From positions 892,828 through 956,827 of the forward strand of contig NZ_CP039865.1 in NCBI RefSeq assembly GCF_005160265.1: a stretch of DNA of 64,000 nucleotides, written 5' to 3'. A program made the translations under genes and the position numbers. This stretch comes from Phreatobacter aquaticus. GTDB lineage: Bacteria > Pseudomonadota > Alphaproteobacteria > Rhizobiales > Phreatobacteraceae. Shown piece by piece: positions 1 to 64,000 of the stretch (positions are counted from its first letter, which is position 1; each line of letters begins with the position of its first letter). The notes under the pieces are model-generated. The model was not told the origin of the DNA, made no database searches, and worked only from the letters and a program-made list of their open reading frames with translations.

Positions 1-321
1 TCGGCCACGCTTCGGCCCCTCCAGCACCGCTGCCGGATCGGCACCGATGATGCCCTCCCCGTAGAGAAACCGGTGCAGCTGCCGCACAGCCGACAGCCTG
101 CGGGCGACCGAGGCAGTCTTCAGGCCGCGTCCGGCGCAATCGGCGAGATAGGCGCGGATCGTCTCGGTGGTGGCCGCTTTCGGACCGACACCTTCTCCGG
201 CCAGAAACTCCGCATAATCATCGAGATCGCGCCGATAGGCGGCGAGCGTATTGGCGGCGGCGCCGCGCTCTGCGGCCATCATGTCGAGGAACAGATCGAT
301 CTCGCCGGGGGCCCGCGCCAT
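1..321 (-). CDS. xerD: Tyrosine recombinase XerD, N-terminal part (cut by window edge)
   Basis: XerC/XerD recombinases resolve chromosome dimers at dif during division. The 107 visible residues form the SAM-like core-binding domain: an opening ARAPGEIDLFLDMMAAERG, then NTLAAYRRDL (around residue 25) and SVARRLSAVRQLHRFL (around residue 70), followed by the IIGADPAAVL linker typical of the family. The catalytic R-H-R-H/W-Y domain lies beyond base 1, so integrity cannot be judged. The start is ATG at 319-321, four bases after the stop of the small upstream gene, which suggests a two-gene unit. XerD rather than XerC is an inference from overall similarity. Confidence 0.85.
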   Translation of the reverse strand, partial: MARAPGEIDLFLDMMAAERGAAANTLAAYRRDLDDYAEFLAGEGVGPKAATTETIRAYLADCAGRGLKTASVARRLSAVRQLHRFLYGEGIIGADPAAVLEGPKRGR

Positions 322-325
322 GCGC

Positions 326-475
326 CTAGCGCCGGGGCTGCAGGCGATTCGCTGGGATCGACACCGACATCTCGCGCGGGTCGGGCTCCACGAAATAGGC
401 GAGCCCCACCATGGCCGTGAAGCCGAGGCCGCCGAGGACGGCCGCAATCACCACGAAGCGCATCAGGGTCGGCAT
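326..475 (-). CDS. Small single-pass membrane protein upstream of xerD
   Basis: A 49-residue reading frame, MPTLMRFVVIAAVLGGLG onward, with one hydrophobic segment at about residues 6-28 followed by FVEPDPREMSVSIPANRL. It ends with TAG four bases before the xerD start on the same strand, and a GAGGGG-like ribosome site lies about 10 bases upstream. The EPDPREM-xVxIP tail resembles small proteins I recall from the same position in rhizobia. Function unknown. It was chosen because start, ribosome site, membrane helix and tight spacing to xerD all agree. Confidence 0.6.
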   Translation of the reverse strand: MPTLMRFVVIAAVLGGLGFTAMVGLAYFVEPDPREMSVSIPANRLQPRR

Positions 476-651
476 GCGGGGAAAACCCCTCGGTCTGGGA
501 TCGGGCGGTGAGACTGATCATGAAAGGCCCTGCGCCGCAAGCATTGGCGCCGCAAGCATCGGCTGAGAAAGGCGTGCATGGCGGGCTCTGCCGCCTTCCG
601 ATCACAGGGCGAAGCCTCTAGGCTTGCCGCCGCCCGCCCAAGGAACCCCCG

Positions 652-1464
652 ATGCCGCTGACGATTGCCACCTGGAACATCAATTCGGTCCGCCTGCGCA
701 TCGAATCGGTCGCGCGCTTCGTCGAAGCCTACCGCCCCGACATCCTGTGCCTGCAGGAAACCAAATGCATGGATGGCCAGTTCCCGCTGGCGGATCTCCG
801 CAAGATGGGCTTCGACCACATCGCGATCCACGGGCAGAAGGGTTATCACGGCGTGGCTATCGCCTCCCGCTACGCGTTCCGGGATCCCGAGCGGAAGCCC
901 TTCTTCGGCAAGGAAGATGCCCGTCACATCTCGGTCGTGCTCGCCGATGGCCCGGCCACCGGCACCCGCATCCACAACTTCTACATCCCCGCCGGCGGCG
1001 ACGAGCCCGACCCGGCCATCAACCCGAAATTCGCCCACAAGCTGGGCTTTCTCGACGAGATGGAGGCCTGGGACGGCCTGAAGGTTGGCGACGCCGGCAA
1101 TCGCTCGATCCTCGTCGGCGACCTCAACATTGCCCCCTACGAGCATGACGTCTGGAGCTCCAAGCAGCTCAAGGGCGTCGTTTCCCACACGCCGCTCGAG
1201 CGCCGCCGCCTGATCGAGGTGGCCAAGGCCGGCCAGTGGGTCGACATGATGCGCGAACTGACGCCTGAACCCGAGAAGCTCTACACGTGGTGGAGCTACC
1301 GCTCGCCCGACTGGGCTGCCGCCAACAAAGGCCGCCGGCTTGACCATGTCTGGGTCAGCCCGACGCTCGGACCGGCCATGCGCGGCTTCGAGATCGTCAA
1401 GGACGCCCGCTCCTGGGAGCGCCCGTCCGACCACGCGCCGGTCATCGCCACCCTCGATCTCTGA
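652..1464 (+). CDS. xthA: Exodeoxyribonuclease III (AP endonuclease)
   Basis: Exonuclease III-type enzyme of base excision repair, cutting at abasic sites and removing 3'-blocking groups. At 270 residues it has the usual length. Motifs of the exonuclease-endonuclease-phosphatase fold are present in order: TWNINSVR (residues 7-14), LQETK with metal-ligand Glu36, GDLNIAP near residue 157, RLDHVWVSP near 225 and the catalytic SDHAP with Asp260-His261. The ATG at 652 is directly followed by the conserved beta strand, so no extension is needed. It is a lone gene, divergent from the xerD unit. Confidence 0.95.
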   Translation: MPLTIATWNINSVRLRIESVARFVEAYRPDILCLQETKCMDGQFPLADLRKMGFDHIAIHGQKGYHGVAIASRYAFRDPERKPFFGKEDARHISVVLADGPATGTRIHNFYIPAGGDEPDPAINPKFAHKLGFLDEMEAWDGLKVGDAGNRSILVGDLNIAPYEHDVWSSKQLKGVVSHTPLERRRLIEVAKAGQWVDMMRELTPEPEKLYTWWSYRSPDWAAANKGRRLDHVWVSPTLGPAMRGFEIVKDARSWERPSDHAPVIATLDL

Positions 1465-1579
1465 TCCCGAAAGCCTGCCGCAAGCCGGACGGAGACCCTC
1501 CGCAGCAGGAGCAAATAGGCTCCACGGAAGGAGGTCTCGCTCCTGCTGATTGCGCGTTCCAACCGCGCTTGGAAAATTA

Positions 1580-1637
1580 TTGAACCAACCGGTTGAACAT
1601 CTGCGGAAGCTCTGCTACGTTCAACCTTATGGTTCAA
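1580..1637. promoter_or_regulatory. Nested inverted repeat, probable ArsR-type operator
   Basis: Two inverted repeats share one centre at about 1608.5. The outer arms are TTGAACC (1580-1586) and GGTTCAA (1631-1637); the inner arms are GGTTGAAC (1591-1598) and GTTCAACC (1619-1626). The 19-base arms pair at 15 of 19 positions. The right arm overlaps the proposed start codon of the ArsR gene at 1629, which fits autorepression by a dimeric winged-helix regulator. That role is inferred from position and symmetry. Confidence 0.7.
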
Positions 1638-1988
1638 CATCACACCCATTCACTCGACACCGTCTTCCACGCGCTGGCCGATCCCACCCGCCGCGCCATG
1701 CTGCGCCGCCTCGCCGATGGCGAGAGCGGCATCGGCGATCTCGCCGCCCCCTTCGACATGTCCTTTGCCGGCGCCTCCAAGCATGTCCGCATCCTGGAGC
1801 GGGCCGGTCTGGTCCGCCGCGAGGTGCGCGGGCGCACCCACGTCTGCACGCTTGAGGCTGCACCTCTCGCCGAAGCAGACCAATGGTTGAATTTCTACCA
1901 GCGGTTCTGGACCGAACGGCTCGATGCCCTGGAAGCGATCCTCAAGGCTGAGGATGCCGCCAAGGCCAAGGGAGAGCCCAAGGCCTGA
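1629..1988 (+). CDS. ArsR-family (winged helix) transcriptional regulator
   Basis: A 119-residue ArsR/SmtB-fold regulator. The hallmark start HALADPTRRAMLRRLADGE is followed by the recognition helix region FDMSFAGASKHVRILERAGL and the wing VRREVRGRTHVCTL. No clustered Cys or His metal site is visible, so it probably belongs to the non-metal group that partners SRPBCC (AHSA1) proteins. The first ATG in frame is at 1629; a TTG at 1593 would extend it by 12 residues but falls inside the operator repeat. No clear Shine-Dalgarno precedes 1629, so translation may be leaderless. It is followed 58 bases later by the SRPBCC gene. Confidence 0.88.
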   Translation: MVQHHTHSLDTVFHALADPTRRAMLRRLADGESGIGDLAAPFDMSFAGASKHVRILERAGLVRREVRGRTHVCTLEAAPLAEADQWLNFYQRFWTERLDALEAILKAEDAAKAKGEPKA

Positions 1989-2046
1989 TCCTCCCGTTGC
2001 CCACCCTCGCCTCCACCCTCACCCGAAGCCGATAAGGAAACGTGCC

Positions 2047-2589
2047 ATGCGTACCTCGACCAGTGCCTTCGCCGAGATGATCGACCGTTCCTCCGTGCGC
2101 TACGTCCGGCTTCTGCCGGGTCCGATCGAGCGGATCTGGAGCTACCTCACCGAATCCGACAAGCGCGCCAAATGGCTCGCCGCTGGGCCGATGGAACTGA
2201 GCGCGGGCGGTGCCATGACCTTCGTATTCCGCAACGACGACCTGTCCGTGCCACCGGAACAGGCCCCGGCCGAAGTCCGCAGCCCGGACGGACCTCCGCG
2301 CCTCTCGGGACAGGTGCTCCGCTGCGAGCCGCCACGACTGCTGGTCCTGCAATGGGGTCAGGGCCCGGATGCATCGGAAGTGACCTTCGAACTGGAGCCG
2401 GTCGACGATCAGGTCCGCCTCGTCCTCACCCATCGGCGCATGCAGGAGGCGCTGCGCCTCAGCTTCGTCAGCGGCTGGCACGTCCATCTCGACACGCTTG
2501 TCTCCGTGATCGAGGGCGCCCCACCGGCCGGCTTCTGGTCGCGCTGGCAGGCCTTGCGCGACCATTACGCCCCGCGCATCGGCACCTGA
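2047..2589 (+). CDS. SRPBCC / AHSA1-domain protein
   Basis: A 180-residue START-like (SRPBCC) protein of the AHSA1 type. It has LPGPIERIWSYLTESDKRAKW near the N-terminus, a central strand-rich part, and VTFELEPVDDQVRLVLTHR toward the end, forming a hydrophobic ligand cavity. Genes of this family often follow an ArsR regulator with the FHALADPTRR motif, as here. The substrate is unknown. The start is ATG 2047 with AAGGA about 10 bases upstream; earlier in-frame codons overlap arsR and are unsupported. Confidence 0.85.
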   Translation: MRTSTSAFAEMIDRSSVRYVRLLPGPIERIWSYLTESDKRAKWLAAGPMELSAGGAMTFVFRNDDLSVPPEQAPAEVRSPDGPPRLSGQVLRCEPPRLLVLQWGQGPDASEVTFELEPVDDQVRLVLTHRRMQEALRLSFVSGWHVHLDTLVSVIEGAPPAGFWSRWQALRDHYAPRIGT

Positions 2590-2810
2590 TCCTCTCGTCA
2601 TCTCCCTGCGTAACCCAGACGCGCCCGCAGATCCCCTCTGCGAGGCGCGTCTGCCTTTTCTATTGCATTGCATCATCCGAACGCCGTATGGCGCTGGCCG
2701 GGCCGTTTCGTTGACACCCAAAGTGGCCGCTTCTACGGTGCGCGCCCGGCCGGATCAGGCCATGAAACCGATCATCCGAGCGGATTTTGCCCGCTTCGGG
2801 GAGGGACCCG

Positions 2811-3560
2811 ATGAAGATCCTTGTGCCCGTCAAGCGGGTTGTCGACTACAATGTGAAGATCCGCGTGAAGCCTGACGGCTCCGGGGTCGAACTCGCCAAC
2901 GTCAAGATGTCGATGAATCCCTTCGACGAGATCGCCGTCGAAGAGGCGCTGCGGCTGAAGGAAAAGGGCGCGGCCACCGAGGTCGTCGTCGTCTCCATTG
3001 GCCCGCAGGGCGCTGCAGAGACGATCCGCACCGGCCTCGCCATGGGCGCCGATCGCGGCATCCACGTGAAGACCGATGCAACCGTCGAGCCGCTGGCCGT
3101 CGCCAAGATCCTGAAGGGGATCGTCGGTGAGGAGGCCCCGGGCCTCGTCATTCTCGGCAAGCAGGCGATCGACGACGACGCCAACCAGACCGGCCAGATG
3201 CTGGCGGCCCTGCTCGGCTGGGCCCAGGGCACCTTTGCCTCGAAGATCGAGATCTCCGGCGACACGATCGCGGTCACCCGCGAAGTCGATGGCGGCCTCC
3301 AGACCGTCAGCCTCAAGTCGCCGGCCATCGTCACCACCGACCTTCGCCTGAACGAGCCGCGCTATGCCTCGCTGCCGAACATCATGAAGGCGAAGAAGAA
3401 GCCGATCGACGAGAAGACGCCCGAGACCTATGGCGTCGACATCGCGCCGCGCCTCAAGGTTCTGAAGACCACCGAGCCCGGCGGCCGCAAGGCCGGCGTC
3501 AAGGTCGGTTCGGTCGCCGAACTCGTGTCGAAGCTCAAGAACGAAGCTGGAGTGCTCTGA
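2811..3560 (+). CDS. etfB: Electron transfer flavoprotein subunit beta
   Basis: Beta subunit of the FAD/AMP electron transfer flavoprotein, which takes electrons from acyl-CoA and other dehydrogenases to ETF-quinone oxidoreductase. At 249 residues it is the normal length. Visible hallmarks are [19 protein letters not shown] at the start, [18 protein letters not shown], and [20 protein letters not shown], which contributes to AMP binding. The ATG at 2811 has GGGAGGG just upstream. Its stop overlaps the etfA start by one base (TGATG), so the subunits are translationally coupled. Confidence 0.97.
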
Positions 3561-4498
3561 TGTCGACGCTTCTTCTCGCTGAACACGACAACACCTCGAT
3601 CAAGGACGCGACCGCCAAGGCGCTGACCGCAGCCGTCGCTCTCGGCGCCCCGGTCACCGTGCTGGTCGTCGGCTCGGGCTGCGCCGCGGCCGGTGACGCC
3701 GCCGCCAAGCTCGCCGGCGTCGCCAAGGTGCTGGTGGTCGACAATGCGGCCTATGCCAACATGCTGGCAGAGCCCACAGCAGCGCTGATCGTCTCGCTCG
3801 CCGGCTCCTACGACAACATCGTCTCGGCCTCGACCGCCAACGGCAAGAACATCCTGCCGCGGGTCGCCGCCCTGCTCGACGTGATGCAAATCTCCGACAT
3901 CGTGAAGGTCATCGCTCCCGACACGTTCGAGCGGCCGATCTATGCCGGCAACGCGCTGCAGACCGTCCAGTCGACCGATGCGAAGAAGATCATCACGGTG
4001 CGCACCGCCTCGTTCCAGGCAGCAGCCAGCGGCGGTTCCGCTCCGGTCGAGACGGCCGGCGCGGCCTCCGATCCGGCGCTCTCCACCTTCGTCAGTGAAG
4101 AGTTGTCGAAGTCGGATCGTCCGGAACTCGGCGCTGCCAAGATCATCATCTCCGGTGGCCGGGCTCTCGGCTCCAAGGAGAACTTCGCCAAGGTCATCGA
4201 GCCCGTCGCCGACAAGCTCGGCGCGGCCATGGGCGCCTCGCGCGCAGCCGTCGATGCCGGCTACGCTCCCAACGACTGGCAGGTTGGCCAGACCGGCAAG
4301 GTGGTGGCCCCCGACCTCTACATCGCCGTCGGCATTTCCGGCGCGATCCAGCATCTCGCCGGCATGAAGGATTCCAAGGTGATCGTCGCGATCAACAAGG
4401 ACGAGGAGGCCCCGATCTTCCAGGTGGCCGATTACGGCCTGGTCGGCGACCTCTTCACCATCCTGCCGGAGCTGGAAAAGGAACTGGCCGGCAAGTGA
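3560..4498 (+). CDS. etfA: Electron transfer flavoprotein subunit alpha
   Basis: Alpha, FAD-carrying subunit of ETF, 312 residues. The C-terminal FAD domain is complete: [53 protein letters not shown] and [20 protein letters not shown]. The N-terminal domain starts [11 protein letters not shown]. It is coupled to etfB by a one-base overlap and is followed 166 bases later by a 3-hydroxyacyl-CoA dehydrogenase on the same strand, a common alphaproteobacterial arrangement linking beta-oxidation enzymes to the respiratory chain. Confidence 0.97.
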
Positions 4499-4664
4499 TG
4501 CTGGCCAAGTGATATCGGCGCGGGCGGCATGATGTCGCTCGCGCCTTGTCTCTTCAGCGATACCGATGGCGCGGCGCGCCGGACCATCGTAGATATGTCG
4601 CCCTGACACGAACGATCCTCCGCCGCCCGCAAGCCAGCGGGCGGACCGGTCACCAGGTGGAACC

Positions 4665-5540
4665 ATGGATATCAACAAGATCGGCGTGATCGGCGCCGGA
4701 CAGATGGGCAACGGTATCGCGCATGTCGCAGCCCTCGCGGGCGTCGATGTGATGCTGCACGATCTGTCGGAAGATCGCATCAAGTCGGGCCTTGCCACCA
4801 TCAACGGCAATCTCAGCCGCCAGGCTTCCAAGGGCCTGATCACGGAGGAGCAGCGCCAGACCGCGCTGATGCGCATCAACGCCGCGCCGAAGCTGAGCGA
4901 TTTCGGCGATTGCGATATGGTGATCGAGGCCGCGACCGAGAACGAACAGGTCAAGATCAAGATCTTCCAGGCCGTCTGTCCGATGCTGAAGCCCGACGCG
5001 ATTCTGGCGTCGAACACATCGTCGATCTCCATCACCAGGCTTGCCTCGACCACCGACCGTCCCGAGCGGTTCATCGGCATCCACTTCATGAACCCGGTGC
5101 CGATCATGCAGCTCGTCGAGCTGATCCGCGGCATCGCAACCGGCGATGAGACCTTCGAGGCCTCGCGCGCGCTGGTCGCCCGTCTCGGCAAGACCATCGC
5201 GGTCGCCGAGGATTTCCCGGCCTTCATCGTCAACCGCATCCTGCTGCCGATGATCAACGAGGCGATCTACACCCTCTATGAGGGCGTCGGCTCGGTCGAA
5301 GCCATCGACACCGCCATGAAGCTCGGCGCCAACCACCCGATGGGCCCGCTGCAGCTCGCCGATTTCATCGGTCTCGACACCTGCCTGTCGGTGATGCAGG
5401 TGCTCCATGACGGCCTGGCGGACTCCAAGTATCGGCCCTGCCCGCTTCTGGTGAAATATGTCGAGGCCGGCTGGCTTGGTCGCAAGTCGCAGCGCGGCTT
5501 CTACGACTACCGCGGCGAGAGGCCGATCCCGACACGTTAA
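4665..5540 (+). CDS. hbdA: 3-hydroxybutyryl-CoA dehydrogenase
   Basis: NAD(P)-dependent 3-hydroxyacyl-CoA dehydrogenase acting on short acyl chains (acetoacetyl-CoA/3-hydroxybutyryl-CoA). The 291-residue length matches the stand-alone short-chain enzyme. The Rossmann motif GVIGAGQMGNGIAH is at residues 7-20, the SNTSSISIT loop at 117-124, and the catalytic His140 lies in IGIHFMNPVP. The C-terminal dimer domain has GVGSVEAIDTAMKLG and NHPMGPLQLADFIGLD. It follows etfBA; physiological direction (butyrate-type metabolism or PHB turnover) cannot be told from sequence. Confidence 0.95.
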   Translation: MDINKIGVIGAGQMGNGIAHVAALAGVDVMLHDLSEDRIKSGLATINGNLSRQASKGLITEEQRQTALMRINAAPKLSDFGDCDMVIEAATENEQVKIKIFQAVCPMLKPDAILASNTSSISITRLASTTDRPERFIGIHFMNPVPIMQLVELIRGIATGDETFEASRALVARLGKTIAVAEDFPAFIVNRILLPMINEAIYTLYEGVGSVEAIDTAMKLGANHPMGPLQLADFIGLDTCLSVMQVLHDGLADSKYRPCPLLVKYVEAGWLGRKSQRGFYDYRGERPIPTR

Positions 5541-5619
5541 GACAATTCGAGGCTTTCGCCGAAAGCTTTGTTAAAACCGGTTTGCTAGCGTCCTTTGCGA
5601 CAACGCGAAGGATCGCCCC

Positions 5620-5805
5620 ATGTCGACAGACAGCATCATCGGTGCAATGACCGGAATGGCGCAGGACCGGACCCAGATGGGGATCCAGACGGCGCTCATC
5701 CGGAACCAGAACCAGGCGGACCAGCAGGTCCTGCAGATTCTCGACGAGGCCGTGCAGGCCGCACCCGCGCCGGGCACCGGCCTCGTAGTCGACAAGCGGG
5801 CGTAA
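5620..5805 (+). CDS. Small YjfB-like putative motility-associated protein
   Basis: A 61-residue helical protein, MSTDSIIGAMTGMAQDRTQ onward, ending APAPGTGLVVDKRA. The pattern of a short alanine/glutamine-rich helix (TALIRNQNQADQQVLQILD) and a glycine-valine tail resembles the YjfB family, annotated elsewhere as putative motility protein; function is unproven. AAGGA precedes the ATG by 7 bases. It stands alone, followed by about 570 bases of repeats. Confidence 0.6.
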   Translation: MSTDSIIGAMTGMAQDRTQMGIQTALIRNQNQADQQVLQILDEAVQAAPAPGTGLVVDKRA

Positions 5806-5860
5806 GGCGCCTCAGGGCGGCAGGCAGCTCGTCGACCCTCATCACCATCTTTTCAAGTGT

Positions 5861-5950
5861 CATGGCCGGGCTTGTCCCGGCCATCGGCGTCTTTGACGTC
5901 CCGTCTACGACAAGGGGTCGTGGATGCCCGCCACAAGGGCGGGCATGACG
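5861..5950. repeat. Intergenic repeat family A, copy 1
   Basis: A 90-base element beginning CATGGCCGGGCTTGTCCCGG and ending with CCGCCACAAGGGCGGGCATG ACG. It holds two self-complementary hairpins (GGCCGGGcttgtCCCGGCC and GCCCGccacaaGGGCGGGC). A second copy with the same ends is at 27198-27293. It looks like a dispersed REP/BIME-type palindrome. Confidence 0.8.
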
Positions 5951-6045
5951 TGGGATGACGTCCTGACGCTTGGGCGGTCGCGATGCTAGGTCAGGTCGTG
6001 CGTGGGGGCCGATAGCGCGTTGTGGCCGCCAGCGCAGACCCTTCA

Positions 6046-6103
6046 CCTCTCCCCCACAGGGAGAGGTCGACCGAGGCGAAGCCGAGGGCGGGAGAGGGGG
6101 AGC
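6046..6103. repeat. Intergenic palindromic repeat, family D fragment
   Basis: CACCTCTCCCCCACAGGGAG followed about 20 bases later by GCGGGAGAGGGGGAG forms an imperfect palindrome. The same purine-rich/pyrimidine-rich style is seen in the other intergenic repeats of this window. Only one clear copy is visible here. Confidence 0.5.
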
Positions 6104-6177
6104 GCCCTCGCCGCATAGAGTTCGACCCATCAACGACCCGCAACTCGCCCCCTCACCCGGACGCTGCGCGCCCCAAC

Positions 6178-6320
6178 GACGTCACCCCCGGCGAGCCCGC
6201 AGGGCGAGGGAAGGGGGTCCAGGAGTCGCAGGCGGGATCAAAGGGAAGGCTGATGGAGGGAACACAGCCCGTGGCTCCTGGATCCCCTTCCCCTCGGCTT
6301 TGCCTCGGCCGGGGATGACG
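6178..6320. repeat. Intergenic repeat family B, copy 1
   Basis: The element opens with GACGTCACCCCCGGCGAG and closes with the near-complement CCGGGGATGACG. Internally GAAGGGGGTCCAGGAGTCGC is mirrored by CCTGGATCCCCTTCCC. A second copy is at 13147-13355. The sequence between the arms differs, which suggests that the arms are the conserved unit. It lies just past the 3'-end of the glutamate dehydrogenase gene. Confidence 0.8.
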
Positions 6321-6377
6321 CCTGGAGCCAAGGGCTGGCTTCGCGCGACAGGACACCACTTTGGAGCGCGCCTGCAC

Positions 6378-9300
6378 CTACCCCCGGACCAGATCCCCCA
6401 GCAGGCTCGCCGCCACAGTCGCCTTCGACACGGTGAGCCCGGAACTGGCGATCTCCGAAACGGCCGTCCGGATACGCTCCGCCCGCCCACCATGGACGGC
6501 CATCCAGGCCTGCACCGCCTCCTCGCCGCCCTGTCCGCCCGCCACCATGTCGGCTGCCAGCCGCCGCTCGGCATCGGCGATCGAATCCAGCGCGCGATCG
6601 AGCGCCAGCCGGTCGAAATAGTCGGTGACGACGATCCCACGGGCGGCAGTCTTCACCTGATCGAGCCTGAAGGTCGCGGCAGCGGCGAATGCGGTCGCAG
6701 CCACCACCGAAACCGGCCGTCCGGTCTGATCGGAAACCGCCACGATATCCGGTGACGCCGCCAGCCAGCCAAGGCTCGCCATCACGCCGGCCAGCGGGTC
6801 CGGCAGGCCGGCGGTCCTGAGCTCGGCGGTACGGGCCGCGCGCGCGGCCGCCGCATCCGGCGGCAAGGCCGTGTCGAGACTTGCCGCCACCGCCTCGATG
6901 CCCGCCCGGTGATGGGCAACCACATCGGCGAGGCCGCCGGTCAGGTCGACATTGCGCACGAACCACACCACACGGTCGATCAGCAGATCCTGGATCGCCG
7001 CGTAGAGATCGAGCTGCAACGGACCGGAAATCCGGTTGTCGAGCCCGTCCAGCTCGGTGTTGAGCGCGGTCATGCCATAGGCATCGCGCACCGCGGCGAA
7101 GGCAGAGGCGATGGTCGAGACGTCGGCACCGGTCTGGTCGGCCAGCCGCACCAGGAAGGCCGGCCCACCCCGGTTGATCATCGAATTGGAGAGGCCCGTC
7201 GCGATGATCTCGCGGCGCAGCCGGTGGGTCTCGATGGCATCGGGGAAGCGCTCCTGCAGCGCGCGCGGGAAATAGCGCACAAGCTCGCGCGCCAGATAGG
7301 GATCGTCCGGCACGCTGGAGGCCAGCAGGTGGTCGTAGAGGTCGATCTTGGCATAGGCGAGCAGCACGGCCAGTTCCGGCCGGGTCAGCGGATCGCCGCG
7401 CCGTCGCCGCTCGGCGAGCTCCGCATCGTCGGGCAGATATTCCACCGCGCGATCGAGTTTGCCGTCCGCTTCCAGCACCCGCATCAGCCGCTGCTGGAAG
7501 CCGAGATCCTCCAGCCCACGCCGCTGCGCGAGCGACAGGGATAGGGTCTGGAGATAGTTGTTGCGCAGCACGAGGCGGCCGACCTCGTCGGTCATCTCGA
7601 CCAGCAGCCCGTTGCGGGCATCGCCCGACAGCCGGCCGTCGCGCTCCGGCGTCGTCAGCGCGATCTTGATGTTCACCTCGACGTCGGACGTGTTGACGCC
7701 CGCCGAATTGTCGATCGCATCGGTGTTGATGCGCACGCCGCGCCGGCCCGCCTCGATGCGGCCCTTCTGCGTCGCGCCGAGATTGGCGCCCTCGCCAACC
7801 ACCTTGGCGCGGATGTCGCCGCCGGTGATGCGGATGGCATCGTTGGCACGGTCGCCGACCTGGTCATCGGTCTCGGCGGAGCCCCGGACATAGGTCCCGA
7901 TGCCGCCGAACCAGAGGAGATCGACCTCCATCTTCAGGATGGCGCTCATCACCTCCTGCGGCGGCGCCTCGGCCTTGGCGATGCCGAGCATGGCCTGCAC
8001 CGGCGCCGACAGCGGGATCGACTTGGCGGCCCGCGAGAACACGCCGCCACCGGCCGAGATCAGGCTCTTGTCGAAATCGCCCCAGGAGGAACGCGGCAGA
8101 TCGAACAGGCGCCGACGCTCGGCAAAGGTCCTGTCCGGGTTCGGATCGGGGTCCAGGAAGATGTCGCGATGGTCGAAGGCCGCGACCAGGCGGATCGTCT
8201 GTTCCAGCAGCATGCCATTGCCGAACACGTCGCCCGACATGTCGCCGACACCGGCCACCGAGAACGGCGTCGTGCCAATATCCACGCCCATCTCGCGGAA
8301 ATGCCGCTTCACGGCCTCCCAGGCGCCGCGCGCTGTGATGCCCATCTTCTTGTGGTCATAGCCCTGGCTGCCGCCCGAGGCGAAGGCGTCGCCCAGCCAA
8401 TGACCCTTCTCGATGGAGAGCGCATTGGCGGTATCCGAGAAGGTCGCAGTGCCCTTGTCGGCCGCCACCACCAGATAGGGATCGTCGCCGTCATGGCGCA
8501 CCGTCTCCGGCGGCGGCACGATGGCTGCGCCCTCGATATTGTCGGTGATCTGCAGGAGCGATCGCACGAAGATGCGATAGGCCTCGGTGCCCTCGGCGAG
8601 CCAGGCGTCGCGCTGGCCGGGCGGCGGCAGCTTCTTCGGCACGAAGCCGCCCTTGGCGCCGACCGGCACGATGACGGCGTTCTTCACCTGCTGCGCCTTC
8701 ACGAGGCCCAGCACCTCGGTGCGGAAATCCTGCGGCCGGTCCGACCAGCGAAGCCCGCCACGCGCCACCTTGCCGAAGCGCATGTGCACGCCCTCGACGC
8801 GCGGCGAATAGACGAAGATCTCGTAGAGGGGCTTCGGCGCCGGCAGGCCGTCGATCTTCTTCGATTCGAACTTGATGGCAATGGTCGGACGAACCTGTCC
8901 GTCCTCGCCGGTCTGGTAGAAATTGGTCCTGAGCGCCGCCTGCACCAGATTGATGAAGGCCCGGAGGATGCGGTCCTCGTCGAGCGAGGTCACCTGCGCC
9001 AGCGCCTCCTCGAGGCGCGCGACGATGTCGCCCTGCTTGGCCAGGCGATCCTCGACCGACAGCGGCAGGCGCGGGTCGAAGCGCAGGTGGAACATCAGCA
9101 CCACGCCCTTGGTGATGCTCGGATGCTTGCGCAGCGTCTCCCACAGATAGTCCTGGCTGAACGGCACACGGATCTGCCGGAGCATGCGGGCGAGCGTGCG
9201 CACCACCGCCACGTCGCGCCAGGCAAGGCCGGCCTCCAGCGTCAGCGCGTTGAACCCGTCGCTCTCGGCCTCGCCCGTCATCACGGCCAGCAGGGCTGCT

Positions 9301-11216
9301 TCCAGCTTGCCGTCGAGCGCCTCGAGGTCGATCGGCTGTCCGCCCGGCCGCCGCAGCGACATGTCGTGCAGCCAGACAACGGCATCGTCGCTTGAACCTG
9401 CCGGCATCACCTCGTAGGTGCGCTCGTCGACCACAGCGAAGCCCATGGCCTCCAGGATCGGCACCCGCTCCGACAAGGGTATCGGCCGGCCGCGGGCAAA
9501 CACACGCAGGCTCGCTTCGGTCTTGTCGGCCGGGTCGGCCCGATGAAAGTCAATCGCCAGCGGCCGCTGGCCGGACAGACCCTCCAGGATGCGGATATCG
9601 CCAATCGCGTCCTCCGGCGTCACCGCCTCGCGATAGGCCGCCGAGAAGGCGTCGCGATAGCGGCTGACCAGCTGGTTCGACCGGCCGGGGTCGTGGATCA
9701 GGGCCAGGGCATCGGCGAGGCCGTCGCCCCAGGTTCGGACGATGCGAGATACGGCGGCCTCGAGAGTCGCCCGCTCGACCTGCGGCGTCTCGCCCTCGCT
9801 GCGCCCGATGATGAAATGGATGCGGACCAGCGGCCCCTCCGAGAAGGAGGGATAAAAGGCCGAGACGCGGCCATGATAGACCTTGGCCAGATATTGCCCG
9901 ATCGCCACGCGCGCCGCCGTGTCGAACCGGTCGCGTGACACGAAGACCAGCACCGAGACGAAACGGTCGAAGCGGTCGAGCCTCGACAGCACGCGCACCC
10001 GCGGCCGGTCGTCGAGCTGCATGATCGCGGTGGCGTTGCGGAACAACGTGTCGTCGTCGATCTGGAACAGCTCGTCGCGCGGATAGCTCTCCAGCACATT
10101 GACCAGCGCCTTGCCGGAATGACCGTCCGGGTCGAAGCCGGCGCGGGTGAGCACACGGTCCACCTTGCGGCGCAGATAGGGAATGGTGCGGGTCGAGCGG
10201 GTATAGGCGGTGGAGGTGAACAGCCCGACCATGCGGACCTCGCCGATCAACTGGCCCGCCCGGTCGAACTGCTTGACGCCGATATAGTCCATGTAGATGC
10301 GCCGGTGGACGCGAGAACGGACATTGGCCTTGGTGATGATCAGCGACACCGGCTGCATCAGGAATTCGCGCATTTCCGGCGTCATGGTCACCAGGTCGGG
10401 ACCGCGGCGGAGAATGCGGACATTCTCGTCGCGCAGGATGCCGAGACCGGAGGTGAATTGCGGCTCCATCTGCCCTTCGGCAAGGCCGCCGACATAGGAA
10501 TAGTCGCGGACGCCCAGGAAGGTGAAGTTGTTGGAGGCCAGCCATTCCAGGAACTGGATGCCCTCCGCCATCTCGGTCACCGGCAGGACCGGGTTCGATT
10601 TCAGGTCCTCGATCAGGCCGCGCACCCGATCGATCATCGGCCGCCAGTCGGCAACGCAGATCCTGACATCGGCAAGCGTGCCCTCGAGCTCGGCGACCAG
10701 CGCCGCGCGGCGCGGTTCGTCGGTGAGGCGGTCGATATGGATATGGATGATGCTCTCGCGATGGGCGGAGCCGTCGGCCTGGTCGAGGCCACGATAGGCG
10801 CCAAGTGCGCCGGACGGCTCGCGTTCGATCGTCACGATCGGATGGGCGACAAGGCGCGCATTGATCGCCTGCTCGGCCAGCACGCCCATGACCGAATCGA
10901 CCAGGAACGGCATGTTGTCGTTGACCAGCTCGATCACGGTGATCGCGCCAAGCGGTGACCCCGGTGTCGGCGCCACGGGATCGTCCAGGCGGATGGCGGT
11001 AGTGCCGGCGGGATGGTGGCCGAGAGCGGCAAAGCTTGCAGCCGCAAGGCTTGCCAGGTCGCGCGCCTCATAGGGGGCGATGTCCTCAGGCGCGACACGG
11101 CCGAACAGATCGGCGGCATAGGTCTCTGGAACAGAACCTTCCGTGCCGCGCAGAATGATTTCGGCCTGGGCGATCAGAGCGGCGATTCCGCCAATATTCT
11201 CGGCCGCACTCGTCAT
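6378..11216 (-). CDS. gdhB: NAD-specific glutamate dehydrogenase, large (180 kDa) class
   Basis: Oxidative deamination of glutamate to 2-oxoglutarate and ammonia. The 1,612 residues match the very large class found in alphaproteobacteria, Pseudomonas and actinobacteria (GdhZ in Caulobacter). The N-terminal half holds ACT-like regulatory regions (HPIVTIER, LVNDNMPFLVDSVMG). The catalytic domain follows, with RFGKVARGGLRWSDR, VIVPVGAKGGFVPK (around residue 850) and GVGDMSGDVFGNGMLLE, where the nucleotide domain begins. The C-terminal helical part is complete. Start ATG at 11216, directly before MTSAAENIGGIA. Single gene, divergent from the AhpD-like gene; the downstream side is occupied by repeats. 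Confidence 0.95.
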   Translation of the reverse strand: MTSAAENIGGIAALIAQAEIILRGTEGSVPETYAADLFGRVAPEDIAPYEARDLASLAAASFAALGHHPAGTTAIRLDDPVAPTPGSPLGAITVIELVNDNMPFLVDSVMGVLAEQAINARLVAHPIVTIEREPSGALGAYRGLDQADGSAHRESIIHIHIDRLTDEPRRAALVAELEGTLADVRICVADWRPMIDRVRGLIEDLKSNPVLPVTEMAEGIQFLEWLASNNFTFLGVRDYSYVGGLAEGQMEPQFTSGLGILRDENVRILRRGPDLVTMTPEMREFLMQPVSLIITKANVRSRVHRRIYMDYIGVKQFDRAGQLIGEVRMVGLFTSTAYTRSTRTIPYLRRKVDRVLTRAGFDPDGHSGKALVNVLESYPRDELFQIDDDTLFRNATAIMQLDDRPRVRVLSRLDRFDRFVSVLVFVSRDRFDTAARVAIGQYLAKVYHGRVSAFYPSFSEGPLVRIHFIIGRSEGETPQVERATLEAAVSRIVRTWGDGLADALALIHDPGRSNQLVSRYRDAFSAAYREAVTPEDAIGDIRILEGLSGQRPLAIDFHRADPADKTEASLRVFARGRPIPLSERVPILEAMGFAVVDERTYEVMPAGSSDDAVVWLHDMSLRRPGGQPIDLEALDGKLEAALLAVMTGEAESDGFNALTLEAGLAWRDVAVVRTLARMLRQIRVPFSQDYLWETLRKHPSITKGVVLMFHLRFDPRLPLSVEDRLAKQGDIVARLEEALAQVTSLDEDRILRAFINLVQAALRTNFYQTGEDGQVRPTIAIKFESKKIDGLPAPKPLYEIFVYSPRVEGVHMRFGKVARGGLRWSDRPQDFRTEVLGLVKAQQVKNAVIVPVGAKGGFVPKKLPPPGQRDAWLAEGTEAYRIFVRSLLQITDNIEGAAIVPPPETVRHDGDDPYLVVAADKGTATFSDTANALSIEKGHWLGDAFASGGSQGYDHKKMGITARGAWEAVKRHFREMGVDIGTTPFSVAGVGDMSGDVFGNGMLLEQTIRLVAAFDHRDIFLDPDPNPDRTFAERRRLFDLPRSSWGDFDKSLISAGGGVFSRAAKSIPLSAPVQAMLGIAKAEAPPQEVMSAILKMEVDLLWFGGIGTYVRGSAETDDQVGDRANDAIRITGGDIRAKVVGEGANLGATQKGRIEAGRRGVRINTDAIDNSAGVNTSDVEVNIKIALTTPERDGRLSGDARNGLLVEMTDEVGRLVLRNNYLQTLSLSLAQRRGLEDLGFQQRLMRVLEADGKLDRAVEYLPDDAELAERRRRGDPLTRPELAVLLAYAKIDLYDHLLASSVPDDPYLARELVRYFPRALQERFPDAIETHRLRREIIATGLSNSMINRGGPAFLVRLADQTGADVSTIASAFAAVRDAYGMTALNTELDGLDNRISGPLQLDLYAAIQDLLIDRVVWFVRNVDLTGGLADVVAHHRAGIEAVAASLDTALPPDAAAARAARTAELRTAGLPDPLAGVMASLGWLAASPDIVAVSDQTGRPVSVVAATAFAAAATFRLDQVKTAARGIVVTDYFDRLALDRALDSIADAERRLAADMVAGGQGGEEAVQAWMAVHGGRAERIRTAVSEIASSGLTVSKATVAASLLGDLVRG

Positions 11217-11399
11217 CGTCGTCCCCCCGCAGCACTGCCGGCCGCATTCGAAGCGGAGCCAGCATGACCACGCGCCCCTTCCCCCGTAAAGACAATTCCG
11301 CCTGCTTCGTGGTTCCGCTAGGCTCCCGAACGAAGCTCCGGAAGGGGCATGAGGGCCGTGACATCAAACTGTCCACGGACCCGGCAAGGGAGACCGACA

Positions 11400-12005
11400 A
11401 TGACTGCAAAAACCGCCAAGACGGCCGCGACCACTGCCGCCAAGCCGGAGGCGCCGATTGCGCTCAACCTGCCGGCCGCCCCGCTCGATGCCGAGATCGA
11501 GGCCTATTTCCAGAAGTGCCGCGACAAGATCGGCTATGTGCCGAATGTCCTGCTCGCCTACACCCACGATCTCGCCAAGCTCAAGGCGTTCGCGGCCATG
11601 TACAACGACCTGATGCTGGCCCCCTCGGGCCTCAGCAAGCTGGAGCGCGAGATGATCGCGGTCGCCGTCTCGTCGGTGAACCGCTGCTATTATTGCCTCA
11701 CCGCCCATGGCGCGGCGGTGCGCCAGCTGTCCGGCGATCCGGTCCTCGGCGAACAGATGGTCATGAACTACCGCGCAGCCAGGCTCGACCGCCGCCAGCG
11801 CGCCATGCTGGATTTCGCGGTCAAGCTCACCGAGGCACCCTGGACCGTCGACGACCCCGACCGTGAGCTGCTGCGCCACGCCGGCTTCAATGATCGCGAC
11901 ATCTGGGATATCGGGGCGACCGCCGCCTTCTTCAACATGTCGAACCGCATGGCGACCGCCACCGACATGCGGCCGAATGCCGAATATCATCCCAGCTACC
12001 GCTGA
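11400..12005 (+). CDS. Peroxidase-related AhpD-like protein (carboxymuconolactone decarboxylase family)
   Basis: A 201-residue AhpD-fold protein of the uncharacterised peroxidase-related group. The redox centre reads Glu84 then C96-Y-Y-C99 and His103 (NRCYYCLTAHG), the pattern for a proton-relay alkylhydroperoxidase. The N-terminal TAKTAKTAATTAAKP stretch is low complexity and probably disordered. ATG 11400 has AGGGAG about 9 bases upstream, whereas an earlier ATG at 11349 would add an unrelated tail. It may help in peroxide defence; no partner gene is adjacent. Confidence 0.88.
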   Translation: MTAKTAKTAATTAAKPEAPIALNLPAAPLDAEIEAYFQKCRDKIGYVPNVLLAYTHDLAKLKAFAAMYNDLMLAPSGLSKLEREMIAVAVSSVNRCYYCLTAHGAAVRQLSGDPVLGEQMVMNYRAARLDRRQRAMLDFAVKLTEAPWTVDDPDRELLRHAGFNDRDIWDIGATAAFFNMSNRMATATDMRPNAEYHPSYR

Positions 12006-12087
12006 GCCGGGTCATTGCCTCTGGCACCCGGCCGGCAAGCGCCTACATTGGGCACAAGGCCGTCCGGACGGCCATGGAGTGTCGAGT

Positions 12088-12762
12088 ATGGCCACCAACA
12101 CGATCTATGGCGGCCCGGCTGATCTGCCGGGCACCATTCCCGTCTTCCCGCTGGCCGGTGCGCTCCTGCTGCCGCGCGGACAATTGCCGCTGAACATCTT
12201 CGAGCCGCGCTATCTCGCGATGATCGATGATGCCTTCAAGTCGGGACACCGCATCATCGGCATGGTCCAGCCGGCCATCGGCGATGAAGAGGCACGCGAG
12301 CCGAAGCTGGCCGCCGTCGGCTGCGCCGGCCGGATCACGCAGTTCTCCGAGACCGGCGATGGACGCTACATGCTCAACCTGACCGGCATTTCCCGGTTCC
12401 GGATCGGCGAGGAACTGTCGACCACCACACCATACCGCCAGTGCAGCGTCGATTTCGGAGCCTTTGCCGGCGACTTCCTGGCCGAGCAGGGCGAGAGCGA
12501 GGTGGATCGCGACGGACTCCTGAAGACGCTCGGCCAGTTCCTGGAGGCCAACAGCCTGGAGGCCGACTGGGACGGCATCAGCAAGGCGCCGACGGAGGCT
12601 CTCGTCAATGCGCTGTGCATGATGTCGCCCTGGGGATTGCGCGAGAAGCAGGCCCTGCTGGAGGCGCCCGACCTGAAGACCCGCGCGGCCCTGCTGGTGG
12701 CGGTGACCGAGATGGCGCTCGCCAAGGATGGTCCGTCGGAGGACAAGCCCGCGCTCAACTGA
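12088..12762 (+). CDS. LON peptidase substrate-binding (N) domain protein
   Basis: A 224-residue protein made of the Lon N-terminal substrate-recognition domain without ATPase or protease parts. The hallmark PGTIPVFPLAGALLLPRGQL, then LNIFEPRYLAMIDDA and VGCAGRITQF are visible. Stand-alone proteins of this kind (PUB-lon type) are widespread in alphaproteobacteria, with no firm role. It lies 82 bases after the AhpD-like gene and 76 before the Trm112-like gene on the same strand, so the three may be cotranscribed. ATG 12088 matches the conserved start. Confidence 0.88.
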   Translation: MATNTIYGGPADLPGTIPVFPLAGALLLPRGQLPLNIFEPRYLAMIDDAFKSGHRIIGMVQPAIGDEEAREPKLAAVGCAGRITQFSETGDGRYMLNLTGISRFRIGEELSTTTPYRQCSVDFGAFAGDFLAEQGESEVDRDGLLKTLGQFLEANSLEADWDGISKAPTEALVNALCMMSPWGLREKQALLEAPDLKTRAALLVAVTEMALAKDGPSEDKPALN

Positions 12763-12838
12763 GCCGGCCCCTCGGAACACCGGCTCTTGGAGAGCCGGGT
12801 CCTGCGGTGTAGGACAGGCGTGATTGAGGACAACGGCC

Positions 12839-13066
12839 ATGACCAGCGACACAACGCCCGATAATGCCACCAGCGTGCCGCAGACCCGGCCCGGCACGGT
12901 CGACCCGCGCCTGCTCGAGGTTCTCGTCTGTCCGGTCACCAAGGGCACGCTCGACTATGACGCGGCCGCCAACGAGCTGGTGTCGCGCGGCGCAAGGCTC
13001 GCCTATCCGATCCGCGACGGCATCCCGATCATGCTGCCGGAAGAAGCCCGCAAGCTGGCGGATTGA
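12839..13066 (+). CDS. Trm112 / UPF0434 (YcaR-like) small protein
   Basis: A 75-residue member of the Trm112-like UPF0434 family. The core [17 protein letters not shown], then [18 protein letters not shown] matches the family signature of a zinc-ribbon-like fold in which the second cysteine pair is lost. In eukaryotes and archaea Trm112 activates methyltransferases; the bacterial role is uncertain. The N-terminus is extended by about 20 polar residues compared with YcaR. Start ATG 12839 was chosen; an in-frame codon at 12824 is less likely. Confidence 0.85.
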
Positions 13067-13146
13067 GGCGGACGGGCCCACTCACCCGGCGGCGATCGCC
13101 GATATGGGCTGCGATCAAGCAGTGATCCCGGCCTCCAGGTATTCAG

Positions 13147-13355
13147 GACGTCACCCCCGGCGAGGCCAATAGCGAGATGCGAACGCATCTCGCGTTCGCT
13201 CGATGCTAAGGGCCGAGGGAAGGGGGTCCAGGAGTCGCCTGCTCGGACCTCACCACAGGTGAAGAGCTGAACCTCGCCACTGGCGGATAGTTGGGACCTC
13301 GTGGCCCCTGGATCCCCTTCCCTCGACGCTCACGCGTCTCGCCGGGGATGACGTC
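13147..13355. repeat. Intergenic repeat family B, copy 2
   Basis: Shares the outer arms GACGTCACCCCCGGCGAG and GCCGGGGATGACGTC with the copy at 6178-6320, plus the inner GAAGGGGGTCCAGGAGTCGC and CCCTGGATCCCCTTCCCTCG. This copy has a longer centre (about 75 bases). A further short palindrome, GAGATGCGAACGCATCTC, sits at about 13175-13192. The 13067-13469 gap holds nothing else except the carD terminator. Confidence 0.8.
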
Positions 13356-13414
13356 GCGAGCGGCGATCGGCTCCGAGCTGGTCGCCTCAATCTGCGGCTC
13401 AGCCCGACGCCCAA

Positions 13415-13446
13415 CAAAAAAGCCCGGCGCAAGGCCGGGCTTTTTG
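13415..13446 (-). terminator. Rho-independent terminator of carD
   Basis: AAAAAAGCCCGGC GCAA GCCGGGCTTTTT: a stem of seven GC-rich pairs (AGCCCGGC with GCCGGGCT), flanked by A and T runs, so it works on both strands. It begins 24 bases past the carD stop at 13470. Confidence 0.9.
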
Positions 13447-13469
13447 ATGCGGTGAAAGTGTCGAAGCGA

Positions 13470-14060
13470 TCAGGCCGCCTCGACCTCGCTCTCGTCGGCG
13501 TCTTCAGCTTCCTCGGCCTCTTCCGCCTTGGCAACGCCGCGGCGCGGACCCTTGGCAAGCTGGGCTTCGATCATCTTGATGGCATCGGCTTCGACGACGC
13601 GTTCGACGGCGGCGAGCTCGCGCGCCATCCGGTCAAGAGCCTGCTCGTAGAGCTGGCGCTCGGAATAGGACTGCTCGGGCTGGGTGTCGGACCGGAACAG
13701 GTCGCGCACCACCTCGGAAATCGAGATGAGGTCGCCGGAATTGATCTTCGCTTCGTATTCCTGGGCACGGCGGGACCACATGGTCCGCTTGATGCGGGCA
13801 CGGCCCTTGAGCACGTCGAGCGCCTTGGTCATCACCTCGGGCTCGGCCAGCTTGCGCATGCCAACCTGGGCGATCTTGGCGGTGGGAACCCGCAGCGTCA
13901 TCTTGTCCTTCTCGAAGGTGATGACGAACAATTCCAGCTTGAAGCCGGCAATGTCCTGCTCCTCGATCGAGACGATCTGACCCACCCCGTGGGACGGATA
14001 GACGATGTACTCGCTCGTCTTGAAGCCCTGACGGGTCTGCGTGCTCTTCTTAGCGGTCAT
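13470..14060 (-). CDS. carD: CarD-family transcriptional regulator
   Basis: CarD/CdnL-type RNA polymerase-binding factor that stabilises open complexes at housekeeping promoters. In its 196 residues the N-terminal Tudor-like RNAP-interaction domain reads SEYIVYPSHGVGQIVSIEEQ, followed by LELFVITFEKDKMTLRVPT. The C-terminal helical DNA-contacting part includes RTMWSRRAQEYEAKINSGDL. The end is acidic (EEAEEAEDADESEVEAA). ATG 14060 has GGAGTAAGG directly upstream; longer in-frame readings are an artefact of GC-rich DNA. The terminator lies just past its stop, and fdxA lies upstream on the same strand. Confidence 0.95.
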   Translation of the reverse strand: MTAKKSTQTRQGFKTSEYIVYPSHGVGQIVSIEEQDIAGFKLELFVITFEKDKMTLRVPTAKIAQVGMRKLAEPEVMTKALDVLKGRARIKRTMWSRRAQEYEAKINSGDLISISEVVRDLFRSDTQPEQSYSERQLYEQALDRMARELAAVERVVEADAIKMIEAQLAKGPRRGVAKAEEAEEAEDADESEVEAA

Positions 14061-14474
14061 ACTGCGCCTTACTCCTTGCTGGCCGGAAACGGCCGCCGGT
14101 GATGCCGGGCCTCGGCCCTGCGGGGCTCTGGCTGCCGACCCACGGTGCCCTTGGGCGCCGTGGTGGTTTGCGCGGGACAACGGCGGGTGCAATCCGGACC
14201 AGGATCGTGCCGATATCCCTGACGTCAGTCGATGAGGGAAAGACCTTCGGCGGCGCGGAAGGCTCGGCCCATGCAAGCCCTCCATCGCATCTCATCGGAT
14301 TGTTCCGAAAAAAGACGCTCCTCAGGAGGGAGCGCGCTGGCAGGACCGTCTGTTTGATCGACTATGACCGGACTATACCACAAATTTCGCAGAAATCAAA
14401 GGCTTGAGCGCAAAGCCTCGCGCAAGGTGGCCGGCCGCGGGCCACAGAGCGGCCGTAGCGTTAACGGCCTCGGG
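14061..14474. other. 414-base gap between fdxA and carD
   Basis: No credible gene is visible. The stretch near 14345-14410 is the least GC-rich part (TATACCACAAATTTCGCAG) and may hold the carD promoter or the end of the fdxA message. No clear terminator follows fdxA. Confidence 0.4.
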
Positions 14475-14810
14475 TCAGTCGCCCTGCCCCGGCTCGGTCG
14501 ACAGAAGCGCCAGCTTGCCAGGCTTGCCGTCCCAGTCCTTGCCGTCCGACGGACCCTCGCGCTTCTGCGTGATGTTCGGCCATTTGGAGGCATATTCGGT
14601 ATTCAGCTGCAGCCAGCTTTCCAGCCCCGGCTCGGTATCCGGCTTGATCGCCTCGGCCGGGCATTCGGGCTCGCAGACGCCGCAATCGATGCACTCGTCG
14701 GGATGAATGACCAGAAAGTTCTCACCCTCGTAGAAGCAGTCCACCGGACAGACCTCGACGCAATCCATATATTTGCACTTGATGCAATTTTCGGTGACCA
14801 CATAGGTCAT
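14475..14810 (-). CDS. fdxA: Ferredoxin FdxA (3Fe-4S/4Fe-4S, seven-iron type)
   Basis: A 111-residue bacterial seven-iron ferredoxin. The first cluster region has Cys9, Cys17, Cys21 and Cys25 in [19 protein letters not shown], and the second has Cys40, Cys43, Cys46 and Cys50 in [13 protein letters not shown]. The C-terminal extension typical of FdxA follows ([13 protein letters not shown]). It is an electron carrier in the cytoplasm, with partner unknown. The fdxA-carD order is usual in Rhizobiales. ATG at 14810 starts MTYVVTE as in homologues. Confidence 0.95.
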
Positions 14811-14957
14811 GAACAGGCTCCGCAGGCACGAGGCGCGACCTCAGCGCTTACCATTTCGGCACTGCGGCATGCAAGCGACCCGCGCGGCAGCGCGTCGCAG
14901 GTCTTGCGCATGACCGCACCCGCCCGATCTAGAGGGTGACGCATACCGGAGCTGTCG

Positions 14958-15875
14958 ATGAACTACGCCAAGACCGCCATCCTGCTGGCCGCCATGACCG
15001 CGCTCTTCATGGGCGTCGGATTGCTGGTCGGCGGCTCGACCGGCATGGTGATCGCGTTCGTGGTCGCCTGCGCGATGAATCTCTGGAGCTATTGGGGCTC
15101 CGACCGGGCCGTGCTCTCGATGTACGGCGCGGAGGAGGTCAATCCGGCCAGCGCCCCCGATCTCTACGCCATGGTGGCGCGTCTCGCCGAGCGGGCCGGC
15201 CTGCCGATGCCGCGGGTCTTTCTCATCCACGAGGACCAGCCGAACGCCTTCGCCACCGGCCGCAATCCCGAGAACGCGGCGGTCGCGGTCAATACCGGCC
15301 TGCTCGCCATGCTGTCGCGCGAGGAGGTGGAGGGCGTGGTCGCCCACGAGCTCGCCCATATCAAGAACCGCGACACGCTGACCATGACGATCACCGCGAC
15401 GCTGGCCGGCGCGGTCTCGATGCTCGCCAATTTCGCGGCCTTCTCCGGCAATCGCGACAACCGTTCCGGCTTCGGCATCATCGGCACCATCGCCATGCTG
15501 GTACTGGCCCCGCTCGCCGCCTCGATCGTCCAGATGGCCGTGTCACGCTCGCGCGAATATGAGGCCGATCGCCTCGGCGCCGAGATTTCCGGCAATCCGC
15601 TGGGGCTCGCCTCCGCGCTCGCCCGCATTGCGGGAGCCCATGACCAGACCGTCAACCAGACCGCCGAGCACAATCCGCAGACGGCGCACATGTTCATCAT
15701 CAACCCGCTGAGCGGCGAGCGGATGGACAGCCTGTTCTCCACCCATCCGGACACCGGCAACCGCATCGCGGCACTCCAGCAGCTGGCGGCGGCATGGGGT
15801 GCCAGCGGCGAGATCGCAGCCCCGGTCCAGTCCGCGCCCTGGGGCGGACAGCGCCGCCGCGGCCCCTGGGGCTGA
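14958..15875 (+). CDS. htpX: Zinc metalloprotease HtpX
   Basis: Membrane M48 peptidase involved in envelope protein quality control. The zinc motif is His130-Glu131-Leu-Ala-His134 ([13 protein letters not shown]), and the third ligand Glu lies in [14 protein letters not shown] near residue 198. Transmembrane segments are visible at about 7-26, 28-44, 145-165 and 175-195. The 305-residue length is normal, with a short C-terminal [11 protein letters not shown] tail. A single gene, divergent from fdxA, with 147 bases between them. Confidence 0.95.
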
Positions 15876-15998
15876 CAGGAAGGCCGGCCTCACGGCGCCG
15901 CGCATTCCCGCGCCCGTGATCGCCAACACATCAGCCATGCAGAACCTCGCAGCTGATCGCGGCCTTGCCGCGCGGGTCCGCCCCGCCTAAACGGACCC

Positions 15999-17333
15999 AT
16001 GGTCAAGCGTTTTCACGATCACAAGCCCAAACCGAAACCGCCGCCGCCGGCAGGCCTGCCCGCGCGCCGCCGCGCCTGCGAGCTGATCGAGGCCGTGACG
16101 CTGCGCCGCCGCCCCCTGGACGAGGCGCTGGACGAACCGACCGACCTTGACCAGGCCGACCGGGCGCTGGCCCGCAAGATCGCGGCGACCGCGCTCCGTC
16201 GCCTCGGCACCATCGAGAAGGTTCTGGCGGAACGGCTGGCCAAGGGCCTGCCGGATGGCCTCCCCCGGTTGAAGACCGCCATGGTCGTCGGCGTCTGCCA
16301 GATCCTGTTCCTCGACGTGCCCGATTATGCCGCCGTCGATCTCGCTGTCCGCATGGTTGAAGCCGACAAGAAGGCCAAGGGCTTTGCCGGCCTGACCAAT
16401 GCGGTGCTCCGCGGCATCGGCCGCGACAAGGCCGAGATTCTCGAAGGCCTCGACCCTCTCGATGATCTGCCACCCTGGATGCGCGAACGCTGGATCGCCG
16501 CCTATGGCATCGACACGACCCGCGCCATCGCCGCGATCCAGGCGGTCGAGCCGCCGCTCGATCTCACCGTCAAGGCGGATGCAGCGGGTTGGGCGGACAA
16601 GCTTGGCGGATCCGTCACGCCGACAGGCTCGGTCCGGCTGAGCGCACCGGGCGCGATCACCGAACTCGCCGGTTTCGCAGAGGGTGAGTGGTGGGTGCAG
16701 GATGCCGCGGCCGCCATTCCGGCCCGCCTGCTGGGCAATGTGGCAGGCCTCACGGTCGCCGATCTCTGCGCCGCACCCGGCGGCAAGACCGCCCAATTGG
16801 CGGCGGGCGGCGCCAAGGTCACCGCTGTCGACCGCTCGGCCCGCAGGCTGGAACGGCTGACGGCCAATATGGAACGCCTGCACCTCGATGTGACAGTGCT
16901 GGCCGCCGATGCCCTGGAACTCCCGGGCATCTTCGACGCCATCCTGCTCGACGCGCCCTGTTCGGCCACCGGCACGGTGCGCGGCCATCCCGACGTCATG
17001 CATCTGAAGTCGATGACCGATGTCGAAGGCCTCGGCCGCCAGCAGGCCCGCCTGCTCGACCGCCTGTCCAGCCTGCTGAAGCCCGGCGGCCGCGCGGTCT
17101 ACTGCACCTGCTCGCTGGAGCCTGAAGAGGGCGAAAGGCAGATCGAGGCGCTGCTCGCGCGCGATCCCCTGATGGTCCTCGACCCGATCCGAGCCGACGA
17201 GATCGCCGGCATCGCCGATGTCATCACGCCGGCCGGCATGGTGCGCACCCTGCCCTCACACTGGCCAGCATCCGATCCCGCTATCGCCGGCCTTGACGGA
17301 TTCTTCGCAGCGCGGCTGATCAGACGGCCATGA
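15999..17333 (+). CDS. rsmB: rRNA cytosine-C5-methyltransferase, RsmB family
   Basis: The N-terminal NusB-like RNA-binding domain (about residues 25-150, with ALARKIAATALRRLGTIE and GFAGLTNAVLRGIG) is followed by a SAM-dependent NOL1/NOP2/Sun domain. The SAM loop reads VADLCAAPGGKTAQLA, the first motif cysteine lies in LLDAPCSATGTVRGHPD, and the second catalytic cysteine is in YCTCSLEPEEGE. 444 residues. It methylates 16S rRNA at C967 in E. coli. It is followed by the lipoprotein and lysA genes on the same strand. Confidence 0.92.
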   Translation: MVKRFHDHKPKPKPPPPAGLPARRRACELIEAVTLRRRPLDEALDEPTDLDQADRALARKIAATALRRLGTIEKVLAERLAKGLPDGLPRLKTAMVVGVCQILFLDVPDYAAVDLAVRMVEADKKAKGFAGLTNAVLRGIGRDKAEILEGLDPLDDLPPWMRERWIAAYGIDTTRAIAAIQAVEPPLDLTVKADAAGWADKLGGSVTPTGSVRLSAPGAITELAGFAEGEWWVQDAAAAIPARLLGNVAGLTVADLCAAPGGKTAQLAAGGAKVTAVDRSARRLERLTANMERLHLDVTVLAADALELPGIFDAILLDAPCSATGTVRGHPDVMHLKSMTDVEGLGRQQARLLDRLSSLLKPGGRAVYCTCSLEPEEGERQIEALLARDPLMVLDPIRADEIAGIADVITPAGMVRTLPSHWPASDPAIAGLDGFFAARLIRRP

Positions 17334-17397
17334 CCCACTCGCGGGGCACGATATGATCCGTTATGGTGCCGCGACGTCGCCGCCGAGGGTTTCCGCA

Positions 17398-17703
17398 TTG
17401 ACCGCCCAACCATCCCGCCGCACTGCGCTTGTCCTCAGCCTCTGCTTCGCCGCCGCCCTAGGCGGCTGCGGCCGCCGCGGCGGCCTGGAGCTTCCCGGTG
17501 AGACCCCCTCGCCGGTGGGTGGACCGACGCCGCCCAACCTGCCGCCGCGGTCTCAAGCCGCCGCAGATCCGGCCAATCCCGCGCAGCGCACGCCGGAATC
17601 CGCCAGCGCCAATCCGGCGCAACGCAATTACGATCGCGACCGCCCGGTCGGCCGCAATCCGCTGCTGCCGAGCGGCCGCTTCATCCTCGACCCGCTGCTG
17701 TAA
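17398..17703 (+). CDS. lptM: LptM-like small lipoprotein (YifL family)
   Basis: Short outer-membrane lipoprotein encoded immediately before lysA, as in many proteobacteria. The lipobox is LGGC with the cysteine followed by GRRGGLELPGE, matching the CGxxGxLxLP core of LptM, which helps the LptDE translocon mature in E. coli. The rest is proline-rich, ending NPLLPSGRFILDPLL. I chose TTG 17398 (GAGGG 8 bases upstream, yielding a compact signal peptide starting LTAQPSRRTALVL); an ATG at 17353 gives a 15-residue longer form and cannot be excluded. Confidence 0.75.
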   Translation: MTAQPSRRTALVLSLCFAAALGGCGRRGGLELPGETPSPVGGPTPPNLPPRSQAAADPANPAQRTPESASANPAQRNYDRDRPVGRNPLLPSGRFILDPLL

Positions 17704-17708
17704 GTCCC

Positions 17709-18974
17709 ATGCATCATTTCGCCTACCGCTCCGGCATCATGCATGCCGAGGACGTTGCCCTTGACCGCATCGCGGACGAGGTCGGGACGCCCTTCTACTG
17801 CTATTCCACGGCCACGCTGGAGCGGCATTACCGGGTGTTCTCGGAGGCCTTCGCGGGCCTGGACAGCCTCGTCTGCTATGCGATGAAGGCCAATTCCAAC
17901 CAGGCGGTGATCAAGACCCTCGCCCGGCTTGGCGCGGGCATGGATGTCGTCTCCGGCGGCGAACTGAAGCGCGCGATCGCCGCCGGCGTCCCCGGCGAGC
18001 GGATCATGTTTTCCGGCGTCGGCAAGACGCGCGAGGAGCATCGCGCCGCGCTCGAGGCCGGCGTCTTCTGCATCAATGTCGAGAGTGAACCGGAGGTGCT
18101 TCAGCTCTCCGAAGTCGCAACATCGCTCGGGCGGACCGCCCACATCTCGTTCCGCGTCAATCCGGATGTGGATGCCAGAACCCACGCCAAGATCTCGACT
18201 GGCAAGAAGGGTGACAAGTTCGGCATCCCGATCTCCACCGCCCGCGAGGTCTATGCCCGGACCGCCAAGCTGCCCGGCATCCGCATTGCCGGCATCGACA
18301 TGCATATCGGCTCGCAGATCACCGACCTGCAGCCCTTTGACGACGCCTATGCCCTGCTCGCCGAATTCGTGCAGACGCTGCGCGCCGACGGCCATGTCAT
18401 CGACCATGTCGATGTCGGCGGCGGCCTCGGCATTCCCTACAAGGACGACAACGAGCCGCCGCCCGAGCCAGCGCGCTATGCCGAGGTGGTCCGCCGCCAC
18501 ACGGCGAGCCTCGGCACCAAGGTGATCATGGAGCCCGGCCGCATGATGGTGGGCAATGCCGGCATCCTCGTCACCCGCGTCATCTACGTGAAGGAGAACG
18601 AAGGCCACACCTTCGTCATCGTCGACGGCGCGATGAACGACCTGATCCGCCCGACGCTCTACGACGCCCATCACGAGATCAAGCCGATCGTCGAGCCGAA
18701 GGCTGGCGCGCCGAAGCCGAAGGTCGATGTCGTCGGCCCGATCTGCGAAAGCGGCGACTATCTGGCGCTCGGCCGCAAGCTGCCGGTGGTCAAGCCCGGC
18801 GACCTGCTCGCAGTGATGACCGCCGGGGCCTATGGCGCGGTGCAGGCCGGCACCTACAACACCAGGCCCTTGTCGCCCGAGATTCTGGTCAACGGCGCGG
18901 ACTATGCCGTGGTGAGACCCAGGGTCGATGCCGAGCAGATCATCGCCATGGACAGGCTTCCCGCATGGCTGTGA
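17709..18974 (+). CDS. lysA: Diaminopimelate decarboxylase
   Basis: PLP-dependent decarboxylation of meso-diaminopimelate to L-lysine, the last step of lysine synthesis. A fold-type III barrel with the PLP lysine Lys60 in CYAMKANSNQAV, HIGSQITDLQPF, VDVGGGLGIPYKD and EPGRMMVGNAG. The C-terminal domain has the catalytic-site CESGD (GPICESGDYLALGR) and AVMTAGAYGAVQAGTYN. 421 residues, complete. It starts 5 bases after the lipoprotein gene and is followed 28 bases later by a glycosyltransferase gene. Confidence 0.97.
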   Translation: MHHFAYRSGIMHAEDVALDRIADEVGTPFYCYSTATLERHYRVFSEAFAGLDSLVCYAMKANSNQAVIKTLARLGAGMDVVSGGELKRAIAAGVPGERIMFSGVGKTREEHRAALEAGVFCINVESEPEVLQLSEVATSLGRTAHISFRVNPDVDARTHAKISTGKKGDKFGIPISTAREVYARTAKLPGIRIAGIDMHIGSQITDLQPFDDAYALLAEFVQTLRADGHVIDHVDVGGGLGIPYKDDNEPPPEPARYAEVVRRHTASLGTKVIMEPGRMMVGNAGILVTRVIYVKENEGHTFVIVDGAMNDLIRPTLYDAHHEIKPIVEPKAGAPKPKVDVVGPICESGDYLALGRKLPVVKPGDLLAVMTAGAYGAVQAGTYNTRPLSPEILVNGADYAVVRPRVDAEQIIAMDRLPAWL

Positions 18975-19002
18975 CCCCCAGCGAGACGCCGGGAGGCTGC
19001 GG

Positions 19003-20046
19003 GTGAATGGGGCTTTGCCCCGGGTTTCGATTGTCGCGCCCTGCTTCAACGAGGCAGAGGGCCTTCAGGAATTCTATCGGCGTTGCAGCCTGGCCTGCTC
19101 GGACGCGGTCGGCGGAGACCACGAGATCGTCCTGGTCGATGACGGCTCGACCGATGCCACCTGGCCGTTGATCGAAGCCCTTGCCCGCGCCGACGAGCGG
19201 GTGGTCGGCCTGCGGCTCCTGCGCAACCATGGCCATCAGCTGGCGTCGTCAGCGGGTCTTGCGGCAGCGCTTGGCGAGCGCGTTCTGCTGATTGACGCCG
19301 ACCTGCAGGACCCGCCCGAACTGCTCTCAGCCATGATGCGTGAGATGGATCAGGGCGCCGACGTGGTCTATGGCCTGCGCACCGGACGGGATCGCGAAAG
19401 CTGGTTCAAGCGGACCTGCGCGAGCCTGTTCTACCGGTCCCTGTCCTGGCTCACCGACACCGCCATTCCCCGCGACACCGGCGACTTCAGGCTGATGTCG
19501 CGCACCGTTGTCGATGCCTTCCTGCTCATGCCGGAGCAGCACAGGTTCATCCGCGGCATGGTCAGCTGGATCGGCGGGCGCCAGGTGGCCATGCCCTATC
19601 AGCGCGAAGGCCGCTACGCTGGCACCACCAAATATCCGTTCCGGAAGATGGTGCGCCTCGCCATCGACGCGGTGACAAGCTTTTCCACCCGACCGCTCAG
19701 GATCGCCACCTGGAGCGGCCTCGTCTTCGCATTCCTGGCGCTCGGCGTCCTCGGCTACAGTCTGGTCCAATGGGCCCGCGGCTCTGTCATCGACGGTTGG
19801 ACCAGTCTCATGGCCGCGACCTCGCTGTTCGCCGGCGTCCAGCTTCTGGTTCTGGGCATCCTCGGCGAATATCTCGGTCGCCTGGTCCAGGAGAGCAAGA
19901 ACCGCCCGCTGTTCCTCGTCGGCGCCGTGCGGCGCGGCGACAAGCTCCATGCCGTCTCGGCCGAGTTCTCGCGGCTCCCGCCTTCGCAGCAGCACACGAT
20001 CCGCGGCACCTGGCGCAGTGCCGGTGCGCCGCCGGACAGGCCCTAG
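19003..20046 (+). CDS. GT2 glycosyltransferase, GtrB/bactoprenol type
   Basis: Family 2 glycosyltransferase that probably transfers a sugar from a nucleotide donor to undecaprenyl phosphate. The GT-A domain has VSIVAPCFNEAEGLQEFY, VLVDDGSTDATW, the DxD region LLIDADLQDPPELLS and DTGDFRLMSRTVVDAF. Two C-terminal transmembrane helices (about residues 228-255 and 262-290) end in an ILGEYLGRLVQESKNRP amphipathic segment, as in GtrB. The start is GTG 19003 with GGGAGG just upstream. It leads a three-gene set with GtrA and a polytopic protein. Confidence 0.88.
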   Translation: MNGALPRVSIVAPCFNEAEGLQEFYRRCSLACSDAVGGDHEIVLVDDGSTDATWPLIEALARADERVVGLRLLRNHGHQLASSAGLAAALGERVLLIDADLQDPPELLSAMMREMDQGADVVYGLRTGRDRESWFKRTCASLFYRSLSWLTDTAIPRDTGDFRLMSRTVVDAFLLMPEQHRFIRGMVSWIGGRQVAMPYQREGRYAGTTKYPFRKMVRLAIDAVTSFSTRPLRIATWSGLVFAFLALGVLGYSLVQWARGSVIDGWTSLMAATSLFAGVQLLVLGILGEYLGRLVQESKNRPLFLVGAVRRGDKLHAVSAEFSRLPPSQQHTIRGTWRSAGAPPDRP

Positions 20047-20048
20047 CC

Positions 20049-20444
20049 TTGCGCCGCATCGTCGCCTTCGCGGCCGTCGGCGTGGTCAACACGCTGGTCG
20101 ACTTTCTGGCCTTTCTGCTGCTCACCCGCTGGTTTGGCGTGGCGGCGCTTCTGGCCAATGTCGCGAGCTTCAGCCTGGGCGCGGCCAACAGCTATGTTCT
20201 CAACCGGCTGGTGACCTTTCCGGATGCGGCGGCACCCCTTGGTTCGGCCGCAACCATCGTGCGTTTCGCTGTGGTCACGCTGGTTGGTCTGGGCATGTCC
20301 TCGATGGCGCTGGCTGCAGGACTTGCCCTGTCCCTTGGTGACCTGGCCGCCAAGGTCGTGTCGATTGCCGCGACTTTCGCCAGCGGCTTTGTGCTGAACC
20401 GATATGTCGTCTTCCGGCCGGTCAGGCCCTCGGAGAACCCCTGA
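20049..20444 (+). CDS. GtrA-family flippase-like membrane protein
   Basis: A 131-residue protein with four predicted membrane helices (IVAFAAVGVVNTLVDFLAF, LLANVASFSLGAANSYVLN, a third near residue 80, a fourth near 110) and the family signature NSYVLNRLVTF plus FVLNRYVVFRP. GtrA proteins are thought to flip undecaprenyl-phosphate-linked sugars to the periplasm. It starts with TTG at 20049, three bases after the GT2 stop. Its stop is one base away from the next ATG, so all three genes are probably translated together. Confidence 0.85.
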   Translation: MRRIVAFAAVGVVNTLVDFLAFLLLTRWFGVAALLANVASFSLGAANSYVLNRLVTFPDAAAPLGSAATIVRFAVVTLVGLGMSSMALAAGLALSLGDLAAKVVSIAATFASGFVLNRYVVFRPVRPSENP

Positions 20445-20445
20445 C

Positions 20446-22101
20446 ATGAGCGGCGCCCGACGCATCAACCGCACAATCGAGATGCGCATCGCTCTTGCCG
20501 CCGCTGTCTTCGCGGTCCTCGCGCCGTCGCTCTTCGTCGCGAACCCGCCCCTTGGCGACTTTGCCAATCATGCGGCCCGCCTTTGGCTGCTGGCCGGGGG
20601 TGCGAACCTGCCGCCGCTCGACACGATCTACGAGGTGCGCTGGAGCCAGGCGACCACCAATGTGGCCGTGGACGCCGTGGCGACGGCCATCGGACAGCTG
20701 ATCCCGATCTCGATCGTCAGCTCCGCGCTCGTCGCCCTGTCCTTTCTGCTGCCCCCTCTCGGAGCCGCGCTGCTCAACATGGCGATCTTCCGGCGGACCC
20801 ATTGGTGGCAGATCCTGATCTTCCTGTTCGCCTGGGGCTACAGTTCGATCCACGGCCTGATGAATTTTCACATCGGGCTCGGACTTGCCTTGCTGGCGGC
20901 GGCTCTCGACGTCAGCCTCGACAAGCTCGGCCCCTGGGCGAGGCTGGCGCTGCGGATCGCGTGCGCAGGACTGCTCTTCTCGGTTCACGCCTTTGCGCTG
21001 GCATTCTATCTGGCCCTGATCGGGGCCCTGGTGCTTGGCCGCGATCTGGCCGAGCTGGCAAGCGTGCGGGGCTTGTGGTCGCGGGGCCTCAAGACGGCGA
21101 TCGCCGTTCTGCCGCTGCTGCTGCTGCCCGTCGCGATGATGCTTGCGTCATCGGCCCTGCCGGGCGCCCATCTGGCAGCGGACGCGACAGGTCCCCAGGC
21201 CCCGCCCGACCAGTTCGGCATCCACTGGGACACTCCCAGCGTGATCGAGCGTCTGGGGATCACGCTGATCCCGATCCGGACCTACAACCATTTTGTCGAC
21301 CTCTTTTTCCTCATCTGCCTCGCCGTGCCGTTTTTCCTTGCCATGGCGAAACGGCGGCTTGCCCTGCATGGCGGCCTCTTCCTCGTCGCCCTCATCCTCG
21401 TGGTGGCGTCGCAGTTCATGCCGCTCGGCATGAACGGAACTTGGTGGCTGGAGAAGCGGCTGCCCAACATGGCCGCGCTGATGATGGCGGCATCGCTGCA
21501 GCCGCTGGTTGCCTCATTCGGGCGGCGCGGTCGCATAGCGGTCGTAGCGGCCTTGCTCGTCCTGTCCGTCCGGGCGACCTGGATCGCTCATGCCTGGAAC
21601 GCAGGGACGGCCGGCACGCTGGCCGTCGAACGCGTGCTGACGCATGTGCCGCCCGGTGCGGCGGTTCTCCCGATGCAGAACATTCCGCACCGCGATCAGG
21701 CCATTTGGCATGGGCCCTTTGGGCTGTTCACCTATGGCGAGCCGACCTATCGGCATCTCCCGACGCTTGCCATCGTGCAGCGGCGCGCTTTCGTGCCCAT
21801 GCTGTTCACCGCCGCCGGCAAGCAACCGGTGACTGTTCGTCCGCCCTGGAGCGAGATCGCCGTGCCGGAGGGTGACATTCCCTCACCCTCCGTGCTCGGA
21901 GAACCTGAGGTCATCGCGTACAGATTTCCCTACCTCGCCTTCTGGCGGACACGGTTCGACTATCTCCTGCTGCTCAACGCCGACATGGCGGACGGCATGG
22001 GTCCGCTGCCGGACGATCCCGCGCTGACCCTCGTCGCCGACGAAGGCTTTGCCCGGCTCTACCGGATCGTCAGGTCCGAACCGCCGGCGGTTCGCCGCTG
22101 A
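20446..22101 (+). CDS. Polytopic membrane protein, possible GT-C type transferase
   Basis: 551 residues with about ten hydrophobic helices and a periplasmic-looking C-terminal part. The first helix starts at residue 13 (MRIALAAAVFAVLAPSLF), followed by a loop with PPLGDFANHAARLWLL. That first-loop acidic/aromatic arrangement resembles GT-C transferases, but I do not recognise the family. By analogy with gtrA-gtrB-gtr(type) sets, it could be the transferase that uses the flipped lipid-linked sugar, or another envelope component. It begins one base after the GtrA stop. Function is inferred from context only. Confidence 0.7.
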   Translation: MSGARRINRTIEMRIALAAAVFAVLAPSLFVANPPLGDFANHAARLWLLAGGANLPPLDTIYEVRWSQATTNVAVDAVATAIGQLIPISIVSSALVALSFLLPPLGAALLNMAIFRRTHWWQILIFLFAWGYSSIHGLMNFHIGLGLALLAAALDVSLDKLGPWARLALRIACAGLLFSVHAFALAFYLALIGALVLGRDLAELASVRGLWSRGLKTAIAVLPLLLLPVAMMLASSALPGAHLAADATGPQAPPDQFGIHWDTPSVIERLGITLIPIRTYNHFVDLFFLICLAVPFFLAMAKRRLALHGGLFLVALILVVASQFMPLGMNGTWWLEKRLPNMAALMMAASLQPLVASFGRRGRIAVVAALLVLSVRATWIAHAWNAGTAGTLAVERVLTHVPPGAAVLPMQNIPHRDQAIWHGPFGLFTYGEPTYRHLPTLAIVQRRAFVPMLFTAAGKQPVTVRPPWSEIAVPEGDIPSPSVLGEPEVIAYRFPYLAFWRTRFDYLLLLNADMADGMGPLPDDPALTLVADEGFARLYRIVRSEPPAVRR

Positions 22102-22168
22102 ACGGCGGATTGACCGCAGTGCAGCATTGGGGCTAGGCGAAGCGACCCCGCCCCCGAGGAGATGACCC

Positions 22169-22840
22169 ATGCTGCCCACACGTCTCGTCGATGGATATGC
22201 TGCCTTCCTTGATGGCCGCTTCCCGCAGGAATCCAACCGCTATCAGGAACTGGCCCGCGAGGGGCAGAGCCCGAAGACCATGGTGATTTCCTGCTGCGAC
22301 AGCCGCGTCTCGCCGGAAGTGATCTTCGATGTCGGCCCCGGCGAACTGTTCGTCGTCCGCAACGTCGCCAATCTCGTGCCGCCCTATGCCCCCGACGGCA
22401 ACCAGCACGGCACATCGGCGGCGCTCGAATTCGCCGTCCAGGCCTTGCGTGTGGCTGACATCGTGGTGCTCGGCCATGCCCGTTGCGGCGGCATCCGCGC
22501 TGCCGTGGCCGAGGATGCGGAACCGCTGTCGCCAGGTGATTTCATCGGCAAGTGGATGTCGATGATCGCGCCCGCCATCGACAGTGTCGGCCCGCGCGGC
22601 GCTCGCTCCATGGCCGATTATCTGGCCAACCTGGAGCGCGCCTCGGTCGCCACCACGCTGAAGAACCTGCGCACCTTCCCGTGCGTCCGCATTCTGGAAG
22701 ACCGTGGCAAGCTGAGGCTGCATGGCGCCTTCTTCGGCGTCGAGACCGGCCAGCTCAGCGTGCTCGACGAGGCGACAGGCGTGTTCTCGCCTGTGCTTGA
22801 CCGGCCGGGCAAGGTCTTCTCCTGCGATCAGGTGGCGTGA
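22169..22840 (+). CDS. Beta-class carbonic anhydrase
   Basis: Reversible hydration of CO2. The 223 residues contain the zinc and catalytic ligands in the expected order: Cys42-x-Asp44-x-Arg46 in SCCDSRVSPE, then His103 and Cys106 in LGHARCGGIR. GPGELFVVRNVANLVPP and HGTSAALEFAV are also diagnostic. It starts with ATG 22169 (MLPTRLVDGYAAFL), GAGGAGATG nearby supplying a ribosome site. A single gene, convergent with the LysE gene whose stop is 12 bases away. Confidence 0.95.
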   Translation: MLPTRLVDGYAAFLDGRFPQESNRYQELAREGQSPKTMVISCCDSRVSPEVIFDVGPGELFVVRNVANLVPPYAPDGNQHGTSAALEFAVQALRVADIVVLGHARCGGIRAAVAEDAEPLSPGDFIGKWMSMIAPAIDSVGPRGARSMADYLANLERASVATTLKNLRTFPCVRILEDRGKLRLHGAFFGVETGQLSVLDEATGVFSPVLDRPGKVFSCDQVA

Positions 22841-22852
22841 GGCCCCCTCACG

Positions 22853-23434
22853 TCAGCGCAGAAGCGGCAACACGATCATCGTCACGGCAAAGGTACCGAC
22901 GCCCGCTGCCCCGACACGCGGAATGAGCCGGGCATGGCCGGAACGGCCGGCGGCTGCGCCGAGCGTGTGACCGATACTGATCCAGCCCAGCGCGACCATC
23001 GCGCAGAGGCCTGAGAACGCAGCGAGATAGGCCATGACATGGTCCGCGTCGAACGGCACGACCGCCACGGCGAAGACGATGGCCTTCGGATTGAGCAGCG
23101 TCGTCAGAAAGATCTGCCCCGGTTTCACCAGGGCAGCGGATCGCGCGACCTGCGCCGCACCAGCCCGCCAGAGGCGCCAGGCAACGAGGGCGAGATAGAG
23201 GCCGACAGCGATCCTGAGGCCGATCCCGATCGCCGGGGCGGCGGCAATGACCGGCCCAAGAAGCAAGCCGATCGAGAGGATCGCCAGGAGGTATCCGAGA
23301 TTCTCGGCGAGGATGAGACGGAATGCGTTGCGCCATCCTGATGCCGCTCCTGCCGTCGCGAGGAGCGTGTTGGTCGGACCGGGTGTTCCCAGAAGGGTCA
23401 GCACGGTCAGGGCAAACAGCAGGGGATCATGCAT
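22853..23434 (-). CDS. LysE/RhtB-family amino-acid exporter-like protein
   Basis: A 193-residue inner-membrane protein with about six helices. The N-terminal LTLLGTPGPTNTLLATAGA corresponds to the conserved PGP-x-N motif of the LysE/RhtB family, and FLTTLLNPKAIVFAVAVVPF to the second NPK motif. The substrate is unknown; members export lysine, threonine, homoserine or unrelated compounds. It lies 98 bases downstream of the YciI gene on the same strand. Confidence 0.85.
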   Translation of the reverse strand: MHDPLLFALTVLTLLGTPGPTNTLLATAGAASGWRNAFRLILAENLGYLLAILSIGLLLGPVIAAAPAIGIGLRIAVGLYLALVAWRLWRAGAAQVARSAALVKPGQIFLTTLLNPKAIVFAVAVVPFDADHVMAYLAAFSGLCAMVALGWISIGHTLGAAAGRSGHARLIPRVGAAGVGTFAVTMIVLPLLR

Positions 23435-23532
23435 GTGGCGGGGGCCGGGACGGAGCTTCCTTGGCTGATCGGCGATCAGCCCTTGTCAGCGGCAATAAAA
23501 GCCCGCAGCCGCCGAGACGTCCTTGGTCTCGA

Positions 23533-23832
23533 TCAAAGCATGACCTCGCCATAGCAGGGCGCCTTGCCCCAGACTGCCAGCCGATAGCCCTTGCGCAGAC
23601 CGAGCGTGAAATAGGGATCGGCCTCGACGAGAGCGACTGCTTCCTCGCGGCTCTCGACCTCCAGCACCCACAGGCCGCCGGTGAACCAGGCGCCCGGCTC
23701 TGGCCGCAGGCCGCCACCGATCAGGATCCGGTCGGCATGGGCGGCAAGATAGTCGAAATGCGCCTGGGCATGGTTCTGCCGCACCCAGGCGGCGGTTTCG
23801 TCATCGTCGAACAGCACAATCCAGCGGGCCAT
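23533..23832 (-). CDS. YciI-family protein
   Basis: A 99-residue ferredoxin-like-fold protein of the YciI family: MARWIVLFDDDETAAW, HFDYLAAHADRILIGGGL with the conserved His and Asp, and a FTGGLWVLEVESREEAVALVEADPY-type end split over two strands. YciI-like proteins are small putative enzymes with unknown substrate. ATG 23832 is preceded by GGAGCCCGTG; a GTG one codon earlier is an alternative. Confidence 0.8.
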   Translation of the reverse strand: MARWIVLFDDDETAAWVRQNHAQAHFDYLAAHADRILIGGGLRPEPGAWFTGGLWVLEVESREEAVALVEADPYFTLGLRKGYRLAVWGKAPCYGEVML

Positions 23833-23886
23833 CACGGGCTCCTATCGGCCGAGACTCCTGGGTGACATGATGGGCGGGCATCTCAT

Positions 23887-24070
23887 CCCACCCCGACCGC
23901 GCTCGCGCGCGATCGACCCTCCCCCTCCAGGGGAGGGTGAAGATGGACCCCCTCGCATGGGGCGACGTCCCCGCCGATCAAGCGTGAACACAAATGTGAG
24001 ACTCGGCGCACACCTTCACCCTCCCCTGGAGGGGGAGGGTCGGCGCCCATGCGGGCGCCGGGGTGGGGTG
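23887..24070. repeat. Intergenic inverted-repeat element, family C
   Basis: Left arm CCCACCCCGACC followed by GACCCTCCCCCTCCAGGGGA. Right arm is the complement, TCCCCTGGAGGGGGAGGGTC, and ends CGGGGTGGGG. Each arm also folds on itself (CCCTCCCCCTCCAGGGGAGGG). About 75 unrelated bases separate the arms. It sits between the YciI gene and asd. Confidence 0.75.
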
Positions 24071-24102
24071 TTGGCTGGACAGGTGGTCTTGGCGACGGCC
24101 GA

Positions 24103-25140
24103 TCAGGCCGCAGCCTTAGCCCGCGGCTTGATCAGCTTGCGGTTGACCAGCACTTCCGCGATCTGCACCGCGTTCAGCGCCGCGCCCTTGCGCAGGTTGT
24201 CCGAGACGCACCAGAAGGCGAGACCGTTCTTGACGGTCGCGTCCTCGCGGATGCGCGAAATATAGGTCGCGTCCTCACCGGCGGCGTCGAGCGGCGTCGA
24301 ATAGCCGTGGTCCTCGTGCTTGTCGACGACCAGCAGGCCCGGCGACTGGCGCAGCAGCTCGGTCGCTTCCTTGACGCTGATCGGCTTCTCGCACTCGATG
24401 TTGACGGACTCGGAATGGCCGATGAACACCGGAACGCGCACGCAGGTGGCGGTCAGCTTGATCTTCGGGTCGAGAATTTTCTTGGTCTCGACATTCATCT
24501 TCCACTCTTCCTTCGTGTAGCCGTCCTCCATGAACACATCGATGTGCGGGATGACGTTGAAGGCGATGCGGGCCGGGAACTTCTTCTGCTCCGGGTCCTT
24601 CATCGAGTAGAGCGCCTTGGTCTGGCGGTCGAGTTCGTCCATGCCGTCCTTGCCGGCGCCCGACACCGACTGATAGGTCGAGACGACGACGCGGGTGATG
24701 CCGAAGCGGTCATGCAGCGGCTTCAGCGCAACGACCAGCTGAGCGGTGGAGCAGTTCGGATTGGCAATGATGTTGCGCTTGGTGAAGCCGGTGATGGCAT
24801 CGGCATTCACTTCCGGCACGATCAGCGGAACGTCTGAATCGTAGCGCCAGGCGCTGGAATTATCGATCACCACGCAGCCCTGGGCGGCGATCTTCGGCGA
24901 CCATTCCTTCGACACGGTACCGCCGGCCGACATCAGGCAGATGTCGGTGTCGGAGAAGTCGTAATTCTCCAGCGCCTTCACCTTCAGCGTCTTGTCGCCG
25001 AAGGACACTTCCTGGCCGATCGAGCGGCGCGAGGCGAGCGGCACGACCTCGGAGACGGGAAACCCGCGCTCTTCGAGGATGGCGAGCATTTCGCGGCCCA
25101 CATTGCCCGTGGCACCGGCGACGGCAACCTTAAAACCCAT
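24103..25140 (-). CDS. asd: Aspartate-semialdehyde dehydrogenase
   Basis: NADPH-dependent reduction of aspartyl phosphate to aspartate semialdehyde, entering lysine/DAP, threonine and methionine synthesis. In 345 residues: Rossmann start VAVAGATGNVGREMLAILEE, LMSAGGTVSKEW, catalytic cysteine in IANPNCSTAQLV, and substrate/catalytic region FIGHSESVNIE. ATG 25140 opens MGFKVAVAG, matching homologues; the upstream extension is unsupported. The C-terminal LINRKLIKPRAKAAA-like tail is basic. With lysA at 17.7 kb, two lysine-pathway genes are in this window, not in one operon. Confidence 0.97.
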   Translation of the reverse strand: MGFKVAVAGATGNVGREMLAILEERGFPVSEVVPLASRRSIGQEVSFGDKTLKVKALENYDFSDTDICLMSAGGTVSKEWSPKIAAQGCVVIDNSSAWRYDSDVPLIVPEVNADAITGFTKRNIIANPNCSTAQLVVALKPLHDRFGITRVVVSTYQSVSGAGKDGMDELDRQTKALYSMKDPEQKKFPARIAFNVIPHIDVFMEDGYTKEEWKMNVETKKILDPKIKLTATCVRVPVFIGHSESVNIECEKPISVKEATELLRQSPGLLVVDKHEDHGYSTPLDAAGEDATYISRIREDATVKNGLAFWCVSDNLRKGAALNAVQIAEVLVNRKLIKPRAKAAA

Positions 25141-25263
25141 GGCGATTGTCCCTAGCTGTCTCAACTCTCCCCCGGGATGCGGAACCCTTCGGAGCGTGGC
25201 CCTCCAGGGTTCCGTGGCGCCCATCTCCCCGTCGGGGGAGCACCCGGAAGCGAGGACGAAGCG

Positions 25264-25431
25264 TCAGCCTGCCGTACCGCCTTTGGCGGTCGGCTTGGTT
25301 TTCGTCGTCGTCGTTTTCGAGCGCGCGAAAGCCATGGGGCCTGGAAAGTCCTCGGCGGAAGTGCCGTTGAGGGTCAGGGTGAAACACCAGCAGGCGGCAA
25401 AAGTCAATGCGAATCGCTGGTAACCGTGCAT
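25264..25431 (-). CDS. Doubtful small hypothetical protein
   Basis: A 55-residue frame upstream of asd with a hydrophobic segment (FALTFAACWCFTLTL) and a basic, threonine/lysine-rich tail (SKTTTTKTKPTAKGG). No ribosome site is evident and no family is recognised. It is the only candidate in the 25141-25574 gap; the rest of that gap shows nothing clear. Confidence 0.25.
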   Translation of the reverse strand: MHGYQRFALTFAACWCFTLTLNGTSAEDFPGPMAFARSKTTTTKTKPTAKGGTAG

Positions 25432-25574
25432 TGAGACGGTGGGCACGGCGGGCCTTGGCGCGACAATTCGCGGCGGCCGGTGCCGGATGGCGGCCTTGGC
25501 TTTTCCGGGGCTCCGCCGCAGTTTGGCCGGGAACGTCATGTCATCACCATGGCGCCCCACATTCGAGTGACGAC

Positions 25575-27158
25575 ATGGTCCAGACGCTGAACCGCCGCAA
25601 CCTCCTCACCATCGCCGCAGCCGCGGGGCTTGCGCCTGTCCTGTCCGGCGAAACCGCGGCCGCCACGCCGCTGAAATTCGGTCCGGCACGCGCCTTTTCC
25701 TACGATGACCTGAAGACCATGGCGCGCGAGCGTGCGGCCAAGCCCTATGTCGCGCCGCCGCGGCCCAATCCAGAGATCGTCCAGCGGATCGATTACGACA
25801 ATCACGGCAAGCTGCGCTTCGACAAGGATGTCGCGTTGTTCGGGTCAGGCCCCGGCGCCTATCCCGTCACATTCCAGCATGTCGGCCGCTATTTCCCCAA
25901 GACCGTGCGCATGTATGCGCTGGCCAACAACCAGGCCCGCGAGGTGCTCTACGATCCCCGCTACTTCACGATTTCTGCGGATCATCCGGCAGCCCCCCTG
26001 CCCGCCGAACCCTCAGCCTTTGCCGGGCTCTGGCTCCAGGAGGCGAAGTCGGGCGACTGGAAGAAGCAGGAGCCCTGGGCGACCTGGCTCGGTGCCTCCT
26101 ATTTCCGCGGTGTCGGCGAGCTCGGGCAGGTTGGGCTCTCTGCGCGCGGCCTGGCGCTCTCGCCCGGCCAGGGCCCCGGCCCCGAGGAGTTCCCAGACTT
26201 CGTCGCCTTCTGGATCGCCCCCGCCGAGACAGACGCCGATCCTGTCACGCTCTATGCGCTGATGGATTCGCCCTCGCTCTCGGGCGCCTACCGGTTCCAG
26301 TGCCGCCGCACCACCGGCGTCATCATGGATATCGAGGCGACCTTGAGCTTCCGCGCACGCGTCGCCCATGTCGGCATCGCGCCGCTCACTTCCATGTACT
26401 GGTATTCCGAGACGGCCTCCTCCCGCACGATCGACTGGCGTCCCGAGGTCCACGACAGCGACGGCCTCGCGATCTGGACCGGCGCCGGCGAGCGCATCTG
26501 GCGCCCGCTCAACAATCCGCCGCGCACCATGACCTCGAGCTTCGTCGATGCCGCCCCGCGCGGCTTCGGTCTGCTCCAGCGCGACCGCGAGTTCCTGCAC
26601 TATCTCGACGGCGTCAAATACGAGAAGCGGCCATCGGCCTGGGTCGAGCCGCTGGGCGACTGGGGACGCGGCGCGGTTCAGCTTGTCGAGCTCAACACCG
26701 ACGACGAGATCCACGACAATATCGTCGCCATGTGGGTGCCCGAGACGGCGGCCGAACCCGGCCAATCCCGCGAATATCGCTACCGGCTGCACTGGCTCGC
26801 CGACGAGCCCTATGCGACGCCGCTCGCCCGCGTCGTGGCGACCCGTCTCGGCCGTGGCGGCCAGCCCGGACAGCCGCGGCCTCAGGGCGTGCGCAAGTTC
26901 CTGGTCGAGTTCAAGGGTGGGCCACTCACCAATCTGCCCAAGGGCACGATCCCCGAGCCGGTGCTCTCAGCCTCGCGCGGCACGTTCGGTGAGTACAAAT
27001 ATACCGAGGCCGTGCCCAACGACGTGCCCGGCCATTGGCGCACCCAGTTCGACCTCAAGGTCGAGGGCAATGACCCGGTCGAGATGCGCTGCTTCCTGAA
27101 GGTGGGAGACCAGGTGGCGTCCGAGACCTGGCTTTACCAGTACCATCCGGGCGCGTGA
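25575..27158 (+). CDS. opgD: Periplasmic glucan biosynthesis protein, OpgD/MdoD-like
   Basis: Osmoregulated periplasmic glucan family (OpgG/OpgD). A twin-arginine signal (TLNRRNLLTIAAAAGLAPV, residues 4-22) precedes a 500-residue domain with FSYDDLKTMARERAAKPYV, IDYDNHGKLRFDKDVALF, GASYFRGVGELGQVGLSARG and SMYWYSETASSRTIDWRPEVHDSDGL split into conserved blocks. The Tat signal favours OpgD over OpgG, since E. coli OpgD is Tat-exported. 527 residues, complete. No opgH homologue is adjacent. ATG 25575 is the first codon giving an intact signal peptide. Confidence 0.92.
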   Translation: MVQTLNRRNLLTIAAAAGLAPVLSGETAAATPLKFGPARAFSYDDLKTMARERAAKPYVAPPRPNPEIVQRIDYDNHGKLRFDKDVALFGSGPGAYPVTFQHVGRYFPKTVRMYALANNQAREVLYDPRYFTISADHPAAPLPAEPSAFAGLWLQEAKSGDWKKQEPWATWLGASYFRGVGELGQVGLSARGLALSPGQGPGPEEFPDFVAFWIAPAETDADPVTLYALMDSPSLSGAYRFQCRRTTGVIMDIEATLSFRARVAHVGIAPLTSMYWYSETASSRTIDWRPEVHDSDGLAIWTGAGERIWRPLNNPPRTMTSSFVDAAPRGFGLLQRDREFLHYLDGVKYEKRPSAWVEPLGDWGRGAVQLVELNTDDEIHDNIVAMWVPETAAEPGQSREYRYRLHWLADEPYATPLARVVATRLGRGGQPGQPRPQGVRKFLVEFKGGPLTNLPKGTIPEPVLSASRGTFGEYKYTEAVPNDVPGHWRTQFDLKVEGNDPVEMRCFLKVGDQVASETWLYQYHPGA

Positions 27159-27197
27159 GCGGAGCAGGCACGAGCGCCGCTCCGAGCACAGTCTTGC

Positions 27198-27293
27198 CGT
27201 CATGGCCGGGCTTGTCCCGGCCATCCACGCCTTTGGCATTGCCAACCAACTCTGGGAAGTCGTGGATGCCCGCCACAAGGGCGGGCATGACGG
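27198..27293. repeat. Intergenic repeat family A, copy 2
   Basis: Starts CGTCATGGCCGGGCTTGTCC and ends GCGGGCATGACGG, matching the 5861-5950 element at both ends with a diverged centre. It contains the same two hairpins. It lies between the convergent opgD and pbpC genes and may double as their transcription end. Confidence 0.8.
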
Positions 27294-27318
27294 TCAGAGC
27301 AATCCGGGCGCCTGATCC

Positions 27319-29376
27319 CTATTCCACCCGCACCGTGACGCTGGCACTGCGGCCCTCGGCATCGATCACCGACAGGGTGGTGAAGCCGGGCCCATCCGGC
27401 GAGACGATCGCCTGCCGCTGGACGCCGAAACGCGAGACGGGCCGGCCGTCCATCAGCATGGTGAAGGGCGGACGCCCCCCGGTCGTCCGCACAGCCAGCG
27501 GTTCCATTTCGCCGCGCGCCGCGCCGAGATCGACGCGCACGCCGTCCGGCGGGAAGGCGATCTTCAGGTCGCGGGTATCGTCGGCAGCCTCGCGCGCCGG
27601 GCCGAAGCGGCGAAGTGGCGGCGGCAATTGCGTGTTGGAGACGACCGGTGCCGAGGCCGGCCGCGGCGGCAAGGCCGCATAGGGCCCGAGCCGCGCAAAG
27701 GCATCGAACAGGATCGGCGCAGCCGAGACGCGGCCAGTGATCCCCGGCACCGACGAGCCATCCGGCCGCCCCACCCAGACCGCCACCGTCCGCTGGCCGT
27801 CGAAGCCAATCGCCCAGGCGTCGCGGAAGCCATAGGACGTACCGGTCTTGAACGCGTAGCGGCCAGTGACTGAGGCCTCCGGGGCCGGAGCATCGGTGAG
27901 GATGTCGCCGACCTGCCAGGCTGCCGCCTCTTCGGTCAGCGGCCGACCCGGTTGAGGAACGGCGGCATCACGGCGTTCGAAGATCGGCGGCATCTCGCCA
28001 CCACGCGCCAGTCCCGCATAGAGCGCGGCGAGATCGACCAAACGCAGGCCGAGACCACCGAGGCCAATGGCGAGCCCCGGCACTTCGCCCCGCGGCAGGG
28101 CCGGACGGACGCCAGCCTGTTCCATCCGCGAATAGAAGCGCTGCGGCCCGACAGCTTCGAGCAGGGCCACCGCCGGCACATTCAGCGACATCTGCAGCGC
28201 TGTCCGCGTCGAGACCGTGCCCTGATAGCCACGGTCGAAATTGGCCGGCGCATAGGTGCCGAACCGCGACGGACGGTCCTCGATCAGGGTCTCGGGATGC
28301 GCGAGGCCATTCTCATAGGCCAGCGCATAGATGAAGGGCTTCAGCGTCGAGCCCGGCGAGCGGATCGCCCGCGTCATGTCGACGGAGCCCTGACGCTCCG
28401 TATCGAGCGGATCGGCTGCACCGACGCGGGCAATGACCTCGCCGGTATGGTGGTCGAGCGCGACGATGGCGCCGGACATCTTGGCGCCAAGCGCCCTGAC
28501 GCGATCGCGGAGCAGCGTCTCCAGCCCTTCCTGCACGGTACGATCGAACGTCATGCGATGGACCCGCCGCGCCGGATCGGCCGCAACCGCTTCCGACGCT
28601 GCATGCCAGGCAAAGACCGGCATCTGCCGGCGCGCCACAGGCACCCGCTCGGCCTTGCCGGCTTCCACCTGCTCGGGCTTCAGGACGCCGGCGAGCAGCA
28701 TGCGGTCGAGCACGCGGTCGCGCGCCCGACGGGCCCGCTCGGGGAAGCGATCGGGACGCCGCGTTTCCGGTGCTTGCGGCAGCGCCACCAGCAGCGCCGC
28801 CTCGCCCGGCGACAGACGGCGCGGCTCCTTGCCGAAATAGGCGAGCGATGCCGCGCGGATACCCTCGACATTGCCGCCATAGGGCGCAAGCGACAGATAG
28901 AGATCGAGCATGCCCTGCTTGCCGATGGCGCGCTCCAGCCGGATCGCCCGCGCCATTTCGCGCAGCTTCACCGCGATCGACCTGCCATCCTCGCGCTTGT
29001 CGATCAGCCGCACCACCTGCATCGACAGGGTCGAGCCGCCGGACACGATCCGCCCGCTGGTCAGCCGCTGACCGGCCGCGCGCATGAGTGCGAGGGGATC
29101 GACACCGGGATGGCGGTCAAAACGGCGGTCCTCGTAGGCCGCGAGCATGCGCAGGAACAGCGGATCGACATCGGCCACCCGGCCGGGGAAGCGCCACATG
29201 TCGTCATCGGTCTGGAACGGACGAAGCAGCCGGCCGTTGCGGTCGACCACCTCGCGCGAATAGGGCGTGTCGGCCCCGTCGGGGCCGAGGCCGGCCTGCC
29301 AGAACACGATACCGCCCGCGAACCCGGCGAGCACAAGCCCGCCGGTGCCGAGGGCCAGGATGCGCCTGAGCCTCAC
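27319..29376 (-). CDS. pbpC: Penicillin-binding protein 1C
   Basis: Bifunctional class A PBP of the 1C type, 685 residues. After a short cytoplasmic RLRRI and one membrane helix (about residues 6-27), the transglycosylase domain shows LRMLAAYEDRRFDRHPGVD and GGSTLSMQVVRLIDKRE. The transpeptidase domain has the SxxK serine in IRSPGSTLKPFIYALAYEN, SLN in LQMSLNVPAV and KTGTS. The C-terminal beta-sandwich (PBP1C domain) ends the protein. It starts with GTG 29376, overlapping the alpha-2-macroglobulin stop (GTGA), so translation is coupled. Such pairing suggests cooperation: repair of the wall where a protease trap is deployed. Confidence 0.95.
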   Translation of the reverse strand: MRLRRILALGTGGLVLAGFAGGIVFWQAGLGPDGADTPYSREVVDRNGRLLRPFQTDDDMWRFPGRVADVDPLFLRMLAAYEDRRFDRHPGVDPLALMRAAGQRLTSGRIVSGGSTLSMQVVRLIDKREDGRSIAVKLREMARAIRLERAIGKQGMLDLYLSLAPYGGNVEGIRAASLAYFGKEPRRLSPGEAALLVALPQAPETRRPDRFPERARRARDRVLDRMLLAGVLKPEQVEAGKAERVPVARRQMPVFAWHAASEAVAADPARRVHRMTFDRTVQEGLETLLRDRVRALGAKMSGAIVALDHHTGEVIARVGAADPLDTERQGSVDMTRAIRSPGSTLKPFIYALAYENGLAHPETLIEDRPSRFGTYAPANFDRGYQGTVSTRTALQMSLNVPAVALLEAVGPQRFYSRMEQAGVRPALPRGEVPGLAIGLGGLGLRLVDLAALYAGLARGGEMPPIFERRDAAVPQPGRPLTEEAAAWQVGDILTDAPAPEASVTGRYAFKTGTSYGFRDAWAIGFDGQRTVAVWVGRPDGSSVPGITGRVSAAPILFDAFARLGPYAALPPRPASAPVVSNTQLPPPLRRFGPAREAADDTRDLKIAFPPDGVRVDLGAARGEMEPLAVRTTGGRPPFTMLMDGRPVSRFGVQRQAIVSPDGPGFTTLSVIDAEGRSASVTVRVE

Positions 29377-32300
29377 GGGGCGGTGCCCGTCACCTCGGCC
29401 TGGCTCACCGCGGTGCGCGCCGAGCGCTCGGGCCGGTACATGTCCTCGATAGTGGCTGGTGGCACGACATAGCGCCCTGGCGTCACCGCGCGGATCATGT
29501 AGGCGACCTGCCACGAGGCCTTGGCGCCGGACGAGCGCGTATAGGCGGCCATGAACCTGTCATCGCGGAACGCCTTGTAGTCGGGTTGCACCTCCTCCGG
29601 TGACAGCCAGCGGAGCGCCGAGGTCTCGGCCGAGGCAATCAGGCTCGGATTGTCGATCTCGAACCCTGCCGGCAGCCGGTCGACCAGCATGATCTGGCCG
29701 AGTTGCGGCTGCGCCTCGGTGATGTTCAGCACCACCACAAGCCGCGTGCCCTGAGCCACCCGCGCGATGTCGACGGGACGGCCGTCCAGCGTCATGTAGC
29801 GGCGCTGGAGCTGAAAGCCTGCCGCCAGAGGCGGCTCGGGCGTGGCAGGCGTGCCCATGGCAGTCACCACGGCGCGCACGGCCTCCGGGCCGGTGTTGCG
29901 GAGCTGCAGGCCGGCCGCGACCTCGTCGGACCGCAAGGTGCGCGCAAGCGCGCCCTGATGGGCCTGGCCCCCGACCTCGAGCGAGATGCGCTTGGCATCC
30001 TCGATCAGCGCCTGTGCCGCCAGAACCAGCCAGACCTTCTCCTGGGTGGAGAGGTAGCGGGCGCGGGCGCGCAGGTCCTCGACGACGCGCTGGGCATCGG
30101 CGACGATCTGCCGGTTGACCCGGCCTTCGACACCCAGCGCCATGAGCGCTGCGGCATCGCGCAGACGCGAGCCATAGTCATAGCGGCCGAGATCGGTCTG
30201 CTGGTTGGAGCGCAGCATGGTGACGGCGGAGCGGAACACCCGCTCGGCGCGGCCGCCATCGCCCATCAGCGCGAGTGCCGCCGCGATCTGGCCGCGCGCG
30301 ACCGGCGTGCCGATGTCGTTCAGCTGCGTATCGGCAAGCCAGCGAAGCTCCGAGAGCGAGCCACGCCCGGCGCGCGCCAGGACGTAATGGGCATAGGCGA
30401 GATCCATGCCCTTGTTGTCGCCGACGCCATTGGTGGAGACGACCAGCGTGCGCAGCCGTTCGATGGCCGACTGGAAGGCGGCGGTGGGAACGCCATAGCC
30501 CTTCTCGCGAGCCCGCGAGAGGAAGTCGGTGACATAGGCGTCGAGCCAGGCGTCCTCGCCGGTGCCCGCCGACCAGAGGCCGAACGAGCCGGCGCCGGAC
30601 TGGCGCGACAGGATCCGCTCGATCGAGTCGCGGATGCGGTCGGCCACCGGGGTCTCGAGGCCGAGGCCGCCTTCGGCCGCCGCCAGCACGTCGAGATAGA
30701 GGAGCGGCAGGGCGCGCGAGGTGATCTGCTCGGAGCATCCAAACGGATAGCGATCAAGCGCCAGGATCAGGCCCGGCACATCGATCGCCGTCGACGGGCT
30801 GACCGAGACGGCCACCTTGGCGGAACCCGGCACGAAGTCGGTGAGAAGATCGCCCGAGATCGTCACGCCCTCGCCGGGCGCCATGGTCATGACCGTCCGC
30901 CTCGAAATGTCCGGCAGCGCAGGCCTGACGCCGAGCGAATAGCGCGATGTGACATCGAGCCCGTTCGGTCCCGTCAGGCGAACGCCCAGCCGCCCGATTC
31001 CGAGGCCCGAGGCCGAGAGCGGCAGCGACACCGATCCGCGCCCGCCGCCGGCGGCGAGCCGCACATTGGCCGTGGTCTGGGCGAGCTGCAGCGGGCCGTC
31101 AGGCGTCACCGTCAGGCGGTACTCGCCGGCCGGCGCCTCGGCATTGACGAGGTCGAGCCTGAGCGTGCCGCGATCGGCATGGCCGAGCACACGCGGCAAG
31201 GTCGCCGTCACGACGACCGGATCGCGCGAGATGACATCGCGCTGGGCCGAGCCATGCTTGGTCGTGGTCCAGGCCATGGCCATGAGCCTGACCGTGCCGT
31301 TGAAGTCGGGAATGTCGAAGACCGCCTCGGCCTTGCCGTCGGGGCCGACGGTCAGGATGCCGGAGAACATCGACAGAGGTTCCTGAGCGGGAGGCGCCGC
31401 CGTGAAGCGCCGGCCGGCATCGTCGCCACCGGAGCGGATCGAGCCGCGCCCGGCCGACATGCCGTCGATCAGCAGGCCATAGAGATCGCGCACCTCGGCC
31501 GAAAGCCGGCGCTGCCCGAGGTAGTAATCGTCAGGCTTCGGCGCCTGGTAATCGGTAACTGTGAGGATGCCGAGATCGACGGCAGCAACCGTCACGTGGG
31601 CCTGGTCGCCGGGCTGCAGCCCCTCGACACGGACCGGCACGCGCAGCGCTGTGCGGGGCGCGATCTTCTCCGGAACATCGAGTGATACCTTCAGGCGCCG
31701 CACGTCGGTATCGACGCCGAACCAGGCGAGACCGATGGACCGGCCCGGCATGCGCGAGGCCGCGACATCCAGCGGACGGCGCAGGAACACCGTCGCATAG
31801 GCCCCGGCCCCCCAGTCCGAACCCACAGGGACCGTGATCTTGCTATGGCCCTGCGGGACCTCCACCGTCCGCTCGGAATGGAGCTTGTCTCCCAGCACGG
31901 CCACCGTGGCCGTGCCGGCAAAGCGCGCATTGATCGACACCGTCATTGTCTCGCCGGAGCGATAGGACGGCTTGTCGAGGCTCATTTCCAGAACATCGGG
32001 CGTATCGGCGGTGCCGCCGGCGCCATAGCCTGACTCGAAGATCGCGGTCGAAACGGGACCGGCGAGATCGCCGCCCGCCGTCACTTCGAGGCGATACTTG
32101 CCCCACGGCACCGGCACGTTGACGCGGCCGGCCTGGGCCGCCGTCACCTGGACCTGACCATCGGCAATGCGCCGCGTCGTGGTGATCGCCTGACTGTCCC
32201 AGCCGAGCGATCCGCGGGTCCAGACCCAGCGGGTCTCGAGCTTCAGGAGCTGCCAGTTGAGCTGGCCGGCGGTGCGGGTGCGGCCATTGGCGGCAACCGA

Positions 32301-34796
32301 GATCACCTCGAAGCTTGCGGTGTCGTTTTCGGCAACCCGGTCATCCTCGAACAGCGGCTTGATGCCGATGAGCGGCGTTCCCGGCAGAACCGGCACGGTG
32401 ACGCGACGCTCGACGGCGCGCCCACCCGGCTCGGCGACGCGCACCTGAAGCCGCGCGGACAAGGGACGCGTCGTGTCGCCAATGCGCGGCAGCCGCCCGG
32501 AGATCTGGGTCTTGCCGGTCTCCCCGGTATTCAGCCCGTCAGCCAGCGGCTCGCGGTCGCGCTTCACCTCCTCGTCGCCGAGGCCGAAGCGGAAGCCTGC
32601 GAAGTCCGGCAGGCTCTGGGTCGTCTCCAGCACCACCTCGCCCTCGATGCCCAGATTGGCGGCTGGCATGCCGAAGAGGTAGCGGGCGTCGAGGCCGGCC
32701 GTGAAGGCCTGGTTCGGCGTCAGGCGCTGCTCGGTCGGGGTCAGGTCGAAGGCGATGCGGTCGGGGACGAAGTCCTCGACCATGAAGCGCACCTCGCCCG
32801 CGGCGGGGCCGCGCGCATCGGTGATGGCGCGAATGCGCCAGGTGCCGGTCGGCGCCGACGAGACGATCGGGATGGCGACGGCACGGGCGCCAGCACCCTG
32901 GTCCTGGGTGACGATGCGGCGATATTCGACGCCATCGGGACGCTCGACCACCAGGGTCAGCGGCATGCCGGTGACGGCGTCGCCCTTGGCATCGCGGAGC
33001 AGGGTCGTCAGGTGGACCGTCTCACCTGGGCGATAGATGCCGCGCTCGGGCACCAGGAAGGCGTCGAGCGGCCCGGAGACCTCACGACCCGACACGCCGC
33101 GATCCGACAGGTCGAATGCGGGCTGGCGCAGGTTGAGGAAGGCATAGTCGCCCTGTGCCGTGGTTGCGACCAGCAGCGCCGGCTGCAAGGCGCCCTCGCC
33201 GCGGGTCAGGCCCGGTTCGAACCGGACATGACCGCTGGCGTCGGTGCGCTTGGTGGCAAGGATCTCGTTGTTGCGGGCGACCAGCCGCACCTCGGTCTCG
33301 CCGAGCGGCTTGGCTGAATTCAGCGAATGGACGAAGCCATGGACCCCATCGACACCGGACATGGCCGTGAGGCCGAGATCGGAGACGATGAACCACTGGG
33401 CCACCAGGCCAGCGCTCGAATCCTCGTCGCCATCGGCGCGGCGCTGGGCATTGGTCGGCTTCGCCGTGATGACATAGACGCCGGGCTCCAGCGTGCGCAC
33501 CGCCTCGTCGATCGGGAAGGCTGTGGTCACGTCGGCGTTCAGCCGGTTCTCGGTCGTAAGCTTGCCCTTCCAGGCCGACATGCCGCGTTCGCGGATCAGC
33601 GTCTGCAGCTCATAGCCGTCGAGCGGCTTGGGGAAGTCTTCGGCAACGGTCTGGGCAATCGAGCGATCGCCGAGCCGGACGATCTCGACATTGATGGAAT
33701 CGAGATTGACGCTGATGACCGGAATGCCGCGCTGGCCGGACCGCGGCAGCACATAGGCGCGCCCCGAGAAGCGCACCGACGGCGTGCGGTCACGGACGTA
33801 GACGCTGACATCGATGTTGCGGGTGATCGTTTCCGAGGCGATCTCGGAGGGCAGGCCCTCGCGCAGCTGGAACGTGTAGCGCTCGCCGTGGCGCAGTCCG
33901 TCCACGCAGATCTGCCGGTCCTCGACGGTGATCGGCGGATTGGCGACACCGGTCTGGCGCACGAACGGCGCGAAATCAGTGCGGCCGCGGCGCAGGTTCT
34001 CGGTGAAGATGAAACAGGCGCGCGGGCGCGTGCCGTCGGAATCGATCTTGGTCTCGCGCAGGCGGAAGCCATATTGATCGCGCAGACGCTGATAGGCCTC
34101 GCGCGCCTCCGGCGTGTCCCGGGCATCGACCACGGCGCGGGCCGCGTCGATCGCCGGACGCCATTGCTGCTGGGCCATCAGCAACTGGCGCACCTGCGCC
34201 AAGGCGAAGGCCTCCTCGTTGCGGTTCTGCGAGCGCCGGTAGGCATAGAACGCGGCCCCCATGGAATCGTCGCGAAGCTGCTGGCGCTCTTGCCACTGCT
34301 CGCTGCGGATGGCGGCAAGCATCTGGGAAAGGCGCACCCAGGGCGCCGTATCCGGCTGCGAGCGGAGCGCAATCGCTTCCCAGAACCGGGCAGCGGCACG
34401 GAAATCGCCGCGGGTCGAAGCAGCATCGGCATCGCGGCGGATATCGCCGACCGGACGGGTATCGTTGGTCGACTTGCGGGCAAGCGACACCTCGAACCGG
34501 CGGCCAAGCTCGACGAGATCGTCGCGCTGGAAGGCGCGGAGCGGCGGGCCTGGGGGCGGAGCGGCGGGACGCTGGCCCTGGACGCCAGGCTGCACATTGG
34601 ACGGACCGGCCGCAGGCGGGCGGGGCGCCGGCACCTGGGCGAGATCGACGAGCTCAGGCTCGGATTGGTCGGATACCGCCGCACTGGGGGGAGTCACGGG
34701 GGCATTCTGGGCCAGAGCGTTCAGACTGCCGCCAAGCGCGAGGCCAGCGACGATGACGAACGGCCCCGCGGCCGCAAGAAGACCTCGGATGCGCAT
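29373..34796 (-). CDS. Bacterial alpha-2-macroglobulin (YfhM-like)
   Basis: A 1,807-residue periplasmic protease trap. A Sec signal peptide (residues 1-29, ending LNALAQ) is followed by a long proline-rich linker and the MG-domain series; MG-like motifs include FLVPERGIYRPGETVHLTTL and DFVPDRIAFDL. The thioester motif CSEQ lies in YPFGCSEQITSRALPLLYLD near residue 1353, so it should covalently trap attacking proteases. No lipobox cysteine is visible, unlike E. coli YfhM, so membrane attachment may be through the uncleaved signal or absent. It overlaps pbpC by four bases. Confidence 0.93.
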   Translation of the reverse strand: MRIRGLLAAAGPFVIVAGLALGGSLNALAQNAPVTPPSAAVSDQSEPELVDLAQVPAPRPPAAGPSNVQPGVQGQRPAAPPPGPPLRAFQRDDLVELGRRFEVSLARKSTNDTRPVGDIRRDADAASTRGDFRAAARFWEAIALRSQPDTAPWVRLSQMLAAIRSEQWQERQQLRDDSMGAAFYAYRRSQNRNEEAFALAQVRQLLMAQQQWRPAIDAARAVVDARDTPEAREAYQRLRDQYGFRLRETKIDSDGTRPRACFIFTENLRRGRTDFAPFVRQTGVANPPITVEDRQICVDGLRHGERYTFQLREGLPSEIASETITRNIDVSVYVRDRTPSVRFSGRAYVLPRSGQRGIPVISVNLDSINVEIVRLGDRSIAQTVAEDFPKPLDGYELQTLIRERGMSAWKGKLTTENRLNADVTTAFPIDEAVRTLEPGVYVITAKPTNAQRRADGDEDSSAGLVAQWFIVSDLGLTAMSGVDGVHGFVHSLNSAKPLGETEVRLVARNNEILATKRTDASGHVRFEPGLTRGEGALQPALLVATTAQGDYAFLNLRQPAFDLSDRGVSGREVSGPLDAFLVPERGIYRPGETVHLTTLLRDAKGDAVTGMPLTLVVERPDGVEYRRIVTQDQGAGARAVAIPIVSSAPTGTWRIRAITDARGPAAGEVRFMVEDFVPDRIAFDLTPTEQRLTPNQAFTAGLDARYLFGMPAANLGIEGEVVLETTQSLPDFAGFRFGLGDEEVKRDREPLADGLNTGETGKTQISGRLPRIGDTTRPLSARLQVRVAEPGGRAVERRVTVPVLPGTPLIGIKPLFEDDRVAENDTASFEVISVAANGRTRTAGQLNWQLLKLETRWVWTRGSLGWDSQAITTTRRIADGQVQVTAAQAGRVNVPVPWGKYRLEVTAGGDLAGPVSTAIFESGYGAGGTADTPDVLEMSLDKPSYRSGETMTVSINARFAGTATVAVLGDKLHSERTVEVPQGHSKITVPVGSDWGAGAYATVFLRRPLDVAASRMPGRSIGLAWFGVDTDVRRLKVSLDVPEKIAPRTALRVPVRVEGLQPGDQAHVTVAAVDLGILTVTDYQAPKPDDYYLGQRRLSAEVRDLYGLLIDGMSAGRGSIRSGGDDAGRRFTAAPPAQEPLSMFSGILTVGPDGKAEAVFDIPDFNGTVRLMAMAWTTTKHGSAQRDVISRDPVVVTATLPRVLGHADRGTLRLDLVNAEAPAGEYRLTVTPDGPLQLAQTTANVRLAAGGGRGSVSLPLSASGLGIGRLGVRLTGPNGLDVTSRYSLGVRPALPDISRRTVMTMAPGEGVTISGDLLTDFVPGSAKVAVSVSPSTAIDVPGLILALDRYPFGCSEQITSRALPLLYLDVLAAAEGGLGLETPVADRIRDSIERILSRQSGAGSFGLWSAGTGEDAWLDAYVTDFLSRAREKGYGVPTAAFQSAIERLRTLVVSTNGVGDNKGMDLAYAHYVLARAGRGSLSELRWLADTQLNDIGTPVARGQIAAALALMGDGGRAERVFRSAVTMLRSNQQTDLGRYDYGSRLRDAAALMALGVEGRVNRQIVADAQRVVEDLRARARYLSTQEKVWLVLAAQALIEDAKRISLEVGGQAHQGALARTLRSDEVAAGLQLRNTGPEAVRAVVTAMGTPATPEPPLAAGFQLQRRYMTLDGRPVDIARVAQGTRLVVVLNITEAQPQLGQIMLVDRLPAGFEIDNPSLIASAETSALRWLSPEEVQPDYKAFRDDRFMAAYTRSSGAKASWQVAYMIRAVTPGRYVVPPATIEDMYRPERSARTAVSQAEVTGTAP

Positions 34797-34927
34797 GGTT
34801 CTAATCCCTTCGCGCGTCCCGACGCCCCCGGCGGTCGCGCGACCGGAGTGGACCATCAGGCTGACTCTACGGCAATCAGGAGAGATACGGGCTTGTCCTG
34901 ATTCCCGTCTCCGCCTTCCGCACCAGG

Positions 34928-35908
34928 TTACTGTCGTTCGATGCCCGCGTCGGCGATCATCTTCGCCCAGTTGACCAGCTGGTCCTTGACGAACTGGCCG
35001 AGCTCTTCGGGCGTGCCGGAAAAGGCATCGAAGCCGATATCGGCAAAGCGCTTCTGGTTTGCGGGCTCGGTGGCGATGGCCTGCAATTCCTTGTTGAGGC
35101 GCTGAACGACATCGGTCGGCGTCTTCGCCGGTGCAAACACGCCGTTCCAGGAGGTGATGTCGAAACCGGCAATGCCCGCTTCCTGCATCGAGGGGAGCGT
35201 CGGCAGCAGCTTGGAGCGCTCCATGGTGGTCACAGCCAGCGCCTTCAGCGCACCCGCCTGCACCTGGGTCAGCGCTGCGGTGATGTCGACGAACATCATG
35301 GAAATGCGTCCGCCGATGATGTCGGTGATGGCCGGCGGCGTCGACCGGAACGGCACATGCAGCACGTCGATGCCCGCCCGCTTGAGGAAGGTCGCGCCCG
35401 CGACGATGCCGGTGGAATTGCCGCTGGCATAGGTGAGCTTGCCGGGATTGGCCTTGGCGTGGGCCACCAGTTCCGCGACCGAATTCGCCGGCAGCTTCGG
35501 ATCGATCACGAGCATGAAGGGCAGGTTGCCCATGCGGGCGATCGGGGCAAAATCCGCCACCGGGTCATAGGTCATCGTCTTCAGCAGGCTCGGATTGGCC
35601 GAGTGACTGGTGTTTGTCGTCATGAACAGCGTGTAACCGTCGGGCGCGGAGCGGGCGACGAAGGTCGCGGCCACCGAGCCGTTGGCGCCCGCCCGGTTTT
35701 CTACCACGACGCCCTGGCCGAGACGCTGGCCAAGCTGTTCGGCCACGATGCGCGCCACCGTGTCGGTGCCGCTGCCGGCGGCGAAGGGCACGATCATCGA
35801 TATGGGACGCTCGGGATAGGCAGCGCGCGCCGGGGCAGTGCCGGCTCCCAGCGCGGCAAGGCCGGCCAGCACCGTTCGCCGGTCAAGCGGCGTTGAAGAT
35901 GTGGTCAT
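34928..35908 (-). CDS. Bug-family (TctC) tripartite tricarboxylate-type solute-binding protein
   Basis: A 326-residue extracytoplasmic solute receptor. A twin-arginine-like signal (LDRRTVLAGLAALGAG, residues 8-23) precedes the mature YPERPISMIVPFAAGSGTD with the Bug-type phosphate/carboxylate loop, VVVENRAGANGSVAA, PDGYTLFMTTNTSH and HVPFRSTPPAITDIIGG. The membrane partners TctA/TctB are not nearby, as is common for Bug proteins. It sits with a cupin, isomerase, SDR and amidohydrolase, so the ligand may be a ring-derived carboxylate. ATG 35908 chosen over an earlier codon because of the intact signal. Confidence 0.9.
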   Translation of the reverse strand: MTTSSTPLDRRTVLAGLAALGAGTAPARAAYPERPISMIVPFAAGSGTDTVARIVAEQLGQRLGQGVVVENRAGANGSVAATFVARSAPDGYTLFMTTNTSHSANPSLLKTMTYDPVADFAPIARMGNLPFMLVIDPKLPANSVAELVAHAKANPGKLTYASGNSTGIVAGATFLKRAGIDVLHVPFRSTPPAITDIIGGRISMMFVDITAALTQVQAGALKALAVTTMERSKLLPTLPSMQEAGIAGFDITSWNGVFAPAKTPTDVVQRLNKELQAIATEPANQKRFADIGFDAFSGTPEELGQFVKDQLVNWAKMIADAGIERQ

Positions 35909-35930
35909 GGTGGACGGTTCCTCCGGGAAC

Positions 35931-36329
35931 TTAGCGACGAATGACCCTTGCCGGGTTCTCTTCATAGGGTGGGGTATAGATCACGAGCACGCGCACCGGC
36001 GTCTCGCTGGTGACGGTGAACACGTGTTCCATCTCGGCGGGGAAGAAGCAGCTGTCGCCAGGCACCATGTCGAAGCTCTGGCCGTCGACCTCGGCGCGCG
36101 CCGAGCCGGCGAGCAGGTAGCAGATCTGGTCGATGCCGGGATGAGCGTGCGGCAGGGCGCCATTGCCCTTCTCGATCGTGCCGATCAGCATTTCGACGGA
36201 TTCAGCGCCCACCGTATCGCGCGAGATCAGCCGCTTGTTCAGCGTGCCGGTATGGTTGGCCGGATGGTAGCCAGACACATCCGCCTCGCGGACGTGGTAG
36301 CGGCGCTGAAGCTTGGAACTGGCGGTCAT
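35931..36329 (-). CDS. Cupin-domain protein
   Basis: A 132-residue single-domain cupin. Metal-binding motif 1 reads GALPHAHPGIDQICYLLAGS, with two His and a Glu-equivalent position replaced by Asp/Gln, and motif 2 is PGDSCFFPAEMEHVF, with the final His. ATG 36329 has GGGAG at the right distance; the neighbouring ATG at 36332 is too close to it. Function unknown: a sugar/organic-acid isomerase, dioxygenase or binding role are all possible. It is 22 bases upstream of the Bug gene, same strand. Confidence 0.8.
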   Translation of the reverse strand: MTASSKLQRRYHVREADVSGYHPANHTGTLNKRLISRDTVGAESVEMLIGTIEKGNGALPHAHPGIDQICYLLAGSARAEVDGQSFDMVPGDSCFFPAEMEHVFTVTSETPVRVLVIYTPPYEENPARVIRR

Positions 36330-36439
36330 CATGCACTCCCGGCCGGGCACTGGCGGCCCTTGTCCGGCAGTCTGCGTAGGGCGCGGGCAGTGTCAAGGCG
36401 CGGAGGGGCATTCCAGCCACCCCGCGGCTCCCAGAGGCA

Positions 36440-37045
36440 TCATGTCGCCGCCAGCATGTCCTCCACCTGGCCCAGCCGTTCCTTGCCGAAGAACATCTCG
36501 CTGCCGACGAAGAAGGTCGGGATGCCGAACACGCCCCGCGCGACCGCCGCTTCCGTATTGGCGACGAGGGCCTGCTTCACCGCGGGATCCTGGGTCGCCG
36601 CGACCAAAGCCTGCCCGTCCAGGCCGGCGGCGTCTAGCACGCGCACGACGACGTCGGGATCGTCCATCTTCTCGCCGTCCTCCCACATCGCCTTCAAGAC
36701 GGCGGCGCGATAGGGCTCGCCCAGCCCGGCCTTCTCCGCCGCGATCAGCCCGCGCATGACCACCAGTGTATTGACGGGGAAATGGGGATTGAGCCGGAAC
36801 CGCGTGAACGTGTGCCGCACGATGAACCGCTTCATCTCCAGCCGCTCATAGGCGAGCTTGGCCGGCACATCGGCGAAGCGCTGGAACGGCGAGAGGTTGT
36901 TGGTCGCCTTGAAGATGCCGCCCAGCAGGCAGGGCGTGTAGACGATCGACGCGCCGGTCCGCGCGGCAATATCCGGCAAGAGGCCCGCCACGAGATAGGC
37001 ATTGGGGCTGCCGAAATCGAAGATCAGTTCGACGGTCTTGGCCAT
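36440..37045 (-). CDS. 2-hydroxychromene-2-carboxylate isomerase-like DsbA-fold protein
   Basis: A 201-residue DsbA/kappa-class GST-like protein. The start VELIFDFGSPNAYLVAGLL corresponds to the conserved FDFxSP-xxYL motif, in which the serine is the glutathione-thiol contact. TPCLLGGIFKATNN and GVFGIPTFFVGSEMFFG (cis-proline) complete the fold. HCCA isomerases act in naphthalene-type ring cleavage, though many homologues have no known substrate. ATG 37045 lies 4 bases after the SDR stop on the same strand, implying cotranscription. Confidence 0.85.
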   Translation of the reverse strand: MAKTVELIFDFGSPNAYLVAGLLPDIAARTGASIVYTPCLLGGIFKATNNLSPFQRFADVPAKLAYERLEMKRFIVRHTFTRFRLNPHFPVNTLVVMRGLIAAEKAGLGEPYRAAVLKAMWEDGEKMDDPDVVVRVLDAAGLDGQALVAATQDPAVKQALVANTEAAVARGVFGIPTFFVGSEMFFGKERLGQVEDMLAAT

Positions 37046-37049
37046 GGGG

Positions 37050-37796
37050 TCACCAGCTTTCGGTCCAGGGGCGAAGGTCCATTTCATGCGTCCAGGCGGA
37101 TCGGCCCTGCCGGTGCAGCCAGACATAGTTGCGGGCGATCTCGTCGGGTTTGAGCACTTCGTCCCGCGCCAGCCGCTCCTCGATGTCGGGATAGCGGCCG
37201 CGGGTGAAGGCGCCATCGATCGCGCCGTCCACCACGACATGGGCCACGTGAATGCCCTTGGGCCCGAGCTCCCGCGCCATGCTCTGGGCCAGCGCCCTGA
37301 GGCTGTGCTTGGCGCCGGCAAAGGCTGAAAAGCCGTCGCGGCCCCGCAGGCTGGCCGTAGCGCCGGTGAAGATCACCGTGCCACGCCCCCGCGGGATCAT
37401 CACGCGGGCCGCCTCGCGCCCGGTGACGAAGCCGGCAAGCGCCGCCATCTCCCAGACCTTGGAATAGACCCGCGTGGTGGTCTCCACGATGGAGAACCGG
37501 ACATTGGCGCCGATATTGAAGACCACCACCTCGATCGGGCCGATCTCACGCTCGATCCGATCGACCAGCGCGACCATCTCGTCTTCCTCGCGGGCATCGA
37601 CCCCGAAGGCATGGGCCTTCCCGCCCTCCGCCCGGATCCGCGCCGCCTGTGCCTCCAACTGGTCGAGATTGCGCGGCCGGCGCGTGAGGCAGACCGTCAG
37701 GCCATCAGCTGCGAAAGCACGGGCCACTGCCACGCCGACGCCGTCACCAGCGCCGATCACAAGACAGACGCCGTTGGTCTTGCTCGCCTCGACCAT
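37050..37796 (-). CDS. Short-chain dehydrogenase/reductase family protein without the catalytic Tyr
   Basis: A 248-residue Rossmann protein. The cofactor motif VIGAGDGVGVAVARAFA and VVFNIGANVRF (NxGxN-like) are present. Where SDRs carry Y-x-x-x-K, this one reads FSAFAGAKHSLRAL: the lysine is kept but tyrosine is phenylalanine. TGATASLRG holds the usual serine. Such relatives are known but their reaction is uncertain. ATG 37796 is preceded 8 bases earlier by GGAGG, better than the ATG five codons upstream. It leads the isomerase gene. Confidence 0.85.
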   Translation of the reverse strand: MVEASKTNGVCLVIGAGDGVGVAVARAFAADGLTVCLTRRPRNLDQLEAQAARIRAEGGKAHAFGVDAREEDEMVALVDRIEREIGPIEVVVFNIGANVRFSIVETTTRVYSKVWEMAALAGFVTGREAARVMIPRGRGTVIFTGATASLRGRDGFSAFAGAKHSLRALAQSMARELGPKGIHVAHVVVDGAIDGAFTRGRYPDIEERLARDEVLKPDEIARNYVWLHRQGRSAWTHEMDLRPWTESW

Positions 37797-37969
37797 TTCG
37801 CTAGCCTCCATCGTGCTGTTGCACGATAGTCGACCGGCCCTGCGCGGCGGTCAATCCGGTGCGACCGGGGCCGATAGGCAGATGGCAGCCGTGGCGCAAT
37901 GAGATCGCCGGATACAGGATGCCTGAAAGACCCTAGCATTCACCCGTCCAACCGAGGCAGGAGCCCCCC

Positions 37970-38471
37970 ATGACTCTCGACCTGTCGACCTTTGCCTGGA
38001 TTCACACGCTGATCAGCCTGGTCCCACTCGTGGCAGGCATTGTGGTCGTGGCAAACCTGATCAAGTCCGAAGACAATCCCGCCTGGACCATGCTGTTCTT
38101 CGTGACGGCCATCGCCACCAACGTCACCGGCTTCGGCTTTCCGTTCCATCAGTTCCTGCCGTCGCACGGCGTCGCCATCATCTCGCTGGTGGTGTTGTTC
38201 GCAGCGCTGGCCGGCCGCTATCTCCTGCGCCTGCAGGGACACGGCCGCTGGATCTATGTGGTCGGGATCGTGGCCGGGCTCTATTTCGACTATTTCGTGC
38301 TGATCGCCCAGGCGTTCAACAAGGTGAACGTGCTGCGCGCCATGGCGCCGACACAGTCCGAGCCGCCCTTTCGCCATCGCGCAGGGCGTACTCCTCCTGG
38401 TCTTTCTCATCATCGGCTATGTCGCCGTGAAGGCCTTCCGGCCCGGCAGTTCCGGGCCCGTGGCTGCCTGA
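37970..38471 (+). pseudogene. Small polytopic membrane protein gene with a +1 frameshift
   Basis: Four-helix membrane protein starting MTLDLSTFAWIHTLISLVP; helices at about 8-28, 40-60, 65-85 and 98-115. The frame breaks at CCCTTTCGCC (38366-38375): in the original frame it runs on as arginine-rich nonsense to 38524 into the convergent gene, but skipping one base gives PPFAIAQGVLLLVFLIIGYV, a further helix, and a TGA at 38469-38471, four bases before the neighbour's stop. The corrected product is 166 residues. A sequencing error, a real mutation or, less likely, +1 slippage at TTT-C could explain it. Confidence 0.75.
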
Positions 38472-38475
38472 GGCG

Positions 38476-39564
38476 TCAGCGCTGGACGATGGCCGCGACA
38501 GGGCCGCCGCCAGGCGGTCCCTGATGCTCCGCGCCCCCCGAGACATAGATGCTCGTCCGTCCGACCAGGCCCGCCAATGCGCCGGCCACATAGGCACGGG
38601 CGTGACGGGTGGACGAGATGTCGGAATCGTCCAGCATGGTGTGGCGTGCACCCCGCACCTCGCCGTCCGGGCTCGCCTCGGCCTTGGCCAGCAACGCGAC
38701 CAGGCGGCCGCGCGCCGCCGCATCGAGCTGTCCCGGCGCGCCGAGCCCCAGCCGCCCAAGTGCGGCCCGCACCGGCTCGATATCGATGCAATCGGCCATC
38801 ACGGCATGATCGATGGTCAGCGGGCCGGACCAGGATGCCGAGCGACCCAGCACGACGATCTCGTGATTGGTCAGTTCCACGCCAGCCGATGCACTCGCTC
38901 GTCCCGACCAGACAGCGTAGTCGCGACAAATCATCTCATCGCTCAGGGCGTCCCGTTTGACCTCCCCAAGCGCCATCGCAACGCCCAGCGACGACGCGCC
39001 ACGCGACAGCCCCATGGACTTGAGCGTGTCGCCGACCGCCACCGTCGCCCCCCGCGCCTTCGCCTCGCCGATCCGTTGCGCGGTCAGAAGCGGGCACTTG
39101 ATCTGGACGAAATGGACATCGCCGGGGTCAGCAATGCCCGCCTGGCGCATCGCCTCCGCTACGCCCGCCGCCACCTGGTCGACCTGCATCATCCGCCCCA
39201 GCCCCTCCGCCGGCAGCGCCGCGGTATGGACCCGGCCGATGGCCAGCGCCGGACCGGCAGCACCGTCGCCCTCGACGCGCTCGAACACGGTCCAGTGCGG
39301 CGACATCGCGCCTTCCGTGCCCCCCGACATGACGTAGCAGACCTCGGCTGCACGCTCCGGGCCGATATGGCGGGCGAGTGCCAGTGTCAGGGATTGGGTG
39401 GCATAGCCGCGGGTGAAATCGTTGACGCAGCCATTGCCCTCGGTCTTGCCGAAGATCGCCAGGATACCGGCGGGACTGATCTCTCCGGCGGCGATTGCGG
39501 CCTCGATCCCGGTGGTATCGTCGGGCGAAGACGCGGCGATGCGGTGGACGCGGGCGATGGGCAT
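38476..39564 (-). CDS. Ring-opening amidohydrolase (cyanuric acid hydrolase/barbiturase family)
   Basis: A rare family that opens the ring of cyanuric acid or barbiturate. 362 residues, the usual length. The triple-repeat architecture with Ser-Lys pairs is visible: lysines in [30 protein letters not shown] and [11 protein letters not shown]; serines in [25 protein letters not shown] and [14 protein letters not shown]. Thus all six active-site residues appear kept. Cyanuric acid versus barbituric acid cannot be told apart. GAAGGA lies 7 bases before ATG 39564. No biuret or allophanate hydrolase gene is adjacent; a solute receptor and other catabolic-looking genes lie beside it. Confidence 0.9.
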
Positions 39565-39709
39565 GTGCGATTCCTTCGGCATGAAACGGGTGTCGGACCA
39601 GTTTTGCTTGACAGCCCCCGCCTCTGTCACTATCCGGTCGCGTCTCCGAAAAGGACTTTTACGTCCAGCAGGCGGCCCAAGGCCGTCGCTCATCGTTAGG
39701 ATCCGACCG

Positions 39710-40006
39710 ATGTCGCGTCGTTGTGAACTCACCGGTAAAGGTGTTCAGGTTGGCCATCGGGTCAGCCACTCGAACATCAAGACCAAGCACCGCTTCCTGC
39801 CCAACCTGCAGAGCGTCTCCTTCGCATCCGATGCGCTCGGCCAGACCGTGTCGCTTCGGGTCTCGACCCATGCGCTGCGCTCGGTCGACCACAATGGCGG
39901 CCTGGATGCCTTCCTGCAGAAGGCCCGTGCCGAAGATCTGTCGATCAAGGCACGCCAGCTGAAGTCGGCGATCGCCAAGAAGGTTGCGGCAGCCGCCGCA
40001 GCCTGA
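39710..40006 (+). CDS. rpmB: 50S ribosomal protein L28
   Basis: A 98-residue L28, [33 protein letters not shown], then [20 protein letters not shown] and an alanine-rich tail. Alphaproteobacterial L28 is longer at the C-terminus than E. coli's 78 residues, as here. ATG 39710 matches the conserved start; TTAGGA is about 10 bases upstream. Followed by a strong terminator, so it is probably a single gene, divergent from the amidohydrolase. Confidence 0.97.
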
Positions 40007-40034
40007 TCGGCGAACCGTCTTCCCAGACATTGCG

Positions 40035-40066
40035 AACCGGCGCCGGGCAACCGACGCCGGTTTTGT
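40035..40066 (+). terminator. Rho-independent terminator after rpmB
   Basis: AACCGGCG and CGCCGGTT form an 8-pair stem around a 12-base loop and are followed by TTTTG. It lies 28 bases after the rpmB stop. Confidence 0.8.
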
Positions 40067-40208
40067 CGTTTGTCCGGGCGCGCCCTTGCCCGTGCGTCCA
40101 AACGATTTCCCGTGCGTCATTGTCGCGCAGCGACGGCAACACCATATGGCAATAACATTGGTGCAAACGTGGGTCCGGTTCGGTCCCCGTGCCAAAGGTG
40201 GGAAACAC

Positions 40209-41192
40209 ATGTCGACCAAGACTCTTTTCCGCGTTGCAGCCGTCGCCGCCATCACGCTGATGGCTGGCGCGATCGTCGCTGACGCCCGTCCCGGTGGCAG
40301 CCGCTCGTCCGGCAGCCGCGGCAGCCAGACCCATTCCGCGCCTCCTCCGACCAATACCGCGCCCACGGCCGCCCAGCCGATGCAGCGCACGACCACGCCG
40401 ACGCCCGCCCCGGGCATGCAGCAGCCAGGCATGGCGCCGCGGCCCGGCATGACGCCGCCCGCGGCAGCCCAGCCGTCGCGCTGGGGTGGTCTCGGCATGG
40501 GCCTCGCCGCAGGTTTCCTCGGCGCCGGCCTGTTCGGCATGCTCGCTGGCGGCGGCTTCGGCGCTGGCCTCGGCTCGATGGCCGGCATGTTCGGCTTCCT
40601 GCTGCAGCTTGCCCTCATCGGCGGCATCATCTGGCTCGCCTTCCGCTTCTTCCGCAGCCGCAACCCGGCCCCCGCGGCAGGCCCGATGGGTCATGCCCGC
40701 ACCGGCGGCCCCATGGGCATGATGGGTGGCGCCGTTCCTGGCGCTGCCGGCGGCTCGGTCGCCTCGCCCAGCATGGCCCCCTCCGACAAGGTCGGCATCT
40801 CGCCGCAGGACTTCGACCAGTTCGAACGCCGGCTGGGTGAGGTGCAGGATGCCTATTCCCGCGAGGATGTGAACGCGCTTCGCGCCCTGGCGACGCCGGA
40901 AATGGTGTCCTATTTCGCCGAGGACCTGAAGGCCAATGCCGACCGCGGTGTCATCAACCGCATCTCCAACGTCAAGCTGCTGCAAGGCGACCTGTCGGAA
41001 GCCTGGCGCGAGCAGGACTCGGACTATGCAACGGTTGCGATGCGCTACGGTCTGGTCGACGTGACGACCGAGCGCGCCTCCGGCCGGGTCGTTGGCGGCA
41101 ACCCCGCCGGCGAGCAGGTGGTGGAGCTCTGGACCTTCCGCCGGCCCCATGGCGGCACCTGGGTGCTCTCCGCGATCCAGCAGACCGCCTAA
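40209..41192 (+). CDS. Tim44-like domain membrane protein
   Basis: 327 residues. A signal/anchor (about 7-25), then a serine-, proline- and methionine-rich linker (PGMQQPGMAPRPGMTPPAA), a Gly-Ala-rich double helix region (WGGLGMGLAAGFLGAGLFGM near 95 and MFGFLLQLALIGGIIWLAFR near 130) and a C-terminal Tim44-like domain (ISPQDFDQFERRLGEVQDAY, then VVELWTFRRPHGGTWVLSAI). Bacterial Tim44-like proteins are of uncertain role. ATG 40209 chosen for the signal sequence; GTGGGAAAC supplies the ribosome site. Confidence 0.85.
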   Translation: MSTKTLFRVAAVAAITLMAGAIVADARPGGSRSSGSRGSQTHSAPPPTNTAPTAAQPMQRTTTPTPAPGMQQPGMAPRPGMTPPAAAQPSRWGGLGMGLAAGFLGAGLFGMLAGGGFGAGLGSMAGMFGFLLQLALIGGIIWLAFRFFRSRNPAPAAGPMGHARTGGPMGMMGGAVPGAAGGSVASPSMAPSDKVGISPQDFDQFERRLGEVQDAYSREDVNALRALATPEMVSYFAEDLKANADRGVINRISNVKLLQGDLSEAWREQDSDYATVAMRYGLVDVTTERASGRVVGGNPAGEQVVELWTFRRPHGGTWVLSAIQQTA

Positions 41193-41216
41193 GCCCGTCC
41201 GACATCGAGATCTCGC

Positions 41217-41249
41217 AAACCCCGGCCATCGCGCCGGGGTTTGTTTTTG
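41217..41249 (+). terminator. Rho-independent terminator after the Tim44-like gene
   Basis: AAACCCCGGC and GCCGGGGTTT form a 10-pair stem with a short loop (CATCGC), followed by GTTTTTG. It begins 25 bases after the stop codon. Confidence 0.9.
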
Positions 41250-41368
41250 TGCCGTCAAGAGGCCGGGCAATCGAGCCTGTGGGTATTAACCCTTTGATCA
41301 GACCTGTTGACGAAGTCTTAATGAAACCGTTGCGAGCGACCGGCAGTCGTGGTTCCATCGTCGGCATC

Positions 41369-41878
41369 ATGAAGACGGTCACAACCGAAATACGCCTCGC
41401 GCGCCCTGCCGATGCCCCGGTCGTTGCCGAGGTCCACGACGAGGCATGGCGTGCCGCCTATCGCGGCCTCATCCCGGGTGCGGAGCTCGAAAAGCTGATC
41501 TCCCGCCGTGGCCCCGGCTGGTGGGAGCAGGCCATTCGCAAGGGCAATCGCATCGCCCTCCTCGGCTTCGGCGACGAAGTCGCGGGCTACGCGAATTATG
41601 GGCGCAACCGCGCCAAGGCACTGTCCTATGACGGTGAGATCTACGAGCTTTATCTGCGCCCGAAGTTCATTGGCCTCGGTCTCGGTCAGAAGCTGTTCGA
41701 GTCGGCCCGCCTCGACCTTGGCTCGCACGGGCTCGACAGCATGGTGATCTGGGCACTAAGCGACAACGAGGCGGCCATGCGTTTCTATCGCGCACTCGGC
41801 GGCAAGCCGGTGGCGCGGTCGTCCGAAACATTCGGCCCATCCTCGCTGGACAAGACGGCATTCGGCTGGAACGCCTGA
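41369..41878 (+). CDS. GNAT-family N-acetyltransferase
   Basis: A 169-residue acetyl-CoA-dependent acetyltransferase. VTTEIRLARPADAPVVAEVH opens the fold, ELYLRPKFIGLGLGQKLFES is the acetyl-CoA pyrophosphate loop (Q/RxxGxG/A form: FIGLGLGQKL), and AMRFYRALGGKPV is the C-terminal helix-strand. The substrate is unknown. ATG 41369 aligns with the domain start; an ATG at 41321 would add 16 residues. A probable -35-like TTGACG sits at about 41307, upstream of both. Confidence 0.85.
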   Translation: MKTVTTEIRLARPADAPVVAEVHDEAWRAAYRGLIPGAELEKLISRRGPGWWEQAIRKGNRIALLGFGDEVAGYANYGRNRAKALSYDGEIYELYLRPKFIGLGLGQKLFESARLDLGSHGLDSMVIWALSDNEAAMRFYRALGGKPVARSSETFGPSSLDKTAFGWNA

Positions 41879-41975
41879 CCTTTCTCCGGCACGCATTCTC
41901 GTTCGCCTTTCGCAGCACTTGCCGGAGACCGCCTGGAGCGGCTAACGAAGCGCGACCTTTTCCGGAGTTATCCTG

Positions 41976-42512
41976 ATGCGCATCGAAGCCGTCTCCCTCG
42001 GCAAGAACCCCCCGCACGAAGTCAACGTGATCGTCGAGGTCCCGGTCGGCGGCGAACCCATCAAGTACGAGATGGACAAGGAAGCCGGCACCCTGGTGGT
42101 CGACCGCTTTCTCTACACCTCGATGCGCTATCCGGGGAATTACGGCTTCATCCCGCATACGCTGTCGGAAGACGGCGATCCCTGCGACGTGCTGATCGCC
42201 AACCAGCGCGGCATCGTGCCGGGCGCCATTGTCGCCGTCCGCCCGATCGGCGTGCTCAAGATGAATGACGAAGCCGGTGGCGACGAGAAGATCATCGCGG
42301 TGCCTGTGCCGAAACTCACCCGCCGCTACGAGCATGTCCACGAGATCACCGACCTGCCGGACATCACGCTGAAGCAGATCGAGCACTTCTTCGAGCACTA
42401 CAAGGACCTGGAGCCCGGCAAGTGGGTGAAGGTCATCGGCTGGGGCGATGCCGAGGAGGCCCGCCGGCTGATCCTTGAAGGCGTCGAGCGCGCCAAGAAG
42501 GCTAAGGCCTGA
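41976..42512 (+). CDS. ppa: Inorganic pyrophosphatase
   Basis: Family I soluble pyrophosphatase, hydrolysing PPi to two phosphates. 178 residues. Conserved metal-site blocks: [45 protein letters not shown] (carrying the DGDPCDVL aspartate triad), and [22 protein letters not shown] precedes ATG 41976 by about 9 bases. Convergent with the cpdR-like gene across 22 bases. Confidence 0.97.
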
Positions 42513-42534
42513 GCCAGCCTCCGGCCTGATCCGG

Positions 42535-42918
42535 TCAGGCCGGGCGCTTCGGCCCGGCGGCCAGCGCTTCCGCGGCCTTGGCGCGGATATCGGCCAGCGA
42601 GAATGGCTTGGTCACGACATCATGGATCAGCGCGTCGAGCCCATGCGCCCGCTCGCGCTGGTCCGCATAGCCGGTCATCAGCAGGATCACCAGGTCGGGA
42701 AACTGGGGGGCCGCCGCCAGCGCCAGCGCGATGCCGTCCATCAGCGGCATGCGGATGTCGGTGAGCAGGAGGTCGAACGCGCCCTTCTCGATCTCCAGGA
42801 TTTCCAGAGCCTCGGCGCCGTCCCGCGCCTCCTTGACGACGTGACCATCGATCTCGAGCGCCCGGCGCACGAAGGCGCGAACCGCTTCCTCGTCTTCGGC
42901 GATCAGGATGCGCGCCAT
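42535..42918 (-). CDS. cpdR: CpdR-like single-domain response regulator
   Basis: A 127-residue receiver domain without output. ILIAEDEEAVRAFVRRAL holds the acidic pocket, LLLTDIRMPLMDGIALALAA the phospho-aspartate, and DVVTKPFSLADIRAKAAEAL the conserved lysine. The MTGYADQRERAHGLDALIHD stretch matches rhizobial CpdR, which in its unphosphorylated form localises ClpXP to degrade CtrA and other cell-cycle factors. Identification as CpdR is by similarity to that family; rhizobia often carry two copies. It follows hpt on the same strand, 7 bases away. Confidence 0.8.
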   Translation of the reverse strand: MARILIAEDEEAVRAFVRRALEIDGHVVKEARDGAEALEILEIEKGAFDLLLTDIRMPLMDGIALALAAAPQFPDLVILLMTGYADQRERAHGLDALIHDVVTKPFSLADIRAKAAEALAAGPKRPA

Positions 42919-42925
42919 GGGCCGG

Positions 42926-43456
42926 TCAGTCCCCGATCACGCCGACGAAGGGCAATTGCCGCCATGCGTGGGCGACATCCATGCCGTAGCCGACGACGAA
43001 GACATCCGGGCAGGTGAAGCCGACATAGTCGGGATTGAGATGGACGGCCCGCTTGCCCGGCTTTTCCAGCAGGACGCAGGTCTTCACGCTGCGCGCGCCA
43101 CGCGCCATCAGAAGATCCTTGGCAAACGTCAGGGTACGGCCGCTCTCCAGAATATCGTCGACCAACAGGACATCACGATCGGCAACCGGGCTCTCGATAT
43201 CGTGGACGATGCGCACCGAGCCGCTCGACACCGTGCCTTCGAGATAGCTCGACAGCGACATGAACTCGACCTCGGGCGCCATGCCGGCCGCGTCCATGGC
43301 CCGGATCAGATCGGCCGCGAAGACGAAGGACCCCTTGAGCACCGCGATGACGAGCAGGCGCTCCGGCTTGGTCGCGGCAATCTCCTGGACCAGGCTGGTC
43401 TCGCGCTCGGCAATCTGCTCGGCGGAAAAAAGGACACGGATGTTGGATCGGTTCAT
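42926..43456 (-). CDS. hpt: Hypoxanthine phosphoribosyltransferase
   Basis: Purine salvage: hypoxanthine/guanine plus PRPP to IMP/GMP. 176 residues. LVIAVLKGSFVFAADLIRAM is the PPi loop, VEFMSLSSYLEGTVSSGSVR the flexible loop, and DVLLVDDILESGRTLTF the PRPP-binding motif with paired acids. YVGFTCPDVFVVGYGMD forms the purine-binding region. Its stop is 7 bases from the cpdR-like gene; a common pairing in Rhizobiales. Confidence 0.95.
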   Translation of the reverse strand: MNRSNIRVLFSAEQIAERETSLVQEIAATKPERLLVIAVLKGSFVFAADLIRAMDAAGMAPEVEFMSLSSYLEGTVSSGSVRIVHDIESPVADRDVLLVDDILESGRTLTFAKDLLMARGARSVKTCVLLEKPGKRAVHLNPDYVGFTCPDVFVVGYGMDVAHAWRQLPFVGVIGD

Positions 43457-43525
43457 CGTCTGGCTCCGCCACGTGCCGGAAAGAGCGGACGTGGTGTCAT
43501 GTGATAGCGCGGTGCGCAGCAGCCG

Positions 43526-44449
43526 TCACCGGCCTGCGGCATCAAGCCTCGTGAAGAAGCGCACTTCGACATTGGCGCCATCGGGGGGCGGCGATGCCAG
43601 CCGCGAGCGGAAGGCAACCGCTTCCCCCGGTCCAAGCTGCGGCTTCGGCGCAGTCGCTGTCCAGGTGTAGATTTCCTTGCCGCCGGCGTCGCGGACGGCA
43701 AGCCTCAGGCGCGGCAGATCGATGGCACGACTGGTGATGTTGACCAATTGGCCTTCGACCACCAGCACGACAACACCATCGACGACCTCTCTGGCGCCCT
43801 TGACGTCGCGAAAGTCGACGCCGCGCAGATTGACCGGAATGCCCATGCGCTCATAGACCGAGGCCGCGTCCGGCACGGTCCGCACGATCTGCTCGCGGCC
43901 GAGAAAGAACAGTCCCAGGATCGCAGCCCCAAGGGCCAGGATGGTTGCCGACGGCGAGAGACGCAGCCGGCTGACCGGGATGCGCGACATGGCGGCAGGC
44001 AGCCGCCGGCGCTTCGATGTATCGGCACCACCCGCGCCAGCGCGCCGGCTGCCGGTGCTGCTGGGGCGCGGCTCGGGATCGCGACGCTGAGGCAAGGGCT
44101 CCGCCACGATGTCCGGCTGGAGCGAGGGAGCCTCGGCGACGGGGAAATCATCGGCCTCGACAGGGGCTTCAGCGGGGTCGGCGGCCCCGTCATCCTTGTC
44201 CTTGGCTTCTTCGGCGAAGGCGGCACCCCAGTCGGCATCATCGACAGCGGCCTGCGGGGATGGCTCGGATGAGCGCGCCGGCGGCTCGTCGAAGGTCGCC
44301 ATGGCGGCTTCCGGCTCGGCCAGGGCGCTTTCGGGGGTCGCCAGCCAGACGGCACGGCACTGGGCACAACGGACCTGCCGCCCGTCCTCACCGAGGGCGG
44401 ATGCGGAGACCCGGAAAGCCGTCGCGCAAGAGGGGCAGACGATCAACAT
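43526..44449 (-). CDS. Zinc-ribbon (MJ0042) and DUF3426 membrane protein
   Basis: 307 residues. The N-terminal MJ0042-type zinc ribbon is MLIVCPSCATAFRVSASALG then VRCAQCRAVW (C-x2-C...C-x2-C). An acidic, proline-rich linker follows, then a basic stretch (SKRRRLPAAMSRIPVSRLRL), one membrane helix (about 181-200) and a C-terminal DUF3426 beta-sandwich (VDGVVVLVVEGQLVNITSR). Widespread in proteobacteria, function unknown, probably an envelope protein with a cytosolic zinc finger. ATG 44449 opens the ribbon. Confidence 0.85.
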   Translation of the reverse strand: MLIVCPSCATAFRVSASALGEDGRQVRCAQCRAVWLATPESALAEPEAAMATFDEPPARSSEPSPQAAVDDADWGAAFAEEAKDKDDGAADPAEAPVEADDFPVAEAPSLQPDIVAEPLPQRRDPEPRPSSTGSRRAGAGGADTSKRRRLPAAMSRIPVSRLRLSPSATILALGAAILGLFFLGREQIVRTVPDAASVYERMGIPVNLRGVDFRDVKGAREVVDGVVVLVVEGQLVNITSRAIDLPRLRLAVRDAGGKEIYTWTATAPKPQLGPGEAVAFRSRLASPPPDGANVEVRFFTRLDAAGR

Positions 44450-44652
44450 GGCAGCGCCTCGGGACCGATGTCCCACTGCGCCCACCGTGCCTCAGCGTGG
44501 TTAATTGCCGGTTACTGCACGGGAAAAGGCCGTGATGCTCGCTCGCCCCTGCCAGATGCGATCTCGCTCGTTCCGTGCACCGGTGATGCGAAGGCCGGCG
44601 AGGCGGCACAACCTGCCTCCTCGCCGGCACTCACTCGATCCGGTAACGAGCG

Positions 44653-44826
44653 TCAGGCTCGCCGTATGAATCCTGCGATCGCCGAGATGACGAACAGGAC
44701 GATAGCGACCCAGAACAGCATCTGTGCGCCACTCATCGCGGTTCCGGCCACGCCGCCAAATCCAAGAAAGGCTGCCACGAGAGCAACGATCAGAAAAATG
44801 ACGGCCCAATGCAGAAGGCTACCCAT
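44653..44826 (-). CDS. DUF1328 (YtjA-like) small membrane protein
   Basis: 57 residues with two helices: [20 protein letters not shown] and then [20 protein letters not shown], ending FIRRA. This matches the DUF1328/YtjA family of stress-associated small membrane proteins. AAGGAG lies 8 bases before ATG 44826. A second family member is at 51499-51666. A near-consensus EcfG promoter (44905-44929) is upstream. Confidence 0.88.
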
Positions 44827-44904
44827 CACTCTCTCCTTATGTTCATTTGCGATGTTGATGTCGAAACCGCATCAATCTTGCGGCGCCTGTTTGACATCGA
44901 CATC

Positions 44905-44929
44905 TACGCATCGCCCGCGTGTTTGTTCC
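44905..44929 (-). promoter_or_regulatory. Probable EcfG promoter (GGAAC-N16-CGTA)
   Basis: On the minus strand GGAAC (44929-44925) and CGTA (44908-44905) are separated by 16 bases. One mismatch to the CGTT -10 element. It is 78 bases upstream of the DUF1328 gene in the right direction. Confidence 0.5.
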
Positions 44930-44955
44930 CGGCCCGCCCGAGGCCAACTCGCTGA

Positions 44956-45174
44956 TCAGCCGGAAAGGCTGTAGCGCTTGCGTGGCTTGGGGGGCGCACC
45001 GCGCACGAGAGCGTCCTTCCCCGTTTCGGGGCTGTCAGCGAAATTGCCCGGGCCGGCGAGGTCGCCCTGTTCCCGGTCCTCGCCCTGATTGCCGCGAGAG
45101 GTTCCGCCGCGCTTGTTCGGCTCGTCGCGCCCCACCGCTCCTGGCGGGCCTCCGGGAAATGGATTGTTGGCCAT
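44956..45174 (-). CDS. Small hydrophilic, probably disordered protein
   Basis: 72 residues, MANNPFPGGPPGAVGRDEPN onward, rich in Gly, Pro, Arg and Asp with no hydrophobic core, ending ALVRGAPPKPRKRYSLSG. No family recognised. GGAGGAGG immediately upstream of ATG 45174 makes a very strong ribosome site, and a GGAAA-N16-CGTT site lies about 60 bases upstream. Composition is like that of small desiccation/osmotic-stress proteins, which fits the setting but is inference. Confidence 0.7.
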   Translation of the reverse strand: MANNPFPGGPPGAVGRDEPNKRGGTSRGNQGEDREQGDLAGPGNFADSPETGKDALVRGAPPKPRKRYSLSG

Positions 45175-45232
45175 GGTTGCCTCCTCCGCTCGCGCTGGAT
45201 AGCGCCCGGGAGCCGGGTGCATCTGGAACCTC

Positions 45233-45257
45233 AACGTTCGGGGCCGCTGGTATTTCC
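45233..45257 (-). promoter_or_regulatory. Probable EcfG promoter (GGAAA-N16-CGTT)
   Basis: Minus-strand GGAAA (45257-45253), 16 bases, CGTT (45236-45233). One mismatch in the -35 element. Faces the 72-residue gene ending at 44956. It pairs back-to-back with the exact site at 45293-45317. Confidence 0.55.
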
Positions 45258-45292
45258 AGATGAGCACGATAATTTTCTCTTGCCCGCAGCCT

Positions 45293-45317
45293 GGAACCAA
45301 TCGCACGGTGCGGCGTT
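45293..45317 (+). promoter_or_regulatory. EcfG promoter (GGAAC-N16-CGTT)
   Basis: Exact match: GGAAC at 45293-45297, 16 bases, CGTT at 45314-45317. Oriented toward the HWE histidine kinase gene, whose start is 161 bases downstream. Shows that the kinase is likely a member of the regulon it may control. Confidence 0.75.
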
Positions 45318-45478
45318 TTCGGGGTTGGCGTGCGAGACGGTCGCGATCGTTCGACAGCCGTGATTCCCATCAGGGCAGCAGCCATCGACATGACACAGCC
45401 GACATTTCAAGACGCGGCAGGCGACGACATCTTTCCCCTGTGCTCGCCATCTCTTTTCGCTCGCGTCGAGGACAGGCC

Positions 45479-46471
45479 ATGATCACCTCGTCCAAGGCCG
45501 CGCTCGACTATCAGGCTCTGCTCGCCTCGATCGTCAGTTCCTCCGCCGATGCGATCGTCAGCAAGGACCTCAACGGCATCATCACCTCCTGGAATACCGC
45601 GGCTGAGGCAATTTTCGGCTATGCGGCGGAAGAGATCGTTGGGCAACAGGTCACCGTGTTGATCCCGCCCGACCGGCTCTCCGAGGAAGAAGCCATCCTC
45701 AACACCATCAAGCGCGGCAGCCGCGTGAACACGTTCCGGACGATCCGCCTGCGCAAGGACGGCGCACCCGTCCACATCTCGGCGACGATCTCGCCGATTT
45801 TCGACGCCGCCGGAAACATCATCGGCGCCTCCAAGATTGCCCGCGATGTCACCGAGTGGCAGCGCAACGAAGACATCCGCACCATGCTGATGCGCGAGGT
45901 CGTGCACCGGTCGAAGAACATGCTGGCGCTGGTCGAGGCGATCGTCCGCCAGACGGTCCGCCGCTCCTCGCCCCAGGATTTTGCCAAGCGGCTCTCGGCG
46001 CGGCTTCAGTCGATGGCGGCGAGCCAGGATCTGCTGGTCCAGGAGAATTGGGCCGGCGTGCCGATCAAGACGCTGGTGAAGAACCAGCTCGCCTATGTCG
46101 ATGATCTCGCGGGATCGCGGATCGTCTCGAGCGGCCCCGATCTGCTGTTATCCCCGGTTGGCGCACAGGCCCTTGGAATGGCGCTCCACGAATTGTCGAC
46201 CAATGCCTTGATCTTCGGTGCGCTCTCCACCGAACACGGACAGGTCGACCTGCGCTGGAATGTGGGGACCGGCGACACACCCCGTTTCACCATCAGCTGG
46301 CAGGAAACGGGCGGGCCGCCGGTGACTGAACCGACAGAATTCGGCTTCGGCCAGGTCGTGCTGATCCGCATGACCGAAGCAACCCTTCACGGCAAGGTCA
46401 CTTATGCCTTCACCGCCGAGGGCGTCACCTGGCGGCTGGACACCCCACTGGACGCGGTCCGCGCGGCCTGA
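45479..46471 (+). CDS. PAS-domain HWE-family sensor histidine kinase
   Basis: 330 residues, no membrane segment, so cytosolic. The PAS domain (about 10-125) reads LLASIVSSSADAIVSKDLNG, WNTAAEAIFGYAAEEIVGQ and GASKIARDVTEWQRNE. The kinase core has the HWE/HisKA_2 phospho-acceptor in REVVHRSKNMLALVEAIVRQ, the N-box HELSTNALIFGALS and a late GFGQVVLIRM glycine region. HWE/HisKA_2 kinases commonly phosphorylate PhyR, and phyR lies 5 kb away. An exact EcfG promoter lies upstream. ATG 45479 with GAGGACAGG; the longer reading is unsupported. Confidence 0.9.
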   Translation: MITSSKAALDYQALLASIVSSSADAIVSKDLNGIITSWNTAAEAIFGYAAEEIVGQQVTVLIPPDRLSEEEAILNTIKRGSRVNTFRTIRLRKDGAPVHISATISPIFDAAGNIIGASKIARDVTEWQRNEDIRTMLMREVVHRSKNMLALVEAIVRQTVRRSSPQDFAKRLSARLQSMAASQDLLVQENWAGVPIKTLVKNQLAYVDDLAGSRIVSSGPDLLLSPVGAQALGMALHELSTNALIFGALSTEHGQVDLRWNVGTGDTPRFTISWQETGGPPVTEPTEFGFGQVVLIRMTEATLHGKVTYAFTAEGVTWRLDTPLDAVRAA

Positions 46472-46474
46472 CGC

Positions 46475-46729
46475 TCAGGGCGCCGACGCCTTGACCTTAC
46501 CGGTCGAACGGACCGGCTTGCCGACCTTGGTCGGCGCTGACACCGCCGAGACCGGGTCGCTGGCAGGAAACGAGGCCTCAAGAGCTCGTGTCAGTTCGGC
46601 GTCCTCCTTGGCGTTCGCCTCGGTCTTGGGCATGATCGGTCCCGGCCCGGCGATGGCCTCGTCGAACTCCTTAGTGCCCTCGCTCTGCAGCTTGTCGGCT
46701 TCGCGGCTCGCCTTGGTGTGGATGGTCAT
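46475..46729 (-). CDS. Small hypothetical protein with FPASDP motif
   Basis: 84 residues, hydrophilic: MTIHTKASREADKLQSEGTK, then ELTRALEASFPASDPVSAVS and a basic tail GKPVRSTGKVKASAP. The ALExSFPASDPxS motif recurs in small alphaproteobacterial proteins of unknown role. GGGAG precedes ATG 46729. An exact EcfG promoter (46754-46779) lies 24 bases upstream, so it is probably a general stress gene. Confidence 0.78.
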   Translation of the reverse strand: MTIHTKASREADKLQSEGTKEFDEAIAGPGPIMPKTEANAKEDAELTRALEASFPASDPVSAVSAPTKVGKPVRSTGKVKASAP

Positions 46730-46753
46730 GACAATCTCCCGTTGCCAAGGGCA

Positions 46754-46779
46754 AACGCGGGCACCTGTCGTTCGGTTCC
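46754..46779 (-). promoter_or_regulatory. EcfG promoter (GGAAC-N17-CGTT)
   Basis: Minus-strand GGAAC (46779-46775), 17 bases, CGTT (46757-46754). Exact match; 24 bases before the start of the 84-residue gene at 46729. Confidence 0.75.
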
Positions 46780-46805
46780 CTTGCCGCCCGATCCCACATG
46801 ACAAA

Positions 46806-46830
46806 GGGTGCGAGCCAATGGCTCGCACCC
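46806..46830 (-). terminator. Perfect hairpin, probable terminator of the PRC-barrel gene
   Basis: GGGTGCGAGCC and GGCTCGCACCC pair over 11 bases with a 3-base loop. On the minus strand it is followed by only a short TTTGT run. It lies 61 bases beyond the PRC-barrel stop and before the next promoter. Confidence 0.5.
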
Positions 46831-46890
46831 TCCACGACAGTGCCGAAGGTGGGGGACAATCCGGCGCCGACGATTGGCCGGCGCGGCGTG

Positions 46891-47286
46891 TCACATCATG
46901 TAGGGACCGGCGCCGTAATAATCGAAAACGCTCTTGCCGTACTTGCGGTCGCTCCAGTCGGGCTCGCCGTCCGCGCGATAGCTCGGCGCATTCTCCAGCC
47001 GTTCGCGGGTCAGCGGCACGACATAGCCACCGCGCTCGGAATCGTACTTCAGCGTGCTCCACGGCAGCGGATGATACTGCTCGCCGATGCCCAGGAAGCC
47101 GCCGAACGACATCACGGCATAGACGACCTTGCCGGAGATCTTGTCGAGGATGACGTCATGGATCTCGCCAAGATGCTCGCCGGCGCTGTTGTACACTTCG
47201 GTCCCGACCACCTTGTCAGCCGCGATGATCGTCGTGTGACCCGAACCGGTGGCCGAGCCGGCAGTTCCCGTAGTCTGATTGTGCAT
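46891..47286 (-). CDS. PRC-barrel domain protein
   Basis: 131 residues. A Thr/Gly-rich lead (NQTTGTAGSATGSGHTTI) is followed by the PRC-barrel: IIAADKVVGTEVYNSAGEHL, GEIHDVILDKISGKVVYAVM, then HPLPWSTLKYDSERGGYVV. The C-terminus has SYRADGEPDWSDRKYGKSVF and a tyrosine-rich end. Such proteins are frequent in rhizobial general stress regulons. AGGAGG is at the right distance from ATG 47286 and an exact EcfG promoter lies 49 bases upstream. Confidence 0.88.
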   Translation of the reverse strand: MHNQTTGTAGSATGSGHTTIIAADKVVGTEVYNSAGEHLGEIHDVILDKISGKVVYAVMSFGGFLGIGEQYHPLPWSTLKYDSERGGYVVPLTRERLENAPSYRADGEPDWSDRKYGKSVFDYYGAGPYMM

Positions 47287-47335
47287 GATGTCCTCCTGTG
47301 ATGGCTGGGACGCCCTGCGGCGCCGATACAGGACC

Positions 47336-47361
47336 AACGTGCCCGGTCGGAACATTGTTCC
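47336..47361 (-). promoter_or_regulatory. EcfG promoter (GGAAC-N17-CGTT)
   Basis: Minus-strand GGAAC (47361-47357), 17 bases, CGTT (47339-47336). Exact match, reads into the PRC-barrel gene. It is back-to-back with the exact site at 47401-47425, 39 bases away. Confidence 0.78.
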
Positions 47362-47400
47362 AGCGCACATCAGATCGGCGGCATGGCTTCCCGCTGCACT

Positions 47401-47425
47401 GGAACGAAAGACGCACCGCAGCGTT
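47401..47425 (+). promoter_or_regulatory. EcfG promoter (GGAAC-N16-CGTT)
   Basis: GGAAC at 47401-47405, 16 bases, CGTT at 47422-47425. Exact match, 55 bases before the ABC transporter start. Confidence 0.75.
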
Positions 47426-47480
47426 GTGAAATCCGGGCCTGCCTCTCGGTCCGTTTTGACCCTCGACAAACCGGTGCTTC

Positions 47481-49289
47481 ATGACCTCTTCCGACGACTC
47501 CGTCCCGGAGACCGCTCCGGCTCGCGCTCGCGCGCGCGAATTCTTCCGTGTCGCACTCGGCTTCTGGACAGGTGAGACCCGCCTGCGGGCATGGATCCTC
47601 ACCGGCCTCGTACTCACGCTCGCCGGACTGCAGATCATCGCGCAGGTCGGACTGAACGCGTGGCAGCGCATGTTTTTCGATGCCCTTGAGCAGAAGTCAG
47701 TGCCGGCCGTCATGGCAGCGGTCGGCTGGGTGCCCCTCGCCGTCGGCTTCTCGGCCGTCACGCTGTCCGGCCTGGTGATCGCGCGGATGGTGCTGCAGGC
47801 GCGCTGGCGCGAATGGCTGACGCGCCATCTTGTCGGCTGGTGGATTGCCGATCAGCGCTATTACCGGCTCGGCTTCGTCGCCGAGGAGCAGACCGCACCG
47901 GAATTCCGCATCGCCGAGGATGTCCGGCTGGCGATCGAACCGCTGGTCGAATTCCTGCTGGGTCTGATCACCGCGACCATCACCGCGCTCACCTTCGCGG
48001 CCATCCTCTGGCAGGTCGCGGGATCGTTGCCTGTCACCATCGGCGGGGCGACCTACGAAATCCCCTTCTACATGGCGCTGGCCGCAATCCTCTATGCCGT
48101 CGTCGCATCCCTTGCCGCCTATGTCACTGGCCGGCCGCTGGTGAAGAAGATCTCGCACAAGAACGAGATGGAGGCCCAGTTCCGCGCCGAGATGACGCGG
48201 CTCCGCGAGAACGCCGAGAGTATCGCGCTGATCGGCGGCGACAGCGACGAACGCGCATCGGTCTACGAAAATTACGGCAACGTCCTGAAAGCCTGGATCA
48301 GCGTCATCCGTCAGCAGGGCGTGATCGCCATGGTGATGAACACCAACGGCGCCCTGTTCCCCATCATCCCGCTTCTGCTGGTCGCGCCGAAATACCTGTC
48401 CGGCGACCTGACGCTCGGCGGTGTGATGCAGGTGGCCGCTGCCTTCAGTGCCGTTCAGGCCGCACTCATCTGGTTCGTCGACAACTTCGTCCGCCTGGCC
48501 GAATGGTATGCCTCGCTGACCCGCGTCGACGAACTGGTCGAAGCGATGGAGGATCTCGACATCGGCACGATCATGGAGGGCGAAACCCAGATCGAGCTCG
48601 GCGAGAGCCCGGATGACGCCATCCATATCGACAACCTGTCGCTTGCCCATCGCAACGGTCGGGTGGTCATCGCCGATGCGTCGGTCATCATCAAGGCTGG
48701 CGAAAAGGTCCTGATCACCGGCGAGAGCGGCACCGGAAAGAGCACGCTGATCCGCGCCCTTGCCGGGCTGTGGCCCTGGGGCTCCGGCTCGATCAAGGTG
48801 CCCGCCAACCGCAAGATCGCCTTCGTGCCGCAGAAACCCTACATCCCGATGGGCACGCTGCATGCGGCCCTCGTCTATCCCGAGGCCGACGCGAAGGTGG
48901 ACGCGGCCATAGTCCTCGGCGCACTCAACCGTTGCGGGCTCGAATATCTCGCAAAACGCCTCGACGACGAGGATCAGTGGGACAAGACCCTGTCGGGCGG
49001 CGAGCGCCAGCGCGTGGCCTTCGCCCGCCTCCTTATCCAGAAGCCCGACATCATCATTCTCGATGAGGCCACGTCGGCTCTCGATGAGGGCAGTCAGGAC
49101 AAGCTGCTGACCCTCCTGAATGAGGAACTGAAGGAATCGACCGTTGTCAGCGTCGGTCATCGCGCCGGCCTCGAGGCCTTCCATACCCGCAAGATCGAGC
49201 TGGAACGCCGCCCTGCCGGCGCCCGGATGACGTCGGTCTCGATCGGCCATTCGCTTTGGCGCCTACTGGGGATCGACGCCGCCCGCTAG
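47481..49289 (+). CDS. BacA/SbmA-like ABC transporter (fused permease-ATPase)
   Basis: 602 residues. The permease half has six helices in the SbmA_BacA/ABC_membrane_2 arrangement, with FFDALEQKSVPAV in the first loop and YYRLGFVAEEQTAPEFRIAE, then AEWYASLTRVDELVEAMEDL at the junction. The ATPase half carries Walker A GESGTGKST, signature LSGGERQRVAFARLL, Walker B IIILDEATSALD and switch His in SVGHR. Relatives (BclA, YddA) import peptides or very long acyl chains in rhizobia. Substrate here unknown. ATG 47481; an exact EcfG promoter precedes it. Confidence 0.9.
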   Translation: MTSSDDSVPETAPARARAREFFRVALGFWTGETRLRAWILTGLVLTLAGLQIIAQVGLNAWQRMFFDALEQKSVPAVMAAVGWVPLAVGFSAVTLSGLVIARMVLQARWREWLTRHLVGWWIADQRYYRLGFVAEEQTAPEFRIAEDVRLAIEPLVEFLLGLITATITALTFAAILWQVAGSLPVTIGGATYEIPFYMALAAILYAVVASLAAYVTGRPLVKKISHKNEMEAQFRAEMTRLRENAESIALIGGDSDERASVYENYGNVLKAWISVIRQQGVIAMVMNTNGALFPIIPLLLVAPKYLSGDLTLGGVMQVAAAFSAVQAALIWFVDNFVRLAEWYASLTRVDELVEAMEDLDIGTIMEGETQIELGESPDDAIHIDNLSLAHRNGRVVIADASVIIKAGEKVLITGESGTGKSTLIRALAGLWPWGSGSIKVPANRKIAFVPQKPYIPMGTLHAALVYPEADAKVDAAIVLGALNRCGLEYLAKRLDDEDQWDKTLSGGERQRVAFARLLIQKPDIIILDEATSALDEGSQDKLLTLLNEELKESTVVSVGHRAGLEAFHTRKIELERRPAGARMTSVSIGHSLWRLLGIDAAR

Positions 49290-49311
49290 ACGATCGGTCA
49301 CGGGCCGCACC

Positions 49312-49336
49312 GGAACCTTGCGGCCCGCGCTCTGTT
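49312..49336 (+). promoter_or_regulatory. Possible EcfG promoter (GGAAC-N16-TGTT)
   Basis: GGAAC at 49312-49316, 16 bases, TGTT at 49333-49336; first base of the -10 differs. It is 33 bases before the 77-residue gene. Confidence 0.45.
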
Positions 49337-49369
49337 GATGCTCCAGATGGTCACATCCTGGAGCCAGAC

Positions 49370-49603
49370 ATGTCGATAAAGTCGCGCCTGATCCTGCCGA
49401 CACTGATGTTCACGGCCGCCATGCTGGCGGTGCTCGCCACCTGCTTCCTCAGCCTGGCGCTGCAGCCCTCCAGCCGCTTCGCGCCCGACGAGCGCGTCGG
49501 AGCCGCCGGCCCGAACACCGTGCTTGCCATCAATACACGCGCCGCCACCGAGACGCTCGACTTCGCCCTTCCGGCCAGAGCCGACCGCAACACTGATCGC
49601 TGA
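49370..49603 (+). CDS. Small single-pass membrane or secreted hypothetical protein
   Basis: 77 residues. A signal-anchor helix (LILPTLMFTAAMLAVLATCF, residues 7-26) is followed by a polar tail (SSRFAPDERVGAAGPNTVLA). No family is recognised. It starts at ATG 49370, with CTGGAG 10 bases upstream, and precedes a bidirectional terminator shared with ecfG. A near-consensus EcfG site lies just upstream. Confidence 0.65.
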   Translation: MSIKSRLILPTLMFTAAMLAVLATCFLSLALQPSSRFAPDERVGAAGPNTVLAINTRAATETLDFALPARADRNTDR

Positions 49604-49609
49604 ACCGAC

Positions 49610-49644
49610 GAAGCCGCCCCGGTTGCCCAGGGCGGCTTCTCTCT
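49610..49644. terminator. Bidirectional terminator between the 77-residue gene and ecfG
   Basis: GAAGCCGCCC and GGGCGGCTTC form a 10-pair stem around a 10-base loop, followed by TCTCT. It lies between two convergent stops (49603 and 49664). Confidence 0.75.
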
Positions 49645-49663
49645 AGGCGGCGAGTGGGGGGAC

Positions 49664-50221
49664 TCAGCCGCCCGAGGCTACGGGTGTGCGCTGCAGGGCA
49701 GCGGTGGTCTTGCGATCCGGCCCGTATTCATTCGCACCATCGATCGACAGGATCTCGGCGAGCTTGGCGCGGGCACGATTGACGCGGCTCTTCACCGTGC
49801 CGACCGCGATGCCACAGATATCGGCCGTCTCCTCGTAGGAGAGGCCGCTGGCCCCGACCATGATCAGCGCTTCGCGCTGCTCCTCGGGAAGCGTGGCGAG
49901 TGCCTTCCGGAAGTCGGCGAGGTCGAGATGGCTCTCCTGCGAACCATGGGTCGCCAGCCGCTCGGTATAGGTGCCCTCGCTGTCCTGAATCTCGCGGCCG
50001 CGCTTGCGGTAGAGCGAGAAATAGGTGTTGCGCAGGATGGTGAAGAGCCAGGCCCTGAGACTGGTGCCGGGCGTGAACTTGTCGACATTCGACCAGGCTT
50101 TCAGGAGCGTGTCCTGGACGAGGTCATCGGCCAGTTGCATCGATCCCGACAGCGAGGTTGCGAAGGCGCGAAGATTCGGAATTTCCGCAATCAGACCGTC
50201 CCTGAACGTGTCACCGCTCAT
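49664..50221 (-). CDS. ecfG: General stress ECF sigma factor EcfG
   Basis: 185 residues, ECF15 type. Region 2: LADDLVQDTLLKAWSNVDKF and FTILRNTYFSLYRKRGRE. Region 4: ALATLPEEQREALIMVGASG then TADICGIAVGTVKSRVNRAR. It is released from NepR when PhyR is phosphorylated, and recognises GGAAC-N16/17-CGTT-type promoters. Its ATG 50221 overlaps the nepR 3'-end by 11 bases, giving coupled synthesis of sigma and anti-sigma. Transcribed from an exact copy of its own promoter at 50477-50501. Confidence 0.95.
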   Translation of the reverse strand: MSGDTFRDGLIAEIPNLRAFATSLSGSMQLADDLVQDTLLKAWSNVDKFTPGTSLRAWLFTILRNTYFSLYRKRGREIQDSEGTYTERLATHGSQESHLDLADFRKALATLPEEQREALIMVGASGLSYEETADICGIAVGTVKSRVNRARAKLAEILSIDGANEYGPDRKTTAALQRTPVASGG

Positions 50222-50426
50222 CGGCTTGGCCCTTTGCCTGTTCCTGGCGTTCCTTCGCCTCGAGTTGGGCAAGAAGAACCAGAAACTTGTCGGGGATCGG
50301 TGCCTTGATCAGGTCGTCGTAATGCGCCTTGAGCGAGCGACCGATCATGTCCTGAATGCGCTGGTCAAGAACTGGCTCGAAGACCTCAGGTTCAGACTTG
50401 CGATCTTCGTCTTCTGGATTCATCAT
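50211..50426 (-). CDS. nepR: Anti-sigma factor NepR
   Basis: 71 residues, hydrophilic and helical. The conserved core reads QRIQDMIGRSLKAHYDDLIK followed by APIPDKFLVLLAQLEAKE, matching NepR anti-sigma factors that sequester EcfG and are removed by PhyR. ATG 50426 has GAGG 5 bases upstream; an ATG at 50456 (10 residues longer) lacks a ribosome site and would leave a leader of only about 14 bases after the predicted transcription start. Confidence 0.93.
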   Translation of the reverse strand: MMNPEDEDRKSEPEVFEPVLDQRIQDMIGRSLKAHYDDLIKAPIPDKFLVLLAQLEAKERQEQAKGQADER

Positions 50427-50476
50427 CTGCGCCTCGACACCTTTCGATGCGGTCATACACACCGAACCGCGATAAG

Positions 50477-50501
50477 AACGCCAGGTTTCGGCAAAGGTTC
50501 C
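50477..50501 (-). promoter_or_regulatory. EcfG promoter of nepR-ecfG (GGAAC-N16-CGTT)
   Basis: Minus-strand GGAAC (50501-50497), 16 bases, CGTT (50480-50477). Exact match, 51 bases before the nepR start. Indicates positive autoregulation of the sigma factor. Confidence 0.85.
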
Positions 50502-50580
50502 ACGAAAATTCAAAAATATATCGCTTGCCAAGCGAGGGGCCTGAATGGTTGCCTGCGGCCATCCCATGGAGGCTCTTCGC

Positions 50581-51366
50581 ATGTCCATCGCACAGGAAAT
50601 TTCACCGCATCTTCCGTATCTTAGGCGGTTTGCCAGGACGCTGAGCGGCACGCAGGCCAGCGGCGACGCCTATGTCATGGCGACGCTGGAAGCGCTCATC
50701 GAGGCGCCCTCGATCTTCGAGAAGCAGCTCGGCGAGCGCATCGCGCTGTATCGGATTTTCATCAAGCTCTGGTTGTCTGTGTCCGTCAACACGGAGACGC
50801 GCGGCGAGCGGAGCTTTGCCGAACGCAATCTCGATGCGCTCACGCCGCAATCGCGCCAGGCCTTCCTCCTGCGCACTGTCGAGGGCTTCTCGCTCACCGA
50901 GGTCGCAACCATCATGAACTGCACCTCCGCGGAGGCCATGGATCTCCTGAACGCTGCCGGCCGTGAAATCGCCGAACAGGTTGCAACCGACGTCGTCATC
51001 ATCGAGGACGAGCCGATCATCGCGCTCGATATCGAGACCATGGTGCAGGAGCTCGGTCATCGCGTGGCGGGCATCGCCTCCACCCACAAGGAAGCCGTCG
51101 CCCTGGTCACCGCCAAGCGGCCAGGCCTGGTGCTGGCCGACATCCAGCTCGCCGATGGCAGCTCCGGCCTCGATGCGGTGAACGAGATCCTGCGCACGAT
51201 CTCCGTGCCGGTGATCTTCATCACGGCCTATCCCGAGCGCCTGCTGACCGGCGACCGGCCGGAGCCGACGTTCCTGATCACCAAGCCCTTCCAGCCCGAT
51301 GCGGTGAAGGCTGCCATCAGCCAGGCCCTGTTCTTCGATAGGCGGGCCGGACAGGCTGCTGCGTGA
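50581..51366 (+). CDS. phyR: General stress response anti-anti-sigma regulator PhyR
   Basis: 261 residues with the distinctive layout: N-terminal sigma-like domain (about 1-135; LEALIEAPSIFEKQLGERIA, NLDALTPQSRQAFLLRTVEG) and C-terminal receiver (about 140-255; VVIIEDEPIIALDIETMV, phospho-Asp in LVLADIQLADGSSGLD, the FITAYPERL motif, and LITKPFQPDAVKAA). Phosphorylated PhyR binds NepR and frees EcfG. GGAGG 8 bases before ATG 50581 fixes the start. Divergent from nepR-ecfG. No exact EcfG site is seen facing it. Confidence 0.97.
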   Translation: MSIAQEISPHLPYLRRFARTLSGTQASGDAYVMATLEALIEAPSIFEKQLGERIALYRIFIKLWLSVSVNTETRGERSFAERNLDALTPQSRQAFLLRTVEGFSLTEVATIMNCTSAEAMDLLNAAGREIAEQVATDVVIIEDEPIIALDIETMVQELGHRVAGIASTHKEAVALVTAKRPGLVLADIQLADGSSGLDAVNEILRTISVPVIFITAYPERLLTGDRPEPTFLITKPFQPDAVKAAISQALFFDRRAGQAAA

Positions 51367-51415
51367 GGCAACAGCCCGTCGCCTTGCGGCGACCGATCAT
51401 TGGCCGATAAACGAG

Positions 51416-51448
51416 AAAGCCCGGGAGGAAAACCTCCCGGGCTTTTTC
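51416..51448. terminator. Bidirectional terminator after phyR
   Basis: AAAGCCCGGGAGG and CCTCCCGGGCTTT form a 13-pair stem with AAAA loop and T run (A run on the left), so it can also end the DUF1328 message from the other side. Confidence 0.92.
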
Positions 51449-51498
51449 AATGCCGAACTGCAGCTCGGCGGCAGGATGGCGAAGGTTTGCGCCCGCCG

Positions 51499-51666
51499 CT
51501 AGTCCCGCAGGCGCGCCACGCCCGCCATGGCCGACAGTCCGAAGCCGACCAGCGCGACGACAAACACAAGCTGGGTCGTGGCGAGGGTTGCGCCGACAAT
51601 GCCGCCGAACCCCAGAATGGCGGTCAGCAGGACAACGATGAGACAAGCAATCGCAAGACTGATCAT
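51499..51666 (-). CDS. DUF1328-like small membrane protein, second copy
   Basis: 55 residues with two helices: ISLAIACLIVVLLTAILGF then GGIVGATLATTQLVFVVALV, ending GVARLRD. Same family as the gene at 44653-44826, with GFGG in the same place. TGGAG lies 8 bases upstream of ATG 51666. No clear EcfG site was found within 60 bases; the two copies flank the phyR-nepR-ecfG core. Confidence 0.8.
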   Translation of the reverse strand: MISLAIACLIVVLLTAILGFGGIVGATLATTQLVFVVALVGFGLSAMAGVARLRD

Positions 51667-51748
51667 GTCGATCTCCAGCAGGAACGGTCACAGCGTCCAC
51701 GTGTGACGTCAGCGGCAAAGGGCGCGCTGCCGCGCCCCCTGACCTTGC

Positions 51749-52147
51749 TTACCTCCGCAACTCACGCCCGATCATCGCGGCAAGCAGCATGACGCCGCCG
51801 AGAGCCGCGACCTTGATTCCGGGCTTCGACATCACCGCGGTGATCGCGACCGGAGCAACGGCCAAAGCGGTCTCCGCCATCGCGTTCGGACGCCGCGGGC
51901 GCGATTGCAGAAAGGCGGCGACTGCGAAGACCAGCATCGCCACGACCATCAGGCCGAAGGCAATCACGAGGCTGGCCATGACGGCATCGTAGCGCACCGA
52001 CAGCACGACATGGAGCGCGGCCAAGCCAAACCCGATCCCAGCCATCACAGTCAGGGCAGCGAGCAGGTAGAGGCCATGGATCAGCAGACTTCTCCTCACG
52101 GAGACGCCGGCTTCAGCGAAGGCGAGTGCGCCCAGAGCCCGCAACAT
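51749..52147 (-). CDS. Phage-holin-3-like (DUF1469-type) membrane protein
   Basis: 132 residues. Two strong helices (about 23-50 LLIHGLYLLAALTVMAGIGF and 58-85 ASLVIAFGLMVVAMLVFAVA) plus a third near the end (VAALGGVMLLAAMIG). Pattern fits the holin-superfamily proteins that neighbour DUF883 genes in many bacteria and are not phage lysis proteins. It begins one base after the DUF883 stop, so both are expressed from the 52540-52564 promoter. Confidence 0.7.
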   Translation of the reverse strand: MLRALGALAFAEAGVSVRRSLLIHGLYLLAALTVMAGIGFGLAALHVVLSVRYDAVMASLVIAFGLMVVAMLVFAVAAFLQSRPRRPNAMAETALAVAPVAITAVMSKPGIKVAALGGVMLLAAMIGRELRR

Positions 52148-52148
52148 G

Positions 52149-52469
52149 TCAGCGCGAGACCATCAGACCCGCGATCAGACCCACGACGGCCGCCACGCCC
52201 AGCGTGCGCATCGGGTGAGCCTTCAGTTCATCCGCGATCAGCTTCTGGAGCTCGCTCGCCTGGTCCTTGGCGGCATCGACCATCGCCTCGGCATCAACGC
52301 CCGCGCTCTTGAGCTTCTGGTTGACGTTGGCCGCCGCATCGCCAGCCGAGCGCAGCATGCTCTCGCCGATCTCGGCGCCTTCGCGGAGACCAGCCTGGGT
52401 CCGCTCGACGACCTCGTCAGCGGCAGCCCTGACGCCGGAGTGATTGTTGCCGGCAAAATTGTTCGACAT
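52149..52469 (-). CDS. DUF883 (ElaB/YqjD-like) family protein
   Basis: 106 residues: a helical, alanine-rich amphipathic part (AGLREGAEIGESMLRSAGDA, ASELQKLIADELKAHPMRTL) and a C-terminal helix (GVAAVVGLIAGLMVSR) that anchors it in the inner membrane. YqjD/ElaB relatives bind ribosomes in stationary phase in E. coli. AGGAGACG precedes ATG 52469. Likely EcfG-regulated and coupled to the holin-like gene. Confidence 0.82.
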   Translation of the reverse strand: MSNNFAGNNHSGVRAAADEVVERTQAGLREGAEIGESMLRSAGDAAANVNQKLKSAGVDAEAMVDAAKDQASELQKLIADELKAHPMRTLGVAAVVGLIAGLMVSR

Positions 52470-52529
52470 GTCGCGTCTCCTGAAATGGGGTGGGGATGGG
52501 TTCGCAGCAGGACAGGCCGTGCCGCGCTC

Positions 52530-53687
52530 TCAGTCTGACAACGCTGACACGGCCGATCGGTTCCGCTGGCCCGAGAGCGGGACCTCCCTCCGCGAGACAT
52601 CGCCGGAATCGCCGTGATCCCTGATGGTCTCGATGGCGACCATCGCGATGAGCAGGAGCGGCGTGGACAGAACAGCGCCGACCGGCCCCCAGAGCCACAG
52701 CCAGAAGATCAGCGACAGGAACACGAGGAACGGCGGCACCGTCAGCCGATTGCCCACGATGGCCGGTGTCAGGGCATTCGATTCGATGAGATGGAGGCCA
52801 TAGAACACGAGAGCCGGCCAGAGGGCGCCAAGCGTCGTGGTGGCAGTCAGAAGCCCCGCGGCGAAGACCAGTCCTGCCACGACAATCGGGCCAATCAGAG
52901 CCAGAAAGTTGAGGAGAAACGCCATGGCCCCCCAGAAGATCGGGAACGGCAGGCCGGCGATCCACGCGATAATGGTCATGGCGACGCCAAGACCCAGATT
53001 GATCGCCGTCACGACGCCGAGATAGGCGGTGACCTGTTGCTCGATCTCATTGAAGAAGCTGCTGGCGGATTTCCTGACATCGCCACCGAGGCAAAGCCTG
53101 AGGATGCGCACCTTCAAGACCCGGCGGGTGGCGAGGTAGAAATAGGTCGTGGCCAGGAAGATCAGCACGCCGCTCATCGCCGTCGTCGACGAGATCGCGA
53201 AATGCATCAGCGGGCTGCCATTGGCCACGTTCACTTCCAGGCCGGACGAGCTGGAGAAATGCGTGAGCGCTCCCTCCATCTGCTTCACGAGCTCCAGGAT
53301 CGGCTGCAGCTTGGTCTGAAGCGCGGCCATCATGGCTGGCCATTGGTCGCTCCAGGCGGCAAGCGGCACCGCCAGTAGACCAATGGCTCCGGTGCCAAGT
53401 GCGACGACCGCCAGAACCAGAATAGCGGCAGCCAGGTGCTGGGGAACGCCATGGCGCACCAACCGGTCAGTTGCCGGCCCCAGGACCAGGCCGAAGATGG
53501 CGCCGGCAATCACCGGCAAGGCGATCACCCGCGTGACATAGAGAACGGCTGTGAACAGGATCAGGAAGATCCCGAGCGCGGCGTAGCGCAGCACAGGATC
53601 ATGCCCATCATCTTCGGGGGCCACATCCGGTTCGTCGATTGGCGGCTCGGAACGCGCGCGTAGACCGGACAAACTCTCCCACGCCAT
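52530..53687 (-). CDS. AI-2E-family transporter (PerM-like)
   Basis: 385 residues with about eight helices. LGIFLILFTAVLYVTRVIAL opens the permease; IISSTTAMSGVLIFLATTYFY-like, GVAMTIIAWIAGLPFPIFWG and LTVPPFLVFLSLIFWLWLWG are family blocks. The cytosolic N- and C-termini are polar. The name reflects AI-2 export by one member; the substrate is unproven, and others move sodium or protons. ATG 53687 with GGGGAG upstream. It has an exact EcfG promoter, and its own 3'-end contains another for the next gene. Confidence 0.88.
   Translation of the reverse strand: MAWESLSGLRARSEPPIDEPDVAPEDDGHDPVLRYAALGIFLILFTAVLYVTRVIALPVIAGAIFGLVLGPATDRLVRHGVPQHLAAAILVLAVVALGTGAIGLLAVPLAAWSDQWPAMMAALQTKLQPILELVKQMEGALTHFSSSSGLEVNVANGSPLMHFAISSTTAMSGVLIFLATTYFYLATRRVLKVRILRLCLGGDVRKSASSFFNEIEQQVTAYLGVVTAINLGLGVAMTIIAWIAGLPFPIFWGAMAFLLNFLALIGPIVVAGLVFAAGLLTATTTLGALWPALVFYGLHLIESNALTPAIVGNRLTVPPFLVFLSLIFWLWLWGPVGAVLSTPLLLIAMVAIETIRDHGDSGDVSRREVPLSGQRNRSAVSALSD
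52540..52564 (-). promoter_or_regulatory. EcfG promoter (GGAAC-N16-CGTT) inside the AI-2E gene
   Basis: Minus-strand GGAAC (52564-52560), 16 bases, CGTT (52543-52540). Exact match, within the last 12 codons of the AI-2E gene and 70 bases before the DUF883 start. Confidence 0.75.
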
Positions 53688-53729
53688 GGTCGCACTCCCC
53701 GGCCGGCTTCGACTGAGCGGCAGCGCAAC

Positions 53730-53754
53730 AACGTGGCGGCGCGGCTCCGGTTCC
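53730..53754 (-). promoter_or_regulatory. EcfG promoter (GGAAC-N16-CGTT)
   Basis: Minus-strand GGAAC (53754-53750), 16 bases, CGTT (53733-53730). Exact match, 42 bases upstream of the AI-2E gene. Confidence 0.78.
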
Positions 53755-53889
53755 AAGCGTGCAAGGGCGGTCACGGCGAAGGGCTGGGACGCGCGCGCCC
53801 GATGCAGAGCTTGGGGGCCCCGCGGGACCAAGGAGCGCCGTGGATAACCCCGCCGGTCACACCTGCTGCCACGAAAAGACGATCTGACC

Positions 53890-53915
53890 GGAACTTCGCT
53901 GCATCCCGGGGGGTT
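53890..53915 (+). promoter_or_regulatory. Probable EcfG promoter (GGAAC-N17-GGTT)
   Basis: GGAAC at 53890-53894, 17 bases, GGTT at 53912-53915. One mismatch in the -10. It is 35 bases before the csbD-like gene. Confidence 0.5.
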
Positions 53916-53950
53916 GATCAGGTCTCACCCCAGGAACACAGGAGGTTTCG

Positions 53951-54157
53951 ATGAATTGGGACCGCGTTGAAGGCAATTGGAAGCAGCTCAAGGGCAACGT
54001 CAAGGAACAGTGGGGCAAGCTCACCGATGACGACCTCGACGTGATCGCCGGTCGCCGCGATCAGCTCGAGGGGCGCCTCCAGGAGCGCTACGGCTACGCC
54101 AAGGACAAGGCGAAGCAGGAAGTCGACACCTGGTTCTCCAGTCGCAACTGGAACTGA
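53951..54157 (+). CDS. CsbD-family stress protein
   Basis: 68 residues, MNWDRVEGNWKQLKGNVKEQ, GKLTDDDLDVIAGRRDQLEG and RYGYAKDKAKQEVDTWFSS. The full CsbD signature of small hydrophilic helical proteins, induced by general stress (sigma-B in Bacillus). ACAGGAGG upstream of ATG 53951 is a strong ribosome site, and a rho-independent terminator follows 12 bases after the stop. Confidence 0.93.
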   Translation: MNWDRVEGNWKQLKGNVKEQWGKLTDDDLDVIAGRRDQLEGRLQERYGYAKDKAKQEVDTWFSSRNWN

Positions 54158-54168
54158 CCAGCATCCAG

Positions 54169-54206
54169 AGCCCGGCCGGGATTGTCCCGGCCGGGCTTCT
54201 CTTTTG
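54169..54206 (+). terminator. Rho-independent terminator after csbD-like gene
   Basis: AGCCCGGCCGGG and CCCGGCCGGGCT form a 12-pair stem with ATTGT loop, followed by TCTCTTTT. Confidence 0.9.
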
Positions 54207-54224
54207 ACGACGGAGACGCGCACC

Positions 54225-54428
54225 ATGGCCGACGACCGGATACTCGAACCCGACAATATCCAGACGCCGCCACGCTACACGGGTGACCGGCCACAGGTCC
54301 TGACGTCCGACACGGCGCGGCAGGGGCCGGCAGGACGCCCCGTCCTGTTCGTGCTCGTGGCCAGCCTGTTGGGCGCGGTGCTCGTGCTTGGGCTCTACTG
54401 GATCTTCTGGGTTCGCACGATCATCTGA
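54225..54428 (+). CDS. Small single-pass membrane protein
   Basis: 67 residues: polar N-terminal part (MADDRILEPDNIQTPPRYTG) and a C-terminal helix (LFVLVASLLGAVLVLGLYWI), tail-anchored, ending FWVRTII. No family recognised. GGAG lies 10 bases before ATG 54225. It follows the csbD terminator and may depend on readthrough or its own promoter; none was recognised. Confidence 0.65.
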   Translation: MADDRILEPDNIQTPPRYTGDRPQVLTSDTARQGPAGRPVLFVLVASLLGAVLVLGLYWIFWVRTII

Positions 54429-54485
54429 GGGAGCGGGTCTCAGCATTCACCACCAGCACCTCGATCCGGCGACGCCCGAGCCGGA

Positions 54486-54869
54486 TCAAAGCTCCGCGAA
54501 GATCGCCACGATATCGTCCTGCGTGTAGGGCTTGTTGAGACGTGGAACGTTGGGCAGAGGCTTGCCATCGGCACCGGAGGCGCCGTACCCGGTCGCCAGG
54601 ACCGGACGCACCGACGGGAACCGCCTCCGCATCTCGTCGATCAACTCAAGGCCACTCATGCCTGGCATCGCCTGATCGGTGACGACGATCTGGATTGCCG
54701 GATTCTCGGCAAGGCATGTGATCGCCTCGGAACCGGAGCTGGCCTCGTGAACGACATGGCCAAGTTCCTCCAGCATGGCGACCATGCCGAAGCGGACCAG
54801 CGCGTCGTCATCCACCGCCAGGACCGTGAAGACACCGCTTGAGTTCGAGTTGTCGGGACCATCGGTCAT
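54486..54869 (-). CDS. Single-domain response regulator (receiver)
   Basis: 127 residues, receiver only. TVLAVDDDALVRFGMVAMLE carries the acidic pair, IQIVVTDQAMPGMSGLELID the phospho-Asp, VLATGYGASG the Thr region and RLNKPYTQDDIVAIF the conserved lysine. No output domain. As a neighbour of the PhyR system it may act as a phosphate sink or as a competing target of an HWE kinase, similar to SdrG-type receivers in related bacteria; this is inference. ATG 54869. Confidence 0.85.
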   Translation of the reverse strand: MTDGPDNSNSSGVFTVLAVDDDALVRFGMVAMLEELGHVVHEASSGSEAITCLAENPAIQIVVTDQAMPGMSGLELIDEMRRRFPSVRPVLATGYGASGADGKPLPNVPRLNKPYTQDDIVAIFAEL

Positions 54870-54977
54870 CGCCGTGAACTTCTCTGCTCGATTCGAAGGA
54901 AAAGACGGCCCGCAGGCAAGGCGGAGGCTTGATCCTATCACCTGGTGGCAACAGGGCGCGACCGGCTCACGCGGGTG

Positions 54978-55217
54978 TCAGCCACCCGAAGGCGCTCCGC
55001 GTGAACCATAGACCCGGCAGAACCGGCGGCCGCGATCCGTCAGCCCCCAGCGCCCATCCTGATGAACGACAAGTCCAAATTTCTTCAACCGATCGATCAG
55101 ATTTGTATCCACGATCTTTGTTGCGCCCTTCTCAAAATCAAGAAGGCTATTCTTCTCGATCTCGTTGAGATCGCCCGGCTGTATGTCCAAAGCTGGAAAT
55201 AATTGCTGAAGCACCAT
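54978..55217 (-). CDS. Small hypothetical protein, winged-helix-like
   Basis: 79 residues, MVLQQLFPALDIQPGDLNEI onward. The segment TNLIDRLKKFGLVVHQDGRW followed by GLTDRGRRF reads like the recognition helix and wing of a small winged-helix protein, but no family is recognised. The base composition is more AT-rich than its neighbours. GGAGAAACT precedes ATG 55217. A GGAAC-N16-CGTA site lies 35 bases upstream. Confidence 0.6.
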   Translation of the reverse strand: MVLQQLFPALDIQPGDLNEIEKNSLLDFEKGATKIVDTNLIDRLKKFGLVVHQDGRWGLTDRGRRFCRVYGSRGAPSGG

Positions 55218-55252
55218 AGTTTCTCCATCGCCTGAATTTGAGCCATGAATAC

Positions 55253-55277
55253 TACGCACAGGCGCAATTCCTGTTCC
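55253..55277 (-). promoter_or_regulatory. Probable EcfG promoter (GGAAC-N16-CGTA)
   Basis: Minus-strand GGAAC (55277-55273), 16 bases, CGTA (55256-55253). Same -10 variant as at 44905. Faces the 79-residue gene. Confidence 0.5.
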
Positions 55278-55325
55278 ATTTGGCGGCGAATATGGCGAGA
55301 GGGAGCCTAAGATTTCACAGTCCGG

Positions 55326-55350
55326 GGAACCTGGGCAGAGGGCGGGTGTT
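55326..55350 (+). promoter_or_regulatory. Probable EcfG promoter (GGAAC-N16-TGTT)
   Basis: GGAAC at 55326-55330, 16 bases, TGTT at 55347-55350. Faces the secreted protein at 55384, 33 bases on. Confidence 0.5.
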
Positions 55351-55383
55351 GATGGAGCAGGCTCAAGCCAGAAGGAGGGAAAC

Positions 55384-55734
55384 ATGTCCCGCACGCTCCT
55401 ATCCGCAATCGCCCTGTCCCTTGCGACGACGTTTGCCTATGCCCAGACCACTCCGCCGGCCCAGCCGCCGGCCGCAACCACCCCAGCCATGCCCGCACCG
55501 CCAGCGGCATCGACAGCGCCGGCGACGCCACCGGCCATCAACACGGCACCGCTCGAACCTGGCGCCAACAGCTTCACCGAGGCCCAGGCTCGCCGCCGCC
55601 TGGAGGATGCCGGCCTGAGCGCGATCACCGACCTTGCCAAGGATGACCAGGGTGTCTGGCGTGGCCGCGCAACCCGCAATGGCACCGCCGTCGCCGTCGG
55701 TCTCGATTTCCGCGGCAATATCGCTGCCCAGTGA
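55384..55734 (+). CDS. Secreted proline-rich protein with PepSY-like C-terminus
   Basis: 116 residues. A Sec signal (residues 1-20, cut after FAYA), a proline/alanine/threonine-rich linker (TTPPAQPPAATTPAMPAPPA), then a small domain NSFTEAQARRRLEDAGLSA, DDQGVWRGRATRNGTAVAVG, LDFRGNI. That end resembles PepSY/YPEB-like domains. Probably periplasmic, function unknown. GGAGG precedes the ATG by 8 bases. Close to the next gene (38 bases), so they may be cotranscribed. Confidence 0.75.
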   Translation: MSRTLLSAIALSLATTFAYAQTTPPAQPPAATTPAMPAPPAASTAPATPPAINTAPLEPGANSFTEAQARRRLEDAGLSAITDLAKDDQGVWRGRATRNGTAVAVGLDFRGNIAAQ

Positions 55735-55772
55735 CAACGCGCCTCTCATCCCCCCCAACCCAGGAGAGACCC

Positions 55773-56327
55773 ATGACCATCACCGTTTCCGCCCTCTATG
55801 ACAGCTATCGTGACGCCGCCGCCGCGGTGGAACGCGTCGAGGCCGCAGGTGTGTCGTCCAGCGCCATCAGCCTGGTGTCGAATGACGCGACCGCTGATCG
55901 GGCCGGCTATTCCGACTATGCAGCAACCGAGCCTGGCGCAGCTGACAGCGCCGGCACAGGTGCCGGTCTTGGCGCCGCGGTTGGCGCGGTCGGTGGCCTG
56001 CTCGCCGGCCTCGGCATCATTGCCATTCCCGGTGTCGGTCCGGTTGTTGCCGCAGGCTGGCTCGCCTCAACCCTGGTCGGTGCCACCACGGTCGGCGTTG
56101 CCGGCGGTGTGCTTGGCGCACTGGTTGGTGCAGGCGTCGATGAGACGGATGCCCGGTCTCACGTCGAAGGCCTTCAGCGTGGCGGCACACTCGTCCATGT
56201 GAGGGTCGCCGAAACCGACGCTGCCCGCATCCAGGCGATTCTCGATTCCGGCAGCGCAGTTCGTCCGAGCCTGAACACTGCGCTGCCCGGCGAGACGATC
56301 GGCCGCGTCCCCGGTGGTCCTCTCTGA
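55773..56327 (+). CDS. General-stress-like glycine-rich membrane protein
   Basis: 184 residues. The N-terminal ferredoxin-like part (TVSALYDSYRDAAAAVERVE) has the general stress protein 17M/heat-induction type start, and the centre holds a long Gly-Ala-Val hydrophobic hairpin (GAAVGAVGGLLAGLGIIAIP, VVAAGWLASTLVGATTVGVA). The C-terminus VEGLQRGGTLVHVRVAETDA repeats the small domain. Likely membrane-inserted; role unknown. AGGAGA lies 6 bases before ATG 55773, and a strong terminator follows. Confidence 0.78.
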   Translation: MTITVSALYDSYRDAAAAVERVEAAGVSSSAISLVSNDATADRAGYSDYAATEPGAADSAGTGAGLGAAVGAVGGLLAGLGIIAIPGVGPVVAAGWLASTLVGATTVGVAGGVLGALVGAGVDETDARSHVEGLQRGGTLVHVRVAETDAARIQAILDSGSAVRPSLNTALPGETIGRVPGGPL

Positions 56328-56358
56328 TTGAGGTCAATTAGTCGGCTCAGAAATACCG

Positions 56359-56387
56359 AAGGGGGCGCTCATGGCGCCCCCTTTTTC
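56359..56387 (+). terminator. Rho-independent terminator
   Basis: GGGGGCGC and GCGCCCCC form an 8-pair stem with a 5-base loop, then TTTTTCT. Ends the 55384-56327 unit. Confidence 0.9.
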
Positions 56388-56427
56388 TGTTCCAGCCGGT
56401 CCCGGTTGGTCGATGGCGCGCGATCCG

Positions 56428-56634
56428 TCAGGCCTGAGATTTTGACGTTCCGGGATCGACAAGGCCCCTCTCGAACGAACGGACCACTGCCCGACCAACC
56501 GCCTCACGGTTCTTGTCGTCTTCGCAAAAGACACCGAGCCTTTCGCAATCCTCATCGAATTTGCGCCGCATCAGCCTCATGTCGTCAGGGCCGAAAAGAC
56601 AGCGCTTGGGTTCAGTTGCGGTATCGTCAGCCAT
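56428..56634 (-). CDS. Small hypothetical hydrophilic protein
   Basis: 68 residues: MADDTATEPKRCLFGPDDMR then MRRKFDEDCERLGVFCEDDK and REAVGRAVVRSFERGLVDPG. Three cysteines but no recognised motif. GGGAGG lies 6 bases before ATG 56634. Convergent with the terminator at 56359. No clear EcfG site upstream. Confidence 0.65.
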   Translation of the reverse strand: MADDTATEPKRCLFGPDDMRLMRRKFDEDCERLGVFCEDDKNREAVGRAVVRSFERGLVDPGTSKSQA

Positions 56635-56726
56635 GGCGTCCTCCCTGACGCAACGCCTTTCCGGCGTATGTTCATCGATATCGTTCTTGGCCCGGCCCGC
56701 AGCGCACCACGGGCCGGTTTCGACAC

Positions 56727-56888
56727 TTACAACCGGTCCGGTGGGTTGGATGGATCGGCCGGCGGAATGGGCTGAGGCATCGGATCCGGCTGGTCGGGCT
56801 GGGGCGGAATCGGCGGCGGTGTCGGCCCGGGAAACGGCTCGGGCACCGGAACGCCTGCGATCTGATCGGTCTGGTCATGTCGTGCCAT
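56727..56888 (-). CDS. Very small proline-rich protein
   Basis: 53 residues, about one third proline: MARHDQTDQIAGVPVPEPFP, then repeats of PxPIPP and QPDQPDPMPQ up to the stop. No hydrophobic segment. Probably unstructured, with no family recognised. GGGAG lies 8 bases before ATG 56888, and a GGAAC-N16-GGTT site lies 27 bases upstream, which argues that it is expressed. Confidence 0.6.
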   Translation of the reverse strand: MARHDQTDQIAGVPVPEPFPGPTPPPIPPQPDQPDPMPQPIPPADPSNPPDRL

Positions 56889-56914
56889 GCTGCTCTCCCT
56901 TGTTCAGAGACATG

Positions 56915-56939
56915 AACCCGCGGTCCCAGCTATCGTTCC
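56915..56939 (-). promoter_or_regulatory. Possible EcfG promoter (GGAAC-N16-GGTT)
   Basis: Minus-strand GGAAC (56939-56935), 16 bases, GGTT (56918-56915). Faces the proline-rich gene. Same -10 variant as before csbD. Confidence 0.45.
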
Positions 56940-56971
56940 GCTCATCCCAGGTGCAATGTCGACGCACCCGG

Positions 56972-56996
56972 TGAACGGAAATGCGGCTCAGGCGTT
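56972..56996 (+). promoter_or_regulatory. Possible EcfG promoter (TGAAC-N16-CGTT)
   Basis: TGAAC at 56972-56976, 16 bases, CGTT at 56993-56996. One mismatch in the -35. It is 67 bases before the transglutaminase gene. Confidence 0.4.
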
Positions 56997-57063
56997 GACG
57001 CCGGACTCAAGGCCGACACGGTCAGCAGGAACGGCGCTTTCCGCCGACACGACGAGACACAGC

Positions 57064-57930
57064 ATGGATCTGACTGTTCGGCACGCCACCACCTATCAAT
57101 ATCCAACCATGGTCGATTTTGGTCCGCACCGGCTCATGCTGCGGCCGCGCGACAGCTTCGACATGCGGATTCTCGATACCAGCCTGCAGATCACGCCGGC
57201 CGCCCATCTGGAATGGATCCACGACGTCTACGGTAACCCGGTGGCTATCGCGACGTTCTCGCAAATGAGCGATCGCCTGGAGGTTGTCAGCAAGCTTGTG
57301 CTCCGCCGCTACGCATCGACACTGCCGAACACCTATTCCAATTCCCGGCAGTCGCACTTCACGCCGCGCTACACCGACGGCGAGCGGATTGTGCTCCAGC
57401 CCTATCTCTCACCAGCGACCGACGACGACGGTCGCATGGCCGAATGGATGGCGGCGGTCCTGGCTCAAGCTCCGGCCGAGAGTGCGCCGCTGACAGCGGT
57501 CTTCAATGCCATCCACACTGGCTTCGGTTACAGCGTGCGCTATGAGGAAGGGACCCAGGATCCGATCACGACCATTGCCGTGAAGGCCGGCTCCTGCCGC
57601 GATCTTGCCTGGCTGTTCATCGAGGCGGCGCGGCGGCTGGGCTATGCCGCACGGTTCATCACCGGCTATCTCCACGACAGCGTCGGCCCTGGCGGCGTGC
57701 GCTCGACTGTCGGTTTCACCCACGCCTGGGCGGAGGTTTTCATTCCAGGCGACGGATGGGTCGAGTTCGACCCGACCAATGCGCTGGTCGCCGACCCGAA
57801 CCTGATCCGCGTGGCCATGGCCCGCGTGCCGGGCGATGCCTCGCCAATCTCCGGCAGCTTTGTCGGACCCGCCGGAACGTCAGCAGCCCTGTTCGTGGGC
57901 GTTGAGATCAGCGCTGCCGAAAGCACCTGA
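57064..57930 (+). CDS. Transglutaminase-like family protein
   Basis: 288 residues. N-terminal beta domain (MDLTVRHATTYQYPTMVDFG, PHRLMLRPRDS) precedes the transglutaminase core, whose catalytic triad is seen as Cys in VKAGSCRDLAWLFIEAARRL, His in GFTHAWAEVFIPGDGW and Asp in VEFDPTNALV. Family members act as cysteine proteases or transglutaminases; some assist peptide or sugar-chain work. Cytosolic, since no signal is present. ATG 57064 matches the usual start; earlier in-frame ATGs give a non-homologous tail. Confidence 0.88.
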   Translation: MDLTVRHATTYQYPTMVDFGPHRLMLRPRDSFDMRILDTSLQITPAAHLEWIHDVYGNPVAIATFSQMSDRLEVVSKLVLRRYASTLPNTYSNSRQSHFTPRYTDGERIVLQPYLSPATDDDGRMAEWMAAVLAQAPAESAPLTAVFNAIHTGFGYSVRYEEGTQDPITTIAVKAGSCRDLAWLFIEAARRLGYAARFITGYLHDSVGPGGVRSTVGFTHAWAEVFIPGDGWVEFDPTNALVADPNLIRVAMARVPGDASPISGSFVGPAGTSAALFVGVEISAAEST

Positions 57931-57950
57931 GCCTCGATACCTCATCTTGC

Positions 57951-59414
57951 TTAGTCGACAAACGACAAGGGACGGCTGACCTCTTCGAGCGACTTGCGCT
58001 CGGCGGCGATGCCCCAGCGCAGCATGACCCCGGCAGCGATGATCATCAGCGCCGCTCCAAGGATATAGCCGCCGAACAACGACCATCGTGATCCTGTGTC
58101 GATCAGCCAACCGAACAGCGTGGGGCCGACGACACCGCCAACCCCCGTGCCGACCGCGTAGAACAGGGCGATGGCCAGCGCCCGCAGCTCGAGTGGGAAC
58201 GTCTCGCTGACGGTCAGATAGGCTGAGCTCGCGGCCGCCGACGCAAAGAAGAAGATCACCATCCAGGCGATTGTCTGCGTGGTTGCCGTCAGATAGCCGG
58301 CAGCGAACAGGTAGCCGGAGCCGGCCAGCAAGATCCCCGACATGAAGTAGGTGAACGCGACCATTGGGCGTCTTCCGATCGTATCGAACAGGCGACCGAG
58401 CAGAACCGGTCCCAGAACGTTGCCCAGCGCGAAAGGCAGGATGTACCAGCCGACCTTGTCGGCCGGGATGGCGTAGAAATCGGTCAGCACCAGGGCATAG
58501 GTGAAGAAGATCGCGTTGTAGAAGAAGGCCTGCGCCGACATCAGCGCAAGCCCAACCGCCGACCGACTTCGATGCAGATGAAGAATGGTATGCGCGACCT
58601 CGGCAAACGATGTCGACCGGCGTGCGACCAGCCGCACTTTCGGCAGCGGCTTGTCATCGATGACATGTCCCTCCGCCCTCACCCGCGCTTCGATCCCAGC
58701 AACGATCGCCTCGGCCTCTTCAAGCCGCCCGTGGGTCATCAGCCAGCGCGGGCTTTCCGGGATCCACATCCGCATGAAGAAGATGACGAGGGCCAGCAGC
58801 GATCCCACAAGGAACGCCAAGCGCCAACCGTGATCCGGGGCGAGGAATGCAGGGTCGAGCAACACGATGGAGCCGACCGCGCCAAGCGCCGCGCCGATCC
58901 AGAAACTGCCGTTGATGACCAGATCAGTCCAGCCGCGGACGCGGGCGGGGACAAGCTCCTGGATGGTCGAGTTGATCGCCGAGTACTCGCCGCCAATCCC
59001 GGCGCCCGTCAGGAACCGGAACAACAGGAAGCTCCAGAGGTTCCATGAGAAGGCCGTGGCGGCGGTTGCCACGAGATAGACAGCCAGTGTGATGAAGAAC
59101 AGTTTCTTGCGGCCGATGCGATCGGTTAGCCAACCAAAGAAGAGGGCGCCAAGCACGGCTCCGGCCAGATAGGCGCTGCCGGCGAGCCCGATATCGGCAT
59201 TGCTGAACTGCAGGACCGGGCTCGCCTTCAACGCTCCGGACACGGTGCCGGCGAGCGTGACCTCGAGGCCGTCCAGGATCCAGGTGATGCCGAGCGCGGC
59301 GACGACCAGCGTATGAAATCGCGACCATGGCAGACGATCAAGACGCGCCGGAATGTCCGTCTCGATGATGCCAGGAGAAGCCGTATCGGTGGGATTCACT
59401 GCCGCGCTGGTCAT
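57951..59414 (-). CDS. MFS transporter (metabolite:proton symporter type)
   Basis: 487 residues, twelve helices. GALFFGWLTDRIGRKKLFFI is the loop 2-3 signature, PESPRWLMTHGRLEEAEAI the central loop, and GRLFDTIGRRPMVAFTY its repeat in the second half. The family moves sugars, organic or aromatic acids; the substrate is not evident. GGGAGGAG lies 7 bases before ATG 59414. It follows the trehalose-type genes on the same strand, 48 bases after the GT20 stop. Confidence 0.88.
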   Translation of the reverse strand: MTSAAVNPTDTASPGIIETDIPARLDRLPWSRFHTLVVAALGITWILDGLEVTLAGTVSGALKASPVLQFSNADIGLAGSAYLAGAVLGALFFGWLTDRIGRKKLFFITLAVYLVATAATAFSWNLWSFLLFRFLTGAGIGGEYSAINSTIQELVPARVRGWTDLVINGSFWIGAALGAVGSIVLLDPAFLAPDHGWRLAFLVGSLLALVIFFMRMWIPESPRWLMTHGRLEEAEAIVAGIEARVRAEGHVIDDKPLPKVRLVARRSTSFAEVAHTILHLHRSRSAVGLALMSAQAFFYNAIFFTYALVLTDFYAIPADKVGWYILPFALGNVLGPVLLGRLFDTIGRRPMVAFTYFMSGILLAGSGYLFAAGYLTATTQTIAWMVIFFFASAAASSAYLTVSETFPLELRALAIALFYAVGTGVGGVVGPTLFGWLIDTGSRWSLFGGYILGAALMIIAAGVMLRWGIAAERKSLEEVSRPLSFVD

Positions 59415-59434
59415 GGCGATCTCCTCCCGCCACC

Positions 59435-59459
59435 AACGCGCGAGTGCTGCGGAGGTTCG
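59435..59459 (-). promoter_or_regulatory. Possible EcfG promoter (CGAAC-N16-CGTT)
   Basis: Minus-strand CGAAC (59459-59455), 16 bases, CGTT (59438-59435). One mismatch in the -35. It is 21 bases before the MFS gene. Confidence 0.35.
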
Positions 59460-59462
59460 CAA

Positions 59463-61739
59463 TCACTCCCCGAGGCTGTGCAACTCGTTGACCTTGAGCC
59501 GCTTCCGGATTCGCGAGGCATCAATCAGGATCTGGCCAGCCCACCGATAGACATTGCGCTCCCGGATGTGGTTCCGCATCAGCCGGATGCGCTCACGCTG
59601 CTCGTCCTCGGACATCGACAGGCCCCGGTCGATCGCGGTCGCCATGCCGTGAACGTCATAGGGGTTGATGATCAGCGCCTCGGACAGTTCGCTCGAAGCA
59701 CCGGCGAAGCGCGACAGAACGAGCACGCCGCGTTCGTCGTCGCGCGCCGCGACGAACTCCTTGGCGACCAGATTCATGCCGTCGTGAAGGCTTGAGACAA
59801 CGCAGAGGTCGGCCGCCCGGAACAGCTCATAGACGTCCTCGGGCTCGTGATGGCGGATGACCAGATGGATCGGCTGGTAGCCATCGCTGCCATGTCGGGC
59901 ATTGATCTCCTCGGTGATCCGCTGGGCCTCCTGCTGCAGGTTCACATAGCTTGCGAGCTTGCTGCGCGTCGGGGCGGCGATCTGGATGAAGGTGAAGCGG
60001 CCTTTCCACTCGGGATGCCGGATCAGCAGCTCATCCACCGCCATCAGGCGATCAAGAATGCCCTTGGTATAGTCGAAGCGCTCGATGCCGATGCCGATCC
60101 GCATATCGGCCGGCAGGCCGTAGCGCTCGCGCACCACGCGCCGGCATTCGTCCACCGGCTTTTGCCCGGCGAGCGCCGCAGGCGGCCATTCGATCGAGAT
60201 CGGATAGGGCCGCACCATGGTCTCGTGCCCGGCATGGACGACGGAGCGATGCTCCCGGTCGATCCGGCTTTCGATGAAGCGATCGACCGTGTCGAAGAAA
60301 TTGTTGCAATAGGCCTGGGTGTGGAAGCCCAGCACTGTCGAGCCGAGGAGACCGGCAATGATCTCCTCCTTCCACGGACAGATCCCGAAGGCTTCGGCAT
60401 TCGGCCAGGGAATATGCCAGAAGGTCAGGATGGTTGCCTTCGGCAGCTGCTCGCGCACCATCTTCGGCAGCAGGGCGAAATGATAATCCTGCACCAGGAT
60501 CACCGGGTCGGGCCTGGTCGCCTCGCGCACGATGGCATCGGCGAACCGCTGGTTGATCGCCACATAGGCCTGCCAGTCGCTCTCGCGGAAGATCGGCCGG
60601 ACATAGGCCAGGTGGCAGAGCGGCCAGAGGCCCTCGTTGGACAATCCATAATAATAGCCGTCCTGCTCCTCGTCCGAGATCCAGACCCGGCGCAGCCGAT
60701 AGGCCGGCTTGCCCGGAGGCACCAGAACGCGATCGTTGGCATCGACCGTCTCGCGATCGGCCGAGCCGCTGCCATGGGCCACCCAGGTGCCGCCCGTCGC
60801 GCGCACCACCGGCTCAAGCGCCGAGACCAGGCCGCTGGCCGGACGCTGGACAGAGATGACATCGCCGTCGCGGTTGTGGATATAGGGCTCGCGGTTGGAG
60901 GCGATGATCACCTCCGTGTCGGGCAGCTCGTTCTCCAGGAGATCCTGCAGGGCCTTCGGCGACCATTCCACATTGGTTGTGTCTTCCTGCCGGATGCGAT
61001 CGCGGAAGTCGCGCAAGAGCTTGCGAACGTCATCGCTGACCGGCAGGGCGGGGGCGGCAAGGCTCGGCGAGGCAGGCTGACCCTCGCGCAGGCTTTCGAT
61101 CGTCGCCAGCACCGAGCCCATGTAGCGGCGTTGCAGCATCACGACGGCGAGCGTTGCAAGGACGCCGATCAGCACGATCAGGGTCAGGCCCGCCATGATG
61201 AGGTACCAGCCCGCCTGGCCGACGCGTTCGGTGACGAAGCCGCGCTCGTGAAGGACCAGCAGGGTTCCGGTCTCGCTGCCGGAATGAACAGGAAACGCTC
61301 CGATCACCAGGCGCTCGCCATCAACCCAGAGGCCGCGAAAGCGAACCTCCTCGGCCCGAAGCGGACAGGCGAATTGCGCGGGCATCCGCTTCGTCGCGAT
61401 GATCATCCGGCCGGGGCCGTCGCAAAGCCCGAGTGCCAAGATGCGTTCGTCGCCCGTCACCCGTTCGAACAGGGTCCTGAGCGCCTGGGTATCGCCACCC
61501 ATCTCGCGCTCGATGCGATCGCGAATGGAGTTGAACACCAGCTCCGAACGCATCTCGACATCGCGCTGTGCAACGCGTTCGACGACCGTCTTGGACAGCC
61601 AGACAAGCGCCACCGCAAGCACCGCGAGGACGGTGGCAGACGCGACAACGAAGATCACGGCGTGTGAGTATCGGCTCATCGAACTCGCACTCCCGCTCTG
61701 CCGGCCTGAAGCACTGGGGCGTCCTGTCGTCAGCGGCAT
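59463..61739 (-). CDS. otsA: Membrane-anchored GT20 trehalose-6-phosphate-synthase-like enzyme
   Basis: 758 residues, far longer than a plain OtsA (about 470). The N-terminus has a helix at about 27-50 ([20 protein letters not shown]), an extracytoplasmic domain to about 180, a second helix ([20 protein letters not shown]) and a short linker. The GT20 domain follows: [76 protein letters not shown]. The glucose-phosphate loop differs from E. coli OtsA (SNREPY instead of SNR-hydrophobic), so the acceptor is not certain. Starts at ATG 61739, two bases after the GH15 stop. Confidence 0.85.
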
Positions 61740-61741
61740 GG

Positions 61742-63541
61742 TCAGTGGACCCACGGCTTGGACAGCCTCATCGCCGTGACGATGATGCCAACCATCGAAT
61801 AGGTCTGCGGGAAATTGCCCCAGAGATCGCCGGTGATCGGGTCCATGTCCTCCGACAGCAGGCCGACATGGTTCCGTCGGGCGAGCAGGCCCTCGAAGAT
61901 CTCGCGCGCCTCATCGACCCGCCCGATCGCGTGCAGCGCCTCGGCCAACCAGAACGTACAGATGTTGAACGACGTGGAGGGAAGGCCGAAATCGTCCTTC
62001 TCGTCATAGCGCAGCAGGAAGCCGGAGCGAGTCAGGCGCTTCTGGAGCGTCTCGACGGTGCGGATGAAGCGCGGATCGTCGGCTGCGACGACCCCCAGCT
62101 CATGCAGCAGCAGGGTGCTGGCATCGGCGCCTGCGCCGTCGAACGAGGATCCGAACAAGCCCTCCTTCTCGTTCCACGTCCGCTCCAGGATGGCGGACCG
62201 GATTGTCTCGGCATGGTTGCGCCAATAACCCTCGCGGGCACGCAGATCGAGCTTGGCGGCGATCTGCGCAAGCTTGTCGCAGGCGGCAAAGCACATGGCG
62301 GCGGAATGCGTGTGGATCGACTGGCGGCCGCGATATTCCCAGACACCCGCATCAGGCTGGAAGGCGCTGGCGACCGCCGCCTCGCCCAGCGTTTCGAGCT
62401 CCTGGAACAGGGCCACATCACCCATCTTGGGCAGGCGGCTGTCGTAGAACATCTGGGATGCCGCGAGGATCACACTGCCGAACACGTCGTGCTGGATCTG
62501 CTGGGCTGCCTCATTGCCGATGCGGACTGGCCCATCGCCATTGAACCCCGGCAGCGCATCGGCGATCCATTCCCGGAGGTCCTGCTCCGGCACGATCCCG
62601 TAGACCGGCTTCAAGCGGCCGCCCATCTCGTTGGCGATGACGGCGCGGGTGTAATCGAGAAACCGCTCCATGGTGAGCGTCGCGCCGAGCTTGTTGAGCG
62701 CATGGACCGTGAAATAGGCATCGCGCAGCCAGCAGAACCGATAATCCCAGTTGCGGCCCGAGCCCGCTGCCTCCGGGATTGACGTCGTCAGCGCCGCGAC
62801 GATCGCGCCGGTCTCTTCGCTGGAGCACAGTTTCAGCGTGATGGCGGCGCGGATTACCGCCTCCTGCCACTCGAACGGCACGGACAGATAGCGCACCCAG
62901 TCGAGCCAGTACTGCCGGGTCGACTTCAGGAAGATCGCGCTGGTGTCATCGATCGAGTTCGGGAAAGTCTCATCCGCATGGATGATCAACGTCACCGGCC
63001 TGGTCAGCGGAAATTTGGCTTCCGACGACAGATAGGCAACCGGAATATCGGACGTGACGCGCACGGCGCCAGCCTCGGAGACATAGCGGATGTGATTGCT
63101 GCCGGGGATCGCCTGTCCGTCGAAGCGGCCGTAATCCATGGTCGGGCGGATGATGACGCGGATATGCGGGCTGCCGGCGATCGGCTCGATCCTGCGGATC
63201 AGCATGGGGGGGCGAAACACGCGGTCATACTGCTTGAACCGGGGTGCGAAATCGGTGATCCGCACCGCGCTGCCGTTCTCAGCTGTCATCACGGTCCGCA
63301 GGATGGCCGTGTTGCGCTCATAGGATTGGGATGTGCTGACGACGCCATCCATGTCGACCCTGAGAACGCCGCGTTGCGGATCCTTGCCGCCGACCAGGGC
63401 GCTGAACAACGGATCGCCATCGATCCTGGGCCAACAGGCCCACAGGATGCTCGCGCGCTGGTCGATGAGGGCCGCCAGCGTGCAATTGCCGATAACAGCC
63501 ATGGCAGGCAGCGGCGCCCCCTGGGTTTCATGGGTCGTCAT
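61742..63541 (-). CDS. GH15 glucoamylase/trehalase-like glycoside hydrolase
   Basis: 599 residues. N-terminal beta-sandwich (MAVIGNCTLAALIDQRASIL, RITDFAPRFKQYDRVFRPPM) and an alpha6/alpha6 barrel with GSGRNWDYRFCWLRDAYFTV, which carries the substrate-binding aromatic and Arg residues; IGNEAAQQIQHDVFGSVILA; and GDLWGNFPQTYSMVG near the end. GH15 members cleave terminal glucose from malto-oligosaccharides or trehalose. Between otsB and otsA, trehalose is a likely substrate. Its start overlaps otsB's stop (ATGA). Confidence 0.9.
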   Translation of the reverse strand: MTTHETQGAPLPAMAVIGNCTLAALIDQRASILWACWPRIDGDPLFSALVGGKDPQRGVLRVDMDGVVSTSQSYERNTAILRTVMTAENGSAVRITDFAPRFKQYDRVFRPPMLIRRIEPIAGSPHIRVIIRPTMDYGRFDGQAIPGSNHIRYVSEAGAVRVTSDIPVAYLSSEAKFPLTRPVTLIIHADETFPNSIDDTSAIFLKSTRQYWLDWVRYLSVPFEWQEAVIRAAITLKLCSSEETGAIVAALTTSIPEAAGSGRNWDYRFCWLRDAYFTVHALNKLGATLTMERFLDYTRAVIANEMGGRLKPVYGIVPEQDLREWIADALPGFNGDGPVRIGNEAAQQIQHDVFGSVILAASQMFYDSRLPKMGDVALFQELETLGEAAVASAFQPDAGVWEYRGRQSIHTHSAAMCFAACDKLAQIAAKLDLRAREGYWRNHAETIRSAILERTWNEKEGLFGSSFDGAGADASTLLLHELGVVAADDPRFIRTVETLQKRLTRSGFLLRYDEKDDFGLPSTSFNICTFWLAEALHAIGRVDEAREIFEGLLARRNHVGLLSEDMDPITGDLWGNFPQTYSMVGIIVTAMRLSKPWVH

Positions 63542-64000
63542 ATACCGGACTCCGTCGCAGCCGCGGTCTGACCATCCGAAGTGGCGGCAACGCCGGCCAG
63601 CGCGGAGAGCCAGCGCCGGACCTCGCTGGCGCTGCCAAACGACTCGTCGCCGGCATGAAAATGTTCGCCCCGCACCGTCAGGCCCCAGCCATCGGCAGCA
63701 CGCGCAACGGCAAAGGCCTCCTCGTCAGCCAGATCGTCACCGATCATGATGGGGCGGCGACCCGCGAACGGCGCGTGTCGCATGATCTCGGCCAGCGCGG
63801 TTCCCTTCGAGGTCCCGTTCGGAATCAGTTCGAAGACGGCCCGTCCCTGTTTGACGTGAAAGCCGAACGATTGCTCGTTGAGCAGCCGTGCCAGCTTGAT
63901 GCCGAGCTCACTCGCAAATTCAGGAGCCTGGCGGTAATGAATGGACAGGATCGGCCCCTTGTTCTCCAGCCGCACCCCCGTCATCGCACGCGTCAACGCG
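63538..64000 (-). CDS. otsB: Trehalose-6-phosphate phosphatase, C-terminal part (cut by window edge)
   Basis: HAD-superfamily phosphatase that removes phosphate from trehalose-6-phosphate. About 154 residues of the C-terminal two thirds are visible: LENKGPILSIHYRQAPEFAS, LIPNGTSKGTALAEIM and the HAD motif PIMIGDDLADEEAFAVARAA (conserved Asp-Asp). The N-terminal nucleophile motif DxDGT lies beyond base 64000. It leads the otsB-GH15-otsA operon; the promoter is outside the window. Confidence 0.9.
   Translation of the reverse strand, partial: ALTRAMTGVRLENKGPILSIHYRQAPEFASELGIKLARLLNEQSFGFHVKQGRAVFELIPNGTSKGTALAEIMRHAPFAGRRPIMIGDDLADEEAFAVARAADGWGLTVRGEHFHAGDESFGSASEVRRWLSALAGVAATSDGQTAAATESGI

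Follow-up and report, generated by a model that had tools for sequence, protein, structure and literature searches.

A putative stress-regulon island around phyR, nepR and ecfG in Phreatobacter aquaticus occupies a discrete block and seems able to change its chromosomal place

The locus analysed here raises the question of whether a dense cluster of EcfG-type promoter sites around phyR/nepR-ecfG marks a regulon island that moves as a unit. The window, that is, the whole stretch of 64,000 nucleotides analysed (contig NZ_CP039865.1, here C1, positions 892,828 to 956,827), contained eight exact GGAAC-N16/17-CGTT sites, of which seven confirmed those listed in the initial annotation (45293+, 46754-, 47336-, 47401+, 50477-, 52540- and 53730-), and the eighth was located at 29214 (+). 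All seven appeared upstream of a gene on the same strand, each within 350 bp of a called gene, the gene positions in the upstream tests being taken from our own gene calling. Moreover, the eight one-base variants proposed earlier were about right in number, with nine one-mismatch sites found in 44600-57100 when counting those at most 300 bp upstream of a gene and in its direction.

The 12-kb extent first given for the island was not borne out, as synteny delimited a block of 32.3 kb (C1:937342 to C1:969625), which runs 12.8 kb past the window and is bordered by a zinc-ribbon/DUF3426 gene on one side and an ABC-ATPase gene reading as ftsE on the other. Past the window, the block presented four more exact sites (C1:957284, 957348, 961116 and 968229), for a total of 11, all upstream of a gene (10 of 11 when tested on short 3-kb pieces vs. 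11 of 11 with the full context), together with 27 one-mismatch sites, 13 of which had no gene downstream in a matching position. The flanks (54.9 kb) presented a single exact site, which was not upstream of a gene. Furthermore, a site with at most one mismatch was found upstream of 22 out of 30 transcription units in the block vs. 2 out of 35 in the flanks (Fisher p 1e-8), and the block limits set from synteny alone fitted the limits of the site distribution.

At the centre of the block (Table 1), nepR and ecfG overlap and are predicted to form a single operon, while phyR was the only full-length copy among the six listed of eight matches in the own genome. An exact site was found before nepR, and before phyR only two-mismatch candidates. 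Two HWE/HisKA2 kinases with the HRXXN motif were found near the core locus, one in the window and a second HWE kinase in the island beyond it (C1:968508-969581). A kinase of ~550 aa adjoins ecfG in all nine congeners read, the copies of G008 and G007 being HisKA_2, and is absent from the island locus of P. aquaticus.

Table 1. Features of the block within the window, with the sites assigned to them.
Feature	Position in window	Strand	Remarks
Att-like core TTAATTGCCGGTTA	44501..44514	+	left block edge; homology to G007 stops at its right end
Block part inside window	44515..64000		from synteny
DUF1328 protein	44653..44826	-	one-mismatch site 44905-44929 (-)
Exact site	45293..45317	+	162 bp before HWE kinase gene
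PAS-HWE histidine kinase	45479..46471	+	HRXXN motif
84-aa protein	46475..46729	-	no family
Exact site (N17)	46754..46779	-	25 bp before 84-aa gene
PRC-barrel protein	46891..47286	-	
Exact site (N17)	47336..47361	-	before PRC-barrel gene
Exact site	47401..47425	+	before ABC transporter gene
ABC transporter	47481..49289	+	ABC_membrane_2, SbmA_BacA and ABC_tran matches
One-mismatch site GGAAC-N16-TGTT	49312..49336	+	before 77-aa gene 49370-49603
ecfG, ECF sigma factor	49664..50221	-	Sigma70_r2 PF04542, Sigma70_r4_2 PF08281; scanned as 49664-50272
nepR, anti-sigma factor	50211..50426	-	PF18557
Two-mismatch candidate site CGAAC-N16-GGTT	50463..50487	+	upstream of phyR
Second two-mismatch candidate site	50475-50499		upstream of phyR
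Exact EcfG-type site	50477..50501	-	before nepR-ecfG
phyR, sigma-like domain and receiver	50581..51366	+	PF22029, PF22233 and PF00072 above cut-off
132-aa protein	51749..52147	-	no family; 'holin' is a provisional label only
DUF883-like protein	52149..52469	-	C-terminal region match just above cut-off
AI-2E family transporter	52530..53687	-	
Exact site	52540..52564	-	before DUF883-like gene; overlaps 3' end of AI-2E gene
Exact site	53730..53754	-	before AI-2E gene
CsbD-like protein	53951..54157	+	one-mismatch site 53890-53915 (+)
Single-domain response regulator	54486..54869	-	no site found upstream
116-aa gene and YflT-like gene	55384..56327	+	YflT match below Pfam cut-off; one-mismatch site 55326-55350 (+)
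Transglutaminase-like protein	57064..57930	+	one-mismatch sites 56913 and 56972 (+)
MFS transporter, GT20 (trehalose-6-phosphate synthase type), GH15 hydrolase, trehalose phosphatase	57951..64000	-	exact site before the row at C1:957284, just outside window

The junction occupied by the block was compared in 11 congeners, unrooted (no outgroup). The flanks of P. aquaticus (C1:934113-937332 and 969626-973066) adjoin each other in seven of them (G008, G003, G010, G004, G002, G005 and G006), while one was counted as mixed (G001, with one contig empty and another with other sequence after the core) and three carried other inserts (G007, G011 and G009, the last seen from the right side alone). Direct repeats of 15 bp and 13 bp surround the inserts of G007 and G011, respectively; the att-like core present in duplicate on either side of both inserts is also where the P. 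aquaticus block begins, and the empty junctions, where read, carry this core or a variant. The G007 (restriction-type) and G011 (phage-type) inserts share with the stress island both the junction and a left edge on the same core, but the stress island has neither an integrase nor a right-hand core repeat. Support for an integrase in the congener inserts is weak: the family PF00589 was matched below the cut-off in G007 (E 1.7e-4) and G009 (E 1.2e-4), and the G011 relative of the G007 gene (53% identical) had no Pfam match.

At the right block edge, no second core copy was found, the longest word common to both ends being 10 bp, nor were direct repeats found at both ends, the core appearing at the left edge only. 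A Pfam scan of all 36 called genes of the block gave no match to an integrase, transposase or relaxase, and a tblastn search of the own stretch for integrase remnants with seven insert proteins gave nothing below E 0.039. No tRNA was found at the own or the G008 junction, so tRNA-targeted insertion was rejected, and no Rfam families were found in 34000-64000. The shared core is consistent with an insertion through this element, which may have been the route of entry.

In all nine congeners whose phyR neighbourhood was examined, phyR is located elsewhere than at the P. aquaticus junction. The context used by G007, G004, G005 and G011 persists in P. aquaticus and G008 without the island, while G008/G003 present a third context, and no order shared with P. 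aquaticus, G007, G004 or G011 was found in the right flank of G008. In particular, the left flank used by other congeners lies in P. aquaticus at C1:788338-799903, without the island and with no right-flank gene found beside it; a clean healed scar was therefore not recognised in this genome. The transporter operon to the right of the G007 island was rejected as the ancestral right flank, as it is located at C1:3.79-3.81 Mb in P. aquaticus and hence does not mark the old place. Moreover, most genes of the right half of the block lie outside the phyR neighbourhood of the congeners, so they may have joined one by one.

Since the block sits where sister genomes have an empty junction or other inserts, the proposed EcfG regulon island in its discrete 32.3-kb block probably has a core that has relocated within the genus as a unit, a reading drawn from sequence comparison. 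The earlier proposal of movement as a unit is supported in part, insofar as the core genes are found together in different chromosomal places of the genus. The moving core would comprise the ABC transporter, ecfG, nepR, phyR, DUF883, AI-2E and their neighbours, and further genes with EcfG-type sites would have been added, whether earlier than the move, along with it or later. Much of this core has the same order in three of six Bosea-group loci (L035-L037), and the ecfG genes of all six are 80-82% identical to that of P. aquaticus. Arrival in a single event and horizontal transfer may each be envisaged.

A horizontal replacement is possible, although somewhat doubtful: P. aquaticus and the G008/G003 lineage would have received the island version from another lineage, perhaps Boseaceae-like, which displaced the one kept in other congeners. 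PhyR of P. aquaticus was 73-76% identical to that of six Bosea-group loci (two of which, L037 and L039, are titled 'Rhizobiales bacterium' only) vs. 70-74% to that of seven other congeners, and a PhyR+EcfG tree of 32 rows placed P. aquaticus, G008 and G003 with Bosea with a support of 89/77, which is not strong; however, monophyly of the genus was not rejected (p_AU 0.116), and an accelerated rate on the branch leading to the other congeners would account for the same distances. Among 36 own genes with a reciprocal best match in both G008/G003 and other congeners, the median excess of own-A over A-BC identity was +10 points for nine island genes vs. +2 for 27 flank genes, keeping the two largest flank differences (+35 and +43), which seem to be non-orthologous pairs, but DUF883 (-3), DUF1328 (+1) and nepR (+2) do not follow this excess. 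Similarly, GC3 was lower in 25 island genes than in 112 genes elsewhere (0.788 vs. 0.835, p 2.8e-6), although two of three congener islands, those of G008 and G004 and not that of G007, were also low.

An ordinary neighbourhood, in which a normal, vertically inherited general stress response (GSR) locus had its surroundings changed by ordinary chromosome rearrangement, was considered unlikely. Of at least 563 phyR loci, the 80 best ones (in which congener G005 reappears as L042), followed up to 10 kb from phyR, contained 338 sites vs. 32 in the reversed control. In line with this alternative, the sites per 10 kb decayed with distance from 28.8 (within 250 bp of phyR) to 4.6 (1-2.5 kb) and 0.39 (7.5-10 kb), while seven permuted controls gave only 0.2-0.4, and the same trend was observed with one locus per genus (21 genera). 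Clustered EcfG sites near phyR are therefore a feature of much of the order and not of this genome alone. The initial suggestion of an island of such sites with phyR/nepR-ecfG at its centre was borne out; the new element is the synteny. However, rearrangement alone would neither bring the edge of the block onto an att-like core duplicated around two congener inserts nor make the limits of synteny and sites coincide, and the same junction is empty in seven other congeners.

That the island was first at this junction and then left it in other lineages is quite improbable. In their flank genes, P. aquaticus, the G008/G003 lineage and the remaining congeners show nearly equal mutual distances, so the polarity is not fixed by them. 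Against such a departure stand the seven empty junctions, which are spread across both other lineages and carry the att-like core or a variant where read, the third context in G008/G003, and a search with 17 own flank proteins, none of which had a match in the 80 outside phyR loci within the 10 kb or less covered around phyR (tblastn, cut-offs of 40% identity and 60% protein coverage). The core would have entered this site, not left it.

Across the own genome, 95 exact sites were found in 4,974,952 bp (~0.24 per 12.5 kb), and the densest 12.5 kb was this island, with seven exact sites (seven in 8.5 kb). When 95 positions were placed at random in 5,000 trials, at least five per 12.5 kb appeared in 49 trials and seven never. 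An equal density elsewhere, which the initial annotation had named as grounds for refutation, was nearly reached by a second cluster of six exact sites in 8.2 kb (C1:2,982,163-2,990,356), all six upstream of genes, in which no PhyR was found. The reversed control pattern gave 71 hits vs. the 95, so many scattered single hits are taken as background, and 10 of the 19 examined among 84 other own sites were upstream of a gene; however, chance matches in a GC-rich genome are a hardly conceivable origin of the island sites, rejected on the random placements and the contrast in transcription units between block and flanks, as well as on clustering, orientation, the fact that the same genes have sites in congeners, and the 67 out of 74 exact sites upstream of a gene in nine congener neighbourhoods.

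The following model of how the block would be regulated takes its PhyR/NepR/EcfG partner switch from the part of PMC8103513 that was covered. HWE/HisKA2 kinases, two HWE kinases being in the island, would phosphorylate PhyR, which would then take NepR off EcfG, and the freed EcfG would start transcription at GGAAC-N16/17-CGTT-like sites before about three quarters of the block transcription units. Predicted targets comprise its own operon, the trehalose gene row, transporters and small proteins, the EcfG dependence of the block genes being suggested by their promoter-like motifs. A portable stress programme, in which switch, sensors and promoter-matched targets would travel together, enter an attachment site ahead of ftsE and replace the resident locus by transfer between lineages, is a tentative extension and rather unlikely in this full form. 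Relocation of an entire stress programme in one piece nevertheless seems feasible, given the junction that sister species leave empty or fill with other DNA.

If the locus relocates with its regulon, the closeness of targets and sigma factor survives moves, and either selection for proximity or joint transfer would be indicated. The locus would also be useful for studying how large regulons acquire their members, since genes beside the switch have near-consensus sites and sister species show additions. Among the matches listed, with subscription literature thinly covered, no report of such clustering or relocation was found, and ecfG had no occurrences in PMC11411728, examined for Phreatobacter. 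The core stress locus appears in the covered parts of the literature as a conserved three-gene arrangement, and a changing chromosomal place is not treated in the published descriptions covered.

As far as these partly covered sources describe it (PMC8103513, PMC4814048 and PMC7083833), the alphaproteobacterial GSR locus has in common with the present one PhyR with a sigma-like domain, NepR and EcfG, as well as a nepR-ecfG operon divergent from phyR with GGAAC-N16-CGTT before nepR. In contrast to the locus known from them, the present one has 30 transcription units in its neighbourhood, of which 22 carry such sites, and its chromosomal contexts vary within one genus. The supra-operonic synteny segments described in the covered part of PMC4873041 likewise keep co-regulated operons near one another across genomes, but in P. 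aquaticus the promoter-like sites of one sigma factor mark the segment that holds that same sigma factor and its switch.

The stress island, a 32.3-kb block around phyR and nepR-ecfG, was delimited by synteny and not by the promoter motif. Two stretches of the Phreatobacter aquaticus chromosome matched stretches of a congener with a complete genome, G008, and are thus separated by 32.3 kb in the former and by 181 bp in the latter (see table), while a query with the G008 junction found both sides adjacent also in G003, G010, G004, G002, G005 and G006. The first gene of the right flank encodes an ABC-type ATPase and, to judge from its sequence, is presumably ftsE. Among the remaining congeners, the fragmented genome G001 showed the junction empty on one contig and, on another, different sequence following the att-like core of the left edge, G009 was represented by a short contig on which a related gene adjoins the right flank, and G007 and G011 had junction inserts of 14-15 kb; the stress island was seen at this junction in none of the 11 congeners. 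Inside the block, all 11 exact sites of the putative EcfG-type motif (GGAAC-N16/17-CGTT) and 14 of 27 one-mismatch sites were upstream of a gene; the flanks (54.9 kb) had one exact site, not upstream of a gene, and 14 one-mismatch sites, two of them upstream. Taking transcription units as same-strand genes with gaps of at most 60 bp, and counting sites up to 300 bp upstream, sites with at most one mismatch preceded 22 of 30 units inside the block and 2 of 35 outside (Fisher P = 1e-8), and exact sites 11 of 30 and 0 of 35, respectively. Five of the eight site-less block units come after a same-strand gene that does have a site, the exceptions being phyR, the second DUF1328 gene and a response regulator gene.

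A total of 36 genes were called in the block with our own simple codon-based caller and scanned with Pfam. Among them are phyR, with nepR and ecfG divergent from it in the usual way, a pair of HWE kinases bearing the HRXXN motif, response regulators and hybrid kinases, an ABC transporter with an SbmA/BacA match, an AI-2E transporter, and PRC-barrel, DUF1328, DUF883, CsbD and transglutaminase proteins. MFS, GT20, GH15 and trehalose phosphatase genes form a row with an exact site just past the window end, and the divergent pair of exact sites between this row and a ROK-family gene suggests, as far as sequence goes, that trehalose making and sugar phosphorylation would be under joint stress control. 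A kinase of about 550 aa adjoins ecfG in all nine congeners read (HisKA_2 in G008 and G007) and is missing here; the block's pair of HWE kinases, at other positions, may substitute for it.

Positions of the features in the window, on the P. aquaticus chromosome (C1) and in congeners (G) or fetched loci (L)
Feature	Position	Counterpart or detail
Stress island	window 44515 to C1:969625	
Seven exact sites	window 45293-53754	
Eleven exact sites, 31 kb	C1:938120-968229	
Left-side match	C1:931305-937332	G008:2387202-2393297
Right-side match	C1:969626-976102	G008:2393479-2399998
Core at left edge	window 44501-44514	TTAATTGCCGGTTA
Missing ecfG-side kinase	window 49603-49664	
Island transglutaminase gene	window 57064	
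Divergent exact-site pair	C1:957284-957372	L031:2285-2373
Second site cluster	C1:2,982,163-2,990,380	L032:8164-16381
Left flank of the G007, G004, G005 and G011 islands	C1:796627-812003	G008:2232186-2246409
Dense site groups away from phyR, among matches listed	G007 C1:605258-625588, 1014040-1033100, 3364870-3374214	
Restriction-type insert	G007	L166:2515-17321
Compact phage-type insert	G011	L176/L177
Very long open frames, minus strand	window 6378-11216 and 29373-34856	1612 and 1827 aa

Motif search of the window returned eight exact matches, among them the seven that the initial annotation had placed in the island. The dense clustering that it described was confirmed. The whole genome had 95 exact sites, compared with 71 for the reversed control, and the top count per 12.5 kb, seven, was at the stress island; when 95 sites were placed at random 5,000 times, five or more fell within 12.5 kb in 49 trials and seven in none, and the random maximum for the 31-kb stretch with 11 sites was eight. 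However, in a second cluster, of six exact sites across 8.2 kb, each site precedes a gene and shares its direction (DUF3309, transglutaminase and four without Pfam family), and neither PhyR nor a sigma factor was among the 24 Pfam-scanned called proteins of its 20-kb stretch. The stress island is therefore the densest place in the genome, with one near equal. Each of the two has a transglutaminase-domain gene.

Neighbourhoods of phyR of 40-60 kb were compared in nine congeners. DUF1328 was near phyR in eight (with an exact site in six), PRC-barrel in five (five), the ABC transporter in eight (seven), DUF883 in six (six), AI-2E in five (two) and transglutaminase in seven (four), and 67 of the 74 exact sites in these stretches were upstream of a same-strand gene. 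In P. aquaticus, G008 and G003, AI-2E, DUF883 and a 132-aa gene form a row on one side of phyR; in G007 and G011 this row is on the opposite side, as are parts of it in G004, G002 and G006, which indicates that genes were shuffled in place. Among the first 100 places listed for each complete genome, 12 of 123 exact sites in G008 fell in a 19.5-kb stretch around phyR and, in G007, 11 of 108 in one of 19.7 kb, compared with at most six and seven per 20 kb, respectively, in 3,000 random placements; G005 had only two in 40 kb. Dense groups away from phyR were also seen in G007, the one at 605-625 kb having seven exact sites within 20 kb. Moreover, the island's left flank in G007, G004, G005 and G011 corresponds to stretches without the island in P. 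aquaticus and G008, no shared order with the right flank of the G008 island was found in P. aquaticus, G007, G004 or G011, and the G003 surroundings are those of G008. From these differing surroundings, the phyR island occupies three or more different places across the genus.

The junction before the ABC-ATPase gene is one that accepts inserts. In G007, a gene beside the right flank matches phage integrase below the cut-off (E 1.7e-4) and adjoins a DNA methylase and a type III restriction-type helicase; its G009 relative has a similarly sub-threshold match (E 1.2e-4), and the Pfam scan of its G011 relative gave none. Portal, capsid and terminase genes were found in the G011 insert. Direct repeats surround the two complete inserts, TTAATTGGCGGTTAA (15 bp) in G007 and TAATTGGCGGTTA (13 bp) in G011, so that one attachment-like core borders a restriction-type and a phage-type insert. 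The core, or a slightly changed version, was present as a single copy in the empty junctions read (G008, G010, G005, G004 and G002). In P. aquaticus, the left homology ends where the core ends and resumes on the right about eight bases past the expected core end, with no second core left at that edge of the block.

Regarding transfer between lineages as opposed to a move, identities over 27 flank genes placed P. aquaticus, G008/G003 and the remaining congeners nearly equidistant (median difference +2), while for nine island genes P. aquaticus was closer to G008/G003 (median +10), with DUF883 (-3), DUF1328 (+1) and nepR (+2) out of line. The PhyR+EcfG tree grouped P. aquaticus, G008 and G003 with Bosea (support 89/77) and gave the other congeners a long stem; a tree keeping the genus together was not rejected (P = 0.116). 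The low GC3 of the P. aquaticus island genes is a weak sign of transfer.

More widely, the best 80 of at least 563 phyR loci from one scan (1.52 Mb) had 338 exact sites, compared with 32 for the reversed control, and 275 of the 338 were upstream of a same-strand gene, compared with 38 of 234 matches of seven permuted controls. At least two sites beyond 350 bp from phyR were present in 43 of 61 loci of at least 20 kb (4 for the reversed control), and over the first 10 kb from phyR density dropped from 28.8 sites per 10 kb to 0.39. The same trend was found with one locus each for 21 genera, picked by record title, 16 of which had a site beyond 350 bp and five none. In three of six Bosea-group loci (L035-L037), the ABC transporter, ecfG, nepR, phyR, DUF883 and AI-2E are ordered as in P. 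aquaticus, with transglutaminase located towards the ABC transporter, which is the arrangement of the other congeners but not of P. aquaticus; L038 and L039 lack part of this order, and L040 is short. A relocating regulon island is not described in the consulted passages of the general stress response and synteny literature, which set out the EcfG motif, the partner-switch mechanism and the typical locus (PMC8103513, PMC7083833, PMC6599016, PMC3892343, PMC11411728, PMC4814048, PMC4873041).
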